Shown: in pieces, positions 1 to 64,000 of the stretch
Layout of the letters: every line of letters starts with the position of its first letter
Position numbering within the stretch: the stretch's first letter is position 1
NCBI RefSeq assembly: GCF_947623445.1
Contig: NC_135241.1
Coordinates: forward strand, 2,048,501-2,112,500
DNA: 64,000 nucleotides
Direction: 5' to 3'
DNA from: Clavelina lepadiformis
Lineage: Eukaryota > Chordata > Ascidiacea > Aplousobranchia > Clavelinidae
Notes under the pieces: generated by a model
What the model was told of the DNA's origin: nothing
Database searches by the model: none
The model's input: the letters and a program-made list of their open reading frames with translations, nothing else
Position numbers and translations under genes: made by a program

Positions 1-77
1 TCGGCAGGATTCGAACCTACGCGGGCATAGCCTAACAGATTTCAAGTCTGTCGCCTTAACCACTCGGCCACGACAAC
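1..77 (-). tRNA. tRNA-Ser-TGA: tRNA-Ser(UGA), 3' end cut by window edge
   Basis: Minus-strand class II serine tRNA lacking its last five bases only because the window starts here. The anticodon loop CTTGAAA, A box, B box and variable arm are all present. The T-stem has the perfect form. Confidence 0.85.
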
Positions 78-154
78 TGTGCTTAATGCATAGATGAAAT
101 AGATAAAATGGCACATTTCCGAAAATCCATATGAAATTGCAAAAGTAATATCTG

Positions 155-236
155 CGTTGTCGGCGGGATTCGAACCTACGCGGGCATAGCCTAACAGATT
201 TCAAGTCTGTCGCCTTAACCACTCGGCCACGACAAC
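155..236 (-). tRNA. tRNA-Ser-TGA: tRNA-Ser(UGA), intact counterpart of the later broken copies
   Basis: A full 82-nt cloverleaf with anticodon UGA and a normal D-arm. It occupies the slot that in every later unit holds the 93-nt broken copy, shown by the shared right flank starting GTGCTTAATGTG and containing ATGCAAAT. The acceptor stem is fully paired. The T-stem has one A-C mismatch (gene index 60-72), as in most CGA copies. It best represents the ancestral state of that slot. Confidence 0.9.
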
Positions 237-348
237 TGTGCTTAATGTGAAATGCAAATAGATAAAATGGCACTTTTCTCGAATCACTAGATAGATTCCA
301 CCATGTCGGTGTTTCCGGAATCTTCTCCTGACTTTCAAATCTGACAAG

Positions 349-490
349 ATGAAAATGTAGCTAGCGTAGTCTAGATAAAAATCTAGCTAGGGTAGTCTAG
401 ATGAATGTCTAGCTAGCGTAGTCTAGATGAAAATCAAGCTAGCGTAGTCTAGATGAAAATCAAGCTAGCGTAGTCTAGATGAAAATCAAG
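349..490. repeat. 26-bp satellite, diverged copies
   Basis: Five copies plus a partial of the 26-bp repeat (core GCTAGCGTAGTCTAG). Copies two and three have private changes seen nowhere else in the window. Confidence 0.9.
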
Positions 491-590
491 CTGATTTCGA
501 GACCTAGCTACGCCTACGTCTCTGTAGTGTATTACCTATAAGCTAGTTTCAACTAAATTTTAAGTACTAAAGCAAACTTCTGTTATTTGC

Positions 591-1048
591 TTAAGGGGTC
601 ATGTCTCAATTCAAAGAGATAGGCTTTTCAATGCAAAGTACATTAAATCAAGAAGCTACCAACGCAAAACTACATCATAAACCTACCCTGAATTTTGGCT
701 TGCAACAAGACCTAGGTTATGTCTGTCTACAGTCTTAATTTGGACAAAATCCATGTACTCAGTTTTCTATAACAATTGCCTAAACTTTAGAACAAGTTTT
801 TAGCTTAACATTTTATGACAAATACTCCAAAAAAACAAAAATTCAAACCCACACAAAATTTACAACTTAGCCTAGACCTGGAACCAGCTGTCGTCAAAGC
901 AACGACGAACTACTCCACATCGACGTCACATGCGCATTGGACCGGAAAATTTTTACTTTTTTTAATATGACGCATTGAGTGCGACACGGTCACAATCACT
1001 GTGTTGCCCGGCTCAAAATTGTCGTTTTATTGGGAAGTGACCCCTTAA
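591..1048. mobile_element. TTAA-flanked inverted-repeat element (MITE-like, possibly piggyBac-related)
   Basis: The element begins TTAAGGGGTCATGT and ends GTGACCCCTTAA. Its two ends are inverted repeats: in most copies the first 20 bases match the reverse complement of the other end except at two adjacent positions (this copy has one further change). TTAA at each end fits a TTAA target duplication, the hallmark of piggyBac-superfamily elements. The 450-bp interior has no open frame of note, so it would be non-autonomous. It sits at the same place in every unit, so it inserted once and was amplified with the array. The family assignment is inferred from TTAA and size only. Confidence 0.65.
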
Positions 1049-1087
1049 ACGTGAAGAAATTCATAAATTTTAGTTTTACTTATGACT

Positions 1088-1114
1088 ATATCTATATATA
1101 GATATCTATATATA
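1088..1114. repeat. AT-rich perfect palindromes (possible cruciform)
   Basis: Two overlapping perfect palindromes, 18 bp at 1088-1105 and 22 bp at 1093-1114 (centre GATATC). The same sequence ends just before every unit boundary used here (3059, 5003, 7051, 9347 and so on). It is followed by two to four TTAGGA motifs. Confidence 0.85.
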
Positions 1115-1227
1115 TTATATAAGGTAAGTGATTAGGATTAGGATTACGTGATTAGTAGGGCAAGTTTTTGCAACTTTTTCAACTTTTTTTACAGCTTCTT
1201 GCAGCTTCCTAAATACTCAGGATTTAC

Positions 1228-1345
1228 GTGAGTCTGGCCAGCTGGTGGCCTGCAGACGTGAGTCTGGCCAGCTGATGGCCTGCAGACGTGAGTCTGGCCA
1301 GCTGGTGGCCTGCAGACGTGAGTCTGGCCAGCTGGTGGCCTAGAC
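1228..1345. repeat. 30-bp minisatellite, 4 copies
   Basis: Direct repeats of a 30-bp unit containing GTGAGTCTGGCCAGCTGGTG. The last copy is 28 bp and ends in CCTAGAC. Equivalent arrays: 3172-3289, 5116-5233 (4 copies each) and 7170-7527 (12 copies). Confidence 0.95.
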
Positions 1346-1460
1346 AGTCAAATGGTCATCAAACGGTTGTTGGCTCGTCGCTCTGCGGCTCGCTGGTTTG
1401 AACCTGCAGCTTGTCTGTCGACGTTCTCCGGTTTTTCCACTGTGCTATGGGTTCCCCCCA
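1346..1460 (-). repeat. Possible tRNA-derived SINE head (A and B box matches)
   Basis: On the minus strand TAGCACAGTGG (1437-1447) fits the pol III A box and GGTTCAAACC (1395-1404) fits the B box, with 43 nt between their starts, the spacing of a class I tRNA. No cloverleaf pairs around them, so this is not a working tRNA. A tRNA-derived SINE or old tRNA relic is the best reading. The segment recurs left of every AGA tRNA; in type B units the B box starts 134 bp left of the AGA gene. Confidence 0.4.
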
Positions 1461-1527
1461 CCCACCCTATGCTTTCTGCGCATCTTGACTTTATTGCTTT
1501 AGGATGAAATTGCAAAAGTAATATCTG

Positions 1528-1609
1528 CATTGTCGGCAGGATTCGAACCTAAGCGGGCAGAGCCCAGCAGATTTCTAGTCTGTCGCCTTAACCACTCGGC
1601 CACGACAAC
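1528..1609 (-). tRNA. tRNA-Ser-AGA: tRNA-Ser(AGA)
   Basis: An 82-nt class II tRNA whose anticodon loop CTAGAAA gives AGA; the A is expected to become inosine and read UCU, UCC and UCA. The variable arm has a 4-bp GGGC/GCCC stem and the discriminator is G. The acceptor stem starts with a G-U pair. Two mismatches lie in stems: A-C closing the anticodon stem (gene index 27-43) and U-C at the base of the T-stem (58-74). These mark all 28 AGA copies, so the gene may be weak or decaying. The TTTT terminator on the minus strand maps to 1514-1517. Confidence 0.82.
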
Positions 1610-1686
1610 TGTGCTTAATGCATAGATGAAATAGTTAAAATGGCACATTTCCGAATATCCATATGAAATTGCAAAAGTAATATCTG

Positions 1687-1768
1687 CATTGTCGGCAGGA
1701 TTCGAACCTACGCGGGCATAGCCTAACAGATTTCAAGTCTGTCGCCTTAACCACTCGGCCACGACAAC
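1687..1768 (-). tRNA. tRNA-Ser-TGA: tRNA-Ser(UGA)
   Basis: An 82-nt class II tRNA, anticodon UGA in loop CTTGAAA, decoding UCA. The D-stem GCC/GGC, the 5-bp anticodon stem and the T-stem all pair, and the variable arm has a 3-bp stem. The acceptor stem is 7 bp with G-U at the first pair. A and B boxes match consensus. This is the best-formed gene of the unit. The spacer to the right carries the AT-rich 5' flank. Confidence 0.93.
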
Positions 1769-1845
1769 TGTGCTTAATGCATAGATGAAATAGTTAAAAT
1801 CGCACATTTCCGAATATCCATATGAAATTGCAAAAGTAATATCTG

Positions 1846-1927
1846 CATTGTCGGCGGGATTCGAACCTACGCGGGCATAGCCCAACAGATTTCGAGTCTG
1901 TCGCCTTAACCACTCGGCCACGACAAC
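1846..1927 (-). tRNA. tRNA-Ser-CGA: tRNA-Ser(CGA), first copy
   Basis: Anticodon loop CTCGAAA gives CGA, decoding UCG. Apart from the anticodon it is nearly the UGA gene (GCATAGCCC in the plus-strand variable-arm region), so it looks like a UGA copy with a changed anticodon. It has an A-C mismatch in the middle of the T-stem (gene index 60-72). This copy exists only in the four type A units. Confidence 0.85.
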
Positions 1928-2004
1928 TGTGCTTAATGCATAGATGAAATAGTTAAAATGGCACATTTCCGAATATCCATATGAAATTGCAAAAGTAATA
2001 TCGG

Positions 2005-2086
2005 CGTTGTCGGCGGGATTCGAACCTACGCGGGCAGGGCCCAACAGATTTCGAGTCTGTCGCCTTAACCACTCGGCCACGACAAC
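2005..2086 (-). tRNA. tRNA-Ser-CGA: tRNA-Ser(CGA), second copy
   Basis: Anticodon CGA with a 4-bp variable-arm stem (GGGC/GCCC) and a fully paired acceptor stem. The T-stem A-C mismatch is present. This is the CGA form kept in all type B units. Confidence 0.87.
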
Positions 2087-2165
2087 TGTGCTTAATGCAT
2101 AGATGAGAAATAGATAAAATCGCACTTTTCCGAATATCCATATGAAATTGCAAAAGTAATATCGG

Positions 2166-2258
2166 CGTTGTCGGCAGGATTCGAACCTACGCGGGCATAG
2201 CCTAACAGATTTCAAGTCAGTCGCCTTAACGTTGCCTTAAGTTGTCGGCCACGACAAC
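2166..2258 (-). pseudogene. Broken tRNA-Ser(UGA)
   Basis: A 93-nt relative of the UGA gene. An 11-bp tandem duplication (GTTAAGGCGAC-like) lies between the D-arm and the anticodon arm, and GAGTGG of the D-loop is replaced by GACAAC. The new bases pair with the acceptor 5' strand as a perfect 7-bp hairpin with loop TGGC, which would compete with the acceptor stem, and the A box is lost. Anticodon arm, variable arm, B box and terminator are intact. This copy also has one extra change in the anticodon stem (TCAGTCG on the plus strand). Confidence 0.88.
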
Positions 2259-2370
2259 TGTGCTTAATGTGCAATGCAAATAGATAAAATGGCACTTTTC
2301 TCGAATCACTAGATAGATTCCACCATGTCGATGTTTCCGGAATCTTCTCCTGACTTTCAAATCTGACAAG

Positions 2371-2436
2371 ATGAAAATGTAGCTAGCGTAGTCTAGATGA
2401 AAATCAAGCTAGCGTAGTCTAGATGAAATCCAAGCT
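2371..2436. repeat. 26-bp satellite, 2 copies plus partial
   Basis: Repeat core GCTAGCGTAGTCTAG. It contains the palindromes GCTAGC and TCTAGA. Copy number after the broken tRNA varies between units (2, 6 or 7). Confidence 0.92.
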
Positions 2437-2534
2437 GATTTCGAGACCTAGCTACGCCTACGTCTCTGTAGTGTATTAACTATAAGCTAGTTTCAACTAA
2501 ATTTTAAGTACTAAAGTAAACTACTGTTATTTGC

Positions 2535-2992
2535 TTAAGGGGTCATGTCCCAATTCAAAGAGATAGGCTTTTCAATGCAAAGTGCGTTAAATGAAGAAGC
2601 TACCAACGCAAAACTACATCATAAACCTACCCTGAATTTTGGCTTGCAACAAGACCTAGGTTATGTCTGTCTACAGTCTTAATTTGGACAAAATCCATGT
2701 ACTCAGTTTTCTATAACAATTGCTTAAACTTTAGAACAAGTTTTTAGCTTAACATTTTATGACAAATACTCCAAAAAAACAAAAATTCAAACCCACACAA
2801 AATTTACAACTTAGCCTAGACCTGGAACCAGCTGTCGTCAAAGCAACGACGAACTACTCCACATCGACGTCATATGCGCATTGGACCGGAAAATTTTTAC
2901 TTTTTTTAATATGACGCATTGAGTGCGACACGGTCACAATCACTGTGTTGCCCGGCTCAAAATTGTCGTTTTATTGGGAAGTGACCCCTTAA
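2535..2992. mobile_element. TTAA-flanked MITE-like element
   Basis: Copy in unit A1. Ends TTAAGGGGTCATGTCCCAAT and ATTGGGAAGTGACCCCTTAA are inverted repeats with two mismatches. Confidence 0.65.
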
Positions 2993-3471
2993 ACGTGAAG
3001 AAATTCATAAATTTTAGTTTTACTTATGACTATATCTATATATAGATATCTATATATATTATATAAGGTAAGTGATTAGGATTAGGATTACGTGATTAGT
3101 AGGGCAAGTTTTTGCAACTTTTTCAACTTTTTTTACAGCTTCTTGCAGCTTCCTAAATACTCAGGATTTACGTGAGTCTGGCCAGCTGGTGGCCTGCAGA
3201 CGTGAGTCTGGCCAGCTGATGGCCTGCAGACGTGAGTCTGGCCAGCTGGTGGCCTGCAGACGTGAGTCTGGCCAGCTGGTGGCCTAGACAGTCAAATGGT
3301 CATCAAACGGTTGTTGGCTCGTCGCTCTGCGGCTCGCTGGTTTGAACCTGCAGCTTGTCTGTCGACGTTCTCCGGTTTTTCCACTGTGCTATGGGTTCCC
3401 CCCACCCACCCTATGCTTTCTGCGCATCTTGACTTTATTGCTTTAGGATGAAATTGCAAAAGTAATATCTG

Positions 3472-3553
3472 CATTGTCGGCAGGATTCGAACCTAAGCGG
3501 GCAGAGCCCAGCAAATTTCTAGTCTGTCGCCTTAACCACTCGGCCACGACAAC
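3472..3553 (-). tRNA. tRNA-Ser-AGA: tRNA-Ser(AGA)
   Basis: AGA form with one further change, making the anticodon-stem pair 30-40 a G-U wobble; shared only with 5416-5497. Confidence 0.8.
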
Positions 3554-3630
3554 TGTGCTTAATGCATAGATGAAATAGTTAAAATCGCACATTTCCGAAT
3601 ATCCATATGAAATTGCAAAAGTAATATCTG

Positions 3631-3712
3631 CATTGTCGGCAGGATTCGAACCTACGCGGGCATAGCCTAACAGATTTCAAGTCTGTCGCCTTAACCACTC
3701 GGCCACGACAAC
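3631..3712 (-). tRNA. tRNA-Ser-TGA: tRNA-Ser(UGA)
   Basis: Well-paired UGA form, as at 1687-1768. Confidence 0.92.
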
Positions 3713-3789
3713 TGTGCTTAATGCATAGATGAAATAGTTAAAATGGCACATTTCCGAATATCCATATGAAATTGCAAAAGTAATATCTG

Positions 3790-3871
3790 CATTGTCGGCG
3801 GGATTCGAACCTACGCGGGCATAGCCCAACAGATTTCGAGTCTGTCGCCTTAACCACTCGGCCACGACAAC
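3790..3871 (-). tRNA. tRNA-Ser-CGA: tRNA-Ser(CGA), first copy
   Basis: Type A specific CGA copy with the T-stem A-C mismatch. Confidence 0.85.
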
Positions 3872-3948
3872 TGTGCTTAATGCATAGATGAAATAGTTAA
3901 AATGGCACATTTCCGAATATCCATATGAAATTGCAAAAGTAATATCGG

Positions 3949-4030
3949 CGTTGTCGGCAGGATTCGAACCTACGCGGGCAGGGCCCAACAGATTTCGAGT
4001 CTGTCGCCTTAACCACTCGGCCACGACAAC
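3949..4030 (-). tRNA. tRNA-Ser-CGA: tRNA-Ser(CGA), second copy, fully paired T-stem
   Basis: Here the T-stem carries U instead of C at index 72 and is fully paired, so this and 5893-5974 are the best-formed CGA genes in the window. Confidence 0.9.
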
Positions 4031-4109
4031 TGTGCTTAATGCATAGATGAGAAATAGATAAAATCGCACTTTTCCGAATATCCATATGAAATTGCAAAAG
4101 TAATATCGG

Positions 4110-4202
4110 CGTTGTCGGCAGGATTCGAACCTACGCGGGCATAGCCTAACAGATTTCAAGTCAGTCGCCTTAACGTTGCCTTAAGTTGTCGGCCACGACA
4201 AC
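4110..4202 (-). pseudogene. Broken tRNA-Ser(UGA)
   Basis: Same duplicated and D-loop-replaced form as 2166-2258, including its extra anticodon-stem change. Confidence 0.87.
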
Positions 4203-4478
4203 TGTGCTTAATGTGCAATGCAAATAGATAAAATGGCACTTTTCTCGAATCACTAGATAGATTCCACCATGTCGATGTTTCCGGAATCTTCTCCTGACTT
4301 TCAAATCTGACAAGATGAAAATGTAGCTAGCGTAGTCTAGATGAAAATCAAGCTAGCGTAGTCTAGATGAAATCCAAGCTGATTTCGAGACCTAGCTACG
4401 CCTACGTCTCTGTAGTGTATTAACTATAAGCTAGTTTCAACTAAATTTTAAGTACTAAAGTAAACTACTGTTATTTGC

Positions 4479-4936
4479 TTAAGGGGTCATGTCCCAATTC
4501 AAAGAGATAGGCTTTTCAATGCAAAGTGCGTTAAATGAAGAAGCTACCAACGCAAAACTACATCATAAACCTACCCTGAATTTTGGCTTGCAACAAGACC
4601 TAGGTTATGTCTGTCTACAGTCTTAATTTGGACAAAATCCATGTACTCAGTTTTCTATAACAATTGCTTAAACTTTAGAACAAGTTTTTAGCTTAACATT
4701 TTATGACAAATACTCCAAAAAAACAAAAATTCAAACCCACACAAAATTTACAACTTAGCCTAGACCTGGAACCAGCTGTCGTCAAAGCAACGACGAACTA
4801 CTCCACATCGACGTCATATGCGCATTGGACCGGAAAATTTTTACTTTTTTTAATATGACGCATTGAGTGCGACACGGTCACAATCACTGTGTTGCCCGGC
4901 TCAAAATTGTCGTTTTATTGGGAAGTGACCCCTTAA
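4479..4936. mobile_element. TTAA-flanked MITE-like element
   Basis: Copy in unit A2, 458 bp including both TTAA. Confidence 0.65.
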
Positions 4937-5415
4937 ACGTGAAGAAATTCATAAATTTTAGTTTTACTTATGACTATATCTATATATAGATATCTATATA
5001 TATTATATAAGGTAAGTGATTAGGATTAGGATTACGTGATTAGTAGGGCAAGTTTTTGCAACTTTTTCAACTTTTTTTACAGCTTCTTGCAGCTTCCTAA
5101 ATACTCAGGATTTACGTGAGTCTGGCCAGCTGGTGGCCTGCAGACGTGAGTCTGGCCAGCTGATGGCCTGCAGACGTGAGTCTGGCCAGCTGGTGGCCTG
5201 CAGACGTGAGTCTGGCCAGCTGGTGGCCTAGACAGTCAAATGGTCATCAAACGGTTGTTGGCTCGTCGCTCTGCGGCTCGCTGGTTTGAACCTGCAGCTT
5301 GTCTGTCGACGTTCTCCGGTTTTTCCACTGTGCTATGGGTTCCCCCCACCCACCCTATGCTTTCTGCGCATCTTGACTTTATTGCTTTAGGATGAAATTG
5401 CAAAAGTAATATCTG

Positions 5416-5497
5416 CATTGTCGGCAGGATTCGAACCTAAGCGGGCAGAGCCCAGCAAATTTCTAGTCTGTCGCCTTAACCACTCGGCCACGACAAC
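5416..5497 (-). tRNA. tRNA-Ser-AGA: tRNA-Ser(AGA)
   Basis: Same allele as 3472-3553 (G-U at anticodon-stem pair 30-40). Confidence 0.8.
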
Positions 5498-5574
5498 TGT
5501 GCTTAATGCATAGATGAAATAGTTAAAATCGCACATTTCCGAATATCCATATGAAATTGCAAAAGTAATATCTG

Positions 5575-5656
5575 CATTGTCGGCAGGATTCGAACCTACG
5601 CGGGCATAGCCTAACAGATTTCAAGTCTGTCGCCTTAACCACTCGGCCACGACAAC
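5575..5656 (-). tRNA. tRNA-Ser-TGA: tRNA-Ser(UGA)
   Basis: Well-paired UGA form. Confidence 0.92.
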
Positions 5657-5733
5657 TGTGCTTAATGCATAGATGAAATAGTTAAAATGGCACATTTCCG
5701 AATATCCATATGAAATTGCAAAAGTAATATCTG

Positions 5734-5815
5734 CATTGTCGGCGGGATTCGAACCTACGCGGGCATAGCCCAACAGATTTCGAGTCTGTCGCCTTAACCA
5801 CTCGGCCACGACAAC
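5734..5815 (-). tRNA. tRNA-Ser-CGA: tRNA-Ser(CGA), first copy
   Basis: Type A specific CGA copy with the T-stem A-C mismatch. Confidence 0.85.
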
Positions 5816-5892
5816 TGTGCTTAATGCATAGATGAAATAGTTAAAATGGCACATTTCCGAATATCCATATGAAATTGCAAAAGTAATATCGG

Positions 5893-5974
5893 CGTTGTCG
5901 GCAGGATTCGAACCTACGCGGGCAGGGCCCAACAGATTTCGAGTCTGTCGCCTTAACCACTCGGCCACGACAAC
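5893..5974 (-). tRNA. tRNA-Ser-CGA: tRNA-Ser(CGA), second copy, fully paired T-stem
   Basis: Same allele as 3949-4030. Confidence 0.9.
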
Positions 5975-6053
5975 TGTGCTTAATGCATAGATGAGAAATA
6001 GATAAAATCGCACTTTTCCGAATATCCATATGAAATTGCAAAAGTAATATCGG

Positions 6054-6146
6054 CGTTGTCGGCAGGATTCGAACCTACGCGGGCATAGCCTAACAGATTT
6101 CAAGTCTGTCGCCTTAACGTTGCCTTAAGTTGTCGGCCACGACAAC
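6054..6146 (-). pseudogene. Broken tRNA-Ser(UGA)
   Basis: Broken form without the anticodon-stem change of A1 and A2; this is the version found in all later units. Confidence 0.88.
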
Positions 6147-6258
6147 TGTGCTTAATGTGCAATGCAAATAGATAAAATGGCACTTTTCTCGAATCACTAG
6201 ATAGATTCCACCATGTCGATGTTTCCGGAATCTTCTCCTGACTTTCAAATCTGACAAG

Positions 6259-6428
6259 ATGAAAATGTAGCTAGCGTAGTCTAGATGAAAATCAAGCTAG
6301 CGTAGTCTAGATGAAAATCAAGCTAGCGTAGTCTAGATGAAAATCAAGCTAGCGTAGTCTAGATGAAAATCAAGCAAGCGTAGTCTAGATGAAAATCAAG
6401 CTAGCGTAGTCTAGATGAAATCCAAGCT
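6259..6428. repeat. 26-bp satellite, 6 copies plus partial
   Basis: Six copies. The fifth has GCAAGC instead of GCTAGC, a marker kept in the six-copy arrays of later units. Confidence 0.92.
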
Positions 6429-6526
6429 GATTTCGAGACCTAGCTACGCCTACGTCTCTGTAGTGTATTAACTATAAGCTAGTTTCAACTAAATTTTAAG
6501 TACTAAAGTAAACTACTGTTATTTGC

Positions 6527-6984
6527 TTAAGGGGTAATGTCCCAATTCAAAGAGATAGGCTTTTCAATGCAAAGTGCGTTAAATGAAGAAGCTACCAACG
6601 CAAAACTACATCATAAACTTACCCTGAATTTTGGCTTGCAACAAGACCTAGGTTATGTCTGTCTACAGTCTTAATTTGGACAAAATCCATGTACTCAGTT
6701 TTCTATAACAATTGCCAAAACTTTAGAACAAGTTTTTAGCTTAACATTTTATGACAAATACTCCAAAAAAACAAAAATTCAAACCCACACAAAATTTACA
6801 ACTTAGCCTAGACCTGGAACCAGCTGTCGTCAAAGCAACGACGAACTACTCCACATCGACGTCACATGCGCATTGGACCGGAAAATTTTTACTTTTTTTA
6901 ATATGACGCATTGAGTGCGACACGGTCACAATCACTGTGTTGCCCGGCTCAAAATTGTCGTTTTATTGGGAAGTGACCCCTTAA
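6527..6984. mobile_element. TTAA-flanked MITE-like element
   Basis: Copy in unit A3. One base of the left inverted repeat differs (GGGGTAATG). Confidence 0.65.
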
Positions 6985-7169
6985 ACGTGAAGAAATTCAT
7001 AAATTTTAGTTTTACTTATGACTATATCTATATATAGATATCTATATATATTATATAAGGTAAGTGATTAGGATTAGGATTAGGATTAGGTGATTAGTAG
7101 GGCAAGTTTTTGCAACTTTTTCAACTTTTTTTACAGCTTCTGGCAGCTTCCTAAATACTCAGGATTTAC

Positions 7170-7527
7170 GTGAGTCTGGCCAGCTGGTGGCCTACAGAGG
7201 TGAGTCTGGCCAGCTGGTGGCCTACAGACGTGAGTCTGGCCAGCTGGTGGCCTACAGACGTGAGTCTGGCCAGCTGGTGGCCTACAGACGTGAGTCTGGC
7301 CAGCTGGTGGCCTACAGACGTGAGTCTGGCCAGCTGGTGGCCTACAGACGTGAGTCTGGCCAGCTGGTGGCCTACAGACGTGAGTCTGGCCAGCTGGTGG
7401 CCTACAGACGTGAGTCTGGCCAGCTGGTGGCCTACAGACGTGAGTCTGGCCAGATGGTGGCCTACAGACGTGAGTCTGGCCAGCTGGTGGCCTACAGACG
7501 TGAGTCTGGCCAGCTGGTGGCCTAGAC
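7170..7527. repeat. 30-bp minisatellite, 12 copies
   Basis: Twelve copies in register, nearly all with CCTACAGAC in place of CCTGCAGAC. This is the longest minisatellite tract in the window and its variant is local, so it expanded here. Open frames across it (SLASWWPTDV-type 10-residue repeats) are by-products of a repeat length divisible by three. Confidence 0.96.
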
Positions 7528-7711
7528 AGTCAAATGGTCATCAAACGGTTGTTGGCTCGTCGCTCTGCGGCTCGCTGGTTTGAACCTGCAGCTTGTCTGT
7601 CGACGTTCTCCGGTTTTTCCACTGTGCTATGGGTTCCCCCCCACCCCCCTCTATGCTTTCTGCGCATCTTGACTTTATTGCTTTAGGATGAAATTGCAAA
7701 AGTAATATCTG

Positions 7712-7793
7712 CATTGTCGGCAGGATTCGAACCTAAGCGGGCAGAGCCCAGCAGATTTCTAGTCTGTCGCCTTAACCACTCGGCCACGACAAC
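7712..7793 (-). tRNA. tRNA-Ser-AGA: tRNA-Ser(AGA)
   Basis: Standard AGA form, as at 1528-1609. Confidence 0.82.
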
Positions 7794-7870
7794 TGTGCTT
7801 AATGCATAGATGAAATAGTTAAAATCGCACATTTCCGAATATCCATATGAAATTGCAAAAGTAATATCTG

Positions 7871-7952
7871 CATTGTCGGCAGGATTCGAACTTACGCGGG
7901 CATAGCCTAACAGATTTCAAGTCTGTCGCCTTAACCACTCGGCCACGACAAC
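7871..7952 (-). tRNA. tRNA-Ser-TGA: tRNA-Ser(UGA), altered T-stem
   Basis: Private change in the T-stem (index 61 G to A) gives an A-C mismatch and alters the B box to AGTTCGAATCC, so transcription or folding may be reduced. Confidence 0.82.
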
Positions 7953-8029
7953 TGTGCTTAATGCATAGATGAAATAGTTAAAATGGCACATTTCCGAATA
8001 TCCATATGAAATTGCAAAAGTAATATCTG

Positions 8030-8111
8030 CATTGTCGGCGGGATTCGAACCTACGCGGGCATAGCCCAACAGATTTCGAGTCTGTCGCCTTAACCACTCG
8101 GCCACGACAAC
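8030..8111 (-). tRNA. tRNA-Ser-CGA: tRNA-Ser(CGA), first copy
   Basis: Last occurrence of this CGA copy; it is missing from all type B units. Confidence 0.85.
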
Positions 8112-8188
8112 TGTGCTTAATGCATAGATGAAATAGTTAAAATGGCACATTTCCGAATATCCATATGAAATTGCAAAAGTAATATCGG

Positions 8189-8270
8189 CGTTGTCGGCGG
8201 GATTCGAACCTACGCGGGCAGGGCCCAACAGATTTCGAGTCTGTCGCCTTAACCACTCGGCCACGACAAC
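8189..8270 (-). tRNA. tRNA-Ser-CGA: tRNA-Ser(CGA), second copy
   Basis: CGA form with the T-stem A-C mismatch, as at 2005-2086. Confidence 0.87.
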
Positions 8271-8349
8271 TGTGCTTAATGCATAGATGAGAAATAGATA
8301 AAATCGCACTTTTCCGAATATCCATATGAAATTGCAAAAGTAATATCGG

Positions 8350-8442
8350 CGTTGTCGGCAGGATTCGAACCTACGCGGGCATAGCCTAACAGATTTCAAG
8401 TCTGTCGCCTTAACGTTGCCTTAAGTTGTCGGCCACGACAAC
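8350..8442 (-). pseudogene. Broken tRNA-Ser(UGA)
   Basis: Standard broken form. Confidence 0.88.
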
Positions 8443-8554
8443 TGTGCTTAATGTGCAATGCAAATAGATAAAATGGCACTTTTCTCGAATCACTAGATAG
8501 ATTCCACCATGTCGATGTTTCCGGAATCTTCTCCTGACTTTCAAATCTGACAAG

Positions 8555-8724
8555 ATGAAAATGTAGCTAGCGTAGTCTAGATGAAAATCAAGCTAGCGTA
8601 GTCTAGATGAAAATCAAGCTAGCGTAGTCTAGATGAAAATCAAGCTAGCGTAGTCTAGATGAAAATCAAGCAAGCGTAGTCTAGATGAAAATCAAGCTAG
8701 CGTAGTCTAGATGAAATCCAAGCT
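8555..8724. repeat. 26-bp satellite, 6 copies plus partial
   Basis: Same six-copy pattern as 6259-6428. Confidence 0.92.
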
Positions 8725-8822
8725 GATTTCGAGACCTAGCTACGCCTACGTCTCTGTAGTGTATTAACTATAAGCTAGTTTCAACTAAATTTTAAGTACT
8801 AAAGTAAACTACTGTTATTTGC

Positions 8823-9280
8823 TTAAGGGGTCATGTCCCAATTCAAAGAGATAGGCTTTTCAATGCAAAGTGCGTTAAATCAAGAAGCTACCAACGCAAA
8901 ACTACATCATAAACCTACCCTGAATTTTGGCTTGCAACAAGACCTAGGTTATGTCTGTCTACAGTCTTAATTTGGACAAAATCCATGTACTCAGTTTTCT
9001 ATAACAATTGCCTAAACTTTAGAACAAGTTTTTAGCTTAACATTTTATGACAAATACTCCAAAAAAACAAAAATTCAAACCCACACAAAATTTACAACTT
9101 AGCCTAAACCTGGAACCAGCTGTCGTCAAAGCAACGACGAACTACTCCACATCGACGTCACATGCGCATTGGACCGGAAAATTTTTACTTTTTTTAATAT
9201 GACGCATTGAGTGCGACACGGTCACAATCACTGTGTTGCCCGGCTCAAAATTGTCGTTTTATTGGGAAGTGACCCCTTAA
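8823..9280. mobile_element. TTAA-flanked MITE-like element
   Basis: Copy in unit A4. Confidence 0.65.
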
Positions 9281-9504
9281 ACGTGAAGAAATTCATAAAT
9301 TTTAGTTTTACTTATGACTATATCTATATATAGATATCTATATATATTATATAAGGTAAGTGATTAGGATTAGGATTAGGTGATTAGTAGGGCAAGTTTT
9401 TGCAACTTTTTCAACTTTTTTTACAGCTTCTGGCAGCTTCTTTCTGGCCAGCTGGTGGACTGCAGACGTGAGTCTGGCCAGCTGGTGGCCTGCAGACGTG
9501 AGTG

Positions 9505-9896
9505 CAACTGTGCTTAATGTGCAATGCAAATAGATAAAATGGCACTTTTCTCGAATCACTAGATAGATTCCACCATGTCGATGTTTCCGGAATCTTCTCC
9601 TGACTTTCAAATCTGACAAGAAGAAAATGTAGCTAGCGTAGTCTAGATGAAAATCAAGCTAGCGTAGTCTAGATGAAAATCAAGCTAGCGTAGTCTAGAT
9701 GAAAATCAAGCTAGCGTAGTCTAGATGAAAATCAAGCAAGCGTAGTCTAGATGAAAATCAAGCTAGCGTAGTCTAGATGAAATCCAAGCTGATTTCGAGA
9801 CCTAGCTACGCCTACGTCTCTGTAGTGTATTAACTATAAGCTAGTTTCAACTAAATTTTAAGTACTAAAGTAAATAACTGTTATTTGTTATTTGCT
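9505..9896. repeat. 392-bp internal duplication that defines type B units
   Basis: A second copy of the DNA right of the broken tRNA: its flank from the first four tRNA bases onward, a six-copy 26-bp satellite (9621-9776), and the stretch up to GTTATTTGCT just before the TTAA element. It is inserted inside the 30-bp minisatellite. It is distinguished from the source by AAGAAG for AAGATG at the satellite start and by an extra TTATTTG near its right end. It contains no tRNA, only CAAC of the source gene. Confidence 0.93.
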
Positions 9897-10113
9897 GCAG
9901 ACGTGAGTCTGGCCAGCTGGTGGCCTAGACAGTCAAATGGTCATCAAACGGTTGTTGGCTCGTCGCTCTGCGGCTCGCTGGTTTGAACCTGCAACTTGTC
10001 TGTCGACGTTCTCCGGTTTTTCCACTGTGCTATGGGTTTCCCCCCACCCACCCTATGCTTTCTGCGCATCTTGACTTTATTGCTTTAGGATGAAATTGCA
10101 AAAGTAATATCTG

Positions 10114-10195
10114 CATTGTCGGCAGGATTCGAACCTAAGCGGGCAGAGCCCAGCAGATTTCTAGTCTGTCGCCTTAACCACTCGGCCACGACAAC
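10114..10195 (-). tRNA. tRNA-Ser-AGA: tRNA-Ser(AGA)
   Basis: Standard AGA form; TTTT terminator maps to 10100-10103. Confidence 0.82.
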
Positions 10196-10272
10196 TGTGC
10201 TTAATGCATAGATGAAATAGTTAAAATCGCACATTTCCGAATATCCATATGAAATTGCAAAAGTAATATCTG

Positions 10273-10354
10273 CATTGTCGGCAGGATTCGAACCTACGCG
10301 GGCATAGCCTAACAGATTTCAAGTCTGTCGCCTTAACCACTCGGCCACGACAAC
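10273..10354 (-). tRNA. tRNA-Ser-TGA: tRNA-Ser(UGA)
   Basis: Well-paired T-stem allele (consensus B box). Confidence 0.92.
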
Positions 10355-10431
10355 TGTGCTTAATGCATAGATGAAATAGTTAAAATGGCACATTTCCGAA
10401 TATCCATATGAAATTGCAAAAGTAATATCGG

Positions 10432-10513
10432 CGTTGTCGGCGGGATTCGAACCTACGCGGGCAGGGCCCAACAGATTTCGAGTCTGTCGCCTTAACCACT
10501 CGGCCACGACAAC
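10432..10513 (-). tRNA. tRNA-Ser-CGA: tRNA-Ser(CGA)
   Basis: The single CGA gene of type B, equivalent to the second CGA copy of type A. TTTT terminator maps to 10418-10421. Confidence 0.87.
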
Positions 10514-10592
10514 TGTGCTTAATGCATAGATGAGAAATAGATAAAATCGCACTTTTCCGAATATCCATATGAAATTGCAAAAGTAATATCGG

Positions 10593-10685
10593 CGTTGTCG
10601 GCAGGATTCGAACCTACGCGGGCATAGCCTAACAGATTTCAAGTCTGTCGCCTTAACGTTGCCTTAAGTTGTCGGCCACGACAAC
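10593..10685 (-). pseudogene. Broken tRNA-Ser(UGA)
   Basis: Standard broken form; starts 161 bp from the CGA gene start. Confidence 0.88.
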
Positions 10686-11065
10686 TGTGCTTAATGTGCA
10701 ATGCAAATAGATAAAATGGCACTTTTCTCGAATCACTAGATAGATTCCACCATGTCGATGTTTCCGGAATCTTCTCCTGACTTTCAAATCTGACAAGATG
10801 AAAATGTAGCTAGCGTAGTCTAGATGAAAATCAAGCTAGCGTAGTCTAGATGAAAATCAAGCTAGCGTAGTCTAGATGAAAATCAAGCTAGCGTAGTCTA
10901 GATGAAAATCAAGCAAGCGTAGTCTAGATGAAAATCAAGCTAGCGTAGTCTAGATGAAATCCAAGCTGATTTCGAGACCTAGCTACGCCTACGTCTCTGT
11001 AGTGTATTAACTATAAGCTAGTTTCAACTAAATTTTAAGTACTAAAGTAAACTACTGTTATTTGC

Positions 11066-11523
11066 TTAAGGGGTCATGTCCCAATTCAAAGAGATAGGCT
11101 TTTCAATGCAAAGTGCGTTAAATGAAGAAGCTACCAACGCAAAACTACATCATAAACCTACCCTGAATTTTGGCTTGCAACAAGACCTAGGTTATGTCTG
11201 TCTACAGTCTTAATTTGGACAAAATCCATGTACTCAGTTTTCTATAACAATTGCCTAAACTTTAGAACAAGTTTTTAGCTTAACATTTTATGACAAATAC
11301 TCCAAAAAAACAAAAATTCAAACCCACACAAAATTTACAACTTAGCCTAAACCTGGAACCAGCTGTCGTCAAAGCAACGACGAACTACTCCACATCGACG
11401 TCACATGCGCATTGGACCGGAAAATTTTTACTTTTTTTAATATGACGCATTGAGTGCGACACGGTCACAATCACTGTGTTGCCCGGCTCAAAATTGTGGT
11501 TTTATTGGGAAGTGACCCCTTAA
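11066..11523. mobile_element. TTAA-flanked MITE-like element
   Basis: First copy with TTGTGGTTTT near the right end; all earlier copies have TTGTCGTTTT, all later ones follow this form. Confidence 0.65.
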
Positions 11524-12386
11524 ACGTGAAGAAATTCATAAATTTTAGTTTTACTTATGACTATATCTATATATAGATATCTATATATATTATATAAGGT
11601 AAGTGATTAGGATTAGGATTAGGTGATTAGTAGGGCAAGTTTTTTCAACTTTTTCAACTTTTTTTACAGCTTCTGGCAGCTTCTTTCTGGCCAGCTGGTG
11701 GCCTGCAGACGTGAGTCTGGCCAGCTGGTGGCCTGCAGACGTGAGTCTGGCCAGCTGGTGGCCTGCAGACGTGAGTGCAACTGTGCTTAATGTGCAATGC
11801 AAATAGATAAAATGGCACTTTTCTCGAATCACTAGATAGATTCCACCATGTCGATGTTTCCGGAATCTTCTCCTGACTTTCAAATCTGACAAGAAGAAAA
11901 TGTAGCTAGCGTAGTCTAGATGAAAATCAAGCTAGCGTAGTCTAGATGAAAATCAAGCTAGCGTAGTCTAGATGAAAATCAAGCTAGCGTAGTCTAGATG
12001 AAAATCAAGCAAGCGTAGTCTAGATGAAAATCAAGCTAGCGTAGTCTAGATGAAATCCAAGCTGATTTCGAGACCTAGCTACGCCTACGTCTCTGTAGTG
12101 TATTAACTATAAGCTAGTTTCAACTAAATTTTAAGTACTAAAGTAAATAACTGTTATTTGTTATTTGCTGCAGACGTGAGTCTGGCCAGCTGGTGGCCTA
12201 GACAGTCAAATGGTCATCAAACGGTTGTTGGCTCGTCGCTCTGCGGCTCGCTGGTTTGAACCTGCAGCTTGTCTGTCGACGTTCTCCGGTTTTTCCACTG
12301 TGCTATGGGTTTCCCCCCACCCACCCTATGCTTTCTGCGCATCTTGACTTTATTGCTTTAGGATGAAATTGCAAAAGTAATATCTG

Positions 12387-12468
12387 CATTGTCGGCAGGA
12401 TTCGAACCTAAGCGGGCAGAGCCCAGCAGATTTCTAGTCTGTCGCCTTAACCACTCGGCCACGACAAC
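12387..12468 (-). tRNA. tRNA-Ser-AGA: tRNA-Ser(AGA)
   Basis: Standard AGA form, unit B2. Confidence 0.82.
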
Positions 12469-12545
12469 TGTGCTTAATGCATAGATGAAATAGTTAAAAT
12501 GGCACATTTCCGAATATCCATATGAAATTGCAAAAGTAATATCTG

Positions 12546-12627
12546 CATTGTCGGCAAGATTCGAACCTACGCGGGCATAGCCTAACAGATTTCAAGTCTG
12601 TCGCCTTAACCACTCGGCCACGACAAC
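12546..12627 (-). tRNA. tRNA-Ser-TGA: tRNA-Ser(UGA), wobble T-stem allele
   Basis: Plus-strand GGCAAGATT in place of GGCAGGATT: T-stem pair 61-71 becomes G-U and the last B-box base changes. This allele occurs in 13 of 24 type B units, all of class S or L. Confidence 0.88.
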
Positions 12628-12704
12628 TGTGCTTAATGCATAGATGAAATAGTTAAAATGGCACATTTCCGAATATCCATATGAAATTGCAAAAGTAATA
12701 TCGG

Positions 12705-12786
12705 CGTTGTCGGCGGGATTCGAACCTACGCGGGCAGGGCCCAACAGATTTCGAGTCTGTCGCCTTAACCACTCGGCCACGACAAC
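12705..12786 (-). tRNA. tRNA-Ser-CGA: tRNA-Ser(CGA)
   Basis: Standard type B CGA form, unit B2. Confidence 0.87.
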
Positions 12787-12865
12787 TGTGCTTAATGCAT
12801 AGATGAGAAATAGATAAAATCGCACTTTTCCGAATATCCATATGAAATTGCAAAAGTAATATCGG

Positions 12866-12958
12866 CGTTGTCGGCAGGATTCGAACCTACGCGGGCATAG
12901 CCTAACAGATTTCAAGTCTGTCGCCTTAACGTTGCCTTAAGTTGTCGGCCACGACAAC
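12866..12958 (-). pseudogene. Broken tRNA-Ser(UGA)
   Basis: Standard broken form, unit B2. Confidence 0.88.
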
Positions 12959-13234
12959 TGTGCTTAATGTGCAATGCAAATAGATAAAATGGCACTTTTC
13001 TCGAATCACTAGATAGATTCCACCATGTCGATGTTTCCGGAATCTTCTCCTGACTTTCAAATCTGACAAGATGAAAATCAAGCAAGCGTAGTCTAGATGA
13101 AAATCAAGCTAGCGTAGTCTAGATGAAATCCAAGCTGATTTCGAGACCTAGCTACGCCTACGTCTCTGTAGTGTATTAACTATAAGCTAGTTTCAACTAA
13201 ATTTTAAGTACTAAAGTAAACTACTGTTATTTGC

Positions 13235-13692
13235 TTAAGGGGTCATGTCCCAATTCAAAGAGATAGGCTTTTCAATGCAAAGTGCGTTAAATCAAGAAGC
13301 TACCAACGCAAAACTACATCATAAACCTACCCTGAATTTTGGCTTGCAACAAGACCTAGGTTATGTCTGTCTACAGTCTTAATTTGGACAAAATCCATGT
13401 ACTCAGTTTTCTATAACAATTGCCTAAACTTTAGAACAAGTTTTTAGCTTAACATTTTATGACAAATACTCCAAAAAAACAAAAATTCAAACCCACACAA
13501 AATTTACAACTTAGCCTAAACCTGGAACCAGCTGTCGTCAAAGCAACGACGAACTACTCCACATCGATGTCACATGCGCATTGGACCGGAAAATTTTTAC
13601 TTTTTTTAATATGACGCATTGAGTGCGACACGGTCACAATCACTGTGTTGCCCGGCTCAAAATTGTGGTTTTATTGGGAAGTGACCCCTTAA
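13235..13692. mobile_element. TTAA-flanked MITE-like element
   Basis: Unit B2; carries CATCGATGTC in place of CATCGACGTC. Confidence 0.65.
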
Positions 13693-14555
13693 ACGTGAAG
13701 AAATTCATAAATTTTAGTTTTACTTATGACTATATCTATATATAGATATCTATATATATTATATAAGGTAAGTGATTAGGATTAGGATTAGGTGATTAGT
13801 AGGGCAAGTTTTTGCAACTTTTTCAACTTTTTTTACAGCTTCTGGCAGCTTCTTTCTGGCCAGCTGGTGGCCTGCAGACGTGAGTCTGGCCAGCTGGTGG
13901 CCTGCAGACGTGAGTCTGGCCAGCTGGTGGCCTGCAGACGTGAGTGCAACTGTGCTTAATGTGCAATGCAAATAGATAAAATGGCACTTTTCTCGAATCA
14001 CTAGATAGATTCCACCATGTCGATGTTTCCGGAATCTTCTCCTGACTTTCAAATCTGACAAGAAGAAAATGTAGCTAGCGTAGTCTAGATGAAAATCAAG
14101 CTAGCGTAGTCTAGATGAAAATCAAGCTAGCGTAGTCTAGATGAAAATCAAGCTAGCGTAGTCTAGATGAAAATCAAGCAAGCGTAGTCTAGATGAAAAT
14201 CAAGCTAGCGTAGTCTAGATGAAATCCAAGCTGATTTCGAGACCTAGCTACGCCTACGTCTCTGTAGTGTATTAACTATAAGCTAGTTTCAACTAAATTT
14301 TAAGTACTAAAGTAAATAACTGTTATTTGTTATTTGCTGCAGACGTGAGTCTGGCCAGCTGGTGGCCTAGACAGTCAAATGGTCATCAAACGGTTGTTGG
14401 CTCGTCGCTCTGCGGCTCGCTGGTTTGAACCTGCAGCTTGTCTGTCGACGTTCTCCGGTTTTTCCACTGTGCTATGGGTTTCCCCCCACCCACCCTATGC
14501 TTTCTGCGCATCTTGACTTTATTGCTTTAGGATGAAATTGCAAAAGTAATATCTG

Positions 14556-14637
14556 CATTGTCGGCAGGATTCGAACCTAAGCGGGCAGAGCCCAGCAGAT
14601 TTCTAGTCTGTCGCCTTAACCACTCGGCCACGACAAC
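14556..14637 (-). tRNA. tRNA-Ser-AGA: tRNA-Ser(AGA)
   Basis: Standard AGA form, unit B3. Confidence 0.82.
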
Positions 14638-14714
14638 TGTGCTTAATGCATAGATGAAATAGTTAAAATGGCACATTTCCGAATATCCATATGAAATTGC
14701 AAAAGTAATATCTG

Positions 14715-14796
14715 CATTGTCGGCAAGATTCGAACCTACGCGGGCATAGCCTAACAGATTTCAAGTCTGTCGCCTTAACCACTCGGCCACGACAAC
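14715..14796 (-). tRNA. tRNA-Ser-TGA: tRNA-Ser(UGA), wobble T-stem allele
   Basis: GGCAAG allele, unit B3. Confidence 0.88.
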
Positions 14797-14873
14797 TGTG
14801 CTTAATGCATAGATGAAATAGTTAAAATGGCACATTTCCGAATATCCATATGAAATTGCAAAAGTAATATCGG

Positions 14874-14955
14874 CGTTGTCGGCGGGATTCGAACCTACGC
14901 GGGCAGGGCCCAACAGATTTCGAGTCTGTCGCCTTAACCACTCGGCCACGACAAC
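14874..14955 (-). tRNA. tRNA-Ser-CGA: tRNA-Ser(CGA)
   Basis: Standard type B CGA form, unit B3. Confidence 0.87.
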
Positions 14956-15034
14956 TGTGCTTAATGCATAGATGAGAAATAGATAAAATCGCACTTTTCC
15001 GAATATCCATATGAAATTGCAAAAGTAATATCGG

Positions 15035-15127
15035 CGTTGTCGGCAGGATTCGAACCTACGCGGGCATAGCCTAACAGATTTCAAGTCTGTCGCCTTAACG
15101 TTGCCTTAAGTTGTCGGCCACGACAAC
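15035..15127 (-). pseudogene. Broken tRNA-Ser(UGA)
   Basis: Standard broken form, unit B3. Confidence 0.88.
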
Positions 15128-15533
15128 TGTGCTTAATGTGCAATGCAAATAGATAAAATGGCACTTTTCTCGAATCACTAGATAGATTCCACCATGTCGA
15201 TGTTTCCGGAATCTTCTCCTGACTTTCAAATCTGACAAGATGAAAATCAAGCAAGCGTAGTCTAGATGAAAATGTAGCTAGCGTAGTCTAGATGAAAATC
15301 AAGCTAGCGTAGTCTAGATGAAAATCAAGCTAGCGTAGTCTAGATGAAAATCAAGCTAGCGTAGTCTAGATGAAAATCAAGCAAGCGTAGTCTAGATGAA
15401 AATCAAGCTAGCGTAGTCTAGATGAAATCCAAGCTGATTTCGAGACCTAGCTACACGTACGTCTCTGTAGTGTATTAACTATAAGCTAGTTTCAACTAAA
15501 TTTTAAGTACTAAAGTAAACTACTGTTATTTGC

Positions 15534-15991
15534 TTAAGGGGTCATGTCCCAATTCAAAGAGATAGGCTTTTCAATGCAAAGTGCGTTAAATGAAGAAGCT
15601 ACCAACGCAAAACTACATCATAAACCTACCCTGAATTTTGGCTTGCAACAAGACCTAGGTTATGTCTGTCTACAGTCTTAATTTGGACAAAATCCATGTA
15701 CTCAGTTTTCTATAACAATTGCCTAAACTTTAGAACAAGTTTTTAGCTTAACATTTTATGACAAATACTCCAAAAAAACAAAAATTCAAACCCACACAAA
15801 ATTTACAACTTAGCCTAAACCTGGAACCAGCTGTCGTCAAAGCAACGACGAACTACTCCACATCGACGTCACATGCGCATTGGACCGGAAAATTTTTACT
15901 TTTTTTAATATGACGCATTGAGTGCGACACGGTCACAATCACTGTGTTGCCCGGCTCAAAATTGTGGTTTTATTGGGAAGTGACCCCTTAA
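15534..15991. mobile_element. TTAA-flanked MITE-like element
   Basis: Unit B3 copy. Confidence 0.65.
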
Positions 15992-16854
15992 ACGTGAAGA
16001 AATTCATAAATTTTAGTTTTACTTATGACTATATCTATATATAGATATCTATATATATTATATAAGGTAAGTGATTAGGATTAGGATTAGGTGATTAGTA
16101 GGGCAAGTTTTTGCAACTTTTTCAACTTTTTTTACAGCTTCTGGCAGCTTCTTTCTGGCCAGCTGGTGGCCTGCAGACGTGAGTCTGGCCAGCTGGTGGC
16201 CTGCAGACGTGAGTCTGGCCAGCTGGTGGCCTGCAGACGTGAGTGCAACTGTGCTTAATGTGCAATGCAAATAGATAAAATGGCACTTTTCTCGAATCAC
16301 TAGATAGATTCCACCATGTCGATGTTTCCGGAATCTTCTCCTGACTTTCAAATCTGACAAGAAGAAAATGTAGCTAGCGTAGTCTAGATGAAAATCAAGC
16401 TAGCGTAGTCTAGATGAAAATCAAGCTAGCGTAGTCTAGATGAAAATCAAGCTAGCGTAGTCTAGATGAAAATCAAGCAAGCGTAGTCTAGATGAAAATC
16501 AAGCTAGCGTAGTCTAGATGAAATCCAAGCTGATTTCGAGACCTAGCTACGCCTACGTCTCTGTAGTGTATTAACTATAAGCTAGTTTCAACTAAATTTT
16601 AAGTACTAAAGTAAATAACTGTTATTTGTTATTTGCTGCAGACGTGAGTCTGGCCAGCTGGTGGCCTAGACAGTCAAATGGTCATCAAACGGTTGTTGGC
16701 TCGTCGCTCTGCGGCTCGCTGGTTTGAACCTGCAACTTGTCTGTCGACGTTCTCCGGTTTTTCCACTGTGCTATGGGTTTCCCCCCACCCACCCTATGCT
16801 TTCTGCGCATCTTGACTTTATTGCTTTAGGATGAAATTGCAAAAGTAATATCTG

Positions 16855-16936
16855 CATTGTCGGCAGGATTCGAACCTAAGCGGGCAGAGCCCAGCAGATT
16901 TCTAGTCTGTCGCCTTAACCACTCGGCCACGACAAC
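16855..16936 (-). tRNA. tRNA-Ser-AGA: tRNA-Ser(AGA)
   Basis: Standard AGA form, unit B4. Confidence 0.82.
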
Positions 16937-17013
16937 TGTGCTTAATGCATAGATGAAATAGTTAAAATCGCACATTTCCGAATATCCATATGAAATTGCA
17001 AAAGTAATATCTG

Positions 17014-17095
17014 CATTGTCGGCAGGATTCGAACCTACGCGGGCATAGCCTAACAGATTTCAAGTCTGTCGCCTTAACCACTCGGCCACGACAAC
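17014..17095 (-). tRNA. tRNA-Ser-TGA: tRNA-Ser(UGA)
   Basis: Well-paired allele, unit B4. Confidence 0.92.
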
Positions 17096-17172
17096 TGTGC
17101 TTAATGCATAGATGAAATAGTTAAAATGGCACATTTCCGAATATCCATATGAAATTGCAAAAGTAATATCGG

Positions 17173-17254
17173 CGTTGTCGGCGGGATTCGAACCTACGCG
17201 GGCAGGGCCCAACAGATTTCGAGTCTGTCGCCTTAACCACTCGGCCACGACAAC
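17173..17254 (-). tRNA. tRNA-Ser-CGA: tRNA-Ser(CGA)
   Basis: Standard type B CGA form, unit B4. Confidence 0.87.
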
Positions 17255-17333
17255 TGTGCTTAATGCATAGATGAGAAATAGATAAAATCGCACTTTTCCG
17301 AATATCCATATGAAATTGCAAAAGTAATATCGG

Positions 17334-17426
17334 CGTTGTCGGCAGGATTCGAACCTACGCGGGCATAGCCTAACAGATTTCAAGTCTGTCGCCTTAACGT
17401 TGCCTTAAGTTGTCGGCCACGACAAC
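17334..17426 (-). pseudogene. Broken tRNA-Ser(UGA)
   Basis: Standard broken form, unit B4. Confidence 0.88.
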
Positions 17427-17806
17427 TGTGCTTAATGTGCAATGCAAATAGATAAAATGGCACTTTTCTCGAATCACTAGATAGATTCCACCATGTCGAT
17501 GTTTCCGGAATCTTCTCCTGACTTTCAAATCTGACAAGATGAAAATGTAGCTAGCGTAGTCTAGATGAAAATCAAGCTAGCGTAGTCTAGATGAAAATCA
17601 AGCTAGCGTAGTCTAGATGAAAATCAAGCTAGCGTAGTCTAGATGAAAATCAAGCAAGCGTAGTCTAGATGAAAATCAAGCTAGCGTAGTCTAGATGAAA
17701 TCCAAGCTGATTTCGAGACCTAGCTACGCCTACGTCTCTGTAGTGTATTAACTATAAGCTAGTTTCAACTAAATTTTAAGTACTAAAGTAAACTACTGTT
17801 ATTTGC

Positions 17807-18264
17807 TTAAGGGGTCATGTCCCAATTCAAAGAGATAGGCTTTTCAATGCAAAGTGCGTTAAATCAAGAAGCTACCAACGCAAAACTACATCATAAACCT
17901 ACCCTGAATTTTGGCTTGCAACAAGACCTAGGTTATGTCTGTCTACAGTCTTAATTTGGACAAAATCCATGTACTCAGTTTTCTATAACAATTGCCTAAA
18001 CTTTAGAACAAGTTTTTAGCTTAACATTTTATGACAAATACTCCAAAAAAACAAAAATTCAAACCCACACAAAATTTACAACTTAGCCTAAACCTGGAAC
18101 CAGCTGTCGTCAAAGCAACGACGAACTACTCCACATCGATGTCACATGCGCATTGGACCGGAAAATTTTTACTTTTTTTAATATGACGCATTGAGTGCGA
18201 CACGGTCACAATCACTGTGTTGCCCGGCTCAAAATTGTGGTTTTATTGGGAAGTGACCCCTTAA
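17807..18264. mobile_element. TTAA-flanked MITE-like element
   Basis: Unit B4; carries the CATCGATGTC marker. Confidence 0.65.
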
Positions 18265-19127
18265 ACGTGAAGAAATTCATAAATTTTAGTTTTACTTATG
18301 ACTATATCTATATATAGATATCTATATATATTATATAAGGTAAGTGATTAGGATTAGGATTAGGTGATTAGTAGGGCAAGTTTTTGCAACTTTTTCAACT
18401 TTTTTTACAGCTTCTGGCAGCTTCTTTCTGGCCAGCTGGTGGCCTGCAGACGTGAGTCTGGCCAGCTGGTGGCCTGCAGACGTGAGTCTGGCCAGCTGGT
18501 GGCCTGCAGACGTGAGTGCAACTGTGCTTAATGTGCAATGCAAATAGATAAAATGGCACTTTTCTCGAATCACTAGATAGATTCCACCATGTCGATGTTT
18601 CCGGAATCTTCTCCTGACTTTCAAATCTGACAAGAAGAAAATGTAGCTAGCGTAGTCTAGATGAAAATCAAGCTAGCGTAGTCTAGATGAAAATCAAGCT
18701 AGCGTAGTCTAGATGAAAATCAAGCTAGCGTAGTCTAGATGAAAATCAAGCAAGCGTAGTCTAGATGAAAATCAAGCTAGCGTAGTCTAGATGAAATCCA
18801 AGCTGATTTCGAGACCTAGCTACGCCTACGTCTCTGTAGTGTATTAACTATAAGCTAGTTTCAACTAAATTTTAAGTACTAAAGTAAATAACTGTTATTT
18901 GTTATTTGCTGCAGACATGAGTCTGGCCAGCTGGTGGCCTAGACAGTCAAATGGTCATCAAACGGTTGTTGGCTCGTCGCTCTGCGGCTCGCTGGGTTGA
19001 ACCTGCAGCTTGTCTGTCGACGTTCTCCGGTTTTTCCACTGTGCTATGGGTTTCCCCCCACCCACCCTATGCTTTCTGCGCATCTTGACTTTATTGCTTT
19101 AGGATGAAATTGCAAAAGTAATATCTG

Positions 19128-19209
19128 CATTGTCGGCAGGATTCGAACCTAAGCGGGCAGAGCCCAGCAGATTTCTAGTCTGTCGCCTTAACCACTCGGC
19201 CACGACAAC
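19128..19209 (-). tRNA. tRNA-Ser-AGA: tRNA-Ser(AGA)
   Basis: Standard AGA form, unit B5. Confidence 0.82.
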
Positions 19210-19286
19210 TGTGCTTAATGCATAGATGAAATAGTTAAAATGGCACATTTCCGAATATCCATATGAAATTGCAAAAGTAATATCTG

Positions 19287-19368
19287 CATTGTCGGCAAGA
19301 TTCGAACCTACGCGGGCATAGCCTAACAGATTTCAAGTCTGTCGCCTTAACCACTCGGCCACGACAAC
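19287..19368 (-). tRNA. tRNA-Ser-TGA: tRNA-Ser(UGA), wobble T-stem allele
   Basis: GGCAAG allele, unit B5. Confidence 0.88.
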
Positions 19369-19445
19369 TGTGCTTAATGCATAGATGAAATAGTTAAAAT
19401 GGCACATTTCCGAATATCCATATGAAATTGCAAAAGTAATATCGG

Positions 19446-19527
19446 CGTTGTCGGCGGGATTCGAACCTACGCGGGCAGGGCCCAACAGATTTCGAGTCTG
19501 TCGCCTTAACCACTCGGCCACGACAAC
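19446..19527 (-). tRNA. tRNA-Ser-CGA: tRNA-Ser(CGA)
   Basis: Standard type B CGA form, unit B5. Confidence 0.87.
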
Positions 19528-19606
19528 TGTGCTTAATGCATAGATGAGAAATAGATAAAATCGCACTTTTCCGAATATCCATATGAAATTGCAAAAGTAA
19601 TATCGG

Positions 19607-19699
19607 CGTTGTCGGCAGGATTCGAACCTACGCGGGCATAGCCTAACAGATTTCAAGTCTGTCGCCTTAACGTTGCCTTAAGTTGTCGGCCACGACAAC
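19607..19699 (-). pseudogene. Broken tRNA-Ser(UGA)
   Basis: Standard broken form, unit B5. Confidence 0.88.
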
Positions 19700-19975
19700 T
19701 GTGCTTAATGTGCAATGCAAATAGATAAAATGGCACTTTTCCCGAATCACTAGATAGATTCCACCATGTCGATGTTTCCGGAATCTTCTCCTGACTTTCA
19801 AATCTGACAAGATGAAAATCAAGCAAGCGTAGTCTAGATGAAAATCAAGCTAGCGTAGTCTAGATGAAATCCAAGCTGATTTCGAGACCTAGCTACGCCT
19901 ACGTCTCTGTAGTGTATTAACTATAAGCTAGTTTCAACTAAATTTTAAGTACTAAAGTAAACTACTGTTATTTGC

Positions 19976-20433
19976 TTAAGGGGTCATGTCCCAATTCAAA
20001 GAGATAGGCTTTTCAATGCAAAGTGCGTTAAATGAAGAAGCTACCAACGCAAAACTACATCATAAACCTACCCTGAATTTTGGCTTGCAACAAGACCTAG
20101 GTTATGTCTGTCTACAGTCTTAATTTGGACAAAATCCATGTACTCAGTTTTCTATAACAATTGCCTAAACTTTAGAACAAGTTTTTAGCTTAACATTTTA
20201 TGACAAATACTCCAAAAAAACAAAAATTCAAACCCACACAAAATTTACAACTTAGCCTAAACCTGGAACCAGCTGTCGTCAAAGCAACGACGAACTACTC
20301 CACATCGACGTCACATGCGCATTGGACCGGAAAATTTTTACTTTTTTTAATATGACGCATTGAGTGCGACACGGTCACAATCACTGTGTTGCCCGGCTCA
20401 AAATTGTGGTTTTATTGGGAAGTGACCCCTTAA
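19976..20433. mobile_element. TTAA-flanked MITE-like element
   Basis: Unit B5 copy. Confidence 0.65.
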
Positions 20434-21322
20434 ACGTGAAGAAATTCATAAATTTTAGTTTTACTTATGACTATATCTATATATAGATATCTATATATAT
20501 TATATAAGGTAAGTGATTAGGATTAGGATTAGGTGATTAGTAGGGCAAGTTTTTGCAACTTTTTCAACTTTTTTTACAGCTTCTGGCAGCTTCTTTCTGG
20601 CCAGCTGGTGGCCTGCAGACGTGAGTCTGGCCAGCTGGTGGCCTGCAGACGTGAGTCTGGCCAGCTGGTGGCCTGCAGACGTGAGTGCAACTGTGCTTAA
20701 TGTGCAATGCAAATAGATAAAATGGCACTTTTCTCGAATCACTAGATAGATTCCACCATGTCGATGTTTCCGGAATCTTCTCCTGACTTTCAAATCTGAC
20801 AAGAAGAAAATGTAGCTAGCGTAGTCTAGATGAAAATCAAGCTAGCGTAGTCTAGATGAAAATCAAGCTAGCGTAGTCTAGATGAAAATCAAGCTAGCGT
20901 AGTCTAGATGAAAATCAAGCTAGCGTAGTCTAGATGAAAATCAAGCAAGCGTAGTCTAGATGAAAATCAAGCTAGCGTAGTCTAGATGAAATCCAAGCTG
21001 ATTTCGAGACCTAGCTACGCCTACGTCTCTGTAGTGTATTAACTATAAGCTAGTTTCAACTAAATTTTAAGTACTAAAGTAAATAACTGTTATTTGTTAT
21101 TTGCTGCAGACGTGAGTCTGGCCAGCTGGTGGCCTAGACAGTCAAATGGTCATCAAACGGTTGTTGGCTCGTCGCTCTGCGGCTCGCTGGTTTGAACCTG
21201 CAACTTGTCTGTCGACGTTCTCCGGTTTTTCCACTGTGCTATGGGTTTCCCCCCACCCACCCTATGCTTTCTGCGCATCTTGACTTTATTGCTTTAGGAT
21301 GAAATTGCAAAAGTAATATCTG

Positions 21323-21404
21323 CATTGTCGGCAGGATTCGAACCTAAGCGGGCAGAGCCCAGCAGATTTCTAGTCTGTCGCCTTAACCACTCGGCCACGA
21401 CAAC
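21323..21404 (-). tRNA. tRNA-Ser-AGA: tRNA-Ser(AGA)
   Basis: Standard AGA form, unit B6. Confidence 0.82.
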
Positions 21405-21481
21405 TGTGCTTAATGCATAGATGAAATAGTTAAAATCGCACATTTCCGAATATCCATATGAAATTGCAAAAGTAATATCTG

Positions 21482-21563
21482 CATTGTCGGCAGGATTCGA
21501 ACCTACGCGGGCATAGCCTAACAGATTTCAAGTCTGTCGCCTTAACCACTCGGCCACGACAAC
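21482..21563 (-). tRNA. tRNA-Ser-TGA: tRNA-Ser(UGA)
   Basis: Well-paired allele, unit B6. Confidence 0.92.
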
Positions 21564-21640
21564 TGTGCTTAATGCATAGATGAAATAGTTAAAATGGCAC
21601 ATTTCCGAATATCCATATGAAATTGCAAAAGTAATATCGG

Positions 21641-21722
21641 CGTTGTCGGCGGGATTCGAACCTACGCGGGCAGGGCCCAACAGATTTCGAGTCTGTCGCC
21701 TTAACCACTCGGCCACGACAAC
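21641..21722 (-). tRNA. tRNA-Ser-CGA: tRNA-Ser(CGA)
   Basis: Standard type B CGA form, unit B6. Confidence 0.87.
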
Positions 21723-21801
21723 TGTGCTTAATGCATAGATGAGAAATAGATAAAATCGCACTTTTCCGAATATCCATATGAAATTGCAAAAGTAATATCG
21801 G

Positions 21802-21894
21802 CGTTGTCGGCAGGATTCGAACCTACGCGGGCATAGCCTAACAGATTTCAAGTCTGTCGCCTTAACGTTGCCTTAAGTTGTCGGCCACGACAAC
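21802..21894 (-). pseudogene. Broken tRNA-Ser(UGA)
   Basis: Standard broken form, unit B6. Confidence 0.88.
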
Positions 21895-22274
21895 TGTGCT
21901 TAATGTGCAATGCAAATAGATAAAATGGCACTTTTCTCGAATCACTAGATAGATTCCACCATGTCGATGTTTCCGGAATCTTCTCCTGACTTTCAAATCT
22001 GACAAGATGAAAATGTAGCTAGCGTAGTCTAGATGAAAATCAAGCTAGCGTAGTCTAGATGAAAATCAAGCTAGCGTAGTCTAGATGAAAATCAAGCTAG
22101 CGTAGTCTAGATGAAAATCAAGCAAGCGTAGTCTAGATGAAAATCAAGCTAGCGTAGTCTAGATGAAATCCAAGCTGATTTCGAGACCTAGCTACGCCTA
22201 CGTCTCTGTAGTGTATTAACTATAAGCTAGTTTCAACTAAATTTTAAGTACTAAAGTAAACTACTGTTATTTGC

Positions 22275-22732
22275 TTAAGGGGTCATGTCCCAATTCAAAG
22301 AGATAGGCTTTTCAATGCAAAGTGCGTTAAATCAAGAAGCTACCAACGCAAAACTACATCATAAACCTACCCTGAATTTTGGCTTGCAACAAGACCTAGG
22401 TTATGTCTGTCTACAGTCTTAATTTGGACAAAATCCATGTACTCAGTTTTCTATAACAATTGCCTAAACTTTAGAACAAGTTTTTAGCTTAACATTTTAT
22501 GACAAATACTCCAAAAAAACAAAAATTCAAACCCACACAAAATTTACAACTTAGCCTAAACCTGGAACCAGCTGTCGTCAAAGCAACGACGAACTACTCC
22601 ACATCGACGTCACATGCGCTATGGACCGGAAAATTTTTACTTTTTTTAATATGACGCATTGAGTGCGACACGGTCACAATCACTGTGTTGCCCGGCTCAA
22701 AATTGTGGTTTTATTGGGAAGTGACCCCTTAA
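22275..22732. mobile_element. TTAA-flanked MITE-like element
   Basis: Unit B6; private GCGCTATGG for GCGCATTGG. Confidence 0.65.
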
Positions 22733-23595
22733 ACGTGAAGAAATTCATAAATTTTAGTTTTACTTATGACTATATCTATATATAGATATCTATATATATT
22801 ATATAAGGTAAGTGATTAGGATTAGGATTAGGTGATTAGTAGGGCAAGTTTTTGCAACTTTTTCAACTTTTTTTACAGCTTCTGGCAGCTTCTTTCTGGC
22901 CAGCTGGTGGCCTGCAGACGTGAGTCTGGCCAGCTGGGGGCCTGCAGACGTGAGTCTGGCCAGCTGGTGGCCTGCAGACGTGAGTGCAACTGTGCTTAAT
23001 GTGCAATGCAAATAGATAAAATGGCACTTTTCTCGAATCACTAGATAGATTCCACCATGTCGATGTTTCCGGAATCTTCTCCTGACTTTCAAATCTGACA
23101 AGAAGAAAATGTAGCTAGCGTAGTCTAGATGAAAATCAAGCTAGCGTAGTCTAGATGAAAATCAAGCTAGCGTAGTCTAGATGAAAATCAAGCTAGCGTA
23201 GTCTAGATGAAAATCAAGCAAGCGTAGTCTAGATGAAAATCAAGCTAGCGTAGTCTAGATGAAATCCAAGCTGATTTCGAGACCTAGCTACGCCTACGTC
23301 TCTGTAGTGTATTAACTATAAGCTAGTTTCAACTAAATTTTAAGTACTAAAGTAAATAACTGTTATTTGTTATTTGCTGCAGACGTGAGTCTGGCCAGCT
23401 GGTGGCCTAGACAGTCAAATGGTCATCAAACGGTTGTTGGCTCGTCGCTCTGCGGCTCGCTGGTTTGAACCTGCAGCTTGTCTGTCGACGTTCTCCGGTT
23501 TTTCCACTGTGCTATGGGTTTCCCCCCACCCACCCTATGCTTTCTGCGCATCTTGACTTTATTGCTTTAGGATGAAATTGCAAAAGTAATATCTG

Positions 23596-23677
23596 CATTG
23601 TCGGCAGGATTCGAACCTAAGCGGGCAGAGCCCAGCAGATTTCTAGTCTGTCGCCTTAACCACTCGGCCACGACAAC
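23596..23677 (-). tRNA. tRNA-Ser-AGA: tRNA-Ser(AGA)
   Basis: Standard AGA form, unit B7. Confidence 0.82.
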
Positions 23678-23754
23678 TGTGCTTAATGCATAGATGAAAT
23701 AGTTAAAATCGCACATTTCCGAATATCCATATGAAATTGCAAAAGTAATATCTG

Positions 23755-23836
23755 CATTGTCGGCAAGATTCGAACCTACGCGGGCATAGCCTAACAGATT
23801 TCAAGTCTGTCGCCTTAACCACTCGGCCACGACAAC
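23755..23836 (-). tRNA. tRNA-Ser-TGA: tRNA-Ser(UGA), wobble T-stem allele
   Basis: GGCAAG allele; the 5' flank has ACAACTTTGC instead of ACAACTGTGC, shared only with 55135-55216. Confidence 0.88.
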
Positions 23837-23913
23837 TTTGCTTAATGCATAGATGAAATAGTTAAAATGGCACATTTCCGAATATCCATATGAAATTGCA
23901 AAAGTAATATCGG

Positions 23914-23995
23914 CGTTGTCGGCGGGATTCGAACCTACGCGGGCAGGGCCCAACAGATTTCGAGTCTGTCGCCTTAACCACTCGGCCACGACAAC
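23914..23995 (-). tRNA. tRNA-Ser-CGA: tRNA-Ser(CGA)
   Basis: Standard type B CGA form, unit B7. Confidence 0.87.
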
Positions 23996-24074
23996 TGTGC
24001 TTAATGCATAGATGAGAAATAGATAAAATCGCACTTTTCCGAATATCCATATGAAATTGCAAAAGTAATATCGG

Positions 24075-24167
24075 CGTTGTCGGCAGGATTCGAACCTACG
24101 CGGGCATAGCCTAACAGATTTCAAGTCTGTCGCCTTAACGTTGCCTTAAGTTGTCGGCCACGACAAC
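24075..24167 (-). pseudogene. Broken tRNA-Ser(UGA)
   Basis: Standard broken form, unit B7. Confidence 0.88.
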
Positions 24168-24573
24168 TGTGCTTAATGTGCAATGCAAATAGATAAAATG
24201 GCACTTTTCTCGAATCACTAGATAGATTCCACCATGTCGATGTTTCCGGAATCTTCTCCTGACTTTCAAATCTGACAAGATGAAAATCAAGCAAGCGTAG
24301 TCTAGATGAAAATGTAGCTAGCGTAGTCTAGATGAAAATCAAGCTAGCGTAGTCTAGATGAAAATCAAGCTAGCGTAGTCTAGATGAAAATCAAGCTAGC
24401 GTAGTCTAGATGAAAATCAAGCAAGCGTAGTCTAGATGAAAATCAAGCTAGCGTAGTCTAGATGAAATCCAAGCTGATTTCGAGACCTAGCTACGCCTAC
24501 GTCTCTGTAGTGTATTAACTATAAGCTAGTTTCAACTAAATTTTAAGTACTAAAGTAAACTACTGTTATTTGC

Positions 24574-25031
24574 TTAAGGGGTCATGTCCCAATTCAAAGA
24601 GATAGGCTTTTCAATGCAAAGTGCGTTAAATGAAGAAGCTACCAACGCAAAACTACATCATAAACCTACCCTGAATTTTGGCTTGCAACAAGACCTAGGT
24701 TATGTCTGTCTACAGTCTTAATTTGGACAAAATCCATGTACTCAGTTTTCTATAACAATTGCCTAAACTTTAGAACAAGTTTTTAGCTTAACATTTTATG
24801 ACAAATACTCCAAAAAAACAAAAATTCAAACCCACACAAAATTTACAACTTAGCCTAAACCTGGAACCAGCTGTCGTCAAAGCAACGACGAACTACTCCA
24901 CATCGACGTCACATGCGCATTGGACCGGAAAATTTTTACTTTTTTTAATATGACGCATTGAGTGCGACACGGTCACAATCACTGTGTTGCCCGGCTCAAA
25001 ATTGTGGTTTTTTTGGGAAGTGACCCCTTAA
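24574..25031. mobile_element. TTAA-flanked MITE-like element
   Basis: Unit B7; GTTTTTTTGGG for GTTTTATTGGG near the right end, shared with the B12 copy. Confidence 0.65.
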
Positions 25032-25894
25032 ACGTGAAGAAATTCATAAATTTTAGTTTTACTTATGACTATATCTATATATAGATATCTATATATATTA
25101 TATAAGGTAAGTGATTAGGATTAGGATTAGGTGATTAGTAGGGCAAGTTTTTGCAACTTTTTCAACTTTTTTTACAGCTTCTGGCAGCTTCTTTCTGGCC
25201 AGCTGGTGGCCTGCAGACGTGAGTCTGGCCAGCTGGTGGCCTGCAGACGTGAGTCTGGCCAGCTGGTGGCCTGCAGACGTGAGTGCAACTGTGCTTAATG
25301 TGCAATGCAAATAGATAAAATGGCACTTTTCTCGAATCACTAGATAGATTCCACCATGTCGATGTTTCCGGAATCTTCTCCTGACTTTCAAATCTGACAA
25401 GAAGAAAATGTAGCTAGCGTAGTCTAGATGAAAATCAAGCTAGCGTAGTCTAGATGAAAATCAAGCTAGCGTAGTCTAGATGAAAATCAAGCTAGCGTAG
25501 TCTAGATGAAAATCAAGCAAGCGTAGTCTAGATGAAAATCAAGCTAGCGTAGTCTAGATGAAATCCAAGCTGATTTCGAGACCTAGCTACGCCTACGTCT
25601 CTGTAGTGTATTAACTATAAGCTAGTTTCAACTAAATTTTAAGTACTAAAGTAAATAACTGTTATTTGTTATTTGCTGCAGACGTGAGTCTGGCCAGCTG
25701 GTGGCCTAGACAGTCAAATGGTCATCAAACGGTTGTTGGCTCGTCGCTCTGCGGCTCGCTGGTTTGAACCTGCAGCTTGTCTGTCGACGTTCTCCGGTTT
25801 TTCCACTGTGCTATGGGTTTCCCCCCACCCACCCTATGCTTTCTGCGCATCTTGACTTTATTGCTTTAGGATGAAATTGCAAAAGTAATATCTG

Positions 25895-25976
25895 CATTGT
25901 CGGCAGGATTCGAACCTAAGCGGGCAGAGCCCAGCAGATTTCTAGTCTGTCGCCTTAACCACTCGGCCACGACAAC
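25895..25976 (-). tRNA. tRNA-Ser-AGA: tRNA-Ser(AGA)
   Basis: Standard AGA form, unit B8. Confidence 0.82.
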
Positions 25977-26053
25977 TGTGCTTAATGCATAGATGAAATA
26001 GTTAAAATCGCACATTTCCGAATATCCATATGAAATTGCAAAAGTAATATCTG

Positions 26054-26135
26054 CATTGTCGGCAGGATTCGAACCTACGCGGGCATAGCCTAACAGATTT
26101 CAAGTCTGTCGCCTTAACCACTCGGCCACGACAAC
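26054..26135 (-). tRNA. tRNA-Ser-TGA: tRNA-Ser(UGA)
   Basis: Well-paired allele, unit B8. Confidence 0.92.
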
Positions 26136-26212
26136 TGTGCTTAATGCATAGATGAAATAGTTAAAATGGCACATTTCCGAATATCCATATGAAATTGCAA
26201 AAGTAATATCGG

Positions 26213-26294
26213 CGTTGTCGGCGGGATTCGAACCTACGCGGGCAGGGCCCAACAGATTTCGAGTCTGTCGCCTTAACCACTCGGCCACGACAAC
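26213..26294 (-). tRNA. tRNA-Ser-CGA: tRNA-Ser(CGA)
   Basis: Standard type B CGA form, unit B8. Confidence 0.87.
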
Positions 26295-26373
26295 TGTGCT
26301 TAATGCATAGATGAGAAATAGATAAAATCGCACTTTTCCGAATATCCATATGAAATTGCAAAAGTAATATCGG

Positions 26374-26466
26374 CGTTGTCGGCAGGATTCGAACCTACGC
26401 GGGCATAGCCTAACAGATTTCAAGTCTGTCGCCTTAACGTTGCCTTAAGTTGTCGGCCACGACAAC
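26374..26466 (-). pseudogene. Broken tRNA-Ser(UGA)
   Basis: Standard broken form, unit B8. Confidence 0.88.
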
Positions 26467-26846
26467 TGTGCTTAATGTGCAATGCAAATAGATAAAATGG
26501 CACTTTTCTCGAATCACTAGATAGATTCCACCATGTCGATGTTTCCGGAATCTTCTCCTGACTTTCAAATCTGACAAGATGAAAATGTAGCTAGCGTAGT
26601 CTAGATGAAAATCAAGCTAGCGTAGTCTAGATGAAAATCAAGCTAGCGTAGTCTAGATGAAAATCAAGCTAGCGTAGTCTAGATGAAAATCAAGCAAGCG
26701 TAGTCTAGATGAAAATCAAGCTAGCGTAGTCTAGATGAAATCCAAGCTGATTTCGAGACCTAGCTACGCCTACGTCTCTGTAGTGTATTAACTATAAGCT
26801 AGTTTCAACTAAATTTTAAGTACTAAAGTAAACTACTGTTATTTGC

Positions 26847-27304
26847 TTAAGGGGTCATGTCCCAATTCAAAGAGATAGGCTTTTCAATGCAAAGTGCGTT
26901 AAATCAAGAAGCTACCAACGCAAAACTACATCATAAACCTACCCTGAATTTTGGCTTGCAACAAGACCTAGGTTATGTCTGTCTACAGTCTTAATTTGGA
27001 CAAAATCCATGTACTCAGTTTTCTATAACAATTGCCTAAACTTTAGAACAAGTTTTTAGCTTAACATTTTATGACAAATACTCCAAAAAAACAAAAATTC
27101 AAACCCACACAAAATTTACAACTTAGCCTAAACCTGGAACCAGCTGTCGTCAAAGCAACGACGAACTACTCCACATCGATGTCACATGCGCATTGGACCG
27201 GAAAATTTTTACTTTTTTTAATATGACGCATTGAGTGCGACACGGTCACAATCACTGTGTTGCCCGGCTCAAAATTGTGGTTTTATTGGGAAGTGACCCC
27301 TTAA
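26847..27304. mobile_element. TTAA-flanked MITE-like element
   Basis: Unit B8; CATCGATGTC marker. Confidence 0.65.
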
Positions 27305-28167
27305 ACGTGAAGAAATTCATAAATTTTAGTTTTACTTATGACTATATCTATATATAGATATCTATATATATTATATAAGGTAAGTGATTAGGATTAGGAT
27401 TAGGTGATTAGTAGGGCAAGTTTTTGCAACTTTTTCAACTTTTTTTACAGCTTCTGGCAGCTTCTTTCTGGCCAGCTGGTGGCCTGCAGACGTGAGTCTG
27501 GCCAGCTGGTGGCCTGCAGACGTGAGTCTGGCCAGCTGGTGGCCTGCAGACGTGAGTGCAACTGTGCTTAATGTGCAATGCAAATAGATAAAATGGCACT
27601 TTTCTCGAATCACTAGATAGATTCCACCATGTCGATGTTTCCGGAATCTTCTCCTGACTTTCAAATCTGACAAGAAGAAAATGTAGCTAGCGTAGTCTAG
27701 ATGAAAATCAAGCTAGCGTAGTCTAGATGAAAATCAAGCTAGCGTAGTCTAGATGAAAATCAAGCTAGCGTAGTCTAGATGAAAATCAAGCAAGCGTAGT
27801 CTAGATGAAAATCAAGCTAGCGTAGTCTAGATGAAATCCAAGCTGATTTCGAGACCTAGCTACGCCTACGTCTCTGTAGTGTATTAACTATAAGCTAGTT
27901 TCAACTAAATTTTAAGTACTAAAGTAAATAACTGTTATTTGTTATTTGCTGCAGACATGAGTCTGGCCAGCTGGTGGCCTAGACAGTCAAATGGTCATCA
28001 AACGGTTGTTGGCTCGTCGCTCTGCGGCTCGCTGGGTTGAACCTGCAGCTTGTCTGTCGACGTTCTCCGGTTTTTCCACTGTGCTATGGGTTTCCCCCCA
28101 CCCACCCTATGCTTTCTGCGCATCTTGACTTTATTGCTTTAGGATGAAATTGCAAAAGTAATATCTG

Positions 28168-28249
28168 CATTGTCGGCAGGATTCGAACCTAAGCGGGCAG
28201 AGCCCAGCAGATTTCTAGTCTGTCGCCTTAACCACTCGGCCACGACAAC
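28168..28249 (-). tRNA. tRNA-Ser-AGA: tRNA-Ser(AGA)
   Basis: Standard AGA form, unit B9. Confidence 0.82.
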
Positions 28250-28326
28250 TGTGCTTAATGCATAGATGAAATAGTTAAAATGGCACATTTCCGAATATCC
28301 ATATGAAATTGCAAAAGTAATATCTG

Positions 28327-28408
28327 CATTGTCGGCAAGATTCGAACCTACGCGGGCATAGCCTAACAGATTTCAAGTCTGTCGCCTTAACCACTCGGCC
28401 ACGACAAC
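28327..28408 (-). tRNA. tRNA-Ser-TGA: tRNA-Ser(UGA), wobble T-stem allele
   Basis: GGCAAG allele, unit B9. Confidence 0.88.
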
Positions 28409-28485
28409 TGTGCTTAATGCATAGATGAAATAGTTAAAATGGCACATTTCCGAATATCCATATGAAATTGCAAAAGTAATATCGG

Positions 28486-28567
28486 CGTTGTCGGCGGGAT
28501 TCGAACCTACGCGGGCAGGGCCCAACAGATTTCGAGTCTGTCGCCTTAACCACTCGGCCACGACAAC
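28486..28567 (-). tRNA. tRNA-Ser-CGA: tRNA-Ser(CGA)
   Basis: Standard type B CGA form, unit B9. Confidence 0.87.
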
Positions 28568-28646
28568 TGTGCTTAATGCATAGATGAGAAATAGATAAAA
28601 TCGCACTTTTCCGAATATCCATATGAAATTGCAAAAGTAATATCGG

Positions 28647-28739
28647 CGTTGTCGGCAGGATTCGAACCTACGCGGGCATAGCCTAACAGATTTCAAGTCT
28701 GTCGCCTTAACGTTGCCTTAAGTTGTCGGCCACGACAAC
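28647..28739 (-). pseudogene. Broken tRNA-Ser(UGA)
   Basis: Standard broken form, unit B9. Confidence 0.88.
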
Positions 28740-29015
28740 TGTGCTTAATGTGCAATGCAAATAGATAAAATGGCACTTTTCTCGAATCACTAGATAGATT
28801 CCACCATGTCGATGTTTCCGGAATCTTCTCCTGACTTTCAAATCTGACAAGATGAAAATCAAGCAAGCGTAGTCTAGATGAAAATCAAGCTAGCGTAGTC
28901 TAGATGAAATCCAAGCTGATTTCGAGACCTAGCTACGCCTACGTCTCTGTAGTGTATTAACTATAAGCTAGTTTCAACTAAATTTTAAGTACTAAAGTAA
29001 ACTACTGTTATTTGC

Positions 29016-29473
29016 TTAAGGGGTCATGTCCCAATTCAAAGAGATAGGCTTTTCAATGCAAAGTGCGTTAAATGAAGAAGCTACCAACGCAAAACTACAT
29101 CATAAACCTACCCTGAATTTTGGCTTGCAACAAGACCTAGGTTATGTCTGTCTACAGTCTTAATTTGGACAAAATCCATGTACTCAGTTTTCTATAACAA
29201 TTGCCTAAACTTTAGAACAAGTTTTTAGCTTAACATTTTATGACAAATACTCCAAAAAAACAAAAATTCAAACCCACACAAAATTTACAACTTAGCCTAG
29301 ACCTGGAACCAGCTGTCGTCAAAGCAACGACGAACTACTCCACATCGACGTCACATGCGCATTGGACCGGAAAATTTTTACTTTTTTTAATATGACGCAT
29401 TGAGTGCGACACGGTCACAATCACTGTGTTGCCCGGCTCAAAATTGTGGTTTTATTGGGAAGTGACCCCTTAA
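29016..29473. mobile_element. TTAA-flanked MITE-like element
   Basis: Unit B9; CCTAGACCTGG, whereas its block partner in B19 has CCTAAACCTGG. Confidence 0.65.
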
Positions 29474-30336
29474 ACGTGAAGAAATTCATAAATTTTAGTT
29501 TTACTTATGACTATATCTATATATAGATATCTATATATATTATATAAGGTAAGTGATTAGGATTAGGATTAGGTGATTAGTAGGGCAAGTTTTTGCAACT
29601 TTTTCAACTTTTTTTACAGCTTCTGGCAGCTTCTTTCTGGCCAGCTGGTGGCCTGCAGACGTGAGTCTGGCCAGCTGGTGGCCTGCAGACGTGAGTCTGG
29701 CCAGCTGGTGGCCTGCAGACGTGAGTGCAACTGTGCTTAATGTGCAATGCAAATAGATAAAATGGCACTTTTCTCGAATCACTAGATAGATTCCACCATG
29801 TCGATGTTTCCGGAATCTTCTCCTGACTTTCAAATCTGACAAGAAGAAAATGTAGCTAGCGTAGTCTAGATGAAAATCAAGCTAGCGTAGTCTAGATGAA
29901 AATCAAGCTAGCGTAGTCTAGATGAAAATCAAGCTAGCGTAGTCTAGATGAAAATCAAGCAAGCGTAGTCTAGATGAAAATCAAGCTAGCGTAGTCTAGA
30001 TGAAATCCAAGCTGATTTCGAGACCTAGCTACGCCTACGTCTCTGTAGTGTATTAACTATAAGCTAGTTTCAACTAAATTTTAAGTACTAAAGTAAATAA
30101 CTGTTATTTGTTATTTGCTGCAGACGTGAGTCTGGCCAGCTGGTGGCCTAGACAGTCAAATGGTCATCAAACGGTTGTTGGCTCGTCGCTCTGCGGCTCG
30201 CTGGTTTGAACCTGCAACTTGTCTGTCGACGTTCTCCGGTTTTTCCACTGTGCTATGGGTTTCCCCCCACCCACCCTATGCTTTCTGCGCATCTTGACTT
30301 TATTGCTTTAGGATGAAATTGCAAAAGTAATATCTG

Positions 30337-30418
30337 CATTGTCGGCAGGATTCGAACCTAAGCGGGCAGAGCCCAGCAGATTTCTAGTCTGTCGCCTTAA
30401 CCACTCGGCCACGACAAC
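30337..30418 (-). tRNA. tRNA-Ser-AGA: tRNA-Ser(AGA)
   Basis: Standard AGA form, unit B10. Confidence 0.82.
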
Positions 30419-30495
30419 TGTGCTTAATGCATAGATGAAATAGTTAAAATCGCACATTTCCGAATATCCATATGAAATTGCAAAAGTAATATCTG

Positions 30496-30577
30496 CATTG
30501 TCGGCAGGATTCGAACCTACGCGGGCATAGCCTAACAGATTTCAAGTCTGTCGCCTTAACCACTCGGCCACGACAAC
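30496..30577 (-). tRNA. tRNA-Ser-TGA: tRNA-Ser(UGA)
   Basis: Well-paired allele; private 5'-flank change ACAACTGCGC. Confidence 0.92.
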
Positions 30578-30654
30578 TGCGCTTAATGCATAGATGAAAT
30601 AGTTAAAATGGCACATTTCCGAATATCCATATGAAATTGCAAAAGTAATATCGG

Positions 30655-30736
30655 CGTTGTCGGCGGGATTCGAACCTACGCGGGCAGGGCCCAACAGATT
30701 TCGAGTCTGTCGCCTTAACCACTCGGCCACGACAAC
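30655..30736 (-). tRNA. tRNA-Ser-CGA: tRNA-Ser(CGA)
   Basis: Standard type B CGA form, unit B10. Confidence 0.87.
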
Positions 30737-30815
30737 TGTGCTTAATGCATAGATGAGAAATAGATAAAATCGCACTTTTCCGAATATCCATATGAAATTG
30801 CAAAAGTAATATCGG

Positions 30816-30908
30816 CGTTGTCGGCAGGATTCGAACCTACGCGGGCATAGCCTAACAGATTTCAAGTCTGTCGCCTTAACGTTGCCTTAAGTTGTCGGCC
30901 ACGACAAC
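30816..30908 (-). pseudogene. Broken tRNA-Ser(UGA)
   Basis: Standard broken form, unit B10. Confidence 0.88.
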
Positions 30909-31288
30909 TGTGCTTAATGTGCAATGCAAATAGATAAAATGGCACTTTTCTCGAATCACTAGATAGATTCCACCATGTCGATGTTTCCGGAATCTTCTCC
31001 TGACTTTCAAATCTGACAAGATGAAAATGTAGCTAGCGTAGTCTAGATGAAAATCAAGCTAGCGTAGTCTAGATGAAAATCAAGCTAGCGTAGTCTAGAT
31101 GAAAATCAAGCTAGCGTAGTCTAGATGAAAATCAAGCAAGCGTAGTCTAGATGAAAATCAAGCTAGCGTAGTCTAGATGAAATCCAAGCTGATTTCGAGA
31201 CCTAGCTACGCCTACGTCTCTGTAGTGTATTAACTATAAGCTAGTTTCAACTAAATTTTAAGTACTAAAGTAAACTACTGTTATTTGC

Positions 31289-31746
31289 TTAAGGGGTCAT
31301 GTCCCAATTCAAAGAGATAGGCTTTTCAATGCAAAGTGCGTTAAATGAAGAAGCTACCAACGCAAAACTACATCATAAACCTACCCTGAATTTTGGCTTG
31401 CAACAAGACCTAGGTTATGTCTGTCTACAGTCTTAATTTGGACAAAATCCATGTACTCAGTTTTCTATAACAATTGCCTAAACTTTAGAACAAGTTTTTA
31501 GCTTAACATTTTATGACAAATACTCCAAAAAAACAAAAATTCAAACCCACACAAAATTTACAACTTAGCCTAAACCTGGAACCAGCTGTCGTCAAAGCAA
31601 CGACGAACTACTCCACATCGACGTCACATGCGCATTGGACCGGAAAATTTTTACTTTTTTTAATATGACGCATTGAGTGCGACACGGTCACAATCACTGT
31701 GTTGCCCGGCTCAAAATTGTGGTTTTATTGGGAAGTGACCCCTTAA
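31289..31746. mobile_element. TTAA-flanked MITE-like element
   Basis: Unit B10 copy. Confidence 0.65.
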
Positions 31747-32609
31747 ACGTGAAGAAATTCATAAATTTTAGTTTTACTTATGACTATATCTATATATAGA
31801 TATCTATATATATTATATAAGGTAAGTGATTAGGATTAGGATTAGGTGATTAGTAGGGCAAGTTTTGGCAACTTTTTCAACTTTTTTTACAGCTTCTGGC
31901 AGCTTCTTTCTGGCCAGCTGGTGGCCTGCAGACGTGAGTCTGGCCAGCTGGGGGCCTGCAGACGTGAGTCTGGCCAGCTGGTGGCCTGCAGACGTGAGTG
32001 CAACTGTGCTTAATGTGCAATGCAAATAGATAAAATGGCACTTTTCTCGAATCACTAGATAGATTCCACCATGTCGATGTTTCCGGAATCTTCTCCTGAC
32101 TTTCAAATCTGACAAGAAGAAAATGTAGCTAGCGTAGTCTAGATGAAAATCAAGCTAGCGTAGTCTAGATGAAAATCAAGCTAGCGTAGTCTAGATGAAA
32201 ATCAAGCTAGCGTAGTCTAGATGAAAATCAAGCAAGCGTAGTCTAGATGAAAATCAAGCTAGCGTAGTCTAGATGAAATCCAAGCTGATTTCGAGACCTA
32301 GCTACGCCTACGTCTCTGTAGTGTATTAACTATAAGCTAGTTTCAACTAAATTTTAAGTACTAAAGTAAATAACTGTTATTTGTTATTTGCTGCAGACGT
32401 GAGTCTGGCCAGCTGGTGGCCTAGACAGTCAAATGGTCATCAAACGGTTGTTGGCTCGTCGCTCTGCGGCTCGCTGGTTTGAACCTGCAGCTTGTCTGTC
32501 GACGTTCTCCGGTTTTTCCACTGTGCTATGGGTTTCCCCCCACCCACCCTATGCTTTCTGCGCATCTTGACTTTATTGCTTTAGGATGAAATTGCAAAAG
32601 TAATATCTG

Positions 32610-32691
32610 CATTGTCGGCAGGATTCGAACCTAAGCGGGCAGAGCCCAGCAGATTTCTAGTCTGTCGCCTTAACCACTCGGCCACGACAAC
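32610..32691 (-). tRNA. tRNA-Ser-AGA: tRNA-Ser(AGA)
   Basis: Standard AGA form, unit B11. Confidence 0.82.
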
Positions 32692-32768
32692 TGTGCTTAA
32701 TGCATAGATGAAATAGTTAAAATCGCACATTTCCGAATATCCATATGAAATTGCAAAAGTAATATCTG

Positions 32769-32850
32769 CATTGTCGGCAAGATTCGAACCTACGCGGGCA
32801 TAGCCTAACAGATTTCAAGTCTGTCGCCTTAACCACTCGGCCACGACAAC
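32769..32850 (-). tRNA. tRNA-Ser-TGA: tRNA-Ser(UGA), wobble T-stem allele
   Basis: GGCAAG allele, unit B11. Confidence 0.88.
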
Positions 32851-32927
32851 TGTGCTTAATGCATAGATGAAATAGTTAAAATGGCACATTTCCGAATATC
32901 CATATGAAATTGCAAAAGTAATATCGG

Positions 32928-33009
32928 CGTTGTCGGCGGGATTCGAACCTACGCGGGCAGGGCCCAACAGATTTCGAGTCTGTCGCCTTAACCACTCGGC
33001 CACGACAAC
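32928..33009 (-). tRNA. tRNA-Ser-CGA: tRNA-Ser(CGA)
   Basis: Standard type B CGA form, unit B11. Confidence 0.87.
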
Positions 33010-33088
33010 TGTGCTTAATGCATAGATGAGAAATAGATAAAATCGCACTTTTCCGAATATCCATATGAAATTGCAAAAGTAATATCGG

Positions 33089-33181
33089 CGTTGTCGGCAG
33101 GATTCGAACCTACGCGGGCATAGCCTAACAGATTTCAAGTCTGTCGCCTTAACGTTGCCTTAAGTTGTCGGCCACGACAAC
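33089..33181 (-). pseudogene. Broken tRNA-Ser(UGA)
   Basis: Standard broken form, unit B11. Confidence 0.88.
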
Positions 33182-33457
33182 TGTGCTTAATGTGCAATGC
33201 AAATAGATAAAATGGCACTTTTCTCGAATCACTAGATAGATTCCACCATGTCGATGTTTCCGGAATCTTCTCCTGACTTTCAAATCTGACAAGATGAAAA
33301 TCAAGCAAGCGTAGTCTAGATGAAAATCAAGCTAGCGTAGTCTAGATGAAATCCAAGCTGATTTCGAGACCTAGCTACGCCTACGTCTCTGTAGTGTATT
33401 AACTATAAGCTAGTTTCAACTAAATTTTAAGTACTAAAGTAAACTTCTGTTATTTGC

Positions 33458-33915
33458 TTAAGGGGTCATGTCCCAATTCAAAGAGATAGGCTTTTCAATG
33501 CAAAGTGCATTAAATCAAGAAGCTACCAACGCAAAACTACATCATAAACCTACCCTGAATTTTGGCTTGCAACAAGACCTAGGTTATGTCTGTCTACAGT
33601 CTTAATTTGGACAAAATCCATGTACTCAGTTTTCTATAACAATTGCCTAAACTTTAGAACAAGTTTTTAGCTTAACATTTTATGACAAATACTCCAAAAA
33701 AACAAAAATTCAAACCCACACAAAATTTACAACTTAGCCTAGACCTGGAACCAGCTGTCGTCAAAGCAACGACGAACTACTCCACATCGACGTCACATGC
33801 GCATTGGACCGGAAAATTTTTACTTTTTTTAATATGACGCATTGAGTGCGACACGGTCACAATCACTGTGTTGCCCGGCTCAAAATTGTGGTTTTATTGG
33901 GAAGTGACCCCTTAA
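33458..33915. mobile_element. TTAA-flanked MITE-like element
   Basis: Unit B11; the GTGCATTAAATC form with left flank AAACTTCTG, shared with B15, B21 and B24 and resembling the first, diverged copy at 591-1048. Confidence 0.65.
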
Positions 33916-34778
33916 ACGTGAAGAAATTCATAAATTTTAGTTTTACTTATGACTATATCTATATATAGATATCTATATATATTATATAAGGTAAGTGATT
34001 AGGATTAGGATTAGGTGATTAGTAGGGCAAGTTTTTGCAACTTTTTCAACTTTTTTTACAGCTTCTGGCAGCTTCTTTCTGGCCAGCTGGTGGCCTGCAG
34101 ACGTGAGTCTGGCCAGCTGGTGGCCTGCAGACGTGAGTCTGGCCAGCTGGTGGCCTGCAGACGTGAGTGCAACTGTGCTTAATGTGCAATGCAAATAGAT
34201 AAAATGGCACTTTTCTCGAATCACTAGATAGATTCCACCATGTCGATGTTTCCGGAATCTTCTCCTGACTTTCAAATCTGACAAGAAGAAAATGTAGCTA
34301 GCGTAGTCTAGATGAAAATCAAGCTAGCGTAGTCTAGATGAAAATCAAGCTAGCGTAGTCTAGATGAAAATCAAGCTAGCGTAGTCTAGATGAAAATCAA
34401 GCAAGCGTAGTCTAGATGAAAATCAAGCTAGCGTAGTCTAGATGAAATCCAAGCTGATTTCGAGACCTAGCTACGCCTACGTCTCTGTAGTGTATTAACT
34501 ATAAGCTAGTTTCAACTAAATTTTAAGTACTAAAGTAAATAACTGTTATTTGTTATTTGCTGCAGACGTGAGTCTGGCCAGCTGGTGGCCTAGACAGTCA
34601 AATGGTCATCAAACGGTTGTTGGCTCGTCGCTCTGCGGCTCGCTGGTTTGAACCTGCAGCTTGTCTGTCGACGTTCTCCGGTTTTTCCACTGTGCTATGG
34701 GTTTCCCCCCACCCACCCTATGCTTTCTGCGCATCTTGACTTTATTGCTTTAGGATGAAATTGCAAAAGTAATATCTG

Positions 34779-34860
34779 CATTGTCGGCAGGATTCGAACC
34801 TAAGCGGGCAGAGCCCAGCAGATTTCTAGTCTGTCGCCTTAACCACTCGGCCACGACAAC
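34779..34860 (-). tRNA. tRNA-Ser-AGA: tRNA-Ser(AGA)
   Basis: Standard AGA form, unit B12. Confidence 0.82.
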
Positions 34861-34937
34861 TGTGCTTAATGCATAGATGAAATAGTTAAAATGGCACATT
34901 TCCGAATATCCATATGAAATTGCAAAAGTAATATCTG

Positions 34938-35019
34938 CATTGTCGGCAAGATTCGAACCTACGCGGGCATAGCCTAACAGATTTCAAGTCTGTCGCCTTA
35001 ACCACTCGGCCACGACAAC
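34938..35019 (-). tRNA. tRNA-Ser-TGA: tRNA-Ser(UGA), wobble T-stem allele
   Basis: GGCAAG allele, unit B12. Confidence 0.88.
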
Positions 35020-35096
35020 TGTGCTTAATGCATAGATGAAATAGTTAAAATGGCACATTTCCGAATATCCATATGAAATTGCAAAAGTAATATCGG

Positions 35097-35178
35097 CGTT
35101 GTCGGCGGGATTCGAACCTACGCGGGCAGGGCCCAACAGATTTCGAGTCTGTCGCCTTAACCACTCGGCCACGACAAC
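35097..35178 (-). tRNA. tRNA-Ser-CGA: tRNA-Ser(CGA)
   Basis: Standard type B CGA form, unit B12. Confidence 0.87.
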
Positions 35179-35257
35179 TGTGCTTAATGCATAGATGAGA
35201 AATAGATAAAATCGCACTTTTCCGAATATCCATATGAAATTGCAAAAGTAATATCGG

Positions 35258-35350
35258 CGTTGTCGGCAGGATTCGAACCTACGCGGGCATAGCCTAACAG
35301 ATTTCAAGTCTGTCGCCTTAACGTTGCCTTAAGTTGTCGGCCACGACAAC
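35258..35350 (-). pseudogene. Broken tRNA-Ser(UGA)
   Basis: Standard broken form, unit B12. Confidence 0.88.
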
Positions 35351-35756
35351 TGTGCTTAATGTGCAATGCAAATAGATAAAATGGCACTTTTCTCGAATCA
35401 CTAGATAGATTCCACCATGTCGATGTTTCCGGAATCTTCTCCTGACTTTCAAATCTGACAAGATGAAAATCAAGCAAGCGTAGTCTAGATGAAAATGTAG
35501 CTAGCGTAGTCTAGATGAAAATCAAGCTAGCGTAGTCTAGATGAAAATCAAGCTAGCGTAGTCTAGATGAAAATCAAGCTAGCGTAGTCTAGATGAAAAT
35601 CAAGCAAGCGTAGTCTAGATGAAAATCAAGCTAGCGTAGTCTAGATGAAATCCAAGCTGATTTCGAGACCTAGCTACGCCTACGTCTCTGTAGTGTATTA
35701 ACTATAAGCTAGTTTCAACTAAATTTTAAGTACTAAAGTAAACTACTGTTATTTGC

Positions 35757-36214
35757 TTAAGGGGTCATGTCCCAATTCAAAGAGATAGGCTTTTCAATGC
35801 AAAGTGCGTTAAATGAAGAAGCTACCAACGCAAAACTACATCATAAACCTACCCTGAATTTTGGCTTGCAACAAGACCTAGGTTATGTCTGTCTACAGTC
35901 TTAATTTGGACAAAATCCATGTACTCAGTTTTCTATAACAATTGCCTAAACTTTAGAACAAGTTTTTAGCTTAACATTTTATGACAAATACTCCAAAAAA
36001 ACAAAAATTCAAACCCACACAAAATTTACAACTTAGCCTAAACCTGGAACCAGCTGTCGTCAAAGCAACGACGAACTACTCCACATCGACGTCACATGCG
36101 CATTGGACCGGAAAATTTTTACTTTTTTTAATATGACGCATTGAGTGCGACACGGTCACAATCACTGTGTTGCCCGGCTCAAAATTGTGGTTTTTTTGGG
36201 AAGTGACCCCTTAA
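35757..36214. mobile_element. TTAA-flanked MITE-like element
   Basis: Unit B12; GTTTTTTTGGG variant, shared with B7. Confidence 0.65.
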
Positions 36215-37077
36215 ACGTGAAGAAATTCATAAATTTTAGTTTTACTTATGACTATATCTATATATAGATATCTATATATATTATATAAGGTAAGTGATTA
36301 GGATTAGGATTAGGTGATTAGTAGGGCAAGTTTTTGCAACTTTTTCAACTTTTTTTACAGCTTCTGGCAGCTTCTTTCTGGCCAGCTGGTGGCCTGCAGA
36401 CGTGAGTCTGGCCAGCTGGTGGCCTGCAGACGTGAGTCTGGCCAGCTGGTGGCCTGCAGACGTGAGTGCAACTGTGCTTAATGTGCAATGCAAATAGATA
36501 AAATGGCACTTTTCTCGAATCACTAGATAGATTCCACCATGTCGATGTTTCCGGAATCTTCTCCTGACTTTCAAATCTGACAAGAAGAAAATGTAGCTAG
36601 CGTAGTCTAGATGAAAATCAAGCTAGCGTAGTCTAGATGAAAATCAAGCTAGCGTAGTCTAGATGAAAATCAAGCTAGCGTAGTCTAGATGAAAATCAAG
36701 CAAGCGTAGTCTAGATGAAAATCAAGCTAGCGTAGTCTAGATGAAATCCAAGCTGATTTCGAGACCTAGCTACGCCTACGTCTCTGTAGTGTATTAACTA
36801 TAAGCTAGTTTCAACTAAATTTTAAGTACTAAAGTAAATAACTGTTATTTGTTATTTGCTGCAGACGTGAGTCTGGCCAGCTGGTGGCCTAGACAGTCAA
36901 ATGGTCATCAAACGGTTGTTGGCTCGTCGCTCTGCGGCTCGCTGGTTTGAACCTGCAACTTGTCTGTCGACGTTCTCCGGTTTTTCCACTGTGCTATGGG
37001 TTTCCCCCCACCCACCCTATGCTTTCTGCGCATCTTGACTTTATTGCTTTAGGATGAAATTGCAAAAGTAATATCTG

Positions 37078-37159
37078 CATTGTCGGCAGGATTCGAACCT
37101 AAGCGGGCAGAGCCCAGCAGATTTCTAGTCTGTCGCCTTAACCACTCGGCCACGACAAC
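37078..37159 (-). tRNA. tRNA-Ser-AGA: tRNA-Ser(AGA)
   Basis: Standard AGA form, unit B13. Confidence 0.82.
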
Positions 37160-37236
37160 TGTGCTTAATGCATAGATGAAATAGTTAAAATGGCACATTT
37201 CCGAATATCCATATGAAATTGCAAAAGTAATATCTG

Positions 37237-37318
37237 CATTGTCGGCAAGATTCGAACCTACGCGGGCATAGCCTAACAGATTTCAAGTCTGTCGCCTTAA
37301 CCACTCGGCCACGACAAC
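37237..37318 (-). tRNA. tRNA-Ser-TGA: tRNA-Ser(UGA), wobble T-stem allele
   Basis: GGCAAG allele, unit B13. Confidence 0.88.
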
Positions 37319-37395
37319 TGTGCTTAATGCATAGATGAAATAGTTAAAATGGCACATTTCCGAATATCCATATGAAATTGCAAAAGTAATATCGG

Positions 37396-37477
37396 CGTTG
37401 TCGGCGGGATTCGAACCTACGCGGGCAGGGCCCAACAGATTTCGAGTCTGTCGCCTTAACCACTCGGCCACGACAAC
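37396..37477 (-). tRNA. tRNA-Ser-CGA: tRNA-Ser(CGA)
   Basis: Standard type B CGA form, unit B13. Confidence 0.87.
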
Positions 37478-37556
37478 TGTGCTTAATGCATAGATGAGAA
37501 ATAGATAAAATCGCACTTTTCCGAATATCCATATGAAATTGCAAAAGTAATATCGG

Positions 37557-37649
37557 CGTTGTCGGCAGGATTCGAACCTACGCGGGCATAGCCTAACAGA
37601 TTTCAAGTCTGTCGCCTTAACGTTGCCTTAAGTTGTCGGCCACGACAAC
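37557..37649 (-). pseudogene. Broken tRNA-Ser(UGA)
   Basis: Standard broken form, unit B13. Confidence 0.88.
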
Positions 37650-37925
37650 TGTGCTTAATGTGCAATGCAAATAGATAAAATGGCACTTTTCTCGAATCAC
37701 TAGATAGATTCCACCATGTCGATGTTTCCGGAATCTTCTCCTGACTTTCAAATCTGACAAGATGAAAATCAAGCAAGCGTAGTCTAGATGAAAATCAAGC
37801 TAGCGTAGTCTAGATGAAATCCAAGCTGATTTCGAGACCTAGCTACGCCTACGTCTCTGTAGTGTATTAACTATAAGCTAGTTTCAACTAAATTTTAAGT
37901 ACTAAAGTAAACTACTGTTATTTGC

Positions 37926-38383
37926 TTAAGGGGTCATGTCCCAATTCAAAGAGATAGGCTTTTCAATGCAAAGTGCGTTAAATGAAGAAGCTACCAACGC
38001 AAAACTACATCATAAACCTACCCTGAATTTTGGCTTGCAACAAGACCTAGGTTATGTCTGTCTACAGTCTTAATTTGGACAAAATCCATGTACTCAGTTT
38101 TCTATAACAATTGCCTAAACTTTAGAACAAGTTTTTAGCTTAACATTTTATGACAAATACTCCAAAAAAACAAAAATTCAAACCCACACAAAATTTACAA
38201 CTTAGCCTAGACCTGGAACCAGCTGTCGTCAAAGCAACGACGAACTACTCCACATCGACGTCACATGCGCATTGGACCGGAAAATTTTTACTTTTTTTAA
38301 TATGACGCATTGAGTGCGACACGGTCACAATCACTGTGTTGCCCGGCTCAAAATTGTGGTTTTATTGGGAAGTGACCCCTTAA
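37926..38383. mobile_element. TTAA-flanked MITE-like element
   Basis: Unit B13 copy; CCTAGACCTGG form. Confidence 0.65.
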
Positions 38384-39246
38384 ACGTGAAGAAATTCATA
38401 AATTTTAGTTTTACTTATGACTATATCTATATATAGATATCTATATATATTATATAAGGTAAGTGATTAGGATTAGGATTAGGTGATTAGTAGGGCAAGT
38501 TTTTGCAACTTTTTCAACTTTTTTTACAGCTTCTGGCAGCTTCTTTCTGGCCAGCTGGTGGCCTGCAGACGTGAGTCTGGCCAGCTGGTGGCCTGCAGAC
38601 GTGAGTCTGGCCAGCTGGTGGCCTGCAGACGTGAGTGCAACTGTGCTTAATGTGCAATGCAAATAGATAAAATGGCACTTTTCTCGAATCACTAGATAGA
38701 TTCCACCATGTCGATGTTTCCGGAATCTTCTCCTGACTTTCAAATCTGACAAGAAGAAAATGTAGCTAGCGTAGTCTAGATGAAAATCAAGCTAGCGTAG
38801 TCTAGATGAAAATCAAGCTAGCGTAGTCTAGATGAAAATCAAGCTAGCGTAGTCTAGATGAAAATCAAGCAAGCGTAGTCTAGATGAAAATCAAGCTAGC
38901 GTAGTCTAGATGAAATCCAAGCTGATTTCGAGACCTAGCTACGCCTACGTCTCTGTAGTGTATTAACTATAAGCTAGTTTCAACTAAATTTTAAGTACTA
39001 AAGTAAATAACTGTTATTTGTTATTTGCTGCAGACGTGAGTCTGGCCAGCTGGTGGCCTAGACAGTCAAATGGTCATCAAACGGTTGTTGGCTCGTCGCT
39101 CTGCGGCTCGCTGGTTTGAACCTGCAACTTGTCTGTCGACGTTCTCCGGTTTTTCCACTGTGCTATGGGTTTCCCCCCACCCACCCTATGCTTTCTGCGC
39201 ATCTTGACTTTATTGCTTTAGGATGAAATTGCAAAAGTAATATCTG

Positions 39247-39328
39247 CATTGTCGGCAGGATTCGAACCTAAGCGGGCAGAGCCCAGCAGATTTCTAGTCT
39301 GTCGCCTTAACCACTCGGCCACGACAAC
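39247..39328 (-). tRNA. tRNA-Ser-AGA: tRNA-Ser(AGA)
   Basis: Standard AGA form, unit B14. Confidence 0.82.
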
Positions 39329-39405
39329 TGTGCTTAATGCATAGATGAAATAGTTAAAATCGCACATTTCCGAATATCCATATGAAATTGCAAAAGTAAT
39401 ATCTG

Positions 39406-39487
39406 CATTGTCGGCAGGATTCGAACCTACGCGGGCATAGCCTAACAGATTTCAAGTCTGTCGCCTTAACCACTCGGCCACGACAAC
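39406..39487 (-). tRNA. tRNA-Ser-TGA: tRNA-Ser(UGA)
   Basis: Well-paired allele, unit B14. Confidence 0.92.
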
Positions 39488-39564
39488 TGTGCTTAATGCA
39501 TAGATGAAATAGTTAAAATGGCACATTTCCGAATATCCATATGAAATTGCAAAAGTAATATCGG

Positions 39565-39646
39565 CGTTGTCGGCGGGATTCGAACCTACGCGGGCAGGGC
39601 CCAACAGATTTCGAGTCTGTCGCCTTAACCACTCGGCCACGACAAC
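39565..39646 (-). tRNA. tRNA-Ser-CGA: tRNA-Ser(CGA)
   Basis: Standard type B CGA form, unit B14. Confidence 0.87.
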
Positions 39647-39725
39647 TGTGCTTAATGCATAGATGAGAAATAGATAAAATCGCACTTTTCCGAATATCCA
39701 TATGAAATTGCAAAAGTAATATCGG

Positions 39726-39818
39726 CGTTGTCGGCAGGATTCGAACCTACGCGGGCATAGCCTAACAGATTTCAAGTCTGTCGCCTTAACGTTGCCTTAA
39801 GTTGTCGGCCACGACAAC
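39726..39818 (-). pseudogene. Broken tRNA-Ser(UGA)
   Basis: Standard broken form, unit B14. Confidence 0.88.
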
Positions 39819-40198
39819 TGTGCTTAATGTGCAATGCAAATAGATAAAATGGCACTTTTCTCGAATCACTAGATAGATTCCACCATGTCGATGTTTCCGG
39901 AATCTTCTCCTGACTTTCAAATCTGACAAGATGAAAATGTAGCTAGCGTAGTCTAGATGAAAATCAAGCTAGCGTAGTCTAGATGAAAATCAAGCTAGCG
40001 TAGTCTAGATGAAAATCAAGCTAGCGTAGTCTAGATGAAAATCAAGCAAGCGTAGTCTAGATGAAAATCAAGCTAGCGTAGTCTAGATGAAATCCAAGCT
40101 GATTTCGAGACCTAGCTACGCCTACGTCTCTGTAGTGTATTAACTATAAGCTAGTTTCAACTAAATTTTAAGTACTAAAGTAAACTACTGTTATTTGC

Positions 40199-40656
40199 TT
40201 AAGGGGTCATGTCCCAATTCAAAGAGATAGGCTTTTCAATGCAAAGTGCGTTAAATGAAGAAGCTACCAACGCAAAACTACATCATAAACCTACCCTGAA
40301 TTTTGGCTTGCAACAAGACCTAGGTTATGTCTGTCTACAGTCTTAATTTGGACAAAATCCATGTACTCAGTTTTCTATAACAATTGCCTAAACTTTAGAA
40401 CAAGTTTTTAGCTTAACATTTTATGACAAATACTCCAAAAAAACAAAAATTCAAACCCACACAAAATTTACAACTTAGCCTAAACCTGGAACCAGCTGTC
40501 GTCAAAGCAACGACGAACTACTCCACATCGACGTCACATGCGCATTGGACCGGAAAATTTTTACTTTTTTTAATATGACGCATTGAGTGCGACACGGTCA
40601 CAATCACTGTGTTGCCCGGCTCAAAATTGTGGTTTTATTGGGAAGTGACCCCTTAA
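40199..40656. mobile_element. TTAA-flanked MITE-like element
   Basis: Unit B14 copy. Confidence 0.65.
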
Positions 40657-41519
40657 ACGTGAAGAAATTCATAAATTTTAGTTTTACTTATGACTATATC
40701 TATATATAGATATCTATATATATTATATAAGGTAAGTGATTAGGATTAGGATTAGGTGATTAGTAGGGCAAGTTTTTGCAACTTTTTCAACTTTTTTTAC
40801 AGCTTCTGGCAGCTTCTTTCTGGCCAGCTGGTGGCCTGCAGACGTGAGTCTGGCCAGCTGGTGGCCTGCAGACGTGAGTCTGGCCAGCTGGTGGCCTGCA
40901 GACGTGAGTGCAACTGTGCTTAATGTGCAATGCAAATAGATAAAATGGCACTTTTCTCGAATCACTAGATAGATTCCACCATGTCGATGTTTCCGGAATC
41001 TTCTCCTGACTTTCAAATCTGACAAGAAGAAAATGTAGCTAGCGTAGTCTAGATGAAAATCAAGCTAGCGTAGTCTAGATGAAAATCAAGCTAGCGTAGT
41101 CTAGATGAAAATCAAGCTAGCGTAGTCTAGATGAAAATCAAGCAAGCGTAGTCTAGATGAAAATCAAGCTAGCGTAGTCTAGATGAAATCCAAGCTGATT
41201 TCGAGACCTAGCTACGCCTACGTCTCTGTAGTGTATTAACTATAAGCTAGTTTCAACTAAATTTTAAGTACTAAAGTAAATAACTGTTATTTGTTATTTG
41301 CTGCAGACGTGAGTCTGGCCAGCTGGTGGCCTAGACAGTCAAATGGTCATCAAACGGTTGTTGGCTCGTCGCTCTGCGGCTCGCTGGTTTGAACCTGCAG
41401 CTTGTCTGTCGACGTTCTCCGGTTTTTCCACTGTGCTATGGGTTTCCCCCCACCCACCCTATGCTTTCTGCGCATCTTGACTTTATTGCTTTAGGATGAA
41501 ATTGCAAAAGTAATATCTG

Positions 41520-41601
41520 CATTGTCGGCAGGATTCGAACCTAAGCGGGCAGAGCCCAGCAGATTTCTAGTCTGTCGCCTTAACCACTCGGCCACGACAA
41601 C
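41520..41601 (-). tRNA. tRNA-Ser-AGA: tRNA-Ser(AGA)
   Basis: Standard AGA form, unit B15. Confidence 0.82.
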
Positions 41602-41678
41602 TGTGCTTAATGCATAGATGAAATAGTTAAAATGGCACATTTCCGAATATCCATATGAAATTGCAAAAGTAATATCTG

Positions 41679-41760
41679 CATTGTCGGCAAGATTCGAACC
41701 TACGCGGGCATAGCCTAACAGATTTCAAGTCTGTCGCCTTAACCACTCGGCCACGACAAC
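41679..41760 (-). tRNA. tRNA-Ser-TGA: tRNA-Ser(UGA), wobble T-stem allele
   Basis: GGCAAG allele, unit B15. Confidence 0.88.
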
Positions 41761-41837
41761 TGTGCTTAATGCATAGATGAAATAGTTAAAATGGCACATT
41801 TCCGAATATCCATATGAAATTGCAAAAGTAATATCGG

Positions 41838-41919
41838 CGTTGTCGGCGGGATTCGAACCTACGCGGGCAGGGCCCAACAGATTTCGAGTCTGTCGCCTTA
41901 ACCACTCGGCCACGACAAC
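41838..41919 (-). tRNA. tRNA-Ser-CGA: tRNA-Ser(CGA)
   Basis: Standard type B CGA form, unit B15. Confidence 0.87.
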
Positions 41920-41998
41920 TGTGCTTAATGCATAGATGAGAAATAGATAAAATCGCACTTTTCCGAATATCCATATGAAATTGCAAAAGTAATATCGG

Positions 41999-42091
41999 CG
42001 TTGTCGGCAGGATTCGAACCTACGCGGGCATAGCCTAACAGATTTCAAGTCTGTCGCCTTAACGTTGCCTTAAGTTGTCGGCCACGACAAC
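41999..42091 (-). pseudogene. Broken tRNA-Ser(UGA)
   Basis: Standard broken form, unit B15. Confidence 0.88.
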
Positions 42092-42367
42092 TGTGCTTAA
42101 TGTGCAATGCAAATAGATAAAATGGCACTTTTCTCGAATCACTAGATAGATTCCACCATGTCGATGTTTCCGGAATCTTCTCCTGACTTTCAAATCTGAC
42201 AAGATGAAAATCAAGCAAGCGTAGTCTAGATGAAAATCAAGCTAGCGTAGTCTAGATGAAATCCAAGCTGATTTCGAGACCTAGCTACGCCTACGTCTCT
42301 GTAGTGTATTAACTATAAGCTAGTTTCAACTAAATTTTAAGTACTAAAGTAAACTTCTGTTATTTGC

Positions 42368-42825
42368 TTAAGGGGTCATGTCCCAATTCAAAGAGATAGG
42401 CTTTTCAATGCAAAGTGCATTAAATCAAGAAGCTACCAACGCAAAACTACATCATAAACCTACCCTGAATTTTGGCTTGCAACAAGACCTAGGTTATGTC
42501 TGTCTACAGTCTTAATTTGGACAAAATCCATGTACTCAGTTTTCTATAACAATTGCCTAAACTTTAGAACAAGTTTTTAGCTTAACATTTTATGACAAAT
42601 ACTCCAAAAAAACAAAAATTCAAACCCACACAAAATTTACAACTTAGCCTAGACCTGGAACCAGCTGTCGTCAAAGCAACGACGAACTACTCCACATCGA
42701 CGTCACATGCGCATTGGACCGGAAAATTTTTACTTTTTTTAATATGACGCATTGAGTGCGACACGGTCACAATCACTGTGTTGCCCGGCTCAAAATTGTG
42801 GTTTTATTGGGAAGTGACCCCTTAA
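42368..42825. mobile_element. TTAA-flanked MITE-like element
   Basis: Unit B15; GTGCATTAAATC form, as in B11, B21 and B24. Confidence 0.65.
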
Positions 42826-43688
42826 ACGTGAAGAAATTCATAAATTTTAGTTTTACTTATGACTATATCTATATATAGATATCTATATATATTATATAAG
42901 GTAAGTGATTAGGATTAGGATTAGGTGATTAGTAGGGCAAGTTTTTGCAACTTTTTCAACTTTTTTTACAGCTTCTGGCAGCTTCTTTCTGGCCAGCTGG
43001 TGGCCTGCAGACGTGAGTCTGGCCAGCTGGTGGCCTGCAGACGTGAGTCTGGCCAGCTGGTGGCCTGCAGACGTGAGTGCAACTGTGCTTAATGTGCAAT
43101 GCAAATAGATAAAATGGCACTTTTCTCGAATCACTAGATAGATTCCACCATGTCGATGTTTCCGGAATCTTCTCCTGACTTTCAAATCTGACAAGAAGAA
43201 AATGTAGCTAGCGTAGTCTAGATGAAAATCAAGCTAGCGTAGTCTAGATGAAAATCAAGCTAGCGTAGTCTAGATGAAAATCAAGCTAGCGTAGTCTAGA
43301 TGAAAATCAAGCAAGCGTAGTCTAGATGAAAATCAAGCTAGCGTAGTCTAGATGAAATCCAAGCTGATTTCGAGACCTAGCTACGCCTACGTCTCTGTAG
43401 TGTATTAACTATAAGCTAGTTTCAACTAAATTTTAAGTACTAAAGTAAATAACTGTTATTTGTTATTTGCTGCAGACGTGAGTCTGGCCAGCTGGTGGCC
43501 TAGACAGTCAAATGGTCATCAAACGGTTGTTGGCTCGTCGCTCTGCGGCTCGCTGGTTTGAACCTGCAGCTTGTCTGTCGACGTTCTCCGGTTTTTCCAC
43601 TGTGCTATGGGTTTCCCCCCACCCACCCTATGCTTTCTGCGCATCTTGACTTTATTGCTTTAGGATGAAATTGCAAAAGTAATATCTG

Positions 43689-43770
43689 CATTGTCGGCAG
43701 GATTCGAACCTAAGCGGGCAGAGCCCAGCAGATTTCTAGTCTGTCGCCTTAACCACTCGGCCACGACAAC
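43689..43770 (-). tRNA. tRNA-Ser-AGA: tRNA-Ser(AGA)
   Basis: Standard AGA form, unit B16. Confidence 0.82.
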
Positions 43771-43847
43771 TGTGCTTAATGCATAGATGAAATAGTTAAA
43801 ATGGCACATTTCCGAATATCCATATGAAATTGCAAAAGTAATATCTG

Positions 43848-43929
43848 CATTGTCGGCAAGATTCGAACCTACGCGGGCATAGCCTAACAGATTTCAAGTC
43901 TGTCGCCTTAACCACTCGGCCACGACAAC
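43848..43929 (-). tRNA. tRNA-Ser-TGA: tRNA-Ser(UGA), wobble T-stem allele
   Basis: GGCAAG allele, unit B16. Confidence 0.88.
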
Positions 43930-44006
43930 TGTGCTTAATGCATAGATGAAATAGTTAAAATGGCACATTTCCGAATATCCATATGAAATTGCAAAAGTAA
44001 TATCGG

Positions 44007-44088
44007 CGTTGTCGGCGGGATTCGAACCTACGCGGGCAGGGCCCAACAGATTTCGAGTCTGTCGCCTTAACCACTCGGCCACGACAAC
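44007..44088 (-). tRNA. tRNA-Ser-CGA: tRNA-Ser(CGA)
   Basis: Standard type B CGA form, unit B16. Confidence 0.87.
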
Positions 44089-44167
44089 TGTGCTTAATGC
44101 ATAGATGAGAAATAGATAAAATCGCACTTTTCCGAATATCCATATGAAATTGCAAAAGTAATATCGG

Positions 44168-44260
44168 CGTTGTCGGCAGGATTCGAACCTACGCGGGCAT
44201 AGCCTAACAGATTTCAAGTCTGTCGCCTTAACGTTGCCTTAAGTTGTCGGCCACGACAAC
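44168..44260 (-). pseudogene. Broken tRNA-Ser(UGA)
   Basis: Standard broken form, unit B16. Confidence 0.88.
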
Positions 44261-44666
44261 TGTGCTTAATGTGCAATGCAAATAGATAAAATGGCACTTT
44301 TCTCGAATCACTAGATAGATTCCACCATGTCGATGTTTCCGGAATCTTCTCCTGACTTTCAAATCTGACAAGATGAAAATCAAGCAAGCGTAGTCTAGAT
44401 GAAAATGTAGCTAGCGTAGTCTAGATGAAAATCAAGCTAGCGTAGTCTAGATGAAAATCAAGCTAGCGTAGTCTAGATGAAAATCAAGCTAGCGTAGTCT
44501 AGATGAAAATCAAGCAAGCGTAGTCTAGATGAAAATCAAGCTAGCGTAGTCTAGATGAAATCCAAGCTGATTTCGAGACCTAGCTACGCCTACGTCTCTG
44601 TAGTGTATTAACTATAAGCTAGTTTCAACTAAATTTTAAGTACTAAAGTAAACTACTGTTATTTGC

Positions 44667-45124
44667 TTAAGGGGTCATGTCCCAATTCAAAGAGATAGGC
44701 TTTTCAATGCAAAGTGCGTTAAATGAAGAAGCTACCAACGCAAAACTACATCATAAACCTACCCTGAATTTTGGCTTGCAACAAGACCTAGGTTATGTCT
44801 GTCTACAGTCTTAATTTGGACAAAATCCATGTACTCAGTTTTCTATAACAATTGCCTAAACTTTAGAACAAGTTTTTAGCTTAACATTTTATGACAAATA
44901 CTCCAAAAAAACAAAAATTCAAACCCACACAAAATTTACAACTTAGCCTAAACCTGGAACCAGCTGTCGTCAAAGCAACGACGAACTACTCCACATCGAC
45001 GTCACATGCGCATTGGACCGGAAAATTTTTACTTTTTTTAATATGACGCATTGAGTGCGACACGGTCACAATCACTGTGTTGCCCGGCTCAAAATTGTGG
45101 TTTTATTGGGAAGTGACCCCTTAA
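44667..45124. mobile_element. TTAA-flanked MITE-like element
   Basis: Unit B16 copy. Confidence 0.65.
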
Positions 45125-45987
45125 ACGTGAAGAAATTCATAAATTTTAGTTTTACTTATGACTATATCTATATATAGATATCTATATATATTATATAAGG
45201 TAAGTGATTAGGATTAGGATTAGGTGATTAGTAGGGCAAGTTTTTGCAACTTTTTCAACTTTTTTTACAGCTTCTGGCAGCTTCTTTCTGGCCAGCTGGT
45301 GGCCTGCAGACGTGAGTCTGGCCAGCTGGTGGCCTGCAGACGTGAGTCTGGCCAGCTGGTGGCCTGCAGACGTGAGTGCAACTGTGCTTAATGTGCAATG
45401 CAAATAGATAAAATGGCACTTTTCTCGAATCACTAGATAGATTCCACCATGTCGATGTTTCCGGAATCTTCTCCTGACTTTCAAATCTGACAAGAAGAAA
45501 ATGTAGCTAGCGTAGTCTAGATGAAAATCAAGCTAGCGTAGTCTAGATGAAAATCAAGCTAGCGTAGTCTAGATGAAAATCAAGCTAGCGTAGTCTAGAT
45601 GAAAATCAAGCAAGCGTAGTCTAGATGAAAATCAAGCTAGCGTAGTCTAGATGAAATCCAAGCTGATTTCGAGACCTAGCTACGCCTACGTCTCTGTAGT
45701 GTATTAACTATAAGCTAGTTTCAACTAAATTTTAAGTACTAAAGTAAATAACTGTTATTTGTTATTTGCTGCAGACGTGAGTCTGGCCAGCTGGTGGCCT
45801 AGACAGTCAAATGGTCATCAAACGGTTGTTGGCTCGTCGCTCTGCGGCTCGCTGGTTTGAACCTGCAACTTGTCTGTCGACGTTCTCCGGTTTTTCCACT
45901 GTGCTATGGGTTTCCCCCCACCCACCCTATGCTTTCTGCGCATCTTGACTTTATTGCTTTAGGATGAAATTGCAAAAGTAATATCTG

Positions 45988-46069
45988 CATTGTCGGCAGG
46001 ATTCGAACCTAAGCGGGCAGAGCCCAGCAGATTTCTAGTCTGTCGCCTTAACCACTCGGCCACGACAAC
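45988..46069 (-). tRNA. tRNA-Ser-AGA: tRNA-Ser(AGA)
   Basis: Standard AGA form, unit B17. Confidence 0.82.
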
Positions 46070-46146
46070 TGTGCTTAATGCATAGATGAAATAGTTAAAA
46101 TCGCACATTTCCGAATATCCATATGAAATTGCAAAAGTAATATCTG

Positions 46147-46228
46147 CATTGTCGGCAGGATTCGAACCTACGCGGGCATAGCCTAACAGATTTCAAGTCT
46201 GTCGCCTTAACCACTCGGCCACGACAAC
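46147..46228 (-). tRNA. tRNA-Ser-TGA: tRNA-Ser(UGA)
   Basis: Well-paired allele, unit B17. Confidence 0.92.
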
Positions 46229-46305
46229 TGTGCTTAATGCATAGATGAAATAGTTAAAATGGCACATTTCCGAATATCCATATGAAATTGCAAAAGTAAT
46301 ATCGG

Positions 46306-46387
46306 CGTTGTCGGCGGGATTCGAACCTACGCGGGCAGGGCCCAACAGATTTCGAGTCTGTCGCCTTAACCACTCGGCCACGACAAC
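46306..46387 (-). tRNA. tRNA-Ser-CGA: tRNA-Ser(CGA)
   Basis: Standard type B CGA form, unit B17. Confidence 0.87.
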
Positions 46388-46466
46388 TGTGCTTAATGCA
46401 TAGATGAGAAATAGATAAAATCGCACTTTTCCGAATATCCATATGAAATTGCAAAAGTAATATCGG

Positions 46467-46559
46467 CGTTGTCGGCAGGATTCGAACCTACGCGGGCATA
46501 GCCTAACAGATTTCAAGTCTGTCGCCTTAACGTTGCCTTAAGTTGTCGGCCACGACAAC
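46467..46559 (-). pseudogene. Broken tRNA-Ser(UGA)
   Basis: Standard broken form, unit B17. Confidence 0.88.
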
Positions 46560-46939
46560 TGTGCTTAATGTGCAATGCAAATAGATAAAATGGCACTTTT
46601 CTCGAATCACTAGATAGATTCCACCATGTCGATGTTTCCGGAATCTTCTCCTGACTTTCAAATCTGACAAGATGAAAATGTAGCTAGCGTAGTCTAGATG
46701 AAAATCAAGCTAGCGTAGTCTAGATGAAAATCAAGCTAGCGTAGTCTAGATGAAAATCAAGCTAGCGTAGTCTAGATGAAAATCAAGCAAGCGTAGTCTA
46801 GATGAAAATCAAGCTAGCGTAGTCTAGATGAAATCCAAGCTGATTTCGAGACCTAGCTACGCCTACGTCTCTGTAGTGTATTAACTATAAGCTAGTTTCA
46901 ACTAAATTTTAAGTACTAAAGTAAACTACTGTTATTTGC

Positions 46940-47397
46940 TTAAGGGGTCATGTCCCAATTCAAAGAGATAGGCTTTTCAATGCAAAGTGCGTTAAATGAA
47001 GAAGCTACCAACGCAAAACTACATCATAAACCTACCCTGAATTTTGGCTTGCAACAAGACCTAGGTTATGTCTGTCTACAGTCTTAATTTGGACAAAATC
47101 CATGTACTCAGTTTTCTATAACAATTGCCTAAACTTTAGAACAAGTTTTTAGCTTAACATTTTATGACAAATACTCCAAAAAAACAAAAATTCAAACCCA
47201 CACAAAATTTACAACTTAGCCTAAACCTGGAACCAGCTGTCGTCAAAGCAACGACGAACTACTCCACATCGACGTCACATGCGCATTGGACCGGAAAATT
47301 TTTACTTTTTTTAATATGACGCATTGAGTGCGACACGGTCACAATCACTGTGTTGCCCGGCTCAAAATTGTGGTTTTATTGGGAAGTGACCCCTTAA
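46940..47397. mobile_element. TTAA-flanked MITE-like element
   Basis: Unit B17 copy. Confidence 0.65.
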
Positions 47398-48260
47398 ACG
47401 TGAAGAAATTCATAAATTTTAGTTTTACTTATGACTATATCTATATATAGATATCTATATATATTATATAAGGTAAGTGATTAGGATTAGGATTAGGTGA
47501 TTAGTAGGGCAAGTTTTTGCAACTTTTTCAACTTTTTTTACAGCTTCTGGCAGCTTCTTTCTGGCCAGCTGGTGGCCTGCAGACGTGAGTCTGGCCAGCT
47601 GGTGGCCTGCAGACGTGAGTCTGGCCAGCTGGTGGCCTGCAGACGTGAGTGCAACTGTGCTTAATGTGCAATGCAAATAGATAAAATGGCACTTTTCTCG
47701 AATCACTAGATAGATTCCACCATGTCGATGTTTCCGGAATCTTCTCCTGACTTTCAAATCTGACAAGAAGAAAATGTAGCTAGCGTAGTCTAGATGAAAA
47801 TCAAGCTAGCGTAGTCTAGATGAAAATCAAGCTAGCGTAGTCTAGATGAAAATCAAGCTAGCGTAGTCTAGATGAAAATCAAGCAAGCGTAGTCTAGATG
47901 AAAATCAAGCTAGCGTAGTCTAGATGAAATCCAAGCTGATTTCGAGACCTAGCTACGCCTACGTCTCTGTAGTGTATTAACTATAAGCTAGTTTCAACTA
48001 AATTTTAAGTACTAAAGTAAATAACTGTTATTTGTTATTTGCTGCAGACGTGAGTCTGGCCAGCTGGTGGCCTAGACAGTCAAATGGTCATCAAACGGTT
48101 GTTGGCTCGTCGCTCTGCGGCTCGCTGGTTTGAACCTGCAACTTGTCTGTCGACGTTCTCCGGTTTTTCCACTGTGCTATGGGTTTCCCCCCACCCACCC
48201 TATGCTTTCTGCGCATCTTGACTTTATTGCTTTAGGATGAAATTGCAAAAGTAATATCTG

Positions 48261-48342
48261 CATTGTCGGCAGGATTCGAACCTAAGCGGGCAGAGCCCAG
48301 CAGATTTCTAGTCTGTCGCCTTAACCACTCGGCCACGACAAC
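48261..48342 (-). tRNA. tRNA-Ser-AGA: tRNA-Ser(AGA)
   Basis: Standard AGA form, unit B18. Confidence 0.82.
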
Positions 48343-48419
48343 TGTGCTTAATGCATAGATGAAATAGTTAAAATCGCACATTTCCGAATATCCATATGAA
48401 ATTGCAAAAGTAATATCTG

Positions 48420-48501
48420 CATTGTCGGCAGGATTCGAACCTACGCGGGCATAGCCTAACAGATTTCAAGTCTGTCGCCTTAACCACTCGGCCACGACAA
48501 C
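48420..48501 (-). tRNA. tRNA-Ser-TGA: tRNA-Ser(UGA)
   Basis: Well-paired allele, unit B18. Confidence 0.92.
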
Positions 48502-48578
48502 TGTGCTTAATGCATAGATGAAATAGTTAAAATGGCACATTTCCGAATATCCATATGAAATTGCAAAAGTAATATCGG

Positions 48579-48660
48579 CGTTGTCGGCGGGATTCGAACC
48601 TACGCGGGCAGGGCCCAACAGATTTCGAGTCTGTCGCCTTAACCACTCGGCCACGACAAC
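48579..48660 (-). tRNA. tRNA-Ser-CGA: tRNA-Ser(CGA)
   Basis: Standard type B CGA form, unit B18. Confidence 0.87.
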
Positions 48661-48739
48661 TGTGCTTAATGCATAGATGAGAAATAGATAAAATCGCACT
48701 TTTCCGAATATCCATATGAAATTGCAAAAGTAATATCGG

Positions 48740-48832
48740 CGTTGTCGGCAGGATTCGAACCTACGCGGGCATAGCCTAACAGATTTCAAGTCTGTCGCCT
48801 TAACGTTGCCTTAAGTTGTCGGCCACGACAAC
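48740..48832 (-). pseudogene. Broken tRNA-Ser(UGA)
   Basis: Standard broken form, unit B18. Confidence 0.88.
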
Positions 48833-49212
48833 TGTGCTTAATGTGCAATGCAAATAGATAAAATGGCACTTTTCTCGAATCACTAGATAGATTCCACCAT
48901 GTCGATGTTTCCGGAATCTTCTCCTGACTTTCAAATCTGACAAGATGAAAATGTAGCTAGCGTAGTCTAGATGAAAATCAAGCTAGCGTAGTCTAGATGA
49001 AAATCAAGCTAGCGTAGTCTAGATGAAAATCAAGCTAGCGTAGTCTAGATGAAAATCAAGCAAGCGTAGTCTAGATGAAAATCAAGCTAGCGTAGTCTAG
49101 ATGAAATCCAAGCTGATTTCGAGACCTAGCTACGCCTACGTCTCTGTAGTGTATTAACTATAAGCTAGTTTCAACTAAATTTTAAGTACTAAAGTAAACT
49201 ACTGTTATTTGC

Positions 49213-49670
49213 TTAAGGGGTCATGTCCCAATTCAAAGAGATAGGCTTTTCAATGCAAAGTGCGTTAAATCAAGAAGCTACCAACGCAAAACTACATCAT
49301 AAACCTACCCTGAATTTTGGCTTGCAACAAGACCTAGGTTATGTCTGTCTACAGTCTTAATTTGGACAAAATCCATGTACTCAGTTTTCTATAACAATTG
49401 CCTAAACTTTAGAACAAGTTTTTAGCTTAACATTTTATGACAAATACTCCAAAAAAACAAAAATTCAAACCCACACAAAATTTACAACTTAGCCTAAACC
49501 TGGAACCAGCTGTCGTCAAAGCAACGACGAACTACTCCACATCGATGTCACATGCGCATTGGACCGGAAAATTTTTACTTTTTTTAATATGACGCATTGA
49601 GTGCGACACGGTCACAATCACTGTGTTGCCCGGCTCAAAATTGTGGTTTTATTGGGAAGTGACCCCTTAA
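49213..49670. mobile_element. TTAA-flanked MITE-like element
   Basis: Unit B18; CATCGATGTC marker, as in its block partner B8. Confidence 0.65.
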
Positions 49671-50533
49671 ACGTGAAGAAATTCATAAATTTTAGTTTTA
49701 CTTATGACTATATCTATATATAGATATCTATATATATTATATAAGGTAAGTGATTAGGATTAGGATTAGGTGATTAGTAGGGCAAGTTTTTGCAACTTTT
49801 TCAACTTTTTTTACAGCTTCTGGCAGCTTCTTTCTGGCCAGCTGGTGGCCTGCAGACGTGAGTCTGGCCAGCTGGTGGCCTGCAGACGTGAGTCTGGCCA
49901 GCTGGTGGCCTGCAGACGTGAGTGCAACTGTGCTTAATGTGCAATGCAAATAGATAAAATGGCACTTTTCTCGAATCACTAGATAGATTCCACCATGTCG
50001 ATGTTTCCGGAATCTTCTCCTGACTTTCAAATCTGACAAGAAGAAAATGTAGCTAGCGTAGTCTAGATGAAAATCAAGCTAGCGTAGTCTAGATGAAAAT
50101 CAAGCTAGCGTAGTCTAGATGAAAATCAAGCTAGCGTAGTCTAGATGAAAATCAAGCAAGCGTAGTCTAGATGAAAATCAAGCTAGCGTAGTCTAGATGA
50201 AATCCAAGCTGATTTCGAGACCTAGCTACGCCTACGTCTCTGTAGTGTATTAACTATAAGCTAGTTTCAACTAAATTTTAAGTACTAAAGTAAATAACTG
50301 TTATTTGTTATTTGCTGCAGACATGAGTCTGGCCAGCTGGTGGCCTAGACAGTCAAATGGTCATCAAACGGTTGTTGGCTCGTCGCTCTGCGGCTCGCTG
50401 GGTTGAACCTGCAGCTTGTCTGTCGACGTTCTCCGGTTTTTCCACTGTGCTATGGGTTTCCCCCCACCCACCCTATGCTTTCTGCGCATCTTGACTTTAT
50501 TGCTTTAGGATGAAATTGCAAAAGTAATATCTG

Positions 50534-50615
50534 CATTGTCGGCAGGATTCGAACCTAAGCGGGCAGAGCCCAGCAGATTTCTAGTCTGTCGCCTTAACCA
50601 CTCGGCCACGACAAC
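50534..50615 (-). tRNA. tRNA-Ser-AGA: tRNA-Ser(AGA)
   Basis: Standard AGA form, unit B19. Confidence 0.82.
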
Positions 50616-50692
50616 TGTGCTTAATGCATAGATGAAATAGTTAAAATGGCACATTTCCGAATATCCATATGAAATTGCAAAAGTAATATCTG

Positions 50693-50774
50693 CATTGTCG
50701 GCAAGATTCGAACCTACGCGGGCATAGCCTAACAGATTTCAAGTCTGTCGCCTTAACCACTCGGCCACGACAAC
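50693..50774 (-). tRNA. tRNA-Ser-TGA: tRNA-Ser(UGA), wobble T-stem allele
   Basis: GGCAAG allele, unit B19. Confidence 0.88.
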
Positions 50775-50851
50775 TGTGCTTAATGCATAGATGAAATAGT
50801 TAAAATGGCACATTTCCGAATATCCATATGAAATTGCAAAAGTAATATCGG

Positions 50852-50933
50852 CGTTGTCGGCGGGATTCGAACCTACGCGGGCAGGGCCCAACAGATTTCG
50901 AGTCTGTCGCCTTAACCACTCGGCCACGACAAC
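50852..50933 (-). tRNA. tRNA-Ser-CGA: tRNA-Ser(CGA)
   Basis: Standard type B CGA form, unit B19. Confidence 0.87.
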
Positions 50934-51012
50934 TGTGCTTAATGCATAGATGAGAAATAGATAAAATCGCACTTTTCCGAATATCCATATGAAATTGCAA
51001 AAGTAATATCGG

Positions 51013-51105
51013 CGTTGTCGGCAGGATTCGAACCTACGCGGGCATAGCCTAACAGATTTCAAGTCTGTCGCCTTAACGTTGCCTTAAGTTGTCGGCCACG
51101 ACAAC
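51013..51105 (-). pseudogene. Broken tRNA-Ser(UGA)
   Basis: Standard broken form, unit B19. Confidence 0.88.
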
Positions 51106-51381
51106 TGTGCTTAATGTGCAATGCAAATAGATAAAATGGCACTTTTCTCGAATCACTAGATAGATTCCACCATGTCGATGTTTCCGGAATCTTCTCCTGA
51201 CTTTCAAATCTGACAAGATGAAAATCAAGCAAGCGTAGTCTTGATGAAAATCAAGCTAGCGTAGTCTAGATGAAATCCAAGCTGATTTCGAGACCTAGCT
51301 ACGCCTACGTCTCTGTAGTGTATTAACTATAAGCTAGTTTCAACTAAATTTTAAGTACTAAAGTAAACTACTGTTATTTGC

Positions 51382-51839
51382 TTAAGGGGTCATGTCCCAA
51401 TTCAAAGAGATAGGCTTTTCAATGCAAAGTGCGTTAAATGAAGAAGCTACCAACGCAAAACTACATCATAAACCTACCCTGAATTTTGGCTTGCAACAAG
51501 ACCTAGGTTATGTCTGTCTACAGTCTTAATTTGGACAAAATCCATGTACTCAGTTTTCTATAACAATTGCCTAAACTTTAGAACAAGTTTTTAGCTTAAC
51601 ATTTTATGACAAATACTCCAAAAAAACAAAAATTCAAACCCACACAAAATTTACAACTTAGCCTAAACCTGGAACCAGCTGTCGTCAAAGCAACGACGAA
51701 CTACTCCACATCGACGTCACATGCGCATTGGACCGGAAAATTTTTACTTTTTTTAATATGACGCATTGAGTGCGACACGGTCACAATCACTGTGTTGCCC
51801 GGCTCAAAATTGTGGTTTTATTGGGAAGTGACCCCTTAA
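51382..51839. mobile_element. TTAA-flanked MITE-like element
   Basis: Unit B19; CCTAAACCTGG form. Confidence 0.65.
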
Positions 51840-52702
51840 ACGTGAAGAAATTCATAAATTTTAGTTTTACTTATGACTATATCTATATATAGATATCTAT
51901 ATATATTATATAAGGTAAGTGATTAGGATTAGGATTAGGTGATTAGTAGGGCAAGTTTTTGCAACTTTTTCAACTTTTTTTACAGCTTCTGGCAGCTTCT
52001 TTCTGGCCAGCTGGTGGCCTGCAGACGTGAGTCTGGCCAGCTGGTGGCCTGCAGACGTGAGTCTGGCCAGCTGGTGGCCTGCAGACGTGAGTGCAACTGT
52101 GCTTAATGTGCAATGCAAATAGATAAAATGGCACTTTTCTCGAATCACTAGATAGATTCCACCATGTCGATGTTTCCGGAATCTTCTCCTGACTTTCAAA
52201 TCTGACAAGAAGAAAATGTAGCTAGCGTAGTCTAGATGAAAATCAAGCTAGCGTAGTCTAGATGAAAATCAAGCTAGCGTAGTCTAGATGAAAATCAAGC
52301 TAGCGTAGTCTAGATGAAAATCAAGCAAGCGTAGTCTAGATGAAAATCAAGCTAGCGTAGTCTAGATGAAATCCAAGCTGATTTCGAGACCTAGCTACGC
52401 CTACGTCTCTGTAGTGTATTAACTATAAGCTAGTTTCAACTAAATTTTAAGTACTAAAGTAAATAACTGTTATTTGTTATTTGCTGCAGACGTGAGTCTG
52501 GCCAGCTGGTGGCCTAGACAGTCAAATGGTCATCAAACGGTTGTTGGCTCGTCGCTCTGCGGCTCGCTGGTTTGAACCTGCAACTTGTCTGTCGACGTTC
52601 TCCGGTTTTTCCACTGTGCTATGGGTTTCCCCCCACCCACCCTATGCTTTCTGCGCATCTTGACTTTATTGCTTTAGGATGAAATTGCAAAAGTAATATC
52701 TG

Positions 52703-52784
52703 CATTGTCGGCAGGATTCGAACCTAAGCGGGCAGAGCCCAGCAGATTTCTAGTCTGTCGCCTTAACCACTCGGCCACGACAAC
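52703..52784 (-). tRNA. tRNA-Ser-AGA: tRNA-Ser(AGA)
   Basis: Standard AGA form, unit B20. Confidence 0.82.
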
Positions 52785-52861
52785 TGTGCTTAATGCATAG
52801 ATGAAATAGTTAAAATCGCACATTTCCGAATATCCATATGAAATTGCAAAAGTAATATCTG

Positions 52862-52943
52862 CATTGTCGGCAGGATTCGAACCTACGCGGGCATAGCCTA
52901 ACAGATTTCAAGTCTGTCGCCTTAACCACTCGGCCACGACAAC
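52862..52943 (-). tRNA. tRNA-Ser-TGA: tRNA-Ser(UGA)
   Basis: Well-paired allele, unit B20. Confidence 0.92.
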
Positions 52944-53020
52944 TGTGCTTAATGCATAGATGAAATAGTTAAAATGGCACATTTCCGAATATCCATATGA
53001 AATTGCAAAAGTAATATCGG

Positions 53021-53102
53021 CGTTGTCGGCGGGATTCGAACCTACGCGGGCAGGGCCCAACAGATTTCGAGTCTGTCGCCTTAACCACTCGGCCACGACA
53101 AC
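53021..53102 (-). tRNA. tRNA-Ser-CGA: tRNA-Ser(CGA)
   Basis: Standard type B CGA form, unit B20. Confidence 0.87.
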
Positions 53103-53181
53103 TGTGCTTAATGCATAGATGAGAAATAGATAAAATCGCACTTTTCCGAATATCCATATGAAATTGCAAAAGTAATATCGG

Positions 53182-53274
53182 CGTTGTCGGCAGGATTCGA
53201 ACCTACGCGGGCATAGCCTAACAGATTTCAAGTCTGTCGCCTTAACGTTGCCTTAAGTTGTCGGCCACGACAAC
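53182..53274 (-). pseudogene. Broken tRNA-Ser(UGA)
   Basis: Standard broken form, unit B20. Confidence 0.88.
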
Positions 53275-53654
53275 TGTGCTTAATGTGCAATGCAAATAGA
53301 TAAAATGGCACTTTTCTCGAATCACTAGATAGATTCCACCATGTCGATGTTTCCGGAATCTTCTCCTGACTTTCAAATCTGACAAGATGAAAATGTAGCT
53401 AGCGTAGTCTAGATGAAAATCAAGCTAGCGTAGTCTAGATGAAAATCAAGCTAGCGTAGTCTAGATGAAAATCAAGCTAGCGTAGTCTAGATGAAAATCA
53501 AGCAAGCGTAGTCTAGATGAAAATCAAGCTAGCGTAGTCTAGATGAAATCCAAGCTGATTTCGAGACCTAGCTACGCCTACGTCTCTGTAGTGTATTAAC
53601 TATAAGCTAGTTTCAACTAAATTTTAAGTACTAAAGTAAACTACTGTTATTTGC

Positions 53655-54112
53655 TTAAGGGGTCATGTCCCAATTCAAAGAGATAGGCTTTTCAATGCAA
53701 AGTGCGTTAAATCAAGAAGCTACCAACGCAAAACTACATCATAAACCTACCCTGAATTTTGGCTTGCAACAAGACCTAGGTTATGTCTGTCTACAGTCTT
53801 AATTTGGACAAAATCCATGTACTCAGTTTTCTATAACAATTGCCTAAACTTTAGAACAAGTTTTTAGCTTAACATTTTATGACAAATACTCCAAAAAAAC
53901 AAAAATTCAAACCCACACAAAATTTACAACTTAGCCTAAACCTGGAACCAGCTGTCGTCAAAGCAACGACGAACTACTCCACATCGACGTCACATGCGCA
54001 TTGGACCGGAAAATTTTTACTTTTTTTAATATGACGCATTGAGTGCGACACGGTCACAATCACTGTGTTGCCCGGCTCAAAATTGTGGTTTTATTGGGAA
54101 GTGACCCCTTAA
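53655..54112. mobile_element. TTAA-flanked MITE-like element
   Basis: Unit B20 copy. Confidence 0.65.
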
Positions 54113-54975
54113 ACGTGAAGAAATTCATAAATTTTAGTTTTACTTATGACTATATCTATATATAGATATCTATATATATTATATAAGGTAAGTGATTAGG
54201 ATTAGGATTAGGTGATTAGTAGGGCAAGTTTTTGCAACTTTTTCAACTTTTTTTACAGCTTCTGGCAGCTTCTTTCTGGCCAGCTGGTGGCCTGCAGACG
54301 TGAGTCTGGCCAGCTGGGGGCCTGCAGACGTGAGTCTGGCCAGCTGGTGGCCTGCAGACGTGAGTGCAACTGTGCTTAATGTGCAATGCAAATAGATAAA
54401 ATGGCACTTTTCTCGAATCACTAGATAGATTCCACCATGTCGATGTTTCCGGAATCTTCTCCTGACTTTCAAATCTGACAAGAAGAAAATGTAGCTAGCG
54501 TAGTCTAGATGAAAATCAAGCTAGCGTAGTCTAGATGAAAATCAAGCTAGCGTAGTCTAGATGAAAATCAAGCTAGCGTAGTCTAGATGAAAATCAAGCA
54601 AGCGTAGTCTAGATGAAAATCAAGCTAGCGTAGTCTAGATGAAATCCAAGCTGATTTCGAGACCTAGCTACGCCTACGTCTCTGTAGTGTATTAACTATA
54701 AGCTAGTTTCAACTAAATTTTAAGTACTAAAGTAAATAACTGTTATTTGTTATTTGCTGCAGACGTGAGTCTGGCCAGCTGGTGGCCTAGACAGTCAAAT
54801 GGTCATCAAACGGTTGTTGGCTCGTCGCTCTGCGGCTCGCTGGTTTGAACCTGCAGCTTGTCTGTCGACGTTCTCCGGTTTTTCCACTGTGCTATGGGTT
54901 TCCCCCCACCCACCCTATGCTTTCTGCGCATCTTGACTTTATTGCTTTAGGATGAAATTGCAAAAGTAATATCTG

Positions 54976-55057
54976 CATTGTCGGCAGGATTCGAACCTAA
55001 GCGGGCAGAGCCCAGCAGATTTCTAGTCTGTCGCCTTAACCACTCGGCCACGACAAC
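54976..55057 (-). tRNA. tRNA-Ser-AGA: tRNA-Ser(AGA)
   Basis: Standard AGA form, unit B21. Confidence 0.82.
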
Positions 55058-55134
55058 TGTGCTTAATGCATAGATGAAATAGTTAAAATCGCACATTTCC
55101 GAATATCCATATGAAATTGCAAAAGTAATATCTG

Positions 55135-55216
55135 CATTGTCGGCAAGATTCGAACCTACGCGGGCATAGCCTAACAGATTTCAAGTCTGTCGCCTTAACC
55201 ACTCGGCCACGACAAC
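55135..55216 (-). tRNA. tRNA-Ser-TGA: tRNA-Ser(UGA), wobble T-stem allele
   Basis: GGCAAG allele with 5' flank ACAACTTTGC, the same haplotype as 23755-23836. Confidence 0.88.
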
Positions 55217-55293
55217 TTTGCTTAATGCATAGATGAAATAGTTAAAATGGCACATTTCCGAATATCCATATGAAATTGCAAAAGTAATATCGG

Positions 55294-55375
55294 CGTTGTC
55301 GGCGGGATTCGAACCTACGCGGGCAGGGCCCAACAGATTTCGAGTCTGTCGCCTTAACCACTCGGCCACGACAAC
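55294..55375 (-). tRNA. tRNA-Ser-CGA: tRNA-Ser(CGA)
   Basis: Standard type B CGA form, unit B21. Confidence 0.87.
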
Positions 55376-55454
55376 TGTGCTTAATGCATAGATGAGAAAT
55401 AGATAAAATCGCACTTTTCCGAATATCCATATGAAATTGCAAAAGTAATATCGG

Positions 55455-55547
55455 CGTTGTCGGCAGGATTCGAACCTACGCGGGCATAGCCTAACAGATT
55501 TCAAGTCTGTCGCCTTAACGTTGCCTTAAGTTGTCGGCCACGACAAC
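55455..55547 (-). pseudogene. Broken tRNA-Ser(UGA)
   Basis: Standard broken form, unit B21. Confidence 0.88.
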
Positions 55548-55823
55548 TGTGCTTAATGTGCAATGCAAATAGATAAAATGGCACTTTTCTCGAATCACTA
55601 GATAGATTCCACCATGTCGATGTTTCCGGAATCTTCTCCTGACTTTCAAATCTGACAAGATGAAAATCAAGCAAGCGTAGTCTAGATGAAAATCAAGCTA
55701 GCGTAGTCTAGATGAAATCCAAGCTGATTTCGAGACCTAGCTACGCCTACGTCTCTGTAGTGTATTAACTATAAGCTAGTTTCAACTAAATTTTAAGTAC
55801 TAAAGTAAACTTCTGTTATTTGC

Positions 55824-56281
55824 TTAAGAGGTCATGTCCCAATTCAAAGAGATAGGCTTTTCAATGCAAAGTGCATTAAATCAAGAAGCTACCAACGCAA
55901 AACTACATCATAAACCTACCCTGAATTTTGGCTTGCAACAAGACCTAGGTTATGTCTGTCTACAGTCTTAATTTGGACAAAATCCATGTACTCAGTTTTC
56001 TATAACAATTGCCTAAACTTTAGAACAAGTTTTTAGCTTAACATTTTATGACAAATACTCCAAAAAAACAAAAATTCAAACCCACACAAAATTTACAACT
56101 TAGCCTAGACCTGGAACCAGCTGTCGTCAAAGCAACGACGAACTACTCCACATCGACGTCACATGCGCATTGGACCGGAAAATTTTTACTTTTTTTAATA
56201 TGACGCATTGAGTGCGACACGGTCACAATCACTGTGTTGCCCGGCTCAAAATTGTGGTTTTATTGGGAAGTGACCCCTTAA
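55824..56281. mobile_element. TTAA-flanked MITE-like element
   Basis: Unit B21; GTGCATTAAATC form, with a private left-end change (TTAAGAGGTC). Confidence 0.65.
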
Positions 56282-57118
56282 ACGTGAAGAAATTCATAAA
56301 TTTTAGTTTTACTTATGACTATATCTATATATAGATATCTATATATATTATATAAGGTAAGTGATTAGGATTAGGATTAGGTGATTAGTAGGGCAAGTTT
56401 TTGCAACTTTTTCAACTTTTTTTACAGCTTCTGGCAGCTTCTTTCTGGCCAGCTGGTGGCCTGCAGACGTGAGTCTGGCCAGCTGGTGGCCTGCAGACGT
56501 GAGTCTGGCCAGCTGGTGGCCTGCAGACGTGAGTGCAACTGTGCTTAATGTGCAATGCAAATAGATAAAATGGCACTTTTCTCGAATCACTAGATAGATT
56601 CCACCATGTCGATGTTTCCGGAATCTTCTCCTGACTTTCAAATCTGACAAGAAGAAAATGTAGCTAGCGTAGTCTAGATGAAAATCAAGCTAGCGTAGTC
56701 TAGATGAAAATCAAGCTAGCGTAGTCTAGATGAAAATCAAGCTAGCGTAGTCTAGATGAAAATCAAGCTAGCGTAGTCTAGATGAAATCCAAGCTGATTT
56801 CGAGACCTAGCTACGCCTACGTCTCTGTAGTGTATTAACTATAAGCTAGTTTCAACTAAATTTTAAGTACTAAAGTAAATAACTGTTATTTGTTATTTGC
56901 TGCAGACGTGAGTCTGGCCAGCTGGTGGCCTAGACAGTCAAATGGTCATCAAACGGTTGTTGGCTCGTCGCTCTGCGGCTCGCTGGTTTGAACCTGCAGC
57001 TTGTCTGTCGACGTTCTCCGGTTTTTCCACTGTGCTATGGGTTTCCCCCCACCCACCCTATGCTTTCTGCGCATCTTGACTTTATTGCTTTAGGATGAAA
57101 TTGCAAAAGTAATATCTG

Positions 57119-57200
57119 CATTGTCGGCAGGATTCGAACCTAAGCGGGCAGAGCCCAGCAGATTTCTAGTCTGTCGCCTTAACCACTCGGCCACGACAAC
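57119..57200 (-). tRNA. tRNA-Ser-AGA: tRNA-Ser(AGA)
   Basis: Standard AGA form, unit B22. Confidence 0.82.
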
Positions 57201-57277
57201 TGTGCTTAATGCATAGATGAAATAGTTAAAATGGCACATTTCCGAATATCCATATGAAATTGCAAAAGTAATATCTG

Positions 57278-57359
57278 CATTGTCGGCAAGATTCGAACCT
57301 ACGCGGGCATAGCCTAACAGATTTCAAGTCTGTCGCCTTAACCACTCGGCCACGACAAC
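57278..57359 (-). tRNA. tRNA-Ser-TGA: tRNA-Ser(UGA), wobble T-stem allele
   Basis: GGCAAG allele, unit B22. Confidence 0.88.
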
Positions 57360-57436
57360 TGTGCTTAATGCATAGATGAAATAGTTAAAATGGCACATTT
57401 CCGAATATCCATATGAAATTGCAAAAGTAATATCGG

Positions 57437-57518
57437 CGTTGTCGGCGGGATTCGAACCTACGCGGGCAGGGCCCAACAGATTTCGAGTCTGTCGCCTTAT
57501 CCACTCGGCCACGACAAC
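57437..57518 (-). tRNA. tRNA-Ser-CGA: tRNA-Ser(CGA), D-loop variant
   Basis: Private D-loop change (GTGGATAAGG for GTGGTTAAGG) just past the A box and a 5'-flank change (ACAACTATGC). The fold is not affected. Confidence 0.85.
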
Positions 57519-57597
57519 TATGCTTAATGCATAGATGAGAAATAGATAAAATCGCACTTTTCCGAATATCCATATGAAATTGCAAAAGTAATATCGG

Positions 57598-57690
57598 CGT
57601 TGTCGGCAGGATTCGAACCTACGCGGGCATAGCCTAACAGATTTCAAGTCTGTCGCCTTAACGTTGCCTTAAGTTGTCGGCCACGACAAC
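57598..57690 (-). pseudogene. Broken tRNA-Ser(UGA)
   Basis: Standard broken form, unit B22. Confidence 0.88.
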
Positions 57691-58096
57691 TGTGCTTAAT
57701 GTGCAATGCAAATAGATAAAATGGCACTTTTCTCGAATCACTAGATAGATTCCACCATGTCGATGTTTCCGGAATCTTCTCCTGACTTTCAAATCTGACA
57801 AGATGAAAATCAAGCAAGCGTAGTCTAGATGAAAATGTAGCTAGCGTAGTCTAGATGAAAATCAAGCTAGCGTAGTCTAGATGAAAATCAAGCTAGCGTA
57901 GTCTAGATGAAAATCAAGCTAGCGTAGTCTAGATGAAAATCAAGCAAGCGTAGTCTAGATGAAAATCAAGCTAGCGTAGTCTAGATGAAATCCAAGCTGA
58001 TTTCGAGACCTAGCTACGCCTACGTCTCTGTAGTGTATTAACTATAAGCTAGTTTCAACTAAATTTTAAGTACTAAAGTAAACTACTGTTATTTGC

Positions 58097-58554
58097 TTAA
58101 GGGGTCATGTCCCAATTCAAAGAGATAGGCTTTTCAATGCAAAGTGCGTTAAATGAAGAAGCTACCAACGCAAAACTACATCATAAACCTACCCTGAATT
58201 TTGGCTTGCAACAAGACCTAGGTTATGTCTGTCTACAGTCTTAATTTGGACAAAATCCATGTACTCAGTTTTCTATAACAATTGCCTAAACTTTAGAACA
58301 AGTTTTTAGCTTAACATTTTATGACAAATACTCCAAAAAAACAAAAATTCAAACCCACACAAAATTTACAACTTAGCCTAAACCTGGAACCAGCTGTCGT
58401 CAAAGCAACGACGAACTACTCCACATCGACGTCACATGCGCATTGGACCGGAAAATTTTTACTTTTTTTAATATGACGCATTGAGTGCGACACGGTCACA
58501 ATCACTGTGTTGCCCGGCTCAAAATTGTGGTTTTATTGGGAAGTGACCCCTTAA
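58097..58554. mobile_element. TTAA-flanked MITE-like element
   Basis: Unit B22 copy. Confidence 0.65.
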
Positions 58555-59447
58555 ACGTGAAGAAATTCATAAATTTTAGTTTTACTTATGACTATATCTA
58601 TATATAGATATCTATATATATTATATAAGGTAAGTGATTAGGATTAGGATTAGGTGATTAGTAGGGCAAGTTTTTGCAACTTTTTCAACTTTTTTTACAG
58701 CTTCTGGCAGCTTCTTTCTGGCCAGCTGGTGGCCTGCAGACGTGAGTCTGGCCAGCTGGTGGCCTGCAGACGTGAGTCTGGCCAGCTGGTGGCCTGCAGA
58801 CGTGAGTCTGGCCAGCTGGTGGCCTGCAGACGTGAGTGCAACTGTGCTTAATGTGCAATGCAAATAGATAAAATGGCACTTTTCTCGAATCACTAGATAG
58901 ATTCCACCATGTCGATGTTTCCGGAATCTTCTCCTGACTTTCAAATCTGACAAGAAGAAAATGTAGCTAGCGTAGTCTAGATGAAAATCAAGCTAGCGTA
59001 GTCTAGATGAAAATCAAGCTAGCGTAGTCTAGATGAAAATCAAGCTAGCGTAGTCTAGATGAAAATCAAGCAAGCGTAGTCTAGATGAAAATCAAGCTAG
59101 CGTAGTCTAGATGAAATCCAAGCTGATTTCGAGACCTAGCTACGCCTACGTCTCTGTAGTGTATTAACTATAAGCTAGTTTCAACTAAATTTTAAGTACT
59201 AAAGTAAATAACTGTTATTTGTTATTTGCTGCAGACGTGAGTCTGGCCAGCTGGTGGCCTAGACAGTCAAATGGTCATCAAACGGTTGTTGGCTCGTCGC
59301 TCTGCGGCTCGCTGGTTTGAACCTGCAACTTGTCTGTCGACGTTCTCCGGTTTTTCCACTGTGCTATGGGTTTCCCCCCACCCACCCTATGCTTTCTGCG
59401 CATCTTGACTTTATTGCTTTAGGATGAAATTGCAAAAGTAATATCTG

Positions 59448-59529
59448 CATTGTCGGCAGGATTCGAACCTAAGCGGGCAGAGCCCAGCAGATTTCTAGTC
59501 TGTCGCCTTAACCACTCGGCCACGACAAC
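59448..59529 (-). tRNA. tRNA-Ser-AGA: tRNA-Ser(AGA)
   Basis: Standard AGA form, unit B23. Confidence 0.82.
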
Positions 59530-59606
59530 TGTGCTTAATGCATAGATGAAATAGTTAAAATCGCACATTTCCGAATATCCATATGAAATTGCAAAAGTAA
59601 TATCTG

Positions 59607-59688
59607 CATTGTCGGCAGGATTCGAACCTACGCGGGCATAGCCTAACAGATTTCAAGTCTGTCGCCTTAACCACTCGGCCACGACAAC
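59607..59688 (-). tRNA. tRNA-Ser-TGA: tRNA-Ser(UGA)
   Basis: Well-paired allele, unit B23. Confidence 0.92.
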
Positions 59689-59765
59689 TGTGCTTAATGC
59701 ATAGATGAAATAGTTAAAATGGCACATTTCCGAATATCCATATGAAATTGCAAAAGTAATATCGG

Positions 59766-59847
59766 CGTTGTCGGCGGGATTCGAACCTACGCGGGCAGGG
59801 CCCAACAGATTTCGAGTCTGTCGCCTTAACCACTCGGCCACGACAAC
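59766..59847 (-). tRNA. tRNA-Ser-CGA: tRNA-Ser(CGA)
   Basis: Standard type B CGA form, unit B23. Confidence 0.87.
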
Positions 59848-59926
59848 TGTGCTTAATGCATAGATGAGAAATAGATAAAATCGCACTTTTCCGAATATCC
59901 ATATGAAATTGCAAAAGTAATATCGG

Positions 59927-60019
59927 CGTTGTCGGCAGGATTCGAACCTACGCGGGCATAGCCTAACAGATTTCAAGTCTGTCGCCTTAACGTTGCCTTA
60001 AGTTGTCGGCCACGACAAC
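59927..60019 (-). pseudogene. Broken tRNA-Ser(UGA)
   Basis: Standard broken form, unit B23. Confidence 0.88.
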
Positions 60020-60399
60020 TGTGCTTAATGTGCAATGCAAATAGATAAAATGGCACTTTTCTCGAATCACTAGATAGATTCCACCATGTCGATGTTTCCG
60101 GAATCTTCTCCTGACTTTCAAATCTGACAAGATGAAAATGTAGCTAGCGTAGTCTAGATGAAAATCAAGCTAGCGTAGTCTAGATGAAAATCAAGCTAGC
60201 GTAGTCTAAATGAAAATCAAGCTAGCGTAGTCTAGATGAAAATCAAGCAAGCGTAGTCTAGATGAAAATCAAGCTAGCGTAGTCTAGATGAAATCCAAGC
60301 TGATTTCGAGACCTAGCTACGCCTACGTCTCTGTAGTGTATTAACTATAAGCTAGTTTCAACTAAATTTTAAGTACTAAAGTAAACTACTGTTATTTGC

Positions 60400-60857
60400 T
60401 TAAGGGGTCATGTCCCAATTCAAAGAGATAGGCTTTTCAATGCAAAGTGCGTTAAATCAAGAAGCTACCAACGCAAAACTACATCATAAACCTACCCTGA
60501 ATTTTGGCTTGCAACAAGACCTAGGTTATGTCTGTCTACAGTCTTAATTTGGACAAAATCCATGTACTCAGTTTTCTATAACAATTGCCTAAACTTTAGA
60601 ACAAGTTTTTAGCTTAACATTTTATGACAAATACTCCAAAAAAACAAAAATTCAAACCCACACAAAATTTACAACTTAGCCTAAACCTGGAACCAGCTGT
60701 CGTCAAAGCAACGACGAACTACTCCACATCGATGTCACATGCGCATTGGACCGGAAAATTTTTACTTTTTTTAATATGACGCATTGAGTGCGACACGGTC
60801 ACAATCACTGTGTTGCCCGGCTCAAAATTGTGGTTTTATTGGGAAGTGACCCCTTAA
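60400..60857. mobile_element. TTAA-flanked MITE-like element
   Basis: Unit B23; CATCGATGTC marker. Confidence 0.65.
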
Positions 60858-61720
60858 ACGTGAAGAAATTCATAAATTTTAGTTTTACTTATGACTATAT
60901 CTATATATAGATATCTATATATATTATATAAGGTAAGTGATTAGGATTAGGATTAGGTGATTAGTAGGGCAAGTTTTTGCAACTTTTTCAACTTTTTTTA
61001 CAGCTTCTGGCAGCTTCTTTCTGGCCAGCTGGTGGCCTGCAGACGTGAGTCTGGCCAGCTGGTGGCCTGCAGACGTGAGTCTGGCCAGCTGGTGGCCTGC
61101 AGACGTGAGTGCAACTGTGCTTAATGTGCAATGCAAATAGATAAAATGGCACTTTTCTCGAATCACTAGATAGATTCCACCATGTCGATGTTTCCGGAAT
61201 CTTCTCCTGACTTTCAAATCTGACAAGAAGAAAATGTAGCTAGCGTAGTCTAGATGAAAATCAAGCTAGCGTAGTCTAGATGAAAATCAAGCTAGCGTAG
61301 TCTAGATGAAAATCAAGCTAGCGTAGTCTAGATGAAAATCAAGCAAGCGTAGTCTAGATGAAAATCAAGCTAGCGTAGTCTAGATGAAATCCAAGCTGAT
61401 TTCGAGACCTAGCTACGCCTACGTCTCTGTAGTGTATTAACTATAAGCTAGTTTCAACTAAATTTTTAGTACTAAAGTAAATAACTGTTATTTGTTATTT
61501 GCTGCAGACGTGAGTCTGGCCAGCTGGTGGCCTAGACAGTCAAATGGTCATCAAACGGTTGTTGGCTCGTCGCTCTGCGGCTCGCTGGTTTGAACCTGCA
61601 GCTTGTCTGTCGACGTTCTCCGGTTTTTCCACTGTGCTATGGGTTTCCCCCCACCCACCCTATGCTTTCTGCGCATCTTGACTTTATTGCTTTAGGATGA
61701 AATTGCAAAAGTAATATCTG

Positions 61721-61802
61721 CATTGTCGGCAGGATTCGAACCTAAGCGGGCAGAGCCCAGCAGATTTCTAGTCTGTCGCCTTAACCACTCGGCCACGACA
61801 AC
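61721..61802 (-). tRNA. tRNA-Ser-AGA: tRNA-Ser(AGA)
   Basis: Standard AGA form, unit B24. Confidence 0.82.
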
Positions 61803-61879
61803 TGTGCTTAATGCATAGATGAAATAGTTAAAATCGCACATTTCCGAATATCCATATGAAATTGCAAAAGTAATATCTG

Positions 61880-61961
61880 CATTGTCGGCAGGATTCGAAC
61901 CTACGCGGGCATAGCCTAACAGATTTCAAGTCTGTCGCCTTAACCACTCGGCCACGACAAC
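61880..61961 (-). tRNA. tRNA-Ser-TGA: tRNA-Ser(UGA)
   Basis: Well-paired allele; private 5'-flank change (CTTAAGGCATAG). Confidence 0.92.
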
Positions 61962-62038
61962 TGTGCTTAAGGCATAGATGAAATAGTTAAAATGGCACAT
62001 TTCCGAATATCCATATGAAATTGCAAAAGTAATATCGG

Positions 62039-62120
62039 CGTTGTCGGCGGGATTCGAACCTACGCGGGCAGGGCCCAACAGATTTCGAGTCTGTCGCCTT
62101 AACCACTCGGCCACGACAAC
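62039..62120 (-). tRNA. tRNA-Ser-CGA: tRNA-Ser(CGA)
   Basis: Standard type B CGA form, unit B24. Confidence 0.87.
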
Positions 62121-62199
62121 TGTGCTTAATGCATAGATGAGAAATAGATAAAATCGCACTTTTCCGAATATCCATATGAAATTGCAAAAGTACTATCGG

Positions 62200-62292
62200 C
62201 GTTGTCGGCAGGATTCGAACCTACGCGGGCATAGCCTAACAGATTTCAAGTCTGTCGCCTTAACGTTGCCTTAACCACTCGGCCACGACAAC
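62200..62292 (-). pseudogene. Partly broken tRNA-Ser(UGA), intermediate form
   Basis: It has the 11-bp tandem duplication but keeps the normal D-loop GAGTGG and thus an intact A box. The D-stem GCC/GGC can still form, with extra bases between it and the anticodon arm. It is an intermediate between the intact gene at 155-236 and the other 27 broken copies. It could still be transcribed by pol III, but a normal tRNA core is unlikely. Confidence 0.88.
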
Positions 62293-62568
62293 TGTGCTTA
62301 ATGTGCAATGCAAATAGATAAAATGGCACTTTTCTCGAATCACTAGATAGATTCCACCATGTCGATGTTTCCGGAATCTTGTCCTGACTTTCAAATCTGA
62401 CAAGATGAAAATCAAGCAAGCGTAGTCTAGATGAAAATCAAGCTAGCGTAGTCTAGATGAAATCCAAGCTGATTTCGAGACCTAGCTACGCCTACGTCTC
62501 TGTAGTGTATTAACTATAAGCTAGTTTCAACTAAATTTTAAGTACTAAAGTAAACTTCTGTTATTTGC

Positions 62569-63024
62569 TTAAGGGGTCATGTCCCAATTCAAAGAGATAG
62601 GCTTTTCAATGCAAAGTGCATTAAATCAAGAAGCTACCAACGCAAAACTACATCATAAACCTACCCTGAATTTTGGCTTGCAACAAGACCTAGGTTATGT
62701 CTGTCTACAGTCTTAATTTGGACAAAATCCATGTACTCAGTTTTCTATAACAATTGCCTAAACTTTAGAACAAGTTTTTAGCTTAACATTTTATGACAAA
62801 TACTCCAAAAAAACAAAAATTCAAACCCACACAAAGTTTACAACTTAGCCTAGACCTGGAACCAGCTGTCGTCAAAGCAACGACGAACTACTCCACATCG
62901 ACGTCACATGCGCATTGGACCGGAAAATTTTTACTTTTTTTAATATGACGCATTGAGTGCGACCGGTCACAATCACTGTGTTGCCGGCTCAAAATTGTGG
63001 TTTCATTGGGAAGTGACCCCTTAA
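62569..63024. mobile_element. TTAA-flanked MITE-like element, edge copy
   Basis: Last copy, 456 bp, with two single-base deletions near the right end. GTGCATTAAATC form. Confidence 0.63.
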
Positions 63025-63090
63025 ACGTGAAGAAATTCATAAATTTTAGTTTTACTTATGACTATATCTATATATAGATATCTATATATA

Positions 63091-63265
63091 TTATATAAGG
63101 TAAGTGATTAGGATTAGGATTAGGTGATTAGTAGGGCAAGTTTTTGCAACTTTTGCAACTTTTTTTACAGCTTCTGGCAGCTTCCTAAATACTCAGGATT
63201 TACGTGAGTCTAGCCAGCTGGTGGCCTAGACGTGAGTCTAGCCAGCTGGTGGCCTAGACGTGAGT
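63091..63265. repeat. Right end of the array
   Basis: TTAGGA motifs, T-rich tract, then two 28-bp minisatellite copies (AGTCTAGCCAGCTGGTGG) preceded by CCTAAATACTCAGGATTTAC. That lead-in is otherwise found only in type A units, so this terminal piece escaped the type B change. Confidence 0.9.
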
Positions 63266-64000
63266 AATAGAGTATGTAATAGAGGAGTGTATGTAATAGA
63301 GGTTTATATAGGCATGAAGGCTGTGCCCGAAAAGAGTGGGAAGGAAAACACACAGCCTAAAAAGAAAAACAAGATCATAGATTGTGAATTTATGCGGTAG
63401 CCAAAACTAAAGCTTTCGATAGCTTAGGCATACTACCTACACCACATTGGTTTGAAAAGGAAATAGCGGTATGCTGTACGCCTATACGTACATTTTGAAT
63501 CTGAGAGCATGAGTAGTTCTTGATGATTGTGTAATTAATTAAATTTTGCTAAACGTTGCAATTTTTTGAAGATCTGGCAGTGAATTTTAGTCCGTACTTT
63601 CAAACCGCGTTTGAAAATGAACAAAAGTATAAGGTTTGAAAATCCATAACTAAGCTGCAGTCCTTCCGTTCATACGAACTCACAAGCGGCCATTGAACGA
63701 GAAGGCTGCAGAATGCGATTGGGTTACTTTCCGCATCAGTTGTTGGGAAAGTAAAGTCAAAACACAAGACCATCAAAGCTTCTTACCTTATAGCTTTTAC
63801 TTCATATGGATTGTTATGTATTGGTTCTATGATATTTTCAATAACTGCTTATAGCACCAGAGTTGAAACGCGTTTATTCTTTTGCAGATTTCTTTTGTAT
63901 ATGTCCAAGTTCAAATAACATAGGTCATTATACATTTTATACAGCATGCAAGTATGTAGGGTAATATAGCATGAAAGAAAAGTTGTACTGCGAACAACAC
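63266..64000. other. Unique right flank, no gene seen
   Basis: The tandem repeat stops. The start has a few imperfect copies of ATGTAATAGAGG. The rest is AT-rich non-repeated sequence with no tRNA box pair or long open frame on either strand that I can find. Confidence 0.75.

Follow-up and report, generated by a model that had tools for sequence, protein, structure and literature searches.

A homogenised serine tRNA macrosatellite in Clavelina lepadiformis with an isoacceptor set that probably arose by wobble-base switching

Tandem tRNA gene arrays with composite units that mix isotypes occur in Xenopus and Entamoeba, and among tunicates the aplousobranch Didemnum offers a comparison. Entamoeba arrays are also mentioned in a survey of 74 genomes (PMC2888827). 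Among the closest described systems is the tRNA macrosatellite (tDNA VNTR) at human/mouse 1q23.3, a large tandem array whose units are ~98% identical and combine five tRNA genes with transposon fragments and simple repeats (PMC4041453). In Arabidopsis, the SYY cluster (Ser-Tyr-Tyr) intersects heterochromatin, and a share of its copies encode tRNA-like RNAs (PMC12308677). Clustered tDNAs are put at 90% in Ciona savignyi and at about 40% in C. intestinalis and Botryllus, and almost 99% of Didemnum tDNAs are described as unclustered (PMC5006418). We found no report of Clavelina nuclear tRNA arrays in the open-licence literature, and a word search of the Clavelina genome note returned no mention of tRNA.

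On chromosome 2 of Clavelina lepadiformis, a 63.4-kb tandem array of serine tRNA genes lies nearly whole within the stretch of 64,000 nucleotides that was analysed (the window). With the AGA genes as anchors, 28 units were counted, all on the minus strand and head to tail; units 1-27 measure 1,944-2,402 bp, and unit 28 (1,571 bp) is cut short by the array end. Two TGA genes left of unit 1 belong to a further, incomplete unit. Since the leftmost monomer starts only ~165 bp before the window (related fragments reach out to ~0.9 kb), almost the complete array is visible. The right boundary lies at ~63,265 and not at 62,292, where an earlier note on this DNA had placed the end. With several tRNA genes per head-to-tail unit and near-identical units, the array is a tRNA macrosatellite, or tandem tDNA array. 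The earlier description of a satellite-like array with a unit spanning the whole UCN box, and with minisatellite and MITE-like parts, was borne out by AGA, TGA and CGA genes in the 28 units, by 26-bp and 30-bp minisatellites and by a 458-bp element. The features, in window positions, are as follows.

1-63265, minus strand: tRNA-Ser (UCN) tandem array, 28 units and the partial left-edge unit
10088-12360, minus strand: unit 5 (2,273 bp), an example of the regular repeat unit
10114-10195, minus strand: tRNA-Ser-AGA of unit 5, with A27:C43 and U49:C65
10273-10354, minus strand: tRNA-Ser-TGA of unit 5, with paired acceptor, anticodon and T stems
10432-10513, minus strand: tRNA-Ser-CGA of unit 5, with A51:C63
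10593-10685, minus strand: broken tRNA-Ser-TGA copy of unit 5, D-loop insertion, A box lost
1846-1927, minus strand: extra CGA gene, the fourth intact gene of unit 1 (a fourth gene occurs in units 1-4 only)
62198-62292, minus strand: right-edge broken copy, with only a 12-nt duplication in the D loop and the A box retained
10796-10967, no strand: 26-bp minisatellite, copy number differing among units
11892-12063, no strand: second 26-bp minisatellite block, missing in units 1-3
11686-11776, no strand: 30-bp minisatellite
11066-11523, no strand: MITE-like element of unit 5, 458 bp
63202-63265, no strand: remnant of a 28-bp minisatellite, marking the array's right boundary

The MITE-like element, measured on the unit-1 copy (2535-2992) with its ends checked in unit 5, carries TTAA at both ends and an imperfect terminal inverted repeat, matching in 18 of its first 20 bases.

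ARAGORN called 90 genes in the window, 89 tRNA-Ser and one tRNA-Cys; the latter, at the right end, is really the D-loop-insert Ser copy of the last unit. A chance origin of the calls was ruled out, as all ten sequences simulated from the first-order base transitions of the window yielded 0 genes. By ARAGORN, units 1-4 hold four intact genes each and units 5-28 three. Bodies with an intact A box comprise 28 AGA, 30 TGA and 32 CGA genes (90 in total), where the TGA count includes the first gene, whose 3' end is lost at the window edge, and falls to 29 when more downstream sequence is required. These calls, together with the A-box and anticodon counts, agree with the earlier tally of 90 intact-looking and 28 broken genes. 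One point needs amending: the AGA genes, although their A box is intact, carry two stem mismatches, A27:C43 and U49:C65, in 28/28 cases. The acceptor, anticodon and T stems are fully paired in 28 of the 30 TGA genes, which keep both promoter boxes and the T4 terminator; A51:C63 occurs in 30 of the 32 CGA genes and full pairing in the other 2. A T4 run stands 10 nt past the body in 90/90 intact genes. In window positions 1-13,000, RF00005 scores were 46-49 bits for AGA, 55-63 for complete TGA and CGA genes and 51 for the edge-cut TGA gene. A tRNA with a CGA anticodon decodes UCG only, and the AGA type would serve UCU and UCC. Judged from these letters, the TGA and CGA genes of the array are probably transcribable, and the AGA and D-loop-insert copies would supply little or nothing.

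The 28 broken copies consist of 27 in which the A box is replaced and one edge copy with the 12-nt duplication only. These D-loop copies do not qualify as functional tRNA-Ser genes, and the broken copy has spread through the array like the remaining unit parts. The right-edge copy likely stands at an earlier point in this decay than the other 27. At the left edge, a degenerate Ser body carries a CAA anticodon. Four of the six broken copies in window positions 1-13,000 matched tRNA-Sec only, with no tRNA match listed; a tRNA-Sec identity was rejected because their 28.3 bits lie below the gathering score of 47. The homogenisation of 28 dead copies together with the intact genes, and the two mismatches in every AGA gene, would fit a whole array of transcriptionally silent heterochromatin, a satellite merely descended from tRNA genes and comparable to SYY, which is silent in most tissues (PMC12308677). 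However, the well-paired TGA genes with their boxes and terminators speak against silence, and in root tips even SYY becomes active again (PMC12308677). We consider this account unlikely.

Units 5-27 share a mean pairwise identity of 99.75% over aligned ungapped positions, with 26 segregating sites, and the edges carry unique variants; identity to this core is 96.5% for units 1-4 and 98.0% for unit 28. Core units are thus more alike than edge units, as expected of homogenisation. A test for selection within units 5-27 had no power (2/246 body versus 22/1,577 other sites segregate, p = 0.76); bodies and flanks differed visibly only when arrays were compared with each other. A 63-kb array is longer than typical HiFi reads, so that a repeat collapsed or expanded in assembly has to be weighed. 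Against such an artefact stand the lack of any N in the window, the differences among units in length and at the 26 sites, the unique edge variants, an array of the same composite unit on chromosome 7, and the quality of the parent assembly (HiFi 117x, Hi-C, QV 67.4; PMC10884593). An artefact is therefore extremely improbable, though the number of copies may not be exact.

Between arrays, flanks diverge ~3-5 times faster than the tRNA bodies they adjoin, which indicates that the bodies are or were constrained and argues against silence. Mean p-distances were 0.080 for AGA bodies versus 0.264 upstream and 0.397 downstream, 0.057 for TGA bodies versus 0.267 and 0.309, and 0.053 for CGA bodies versus 0.223 and 0.247; the flank values are inflated, most for AGA downstream, because some flanks are non-homologous where a gene adjoins non-tRNA sequence. 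The body distance lay below both flanks in 30/36 (AGA), 27/28 (TGA) and 44/45 (CGA) block pairs, which are not independent, as all derive from 10 blocks and the blocks F1/F2, like G/G0, share an array. The body/flank, stem and anticodon comparisons cover 531 modules, each with at most 4 substitutions in the A-box core, taken from selected genome stretches rather than the whole family; the 10 array blocks supplied 513 of them, and dispersed or small stretches 18. This choice favours conserved bodies, broken copies fall outside it, and stem scoring was confined to modules with a recognisable T loop (3 + 5 + 1 left out). The human 1q23.3 macrosatellite has been proposed as a boundary element (PMC4041453), and the Clavelina array might likewise act through bound TFIIIC/Pol III, rather than through its tRNAs, as a chromatin boundary or replication-pause element. 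The strong divergence of flanks between arrays speaks weakly against this, and we regard such a role as highly unlikely.

The tRNA-Ser monomer (157-159 bp) occurs in arrays and as single copies on at least 8 of the 9 chromosomes. Genome-wide, 749 exact UCN cores were found (AGA 195, TGA 195, CGA 359; 0 in a reversed-pattern control), of which 87 lie in the window; with up to 2 mismatches there were 1,228, including 90 in the window. Chromosome 7 carries a second array of the same composite unit (96.8% identity over 1,574 bp), which rules out a unique codon-box array, and further Ser arrays lie on several chromosomes. The array is thus not a singular case. Leucine, lysine and arginine tRNAs are arrayed in this genome as well, and an array on chromosome 9 combines Leu-AAG, Leu-TAG and Lys-TTT. 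With regard to tRNA-derived SINEs, the arrays run head to tail, several single copies have the family flank upstream and partly downstream, and no poly(A) was present in the inspected flanks of single copies.

The genome-wide counts bear on whether selection raised the copy number to meet a need for serine tRNA in making serine-rich secreted proteins; the earlier note had raised the possibility that array size tracks demand for serine-rich proteins. Every unit does hold the full UCN set, and the silk gland and the Arabidopsis root cap provide precedents (PMC12308677). However, the UCG-only CGA type is the commonest (359/749), although UCG should be rare at ~36% GC; the AGA genes, for UCU and UCC, are structurally the weakest in the array; broken copies were amplified equally; and unrelated tRNAs (Leu, Lys, Arg) likewise form arrays. 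Furthermore, the authors of the 74-genome survey argue that swings in copy number of this kind are not caused by selection on tRNAs (PMC2888827). Demand-driven amplification is therefore very unlikely.

When position 34 was masked, 5 of 158 distinct bodies occurred with more than one anticodon, and two of these body groups were also identical in the adjoining 40 nt upstream and 33 nt downstream. The chromosome 2 array and its left flank contained no such case (0/17 bodies), so switching is seen elsewhere in the family and not there; short gene-conversion tracts could mimic it. Besides TGA, CGA and AGA, the anticodons among the 531 modules included CAA (4 copies), GGA (4) and AGT (2). Ser bodies with missense anticodons persist, CAA (Leu) in two contexts and AGT (Thr) in one, and positions 35-36 are about as variable as the first 43 body positions, to which the comparison applies (1.5 versus a mean of 1.83 variants per site). 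Both observations would also suit a silent array. By published account, the anticodon plays no part in serine identity (PMC9976931), and isoacceptor shifts through the first anticodon base are known in eukaryotes (PMC3923123).

Taken together, we consider it likely that the array is a tRNA macrosatellite maintained through repeat turnover, with an isoacceptor set that comes from wobble-base switching between otherwise identical copies. It would have started with the head-to-tail duplication of a 159-bp monomer, an 82-nt tRNA-Ser gene and a 77-bp spacer with a T4 RNA polymerase III stop. Monomers would then have merged with the MITE-like element and two minisatellites into a composite unit of ~2.2 kb. 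Expansion of this unit to 28 copies would most probably have involved unequal crossing-over and gene conversion. Single changes at wobble position 34, each converting one serine isoacceptor to another, would account for the three anticodons. Because serine charging is independent of the anticodon, changes at 34, and partly at 35-36, would escape removal at charging, and the satellite would drift through the codon box.

Beyond the window, all TGA genes with inspected flanks, three isolated ones among them, have a repeat-family flank, and among the inspected genes canonical Ser genes with unique flanks were found for AGA only (L029, L052, L060). On this sequence evidence part of UCN decoding might be carried by satellite DNA, and this part could include the whole of the TGA- and CGA-type tRNA that reads UCA and UCG; we consider this unlikely. 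If true, isoacceptor numbers, and even missense serine tRNAs, would evolve by satellite turnover, and the tRNA pool would be a side effect of repeat dynamics; low-level mistranslation could result where serine tRNAs bear foreign anticodons. Since the arrays carry diagnostic variants (in this array C43 and U49 for AGA, the AGGCUAUGCCC variable arm for TGA and C63 for CGA), expressed and silent copies could be told apart by tRNA sequencing.

Large multi-tRNA tandem repeats are already known, and the Clavelina array is thus another of these. It offers a clear and well-assembled example of a tRNA copy number and an anticodon mix that seem to be ruled by repeat turnover rather than codon demand, and single wobble-base changes are traceable between near-identical copies. 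It shares tandem composite units with the Xenopus and Entamoeba arrays, which mix isotypes, whereas the Clavelina unit is serine only; we know of no whole-box serine unit in either. The tunicate tDNA clusters likewise hold many tRNA genes, mostly as direct tandem copies, and are given as percentages, without unit structure, codon-box content or higher-order repeats (PMC5006418). The eukaryotic anticodon shifts also change the isoacceptor mostly at the first anticodon base, but they were traced by synteny among related species, only one with a Ser/Sec anticodon, and those in Clavelina lie within a satellite family (PMC3923123). SYY is equally a tandem, serine-containing tRNA array; it combines Ser and Tyr rather than the full UCN box, and its expression and silencing are established (PMC12308677). 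At 1q23.3, as in the Clavelina family, the tRNA genes are conserved (there between species) and most of the remaining unit is not (PMC4041453), although the composite unit on chromosome 7 has stayed 96.8% identical over 1,574 bp. That macrosatellite has a 7.3-kb, GC-rich unit with mixed isotypes on both strands and CTCF sites (PMC4041453), whereas the Clavelina array has a 2.2-kb unit with one isotype covering a whole codon box on one strand and a dead copy in every unit.

The window spans C2:2,048,501-2,112,500, and ARAGORN called 90 genes in it, every one on the minus strand, of which 89 were serine tRNAs and one 'Cys'. The 'Cys' call was rejected, as it is actually a broken serine copy. In simulations that drew on the first-order base transitions of the window, ten of ten sequences contained no tRNA gene. 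Bodies with an intact A box carried the anticodons AGA (28), TGA (30, the first of them cut by the window edge) and CGA (32). The D loop was interrupted by an insertion in 28 further copies, with loss of the A box in 27 of the 28; the D-loop copy at the right edge has a 12-nt duplication only. These numbers bore out an earlier count of 90 intact-looking and 28 broken genes.

The genes are organized in 28 units. Units 1-27 measure 1,944-2,402 bp; unit 28 is shortened by the array end. A regular unit holds three modules of 159 bp (tRNA body plus spacer), one each for AGA, TGA and CGA, and then a module whose TGA gene is broken. Next come a 26-bp minisatellite, a MITE-like element (458 bp, TTAA at either end), a 30-bp minisatellite, a further 26-bp block (present from unit 4 onward) and a spacer. 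The composition proposed in the earlier note, an AGA/UGA/CGA set joined to minisatellite and MITE-like parts, was thus seen in each regular unit. Unit length varied mostly with the number of minisatellite copies, with the presence of the second 26-bp block and through the additional CGA module of units 1-4. The array ends on the right at about window position 63,265, its leftmost, degenerate monomer starts ~165 bp before the window, and intact tRNA bodies make up ~12% of it. The underlying assembly is described as based on 117-fold HiFi reads and Hi-C, with a QV of 67.4 (PMC10884593).

Genome matches to the MITE-like stretch comprised 541 candidates, and all 40 that were scored lay within or next to serine tRNA loci. 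This array accounts for 29 of the 40, chromosome 7 at 19.02-19.04 Mb for nine and other parts of chromosome 2 for two; dispersed copies may exist among the remaining candidates. By eye, a near-palindromic GGTTTGAACC was also noted in the spacer that lies past the 30-bp minisatellite, at window positions ~1395-1404 and at the equivalent place in other units. Read on the minus strand it is B-box-like, and it is possibly left over from another Pol III element.

We then considered the quality of the genes. Within window positions 1-13,000, all intact genes scanned exceeded the RF00005 gathering score of 29, with 55-63 bits for complete TGA and CGA genes, 51 for the edge-cut TGA gene and 46-49 for AGA genes. 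In the 90 window genes, three stems (acceptor, anticodon and T) were checked for mismatches. These stems were mismatch-free in 28 of 30 TGA genes, a single A51:C63 was present in 30 of 32 CGA genes, and both A27:C43 and U49:C65 occurred in all 28 AGA genes. A T4 run follows the body after a 10-nt gap in 90/90 intact genes. AGA genes free of A27:C43 and U49:C65 exist elsewhere, in arrays on chromosome 2 (23.3 Mb) and chromosome 1 (25.87 Mb) and as single genes, two of which (in L029 and L052; L-numbers denote stretches of genome drawn for comparison) scored 64.3 and 60.8 bits. Separately, four serine tRNA copies in L021 (C2:22.417-22.427 Mb) carry a GGA anticodon, which is unusual in eukaryotes, and three stem mismatches apiece. 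In L024 and L025 (C2:24.63-24.65 Mb), AGA genes are truncated where they join a minisatellite or a short repeat, which suggests repeat-repeat recombination within the gene.

The search of the whole genome (209.06 Mb, 95 contigs) with exact core patterns returned 195 AGA, 195 TGA and 359 CGA matches, 749 in sum, and none with the reversed-pattern control; the window holds 87 of the 749 (26 AGA, 30 TGA and 31 CGA). Allowing up to two mismatches gave 1,228 cores genome-wide and 90 inside the window, and the matches listed are placed on chromosomes 1 to 8. On chromosome 7, a second composite array has a unit of 2,309 bp with AGA, CGA, CGA and TGA genes and is 96.8% identical to this array over 1,574 bp. 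Chromosome 6 (18.375-18.421 Mb; L013-L018) carries bare 159-bp CGA monomer arrays whose blocks alternate in orientation, palindrome-like, with 218 modules counted in the stretch examined. The left flank of the window's array (L009-L011) contains segmental duplications ~19 kb apart (6,650 bp at 98.9% and 2,292 bp at 99.6%), each with five serine tRNA genes and a 28-bp tandem repeat with perfect copies; pattern matches place a third copy near C2:2.005 Mb.

Comparison of ten array stretches of the family showed that bodies diverge by 5-8%, whereas flanks diverge by 22-40%. The body was the lowest of body and two flanks in 30/36 (AGA), 27/28 (TGA) and 44/45 (CGA) block pairs, although the body/flank ratio is approximate since the pairs are non-independent and some flanks non-homologous. 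The bodies must therefore have been under long-term constraint, or else have been reseeded time and again from genes that were. The closest pair consists of this array and that on chromosome 7; here CGA bodies (0.027) and flanks (0.024 and 0.033) diverge about equally. Within the array, the 26 segregating sites in 23 regular units are too few for a selection test. These comparisons give no sign of current selection on this array's own copies.

Once position 34 was masked, 5 of 158 distinct bodies carried two or three anticodons, indicating that a single wobble-base substitution can switch a serine tRNA of this family from one isoacceptor to another. In two of these five groups the adjacent flanks were identical too; this array and its left flank contributed 17 bodies, none of this kind. 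Serine identity reportedly does not depend on the anticodon (PMC9976931), and wobble changes should therefore be nearly neutral for charging. Serine bodies with a CAA (Leu codon) anticodon occur at the left edge of this array (L011:9834-9916) and as three duplicated copies on chromosome 6 (L014:2126, L015:4532, L016:7483), and two with AGT (Thr codon) share one context (L040:1778 and 3811). If expressed, such tRNAs would place serine at foreign codons. Variants per site were 1.5 at positions 35-36, 1.83 on average over the first 43 body positions and 4.8 in the upstream flank; as the value for positions 35-36 reflects a tiny sample of 3 events, it is a mere hint that many family copies may be little expressed.

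Edge units differed from the core more than core units did among themselves, and one dead copy has spread through 27 units. Such a pattern is characteristic of unequal exchange and conversion, which would act on the whole unit irrespective of gene quality, and we consider copy number here to be a product of repeat turnover. The alternative raised earlier, that array size tracks demand for serine tRNA by serine-rich proteins, is a poor account and is disfavoured because the dominant type is CGA, which reads only UCG, a codon taken to be rare from genome GC content rather than measured codon use. Flanks were read for a minority of the TGA and CGA genes. Outside the window, each TGA gene covered in this way, three isolated ones included, has a repeat-family flank; if this is so throughout the genome, some satellite copies at least must function. 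Canonical AGA genes with unique flanks were found in L029, L052 and L060.

Other isotypes also form arrays. On chromosome 9 (~4.82-5.20 Mb; L043), units of ~1.2-1.4 kb contain Leu-TAG, one or two Leu-AAG and Lys-TTT; Leu cores with up to two mismatches number 204 genome-wide, mostly on chromosome 9 among the matches listed. tRNA-Arg-TCT genes were observed at C1:24.98-25.03 Mb (L061) and in L019, L020, L030 and L041, in tandem at ~650-665 bp spacing in L019, L020, L030 and L061, and adjoin serine tRNA arrays in several places. The B-box-like GGTTCRANTCC occurs 4,481 times genome-wide versus 329 for the reversed control, and thus tRNA-like sequences number in the thousands.

Among the papers listed by searches of open-licence literature, none dealt with these Clavelina arrays. 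Tandem tDNA clusters are reported as common in some tunicates (PMC5006418), and isoacceptor shifts through first-base anticodon changes have been described (PMC3923123). The human 1q23.3 locus is described as a large multi-tRNA tandem repeat with transposon pieces (PMC4041453), and the Clavelina array resembles it in both respects. Specific to the Clavelina case are the one-codon-box unit, the building of higher-order structure on a tRNA monomer and the spread of a single serine tRNA satellite across the genome.
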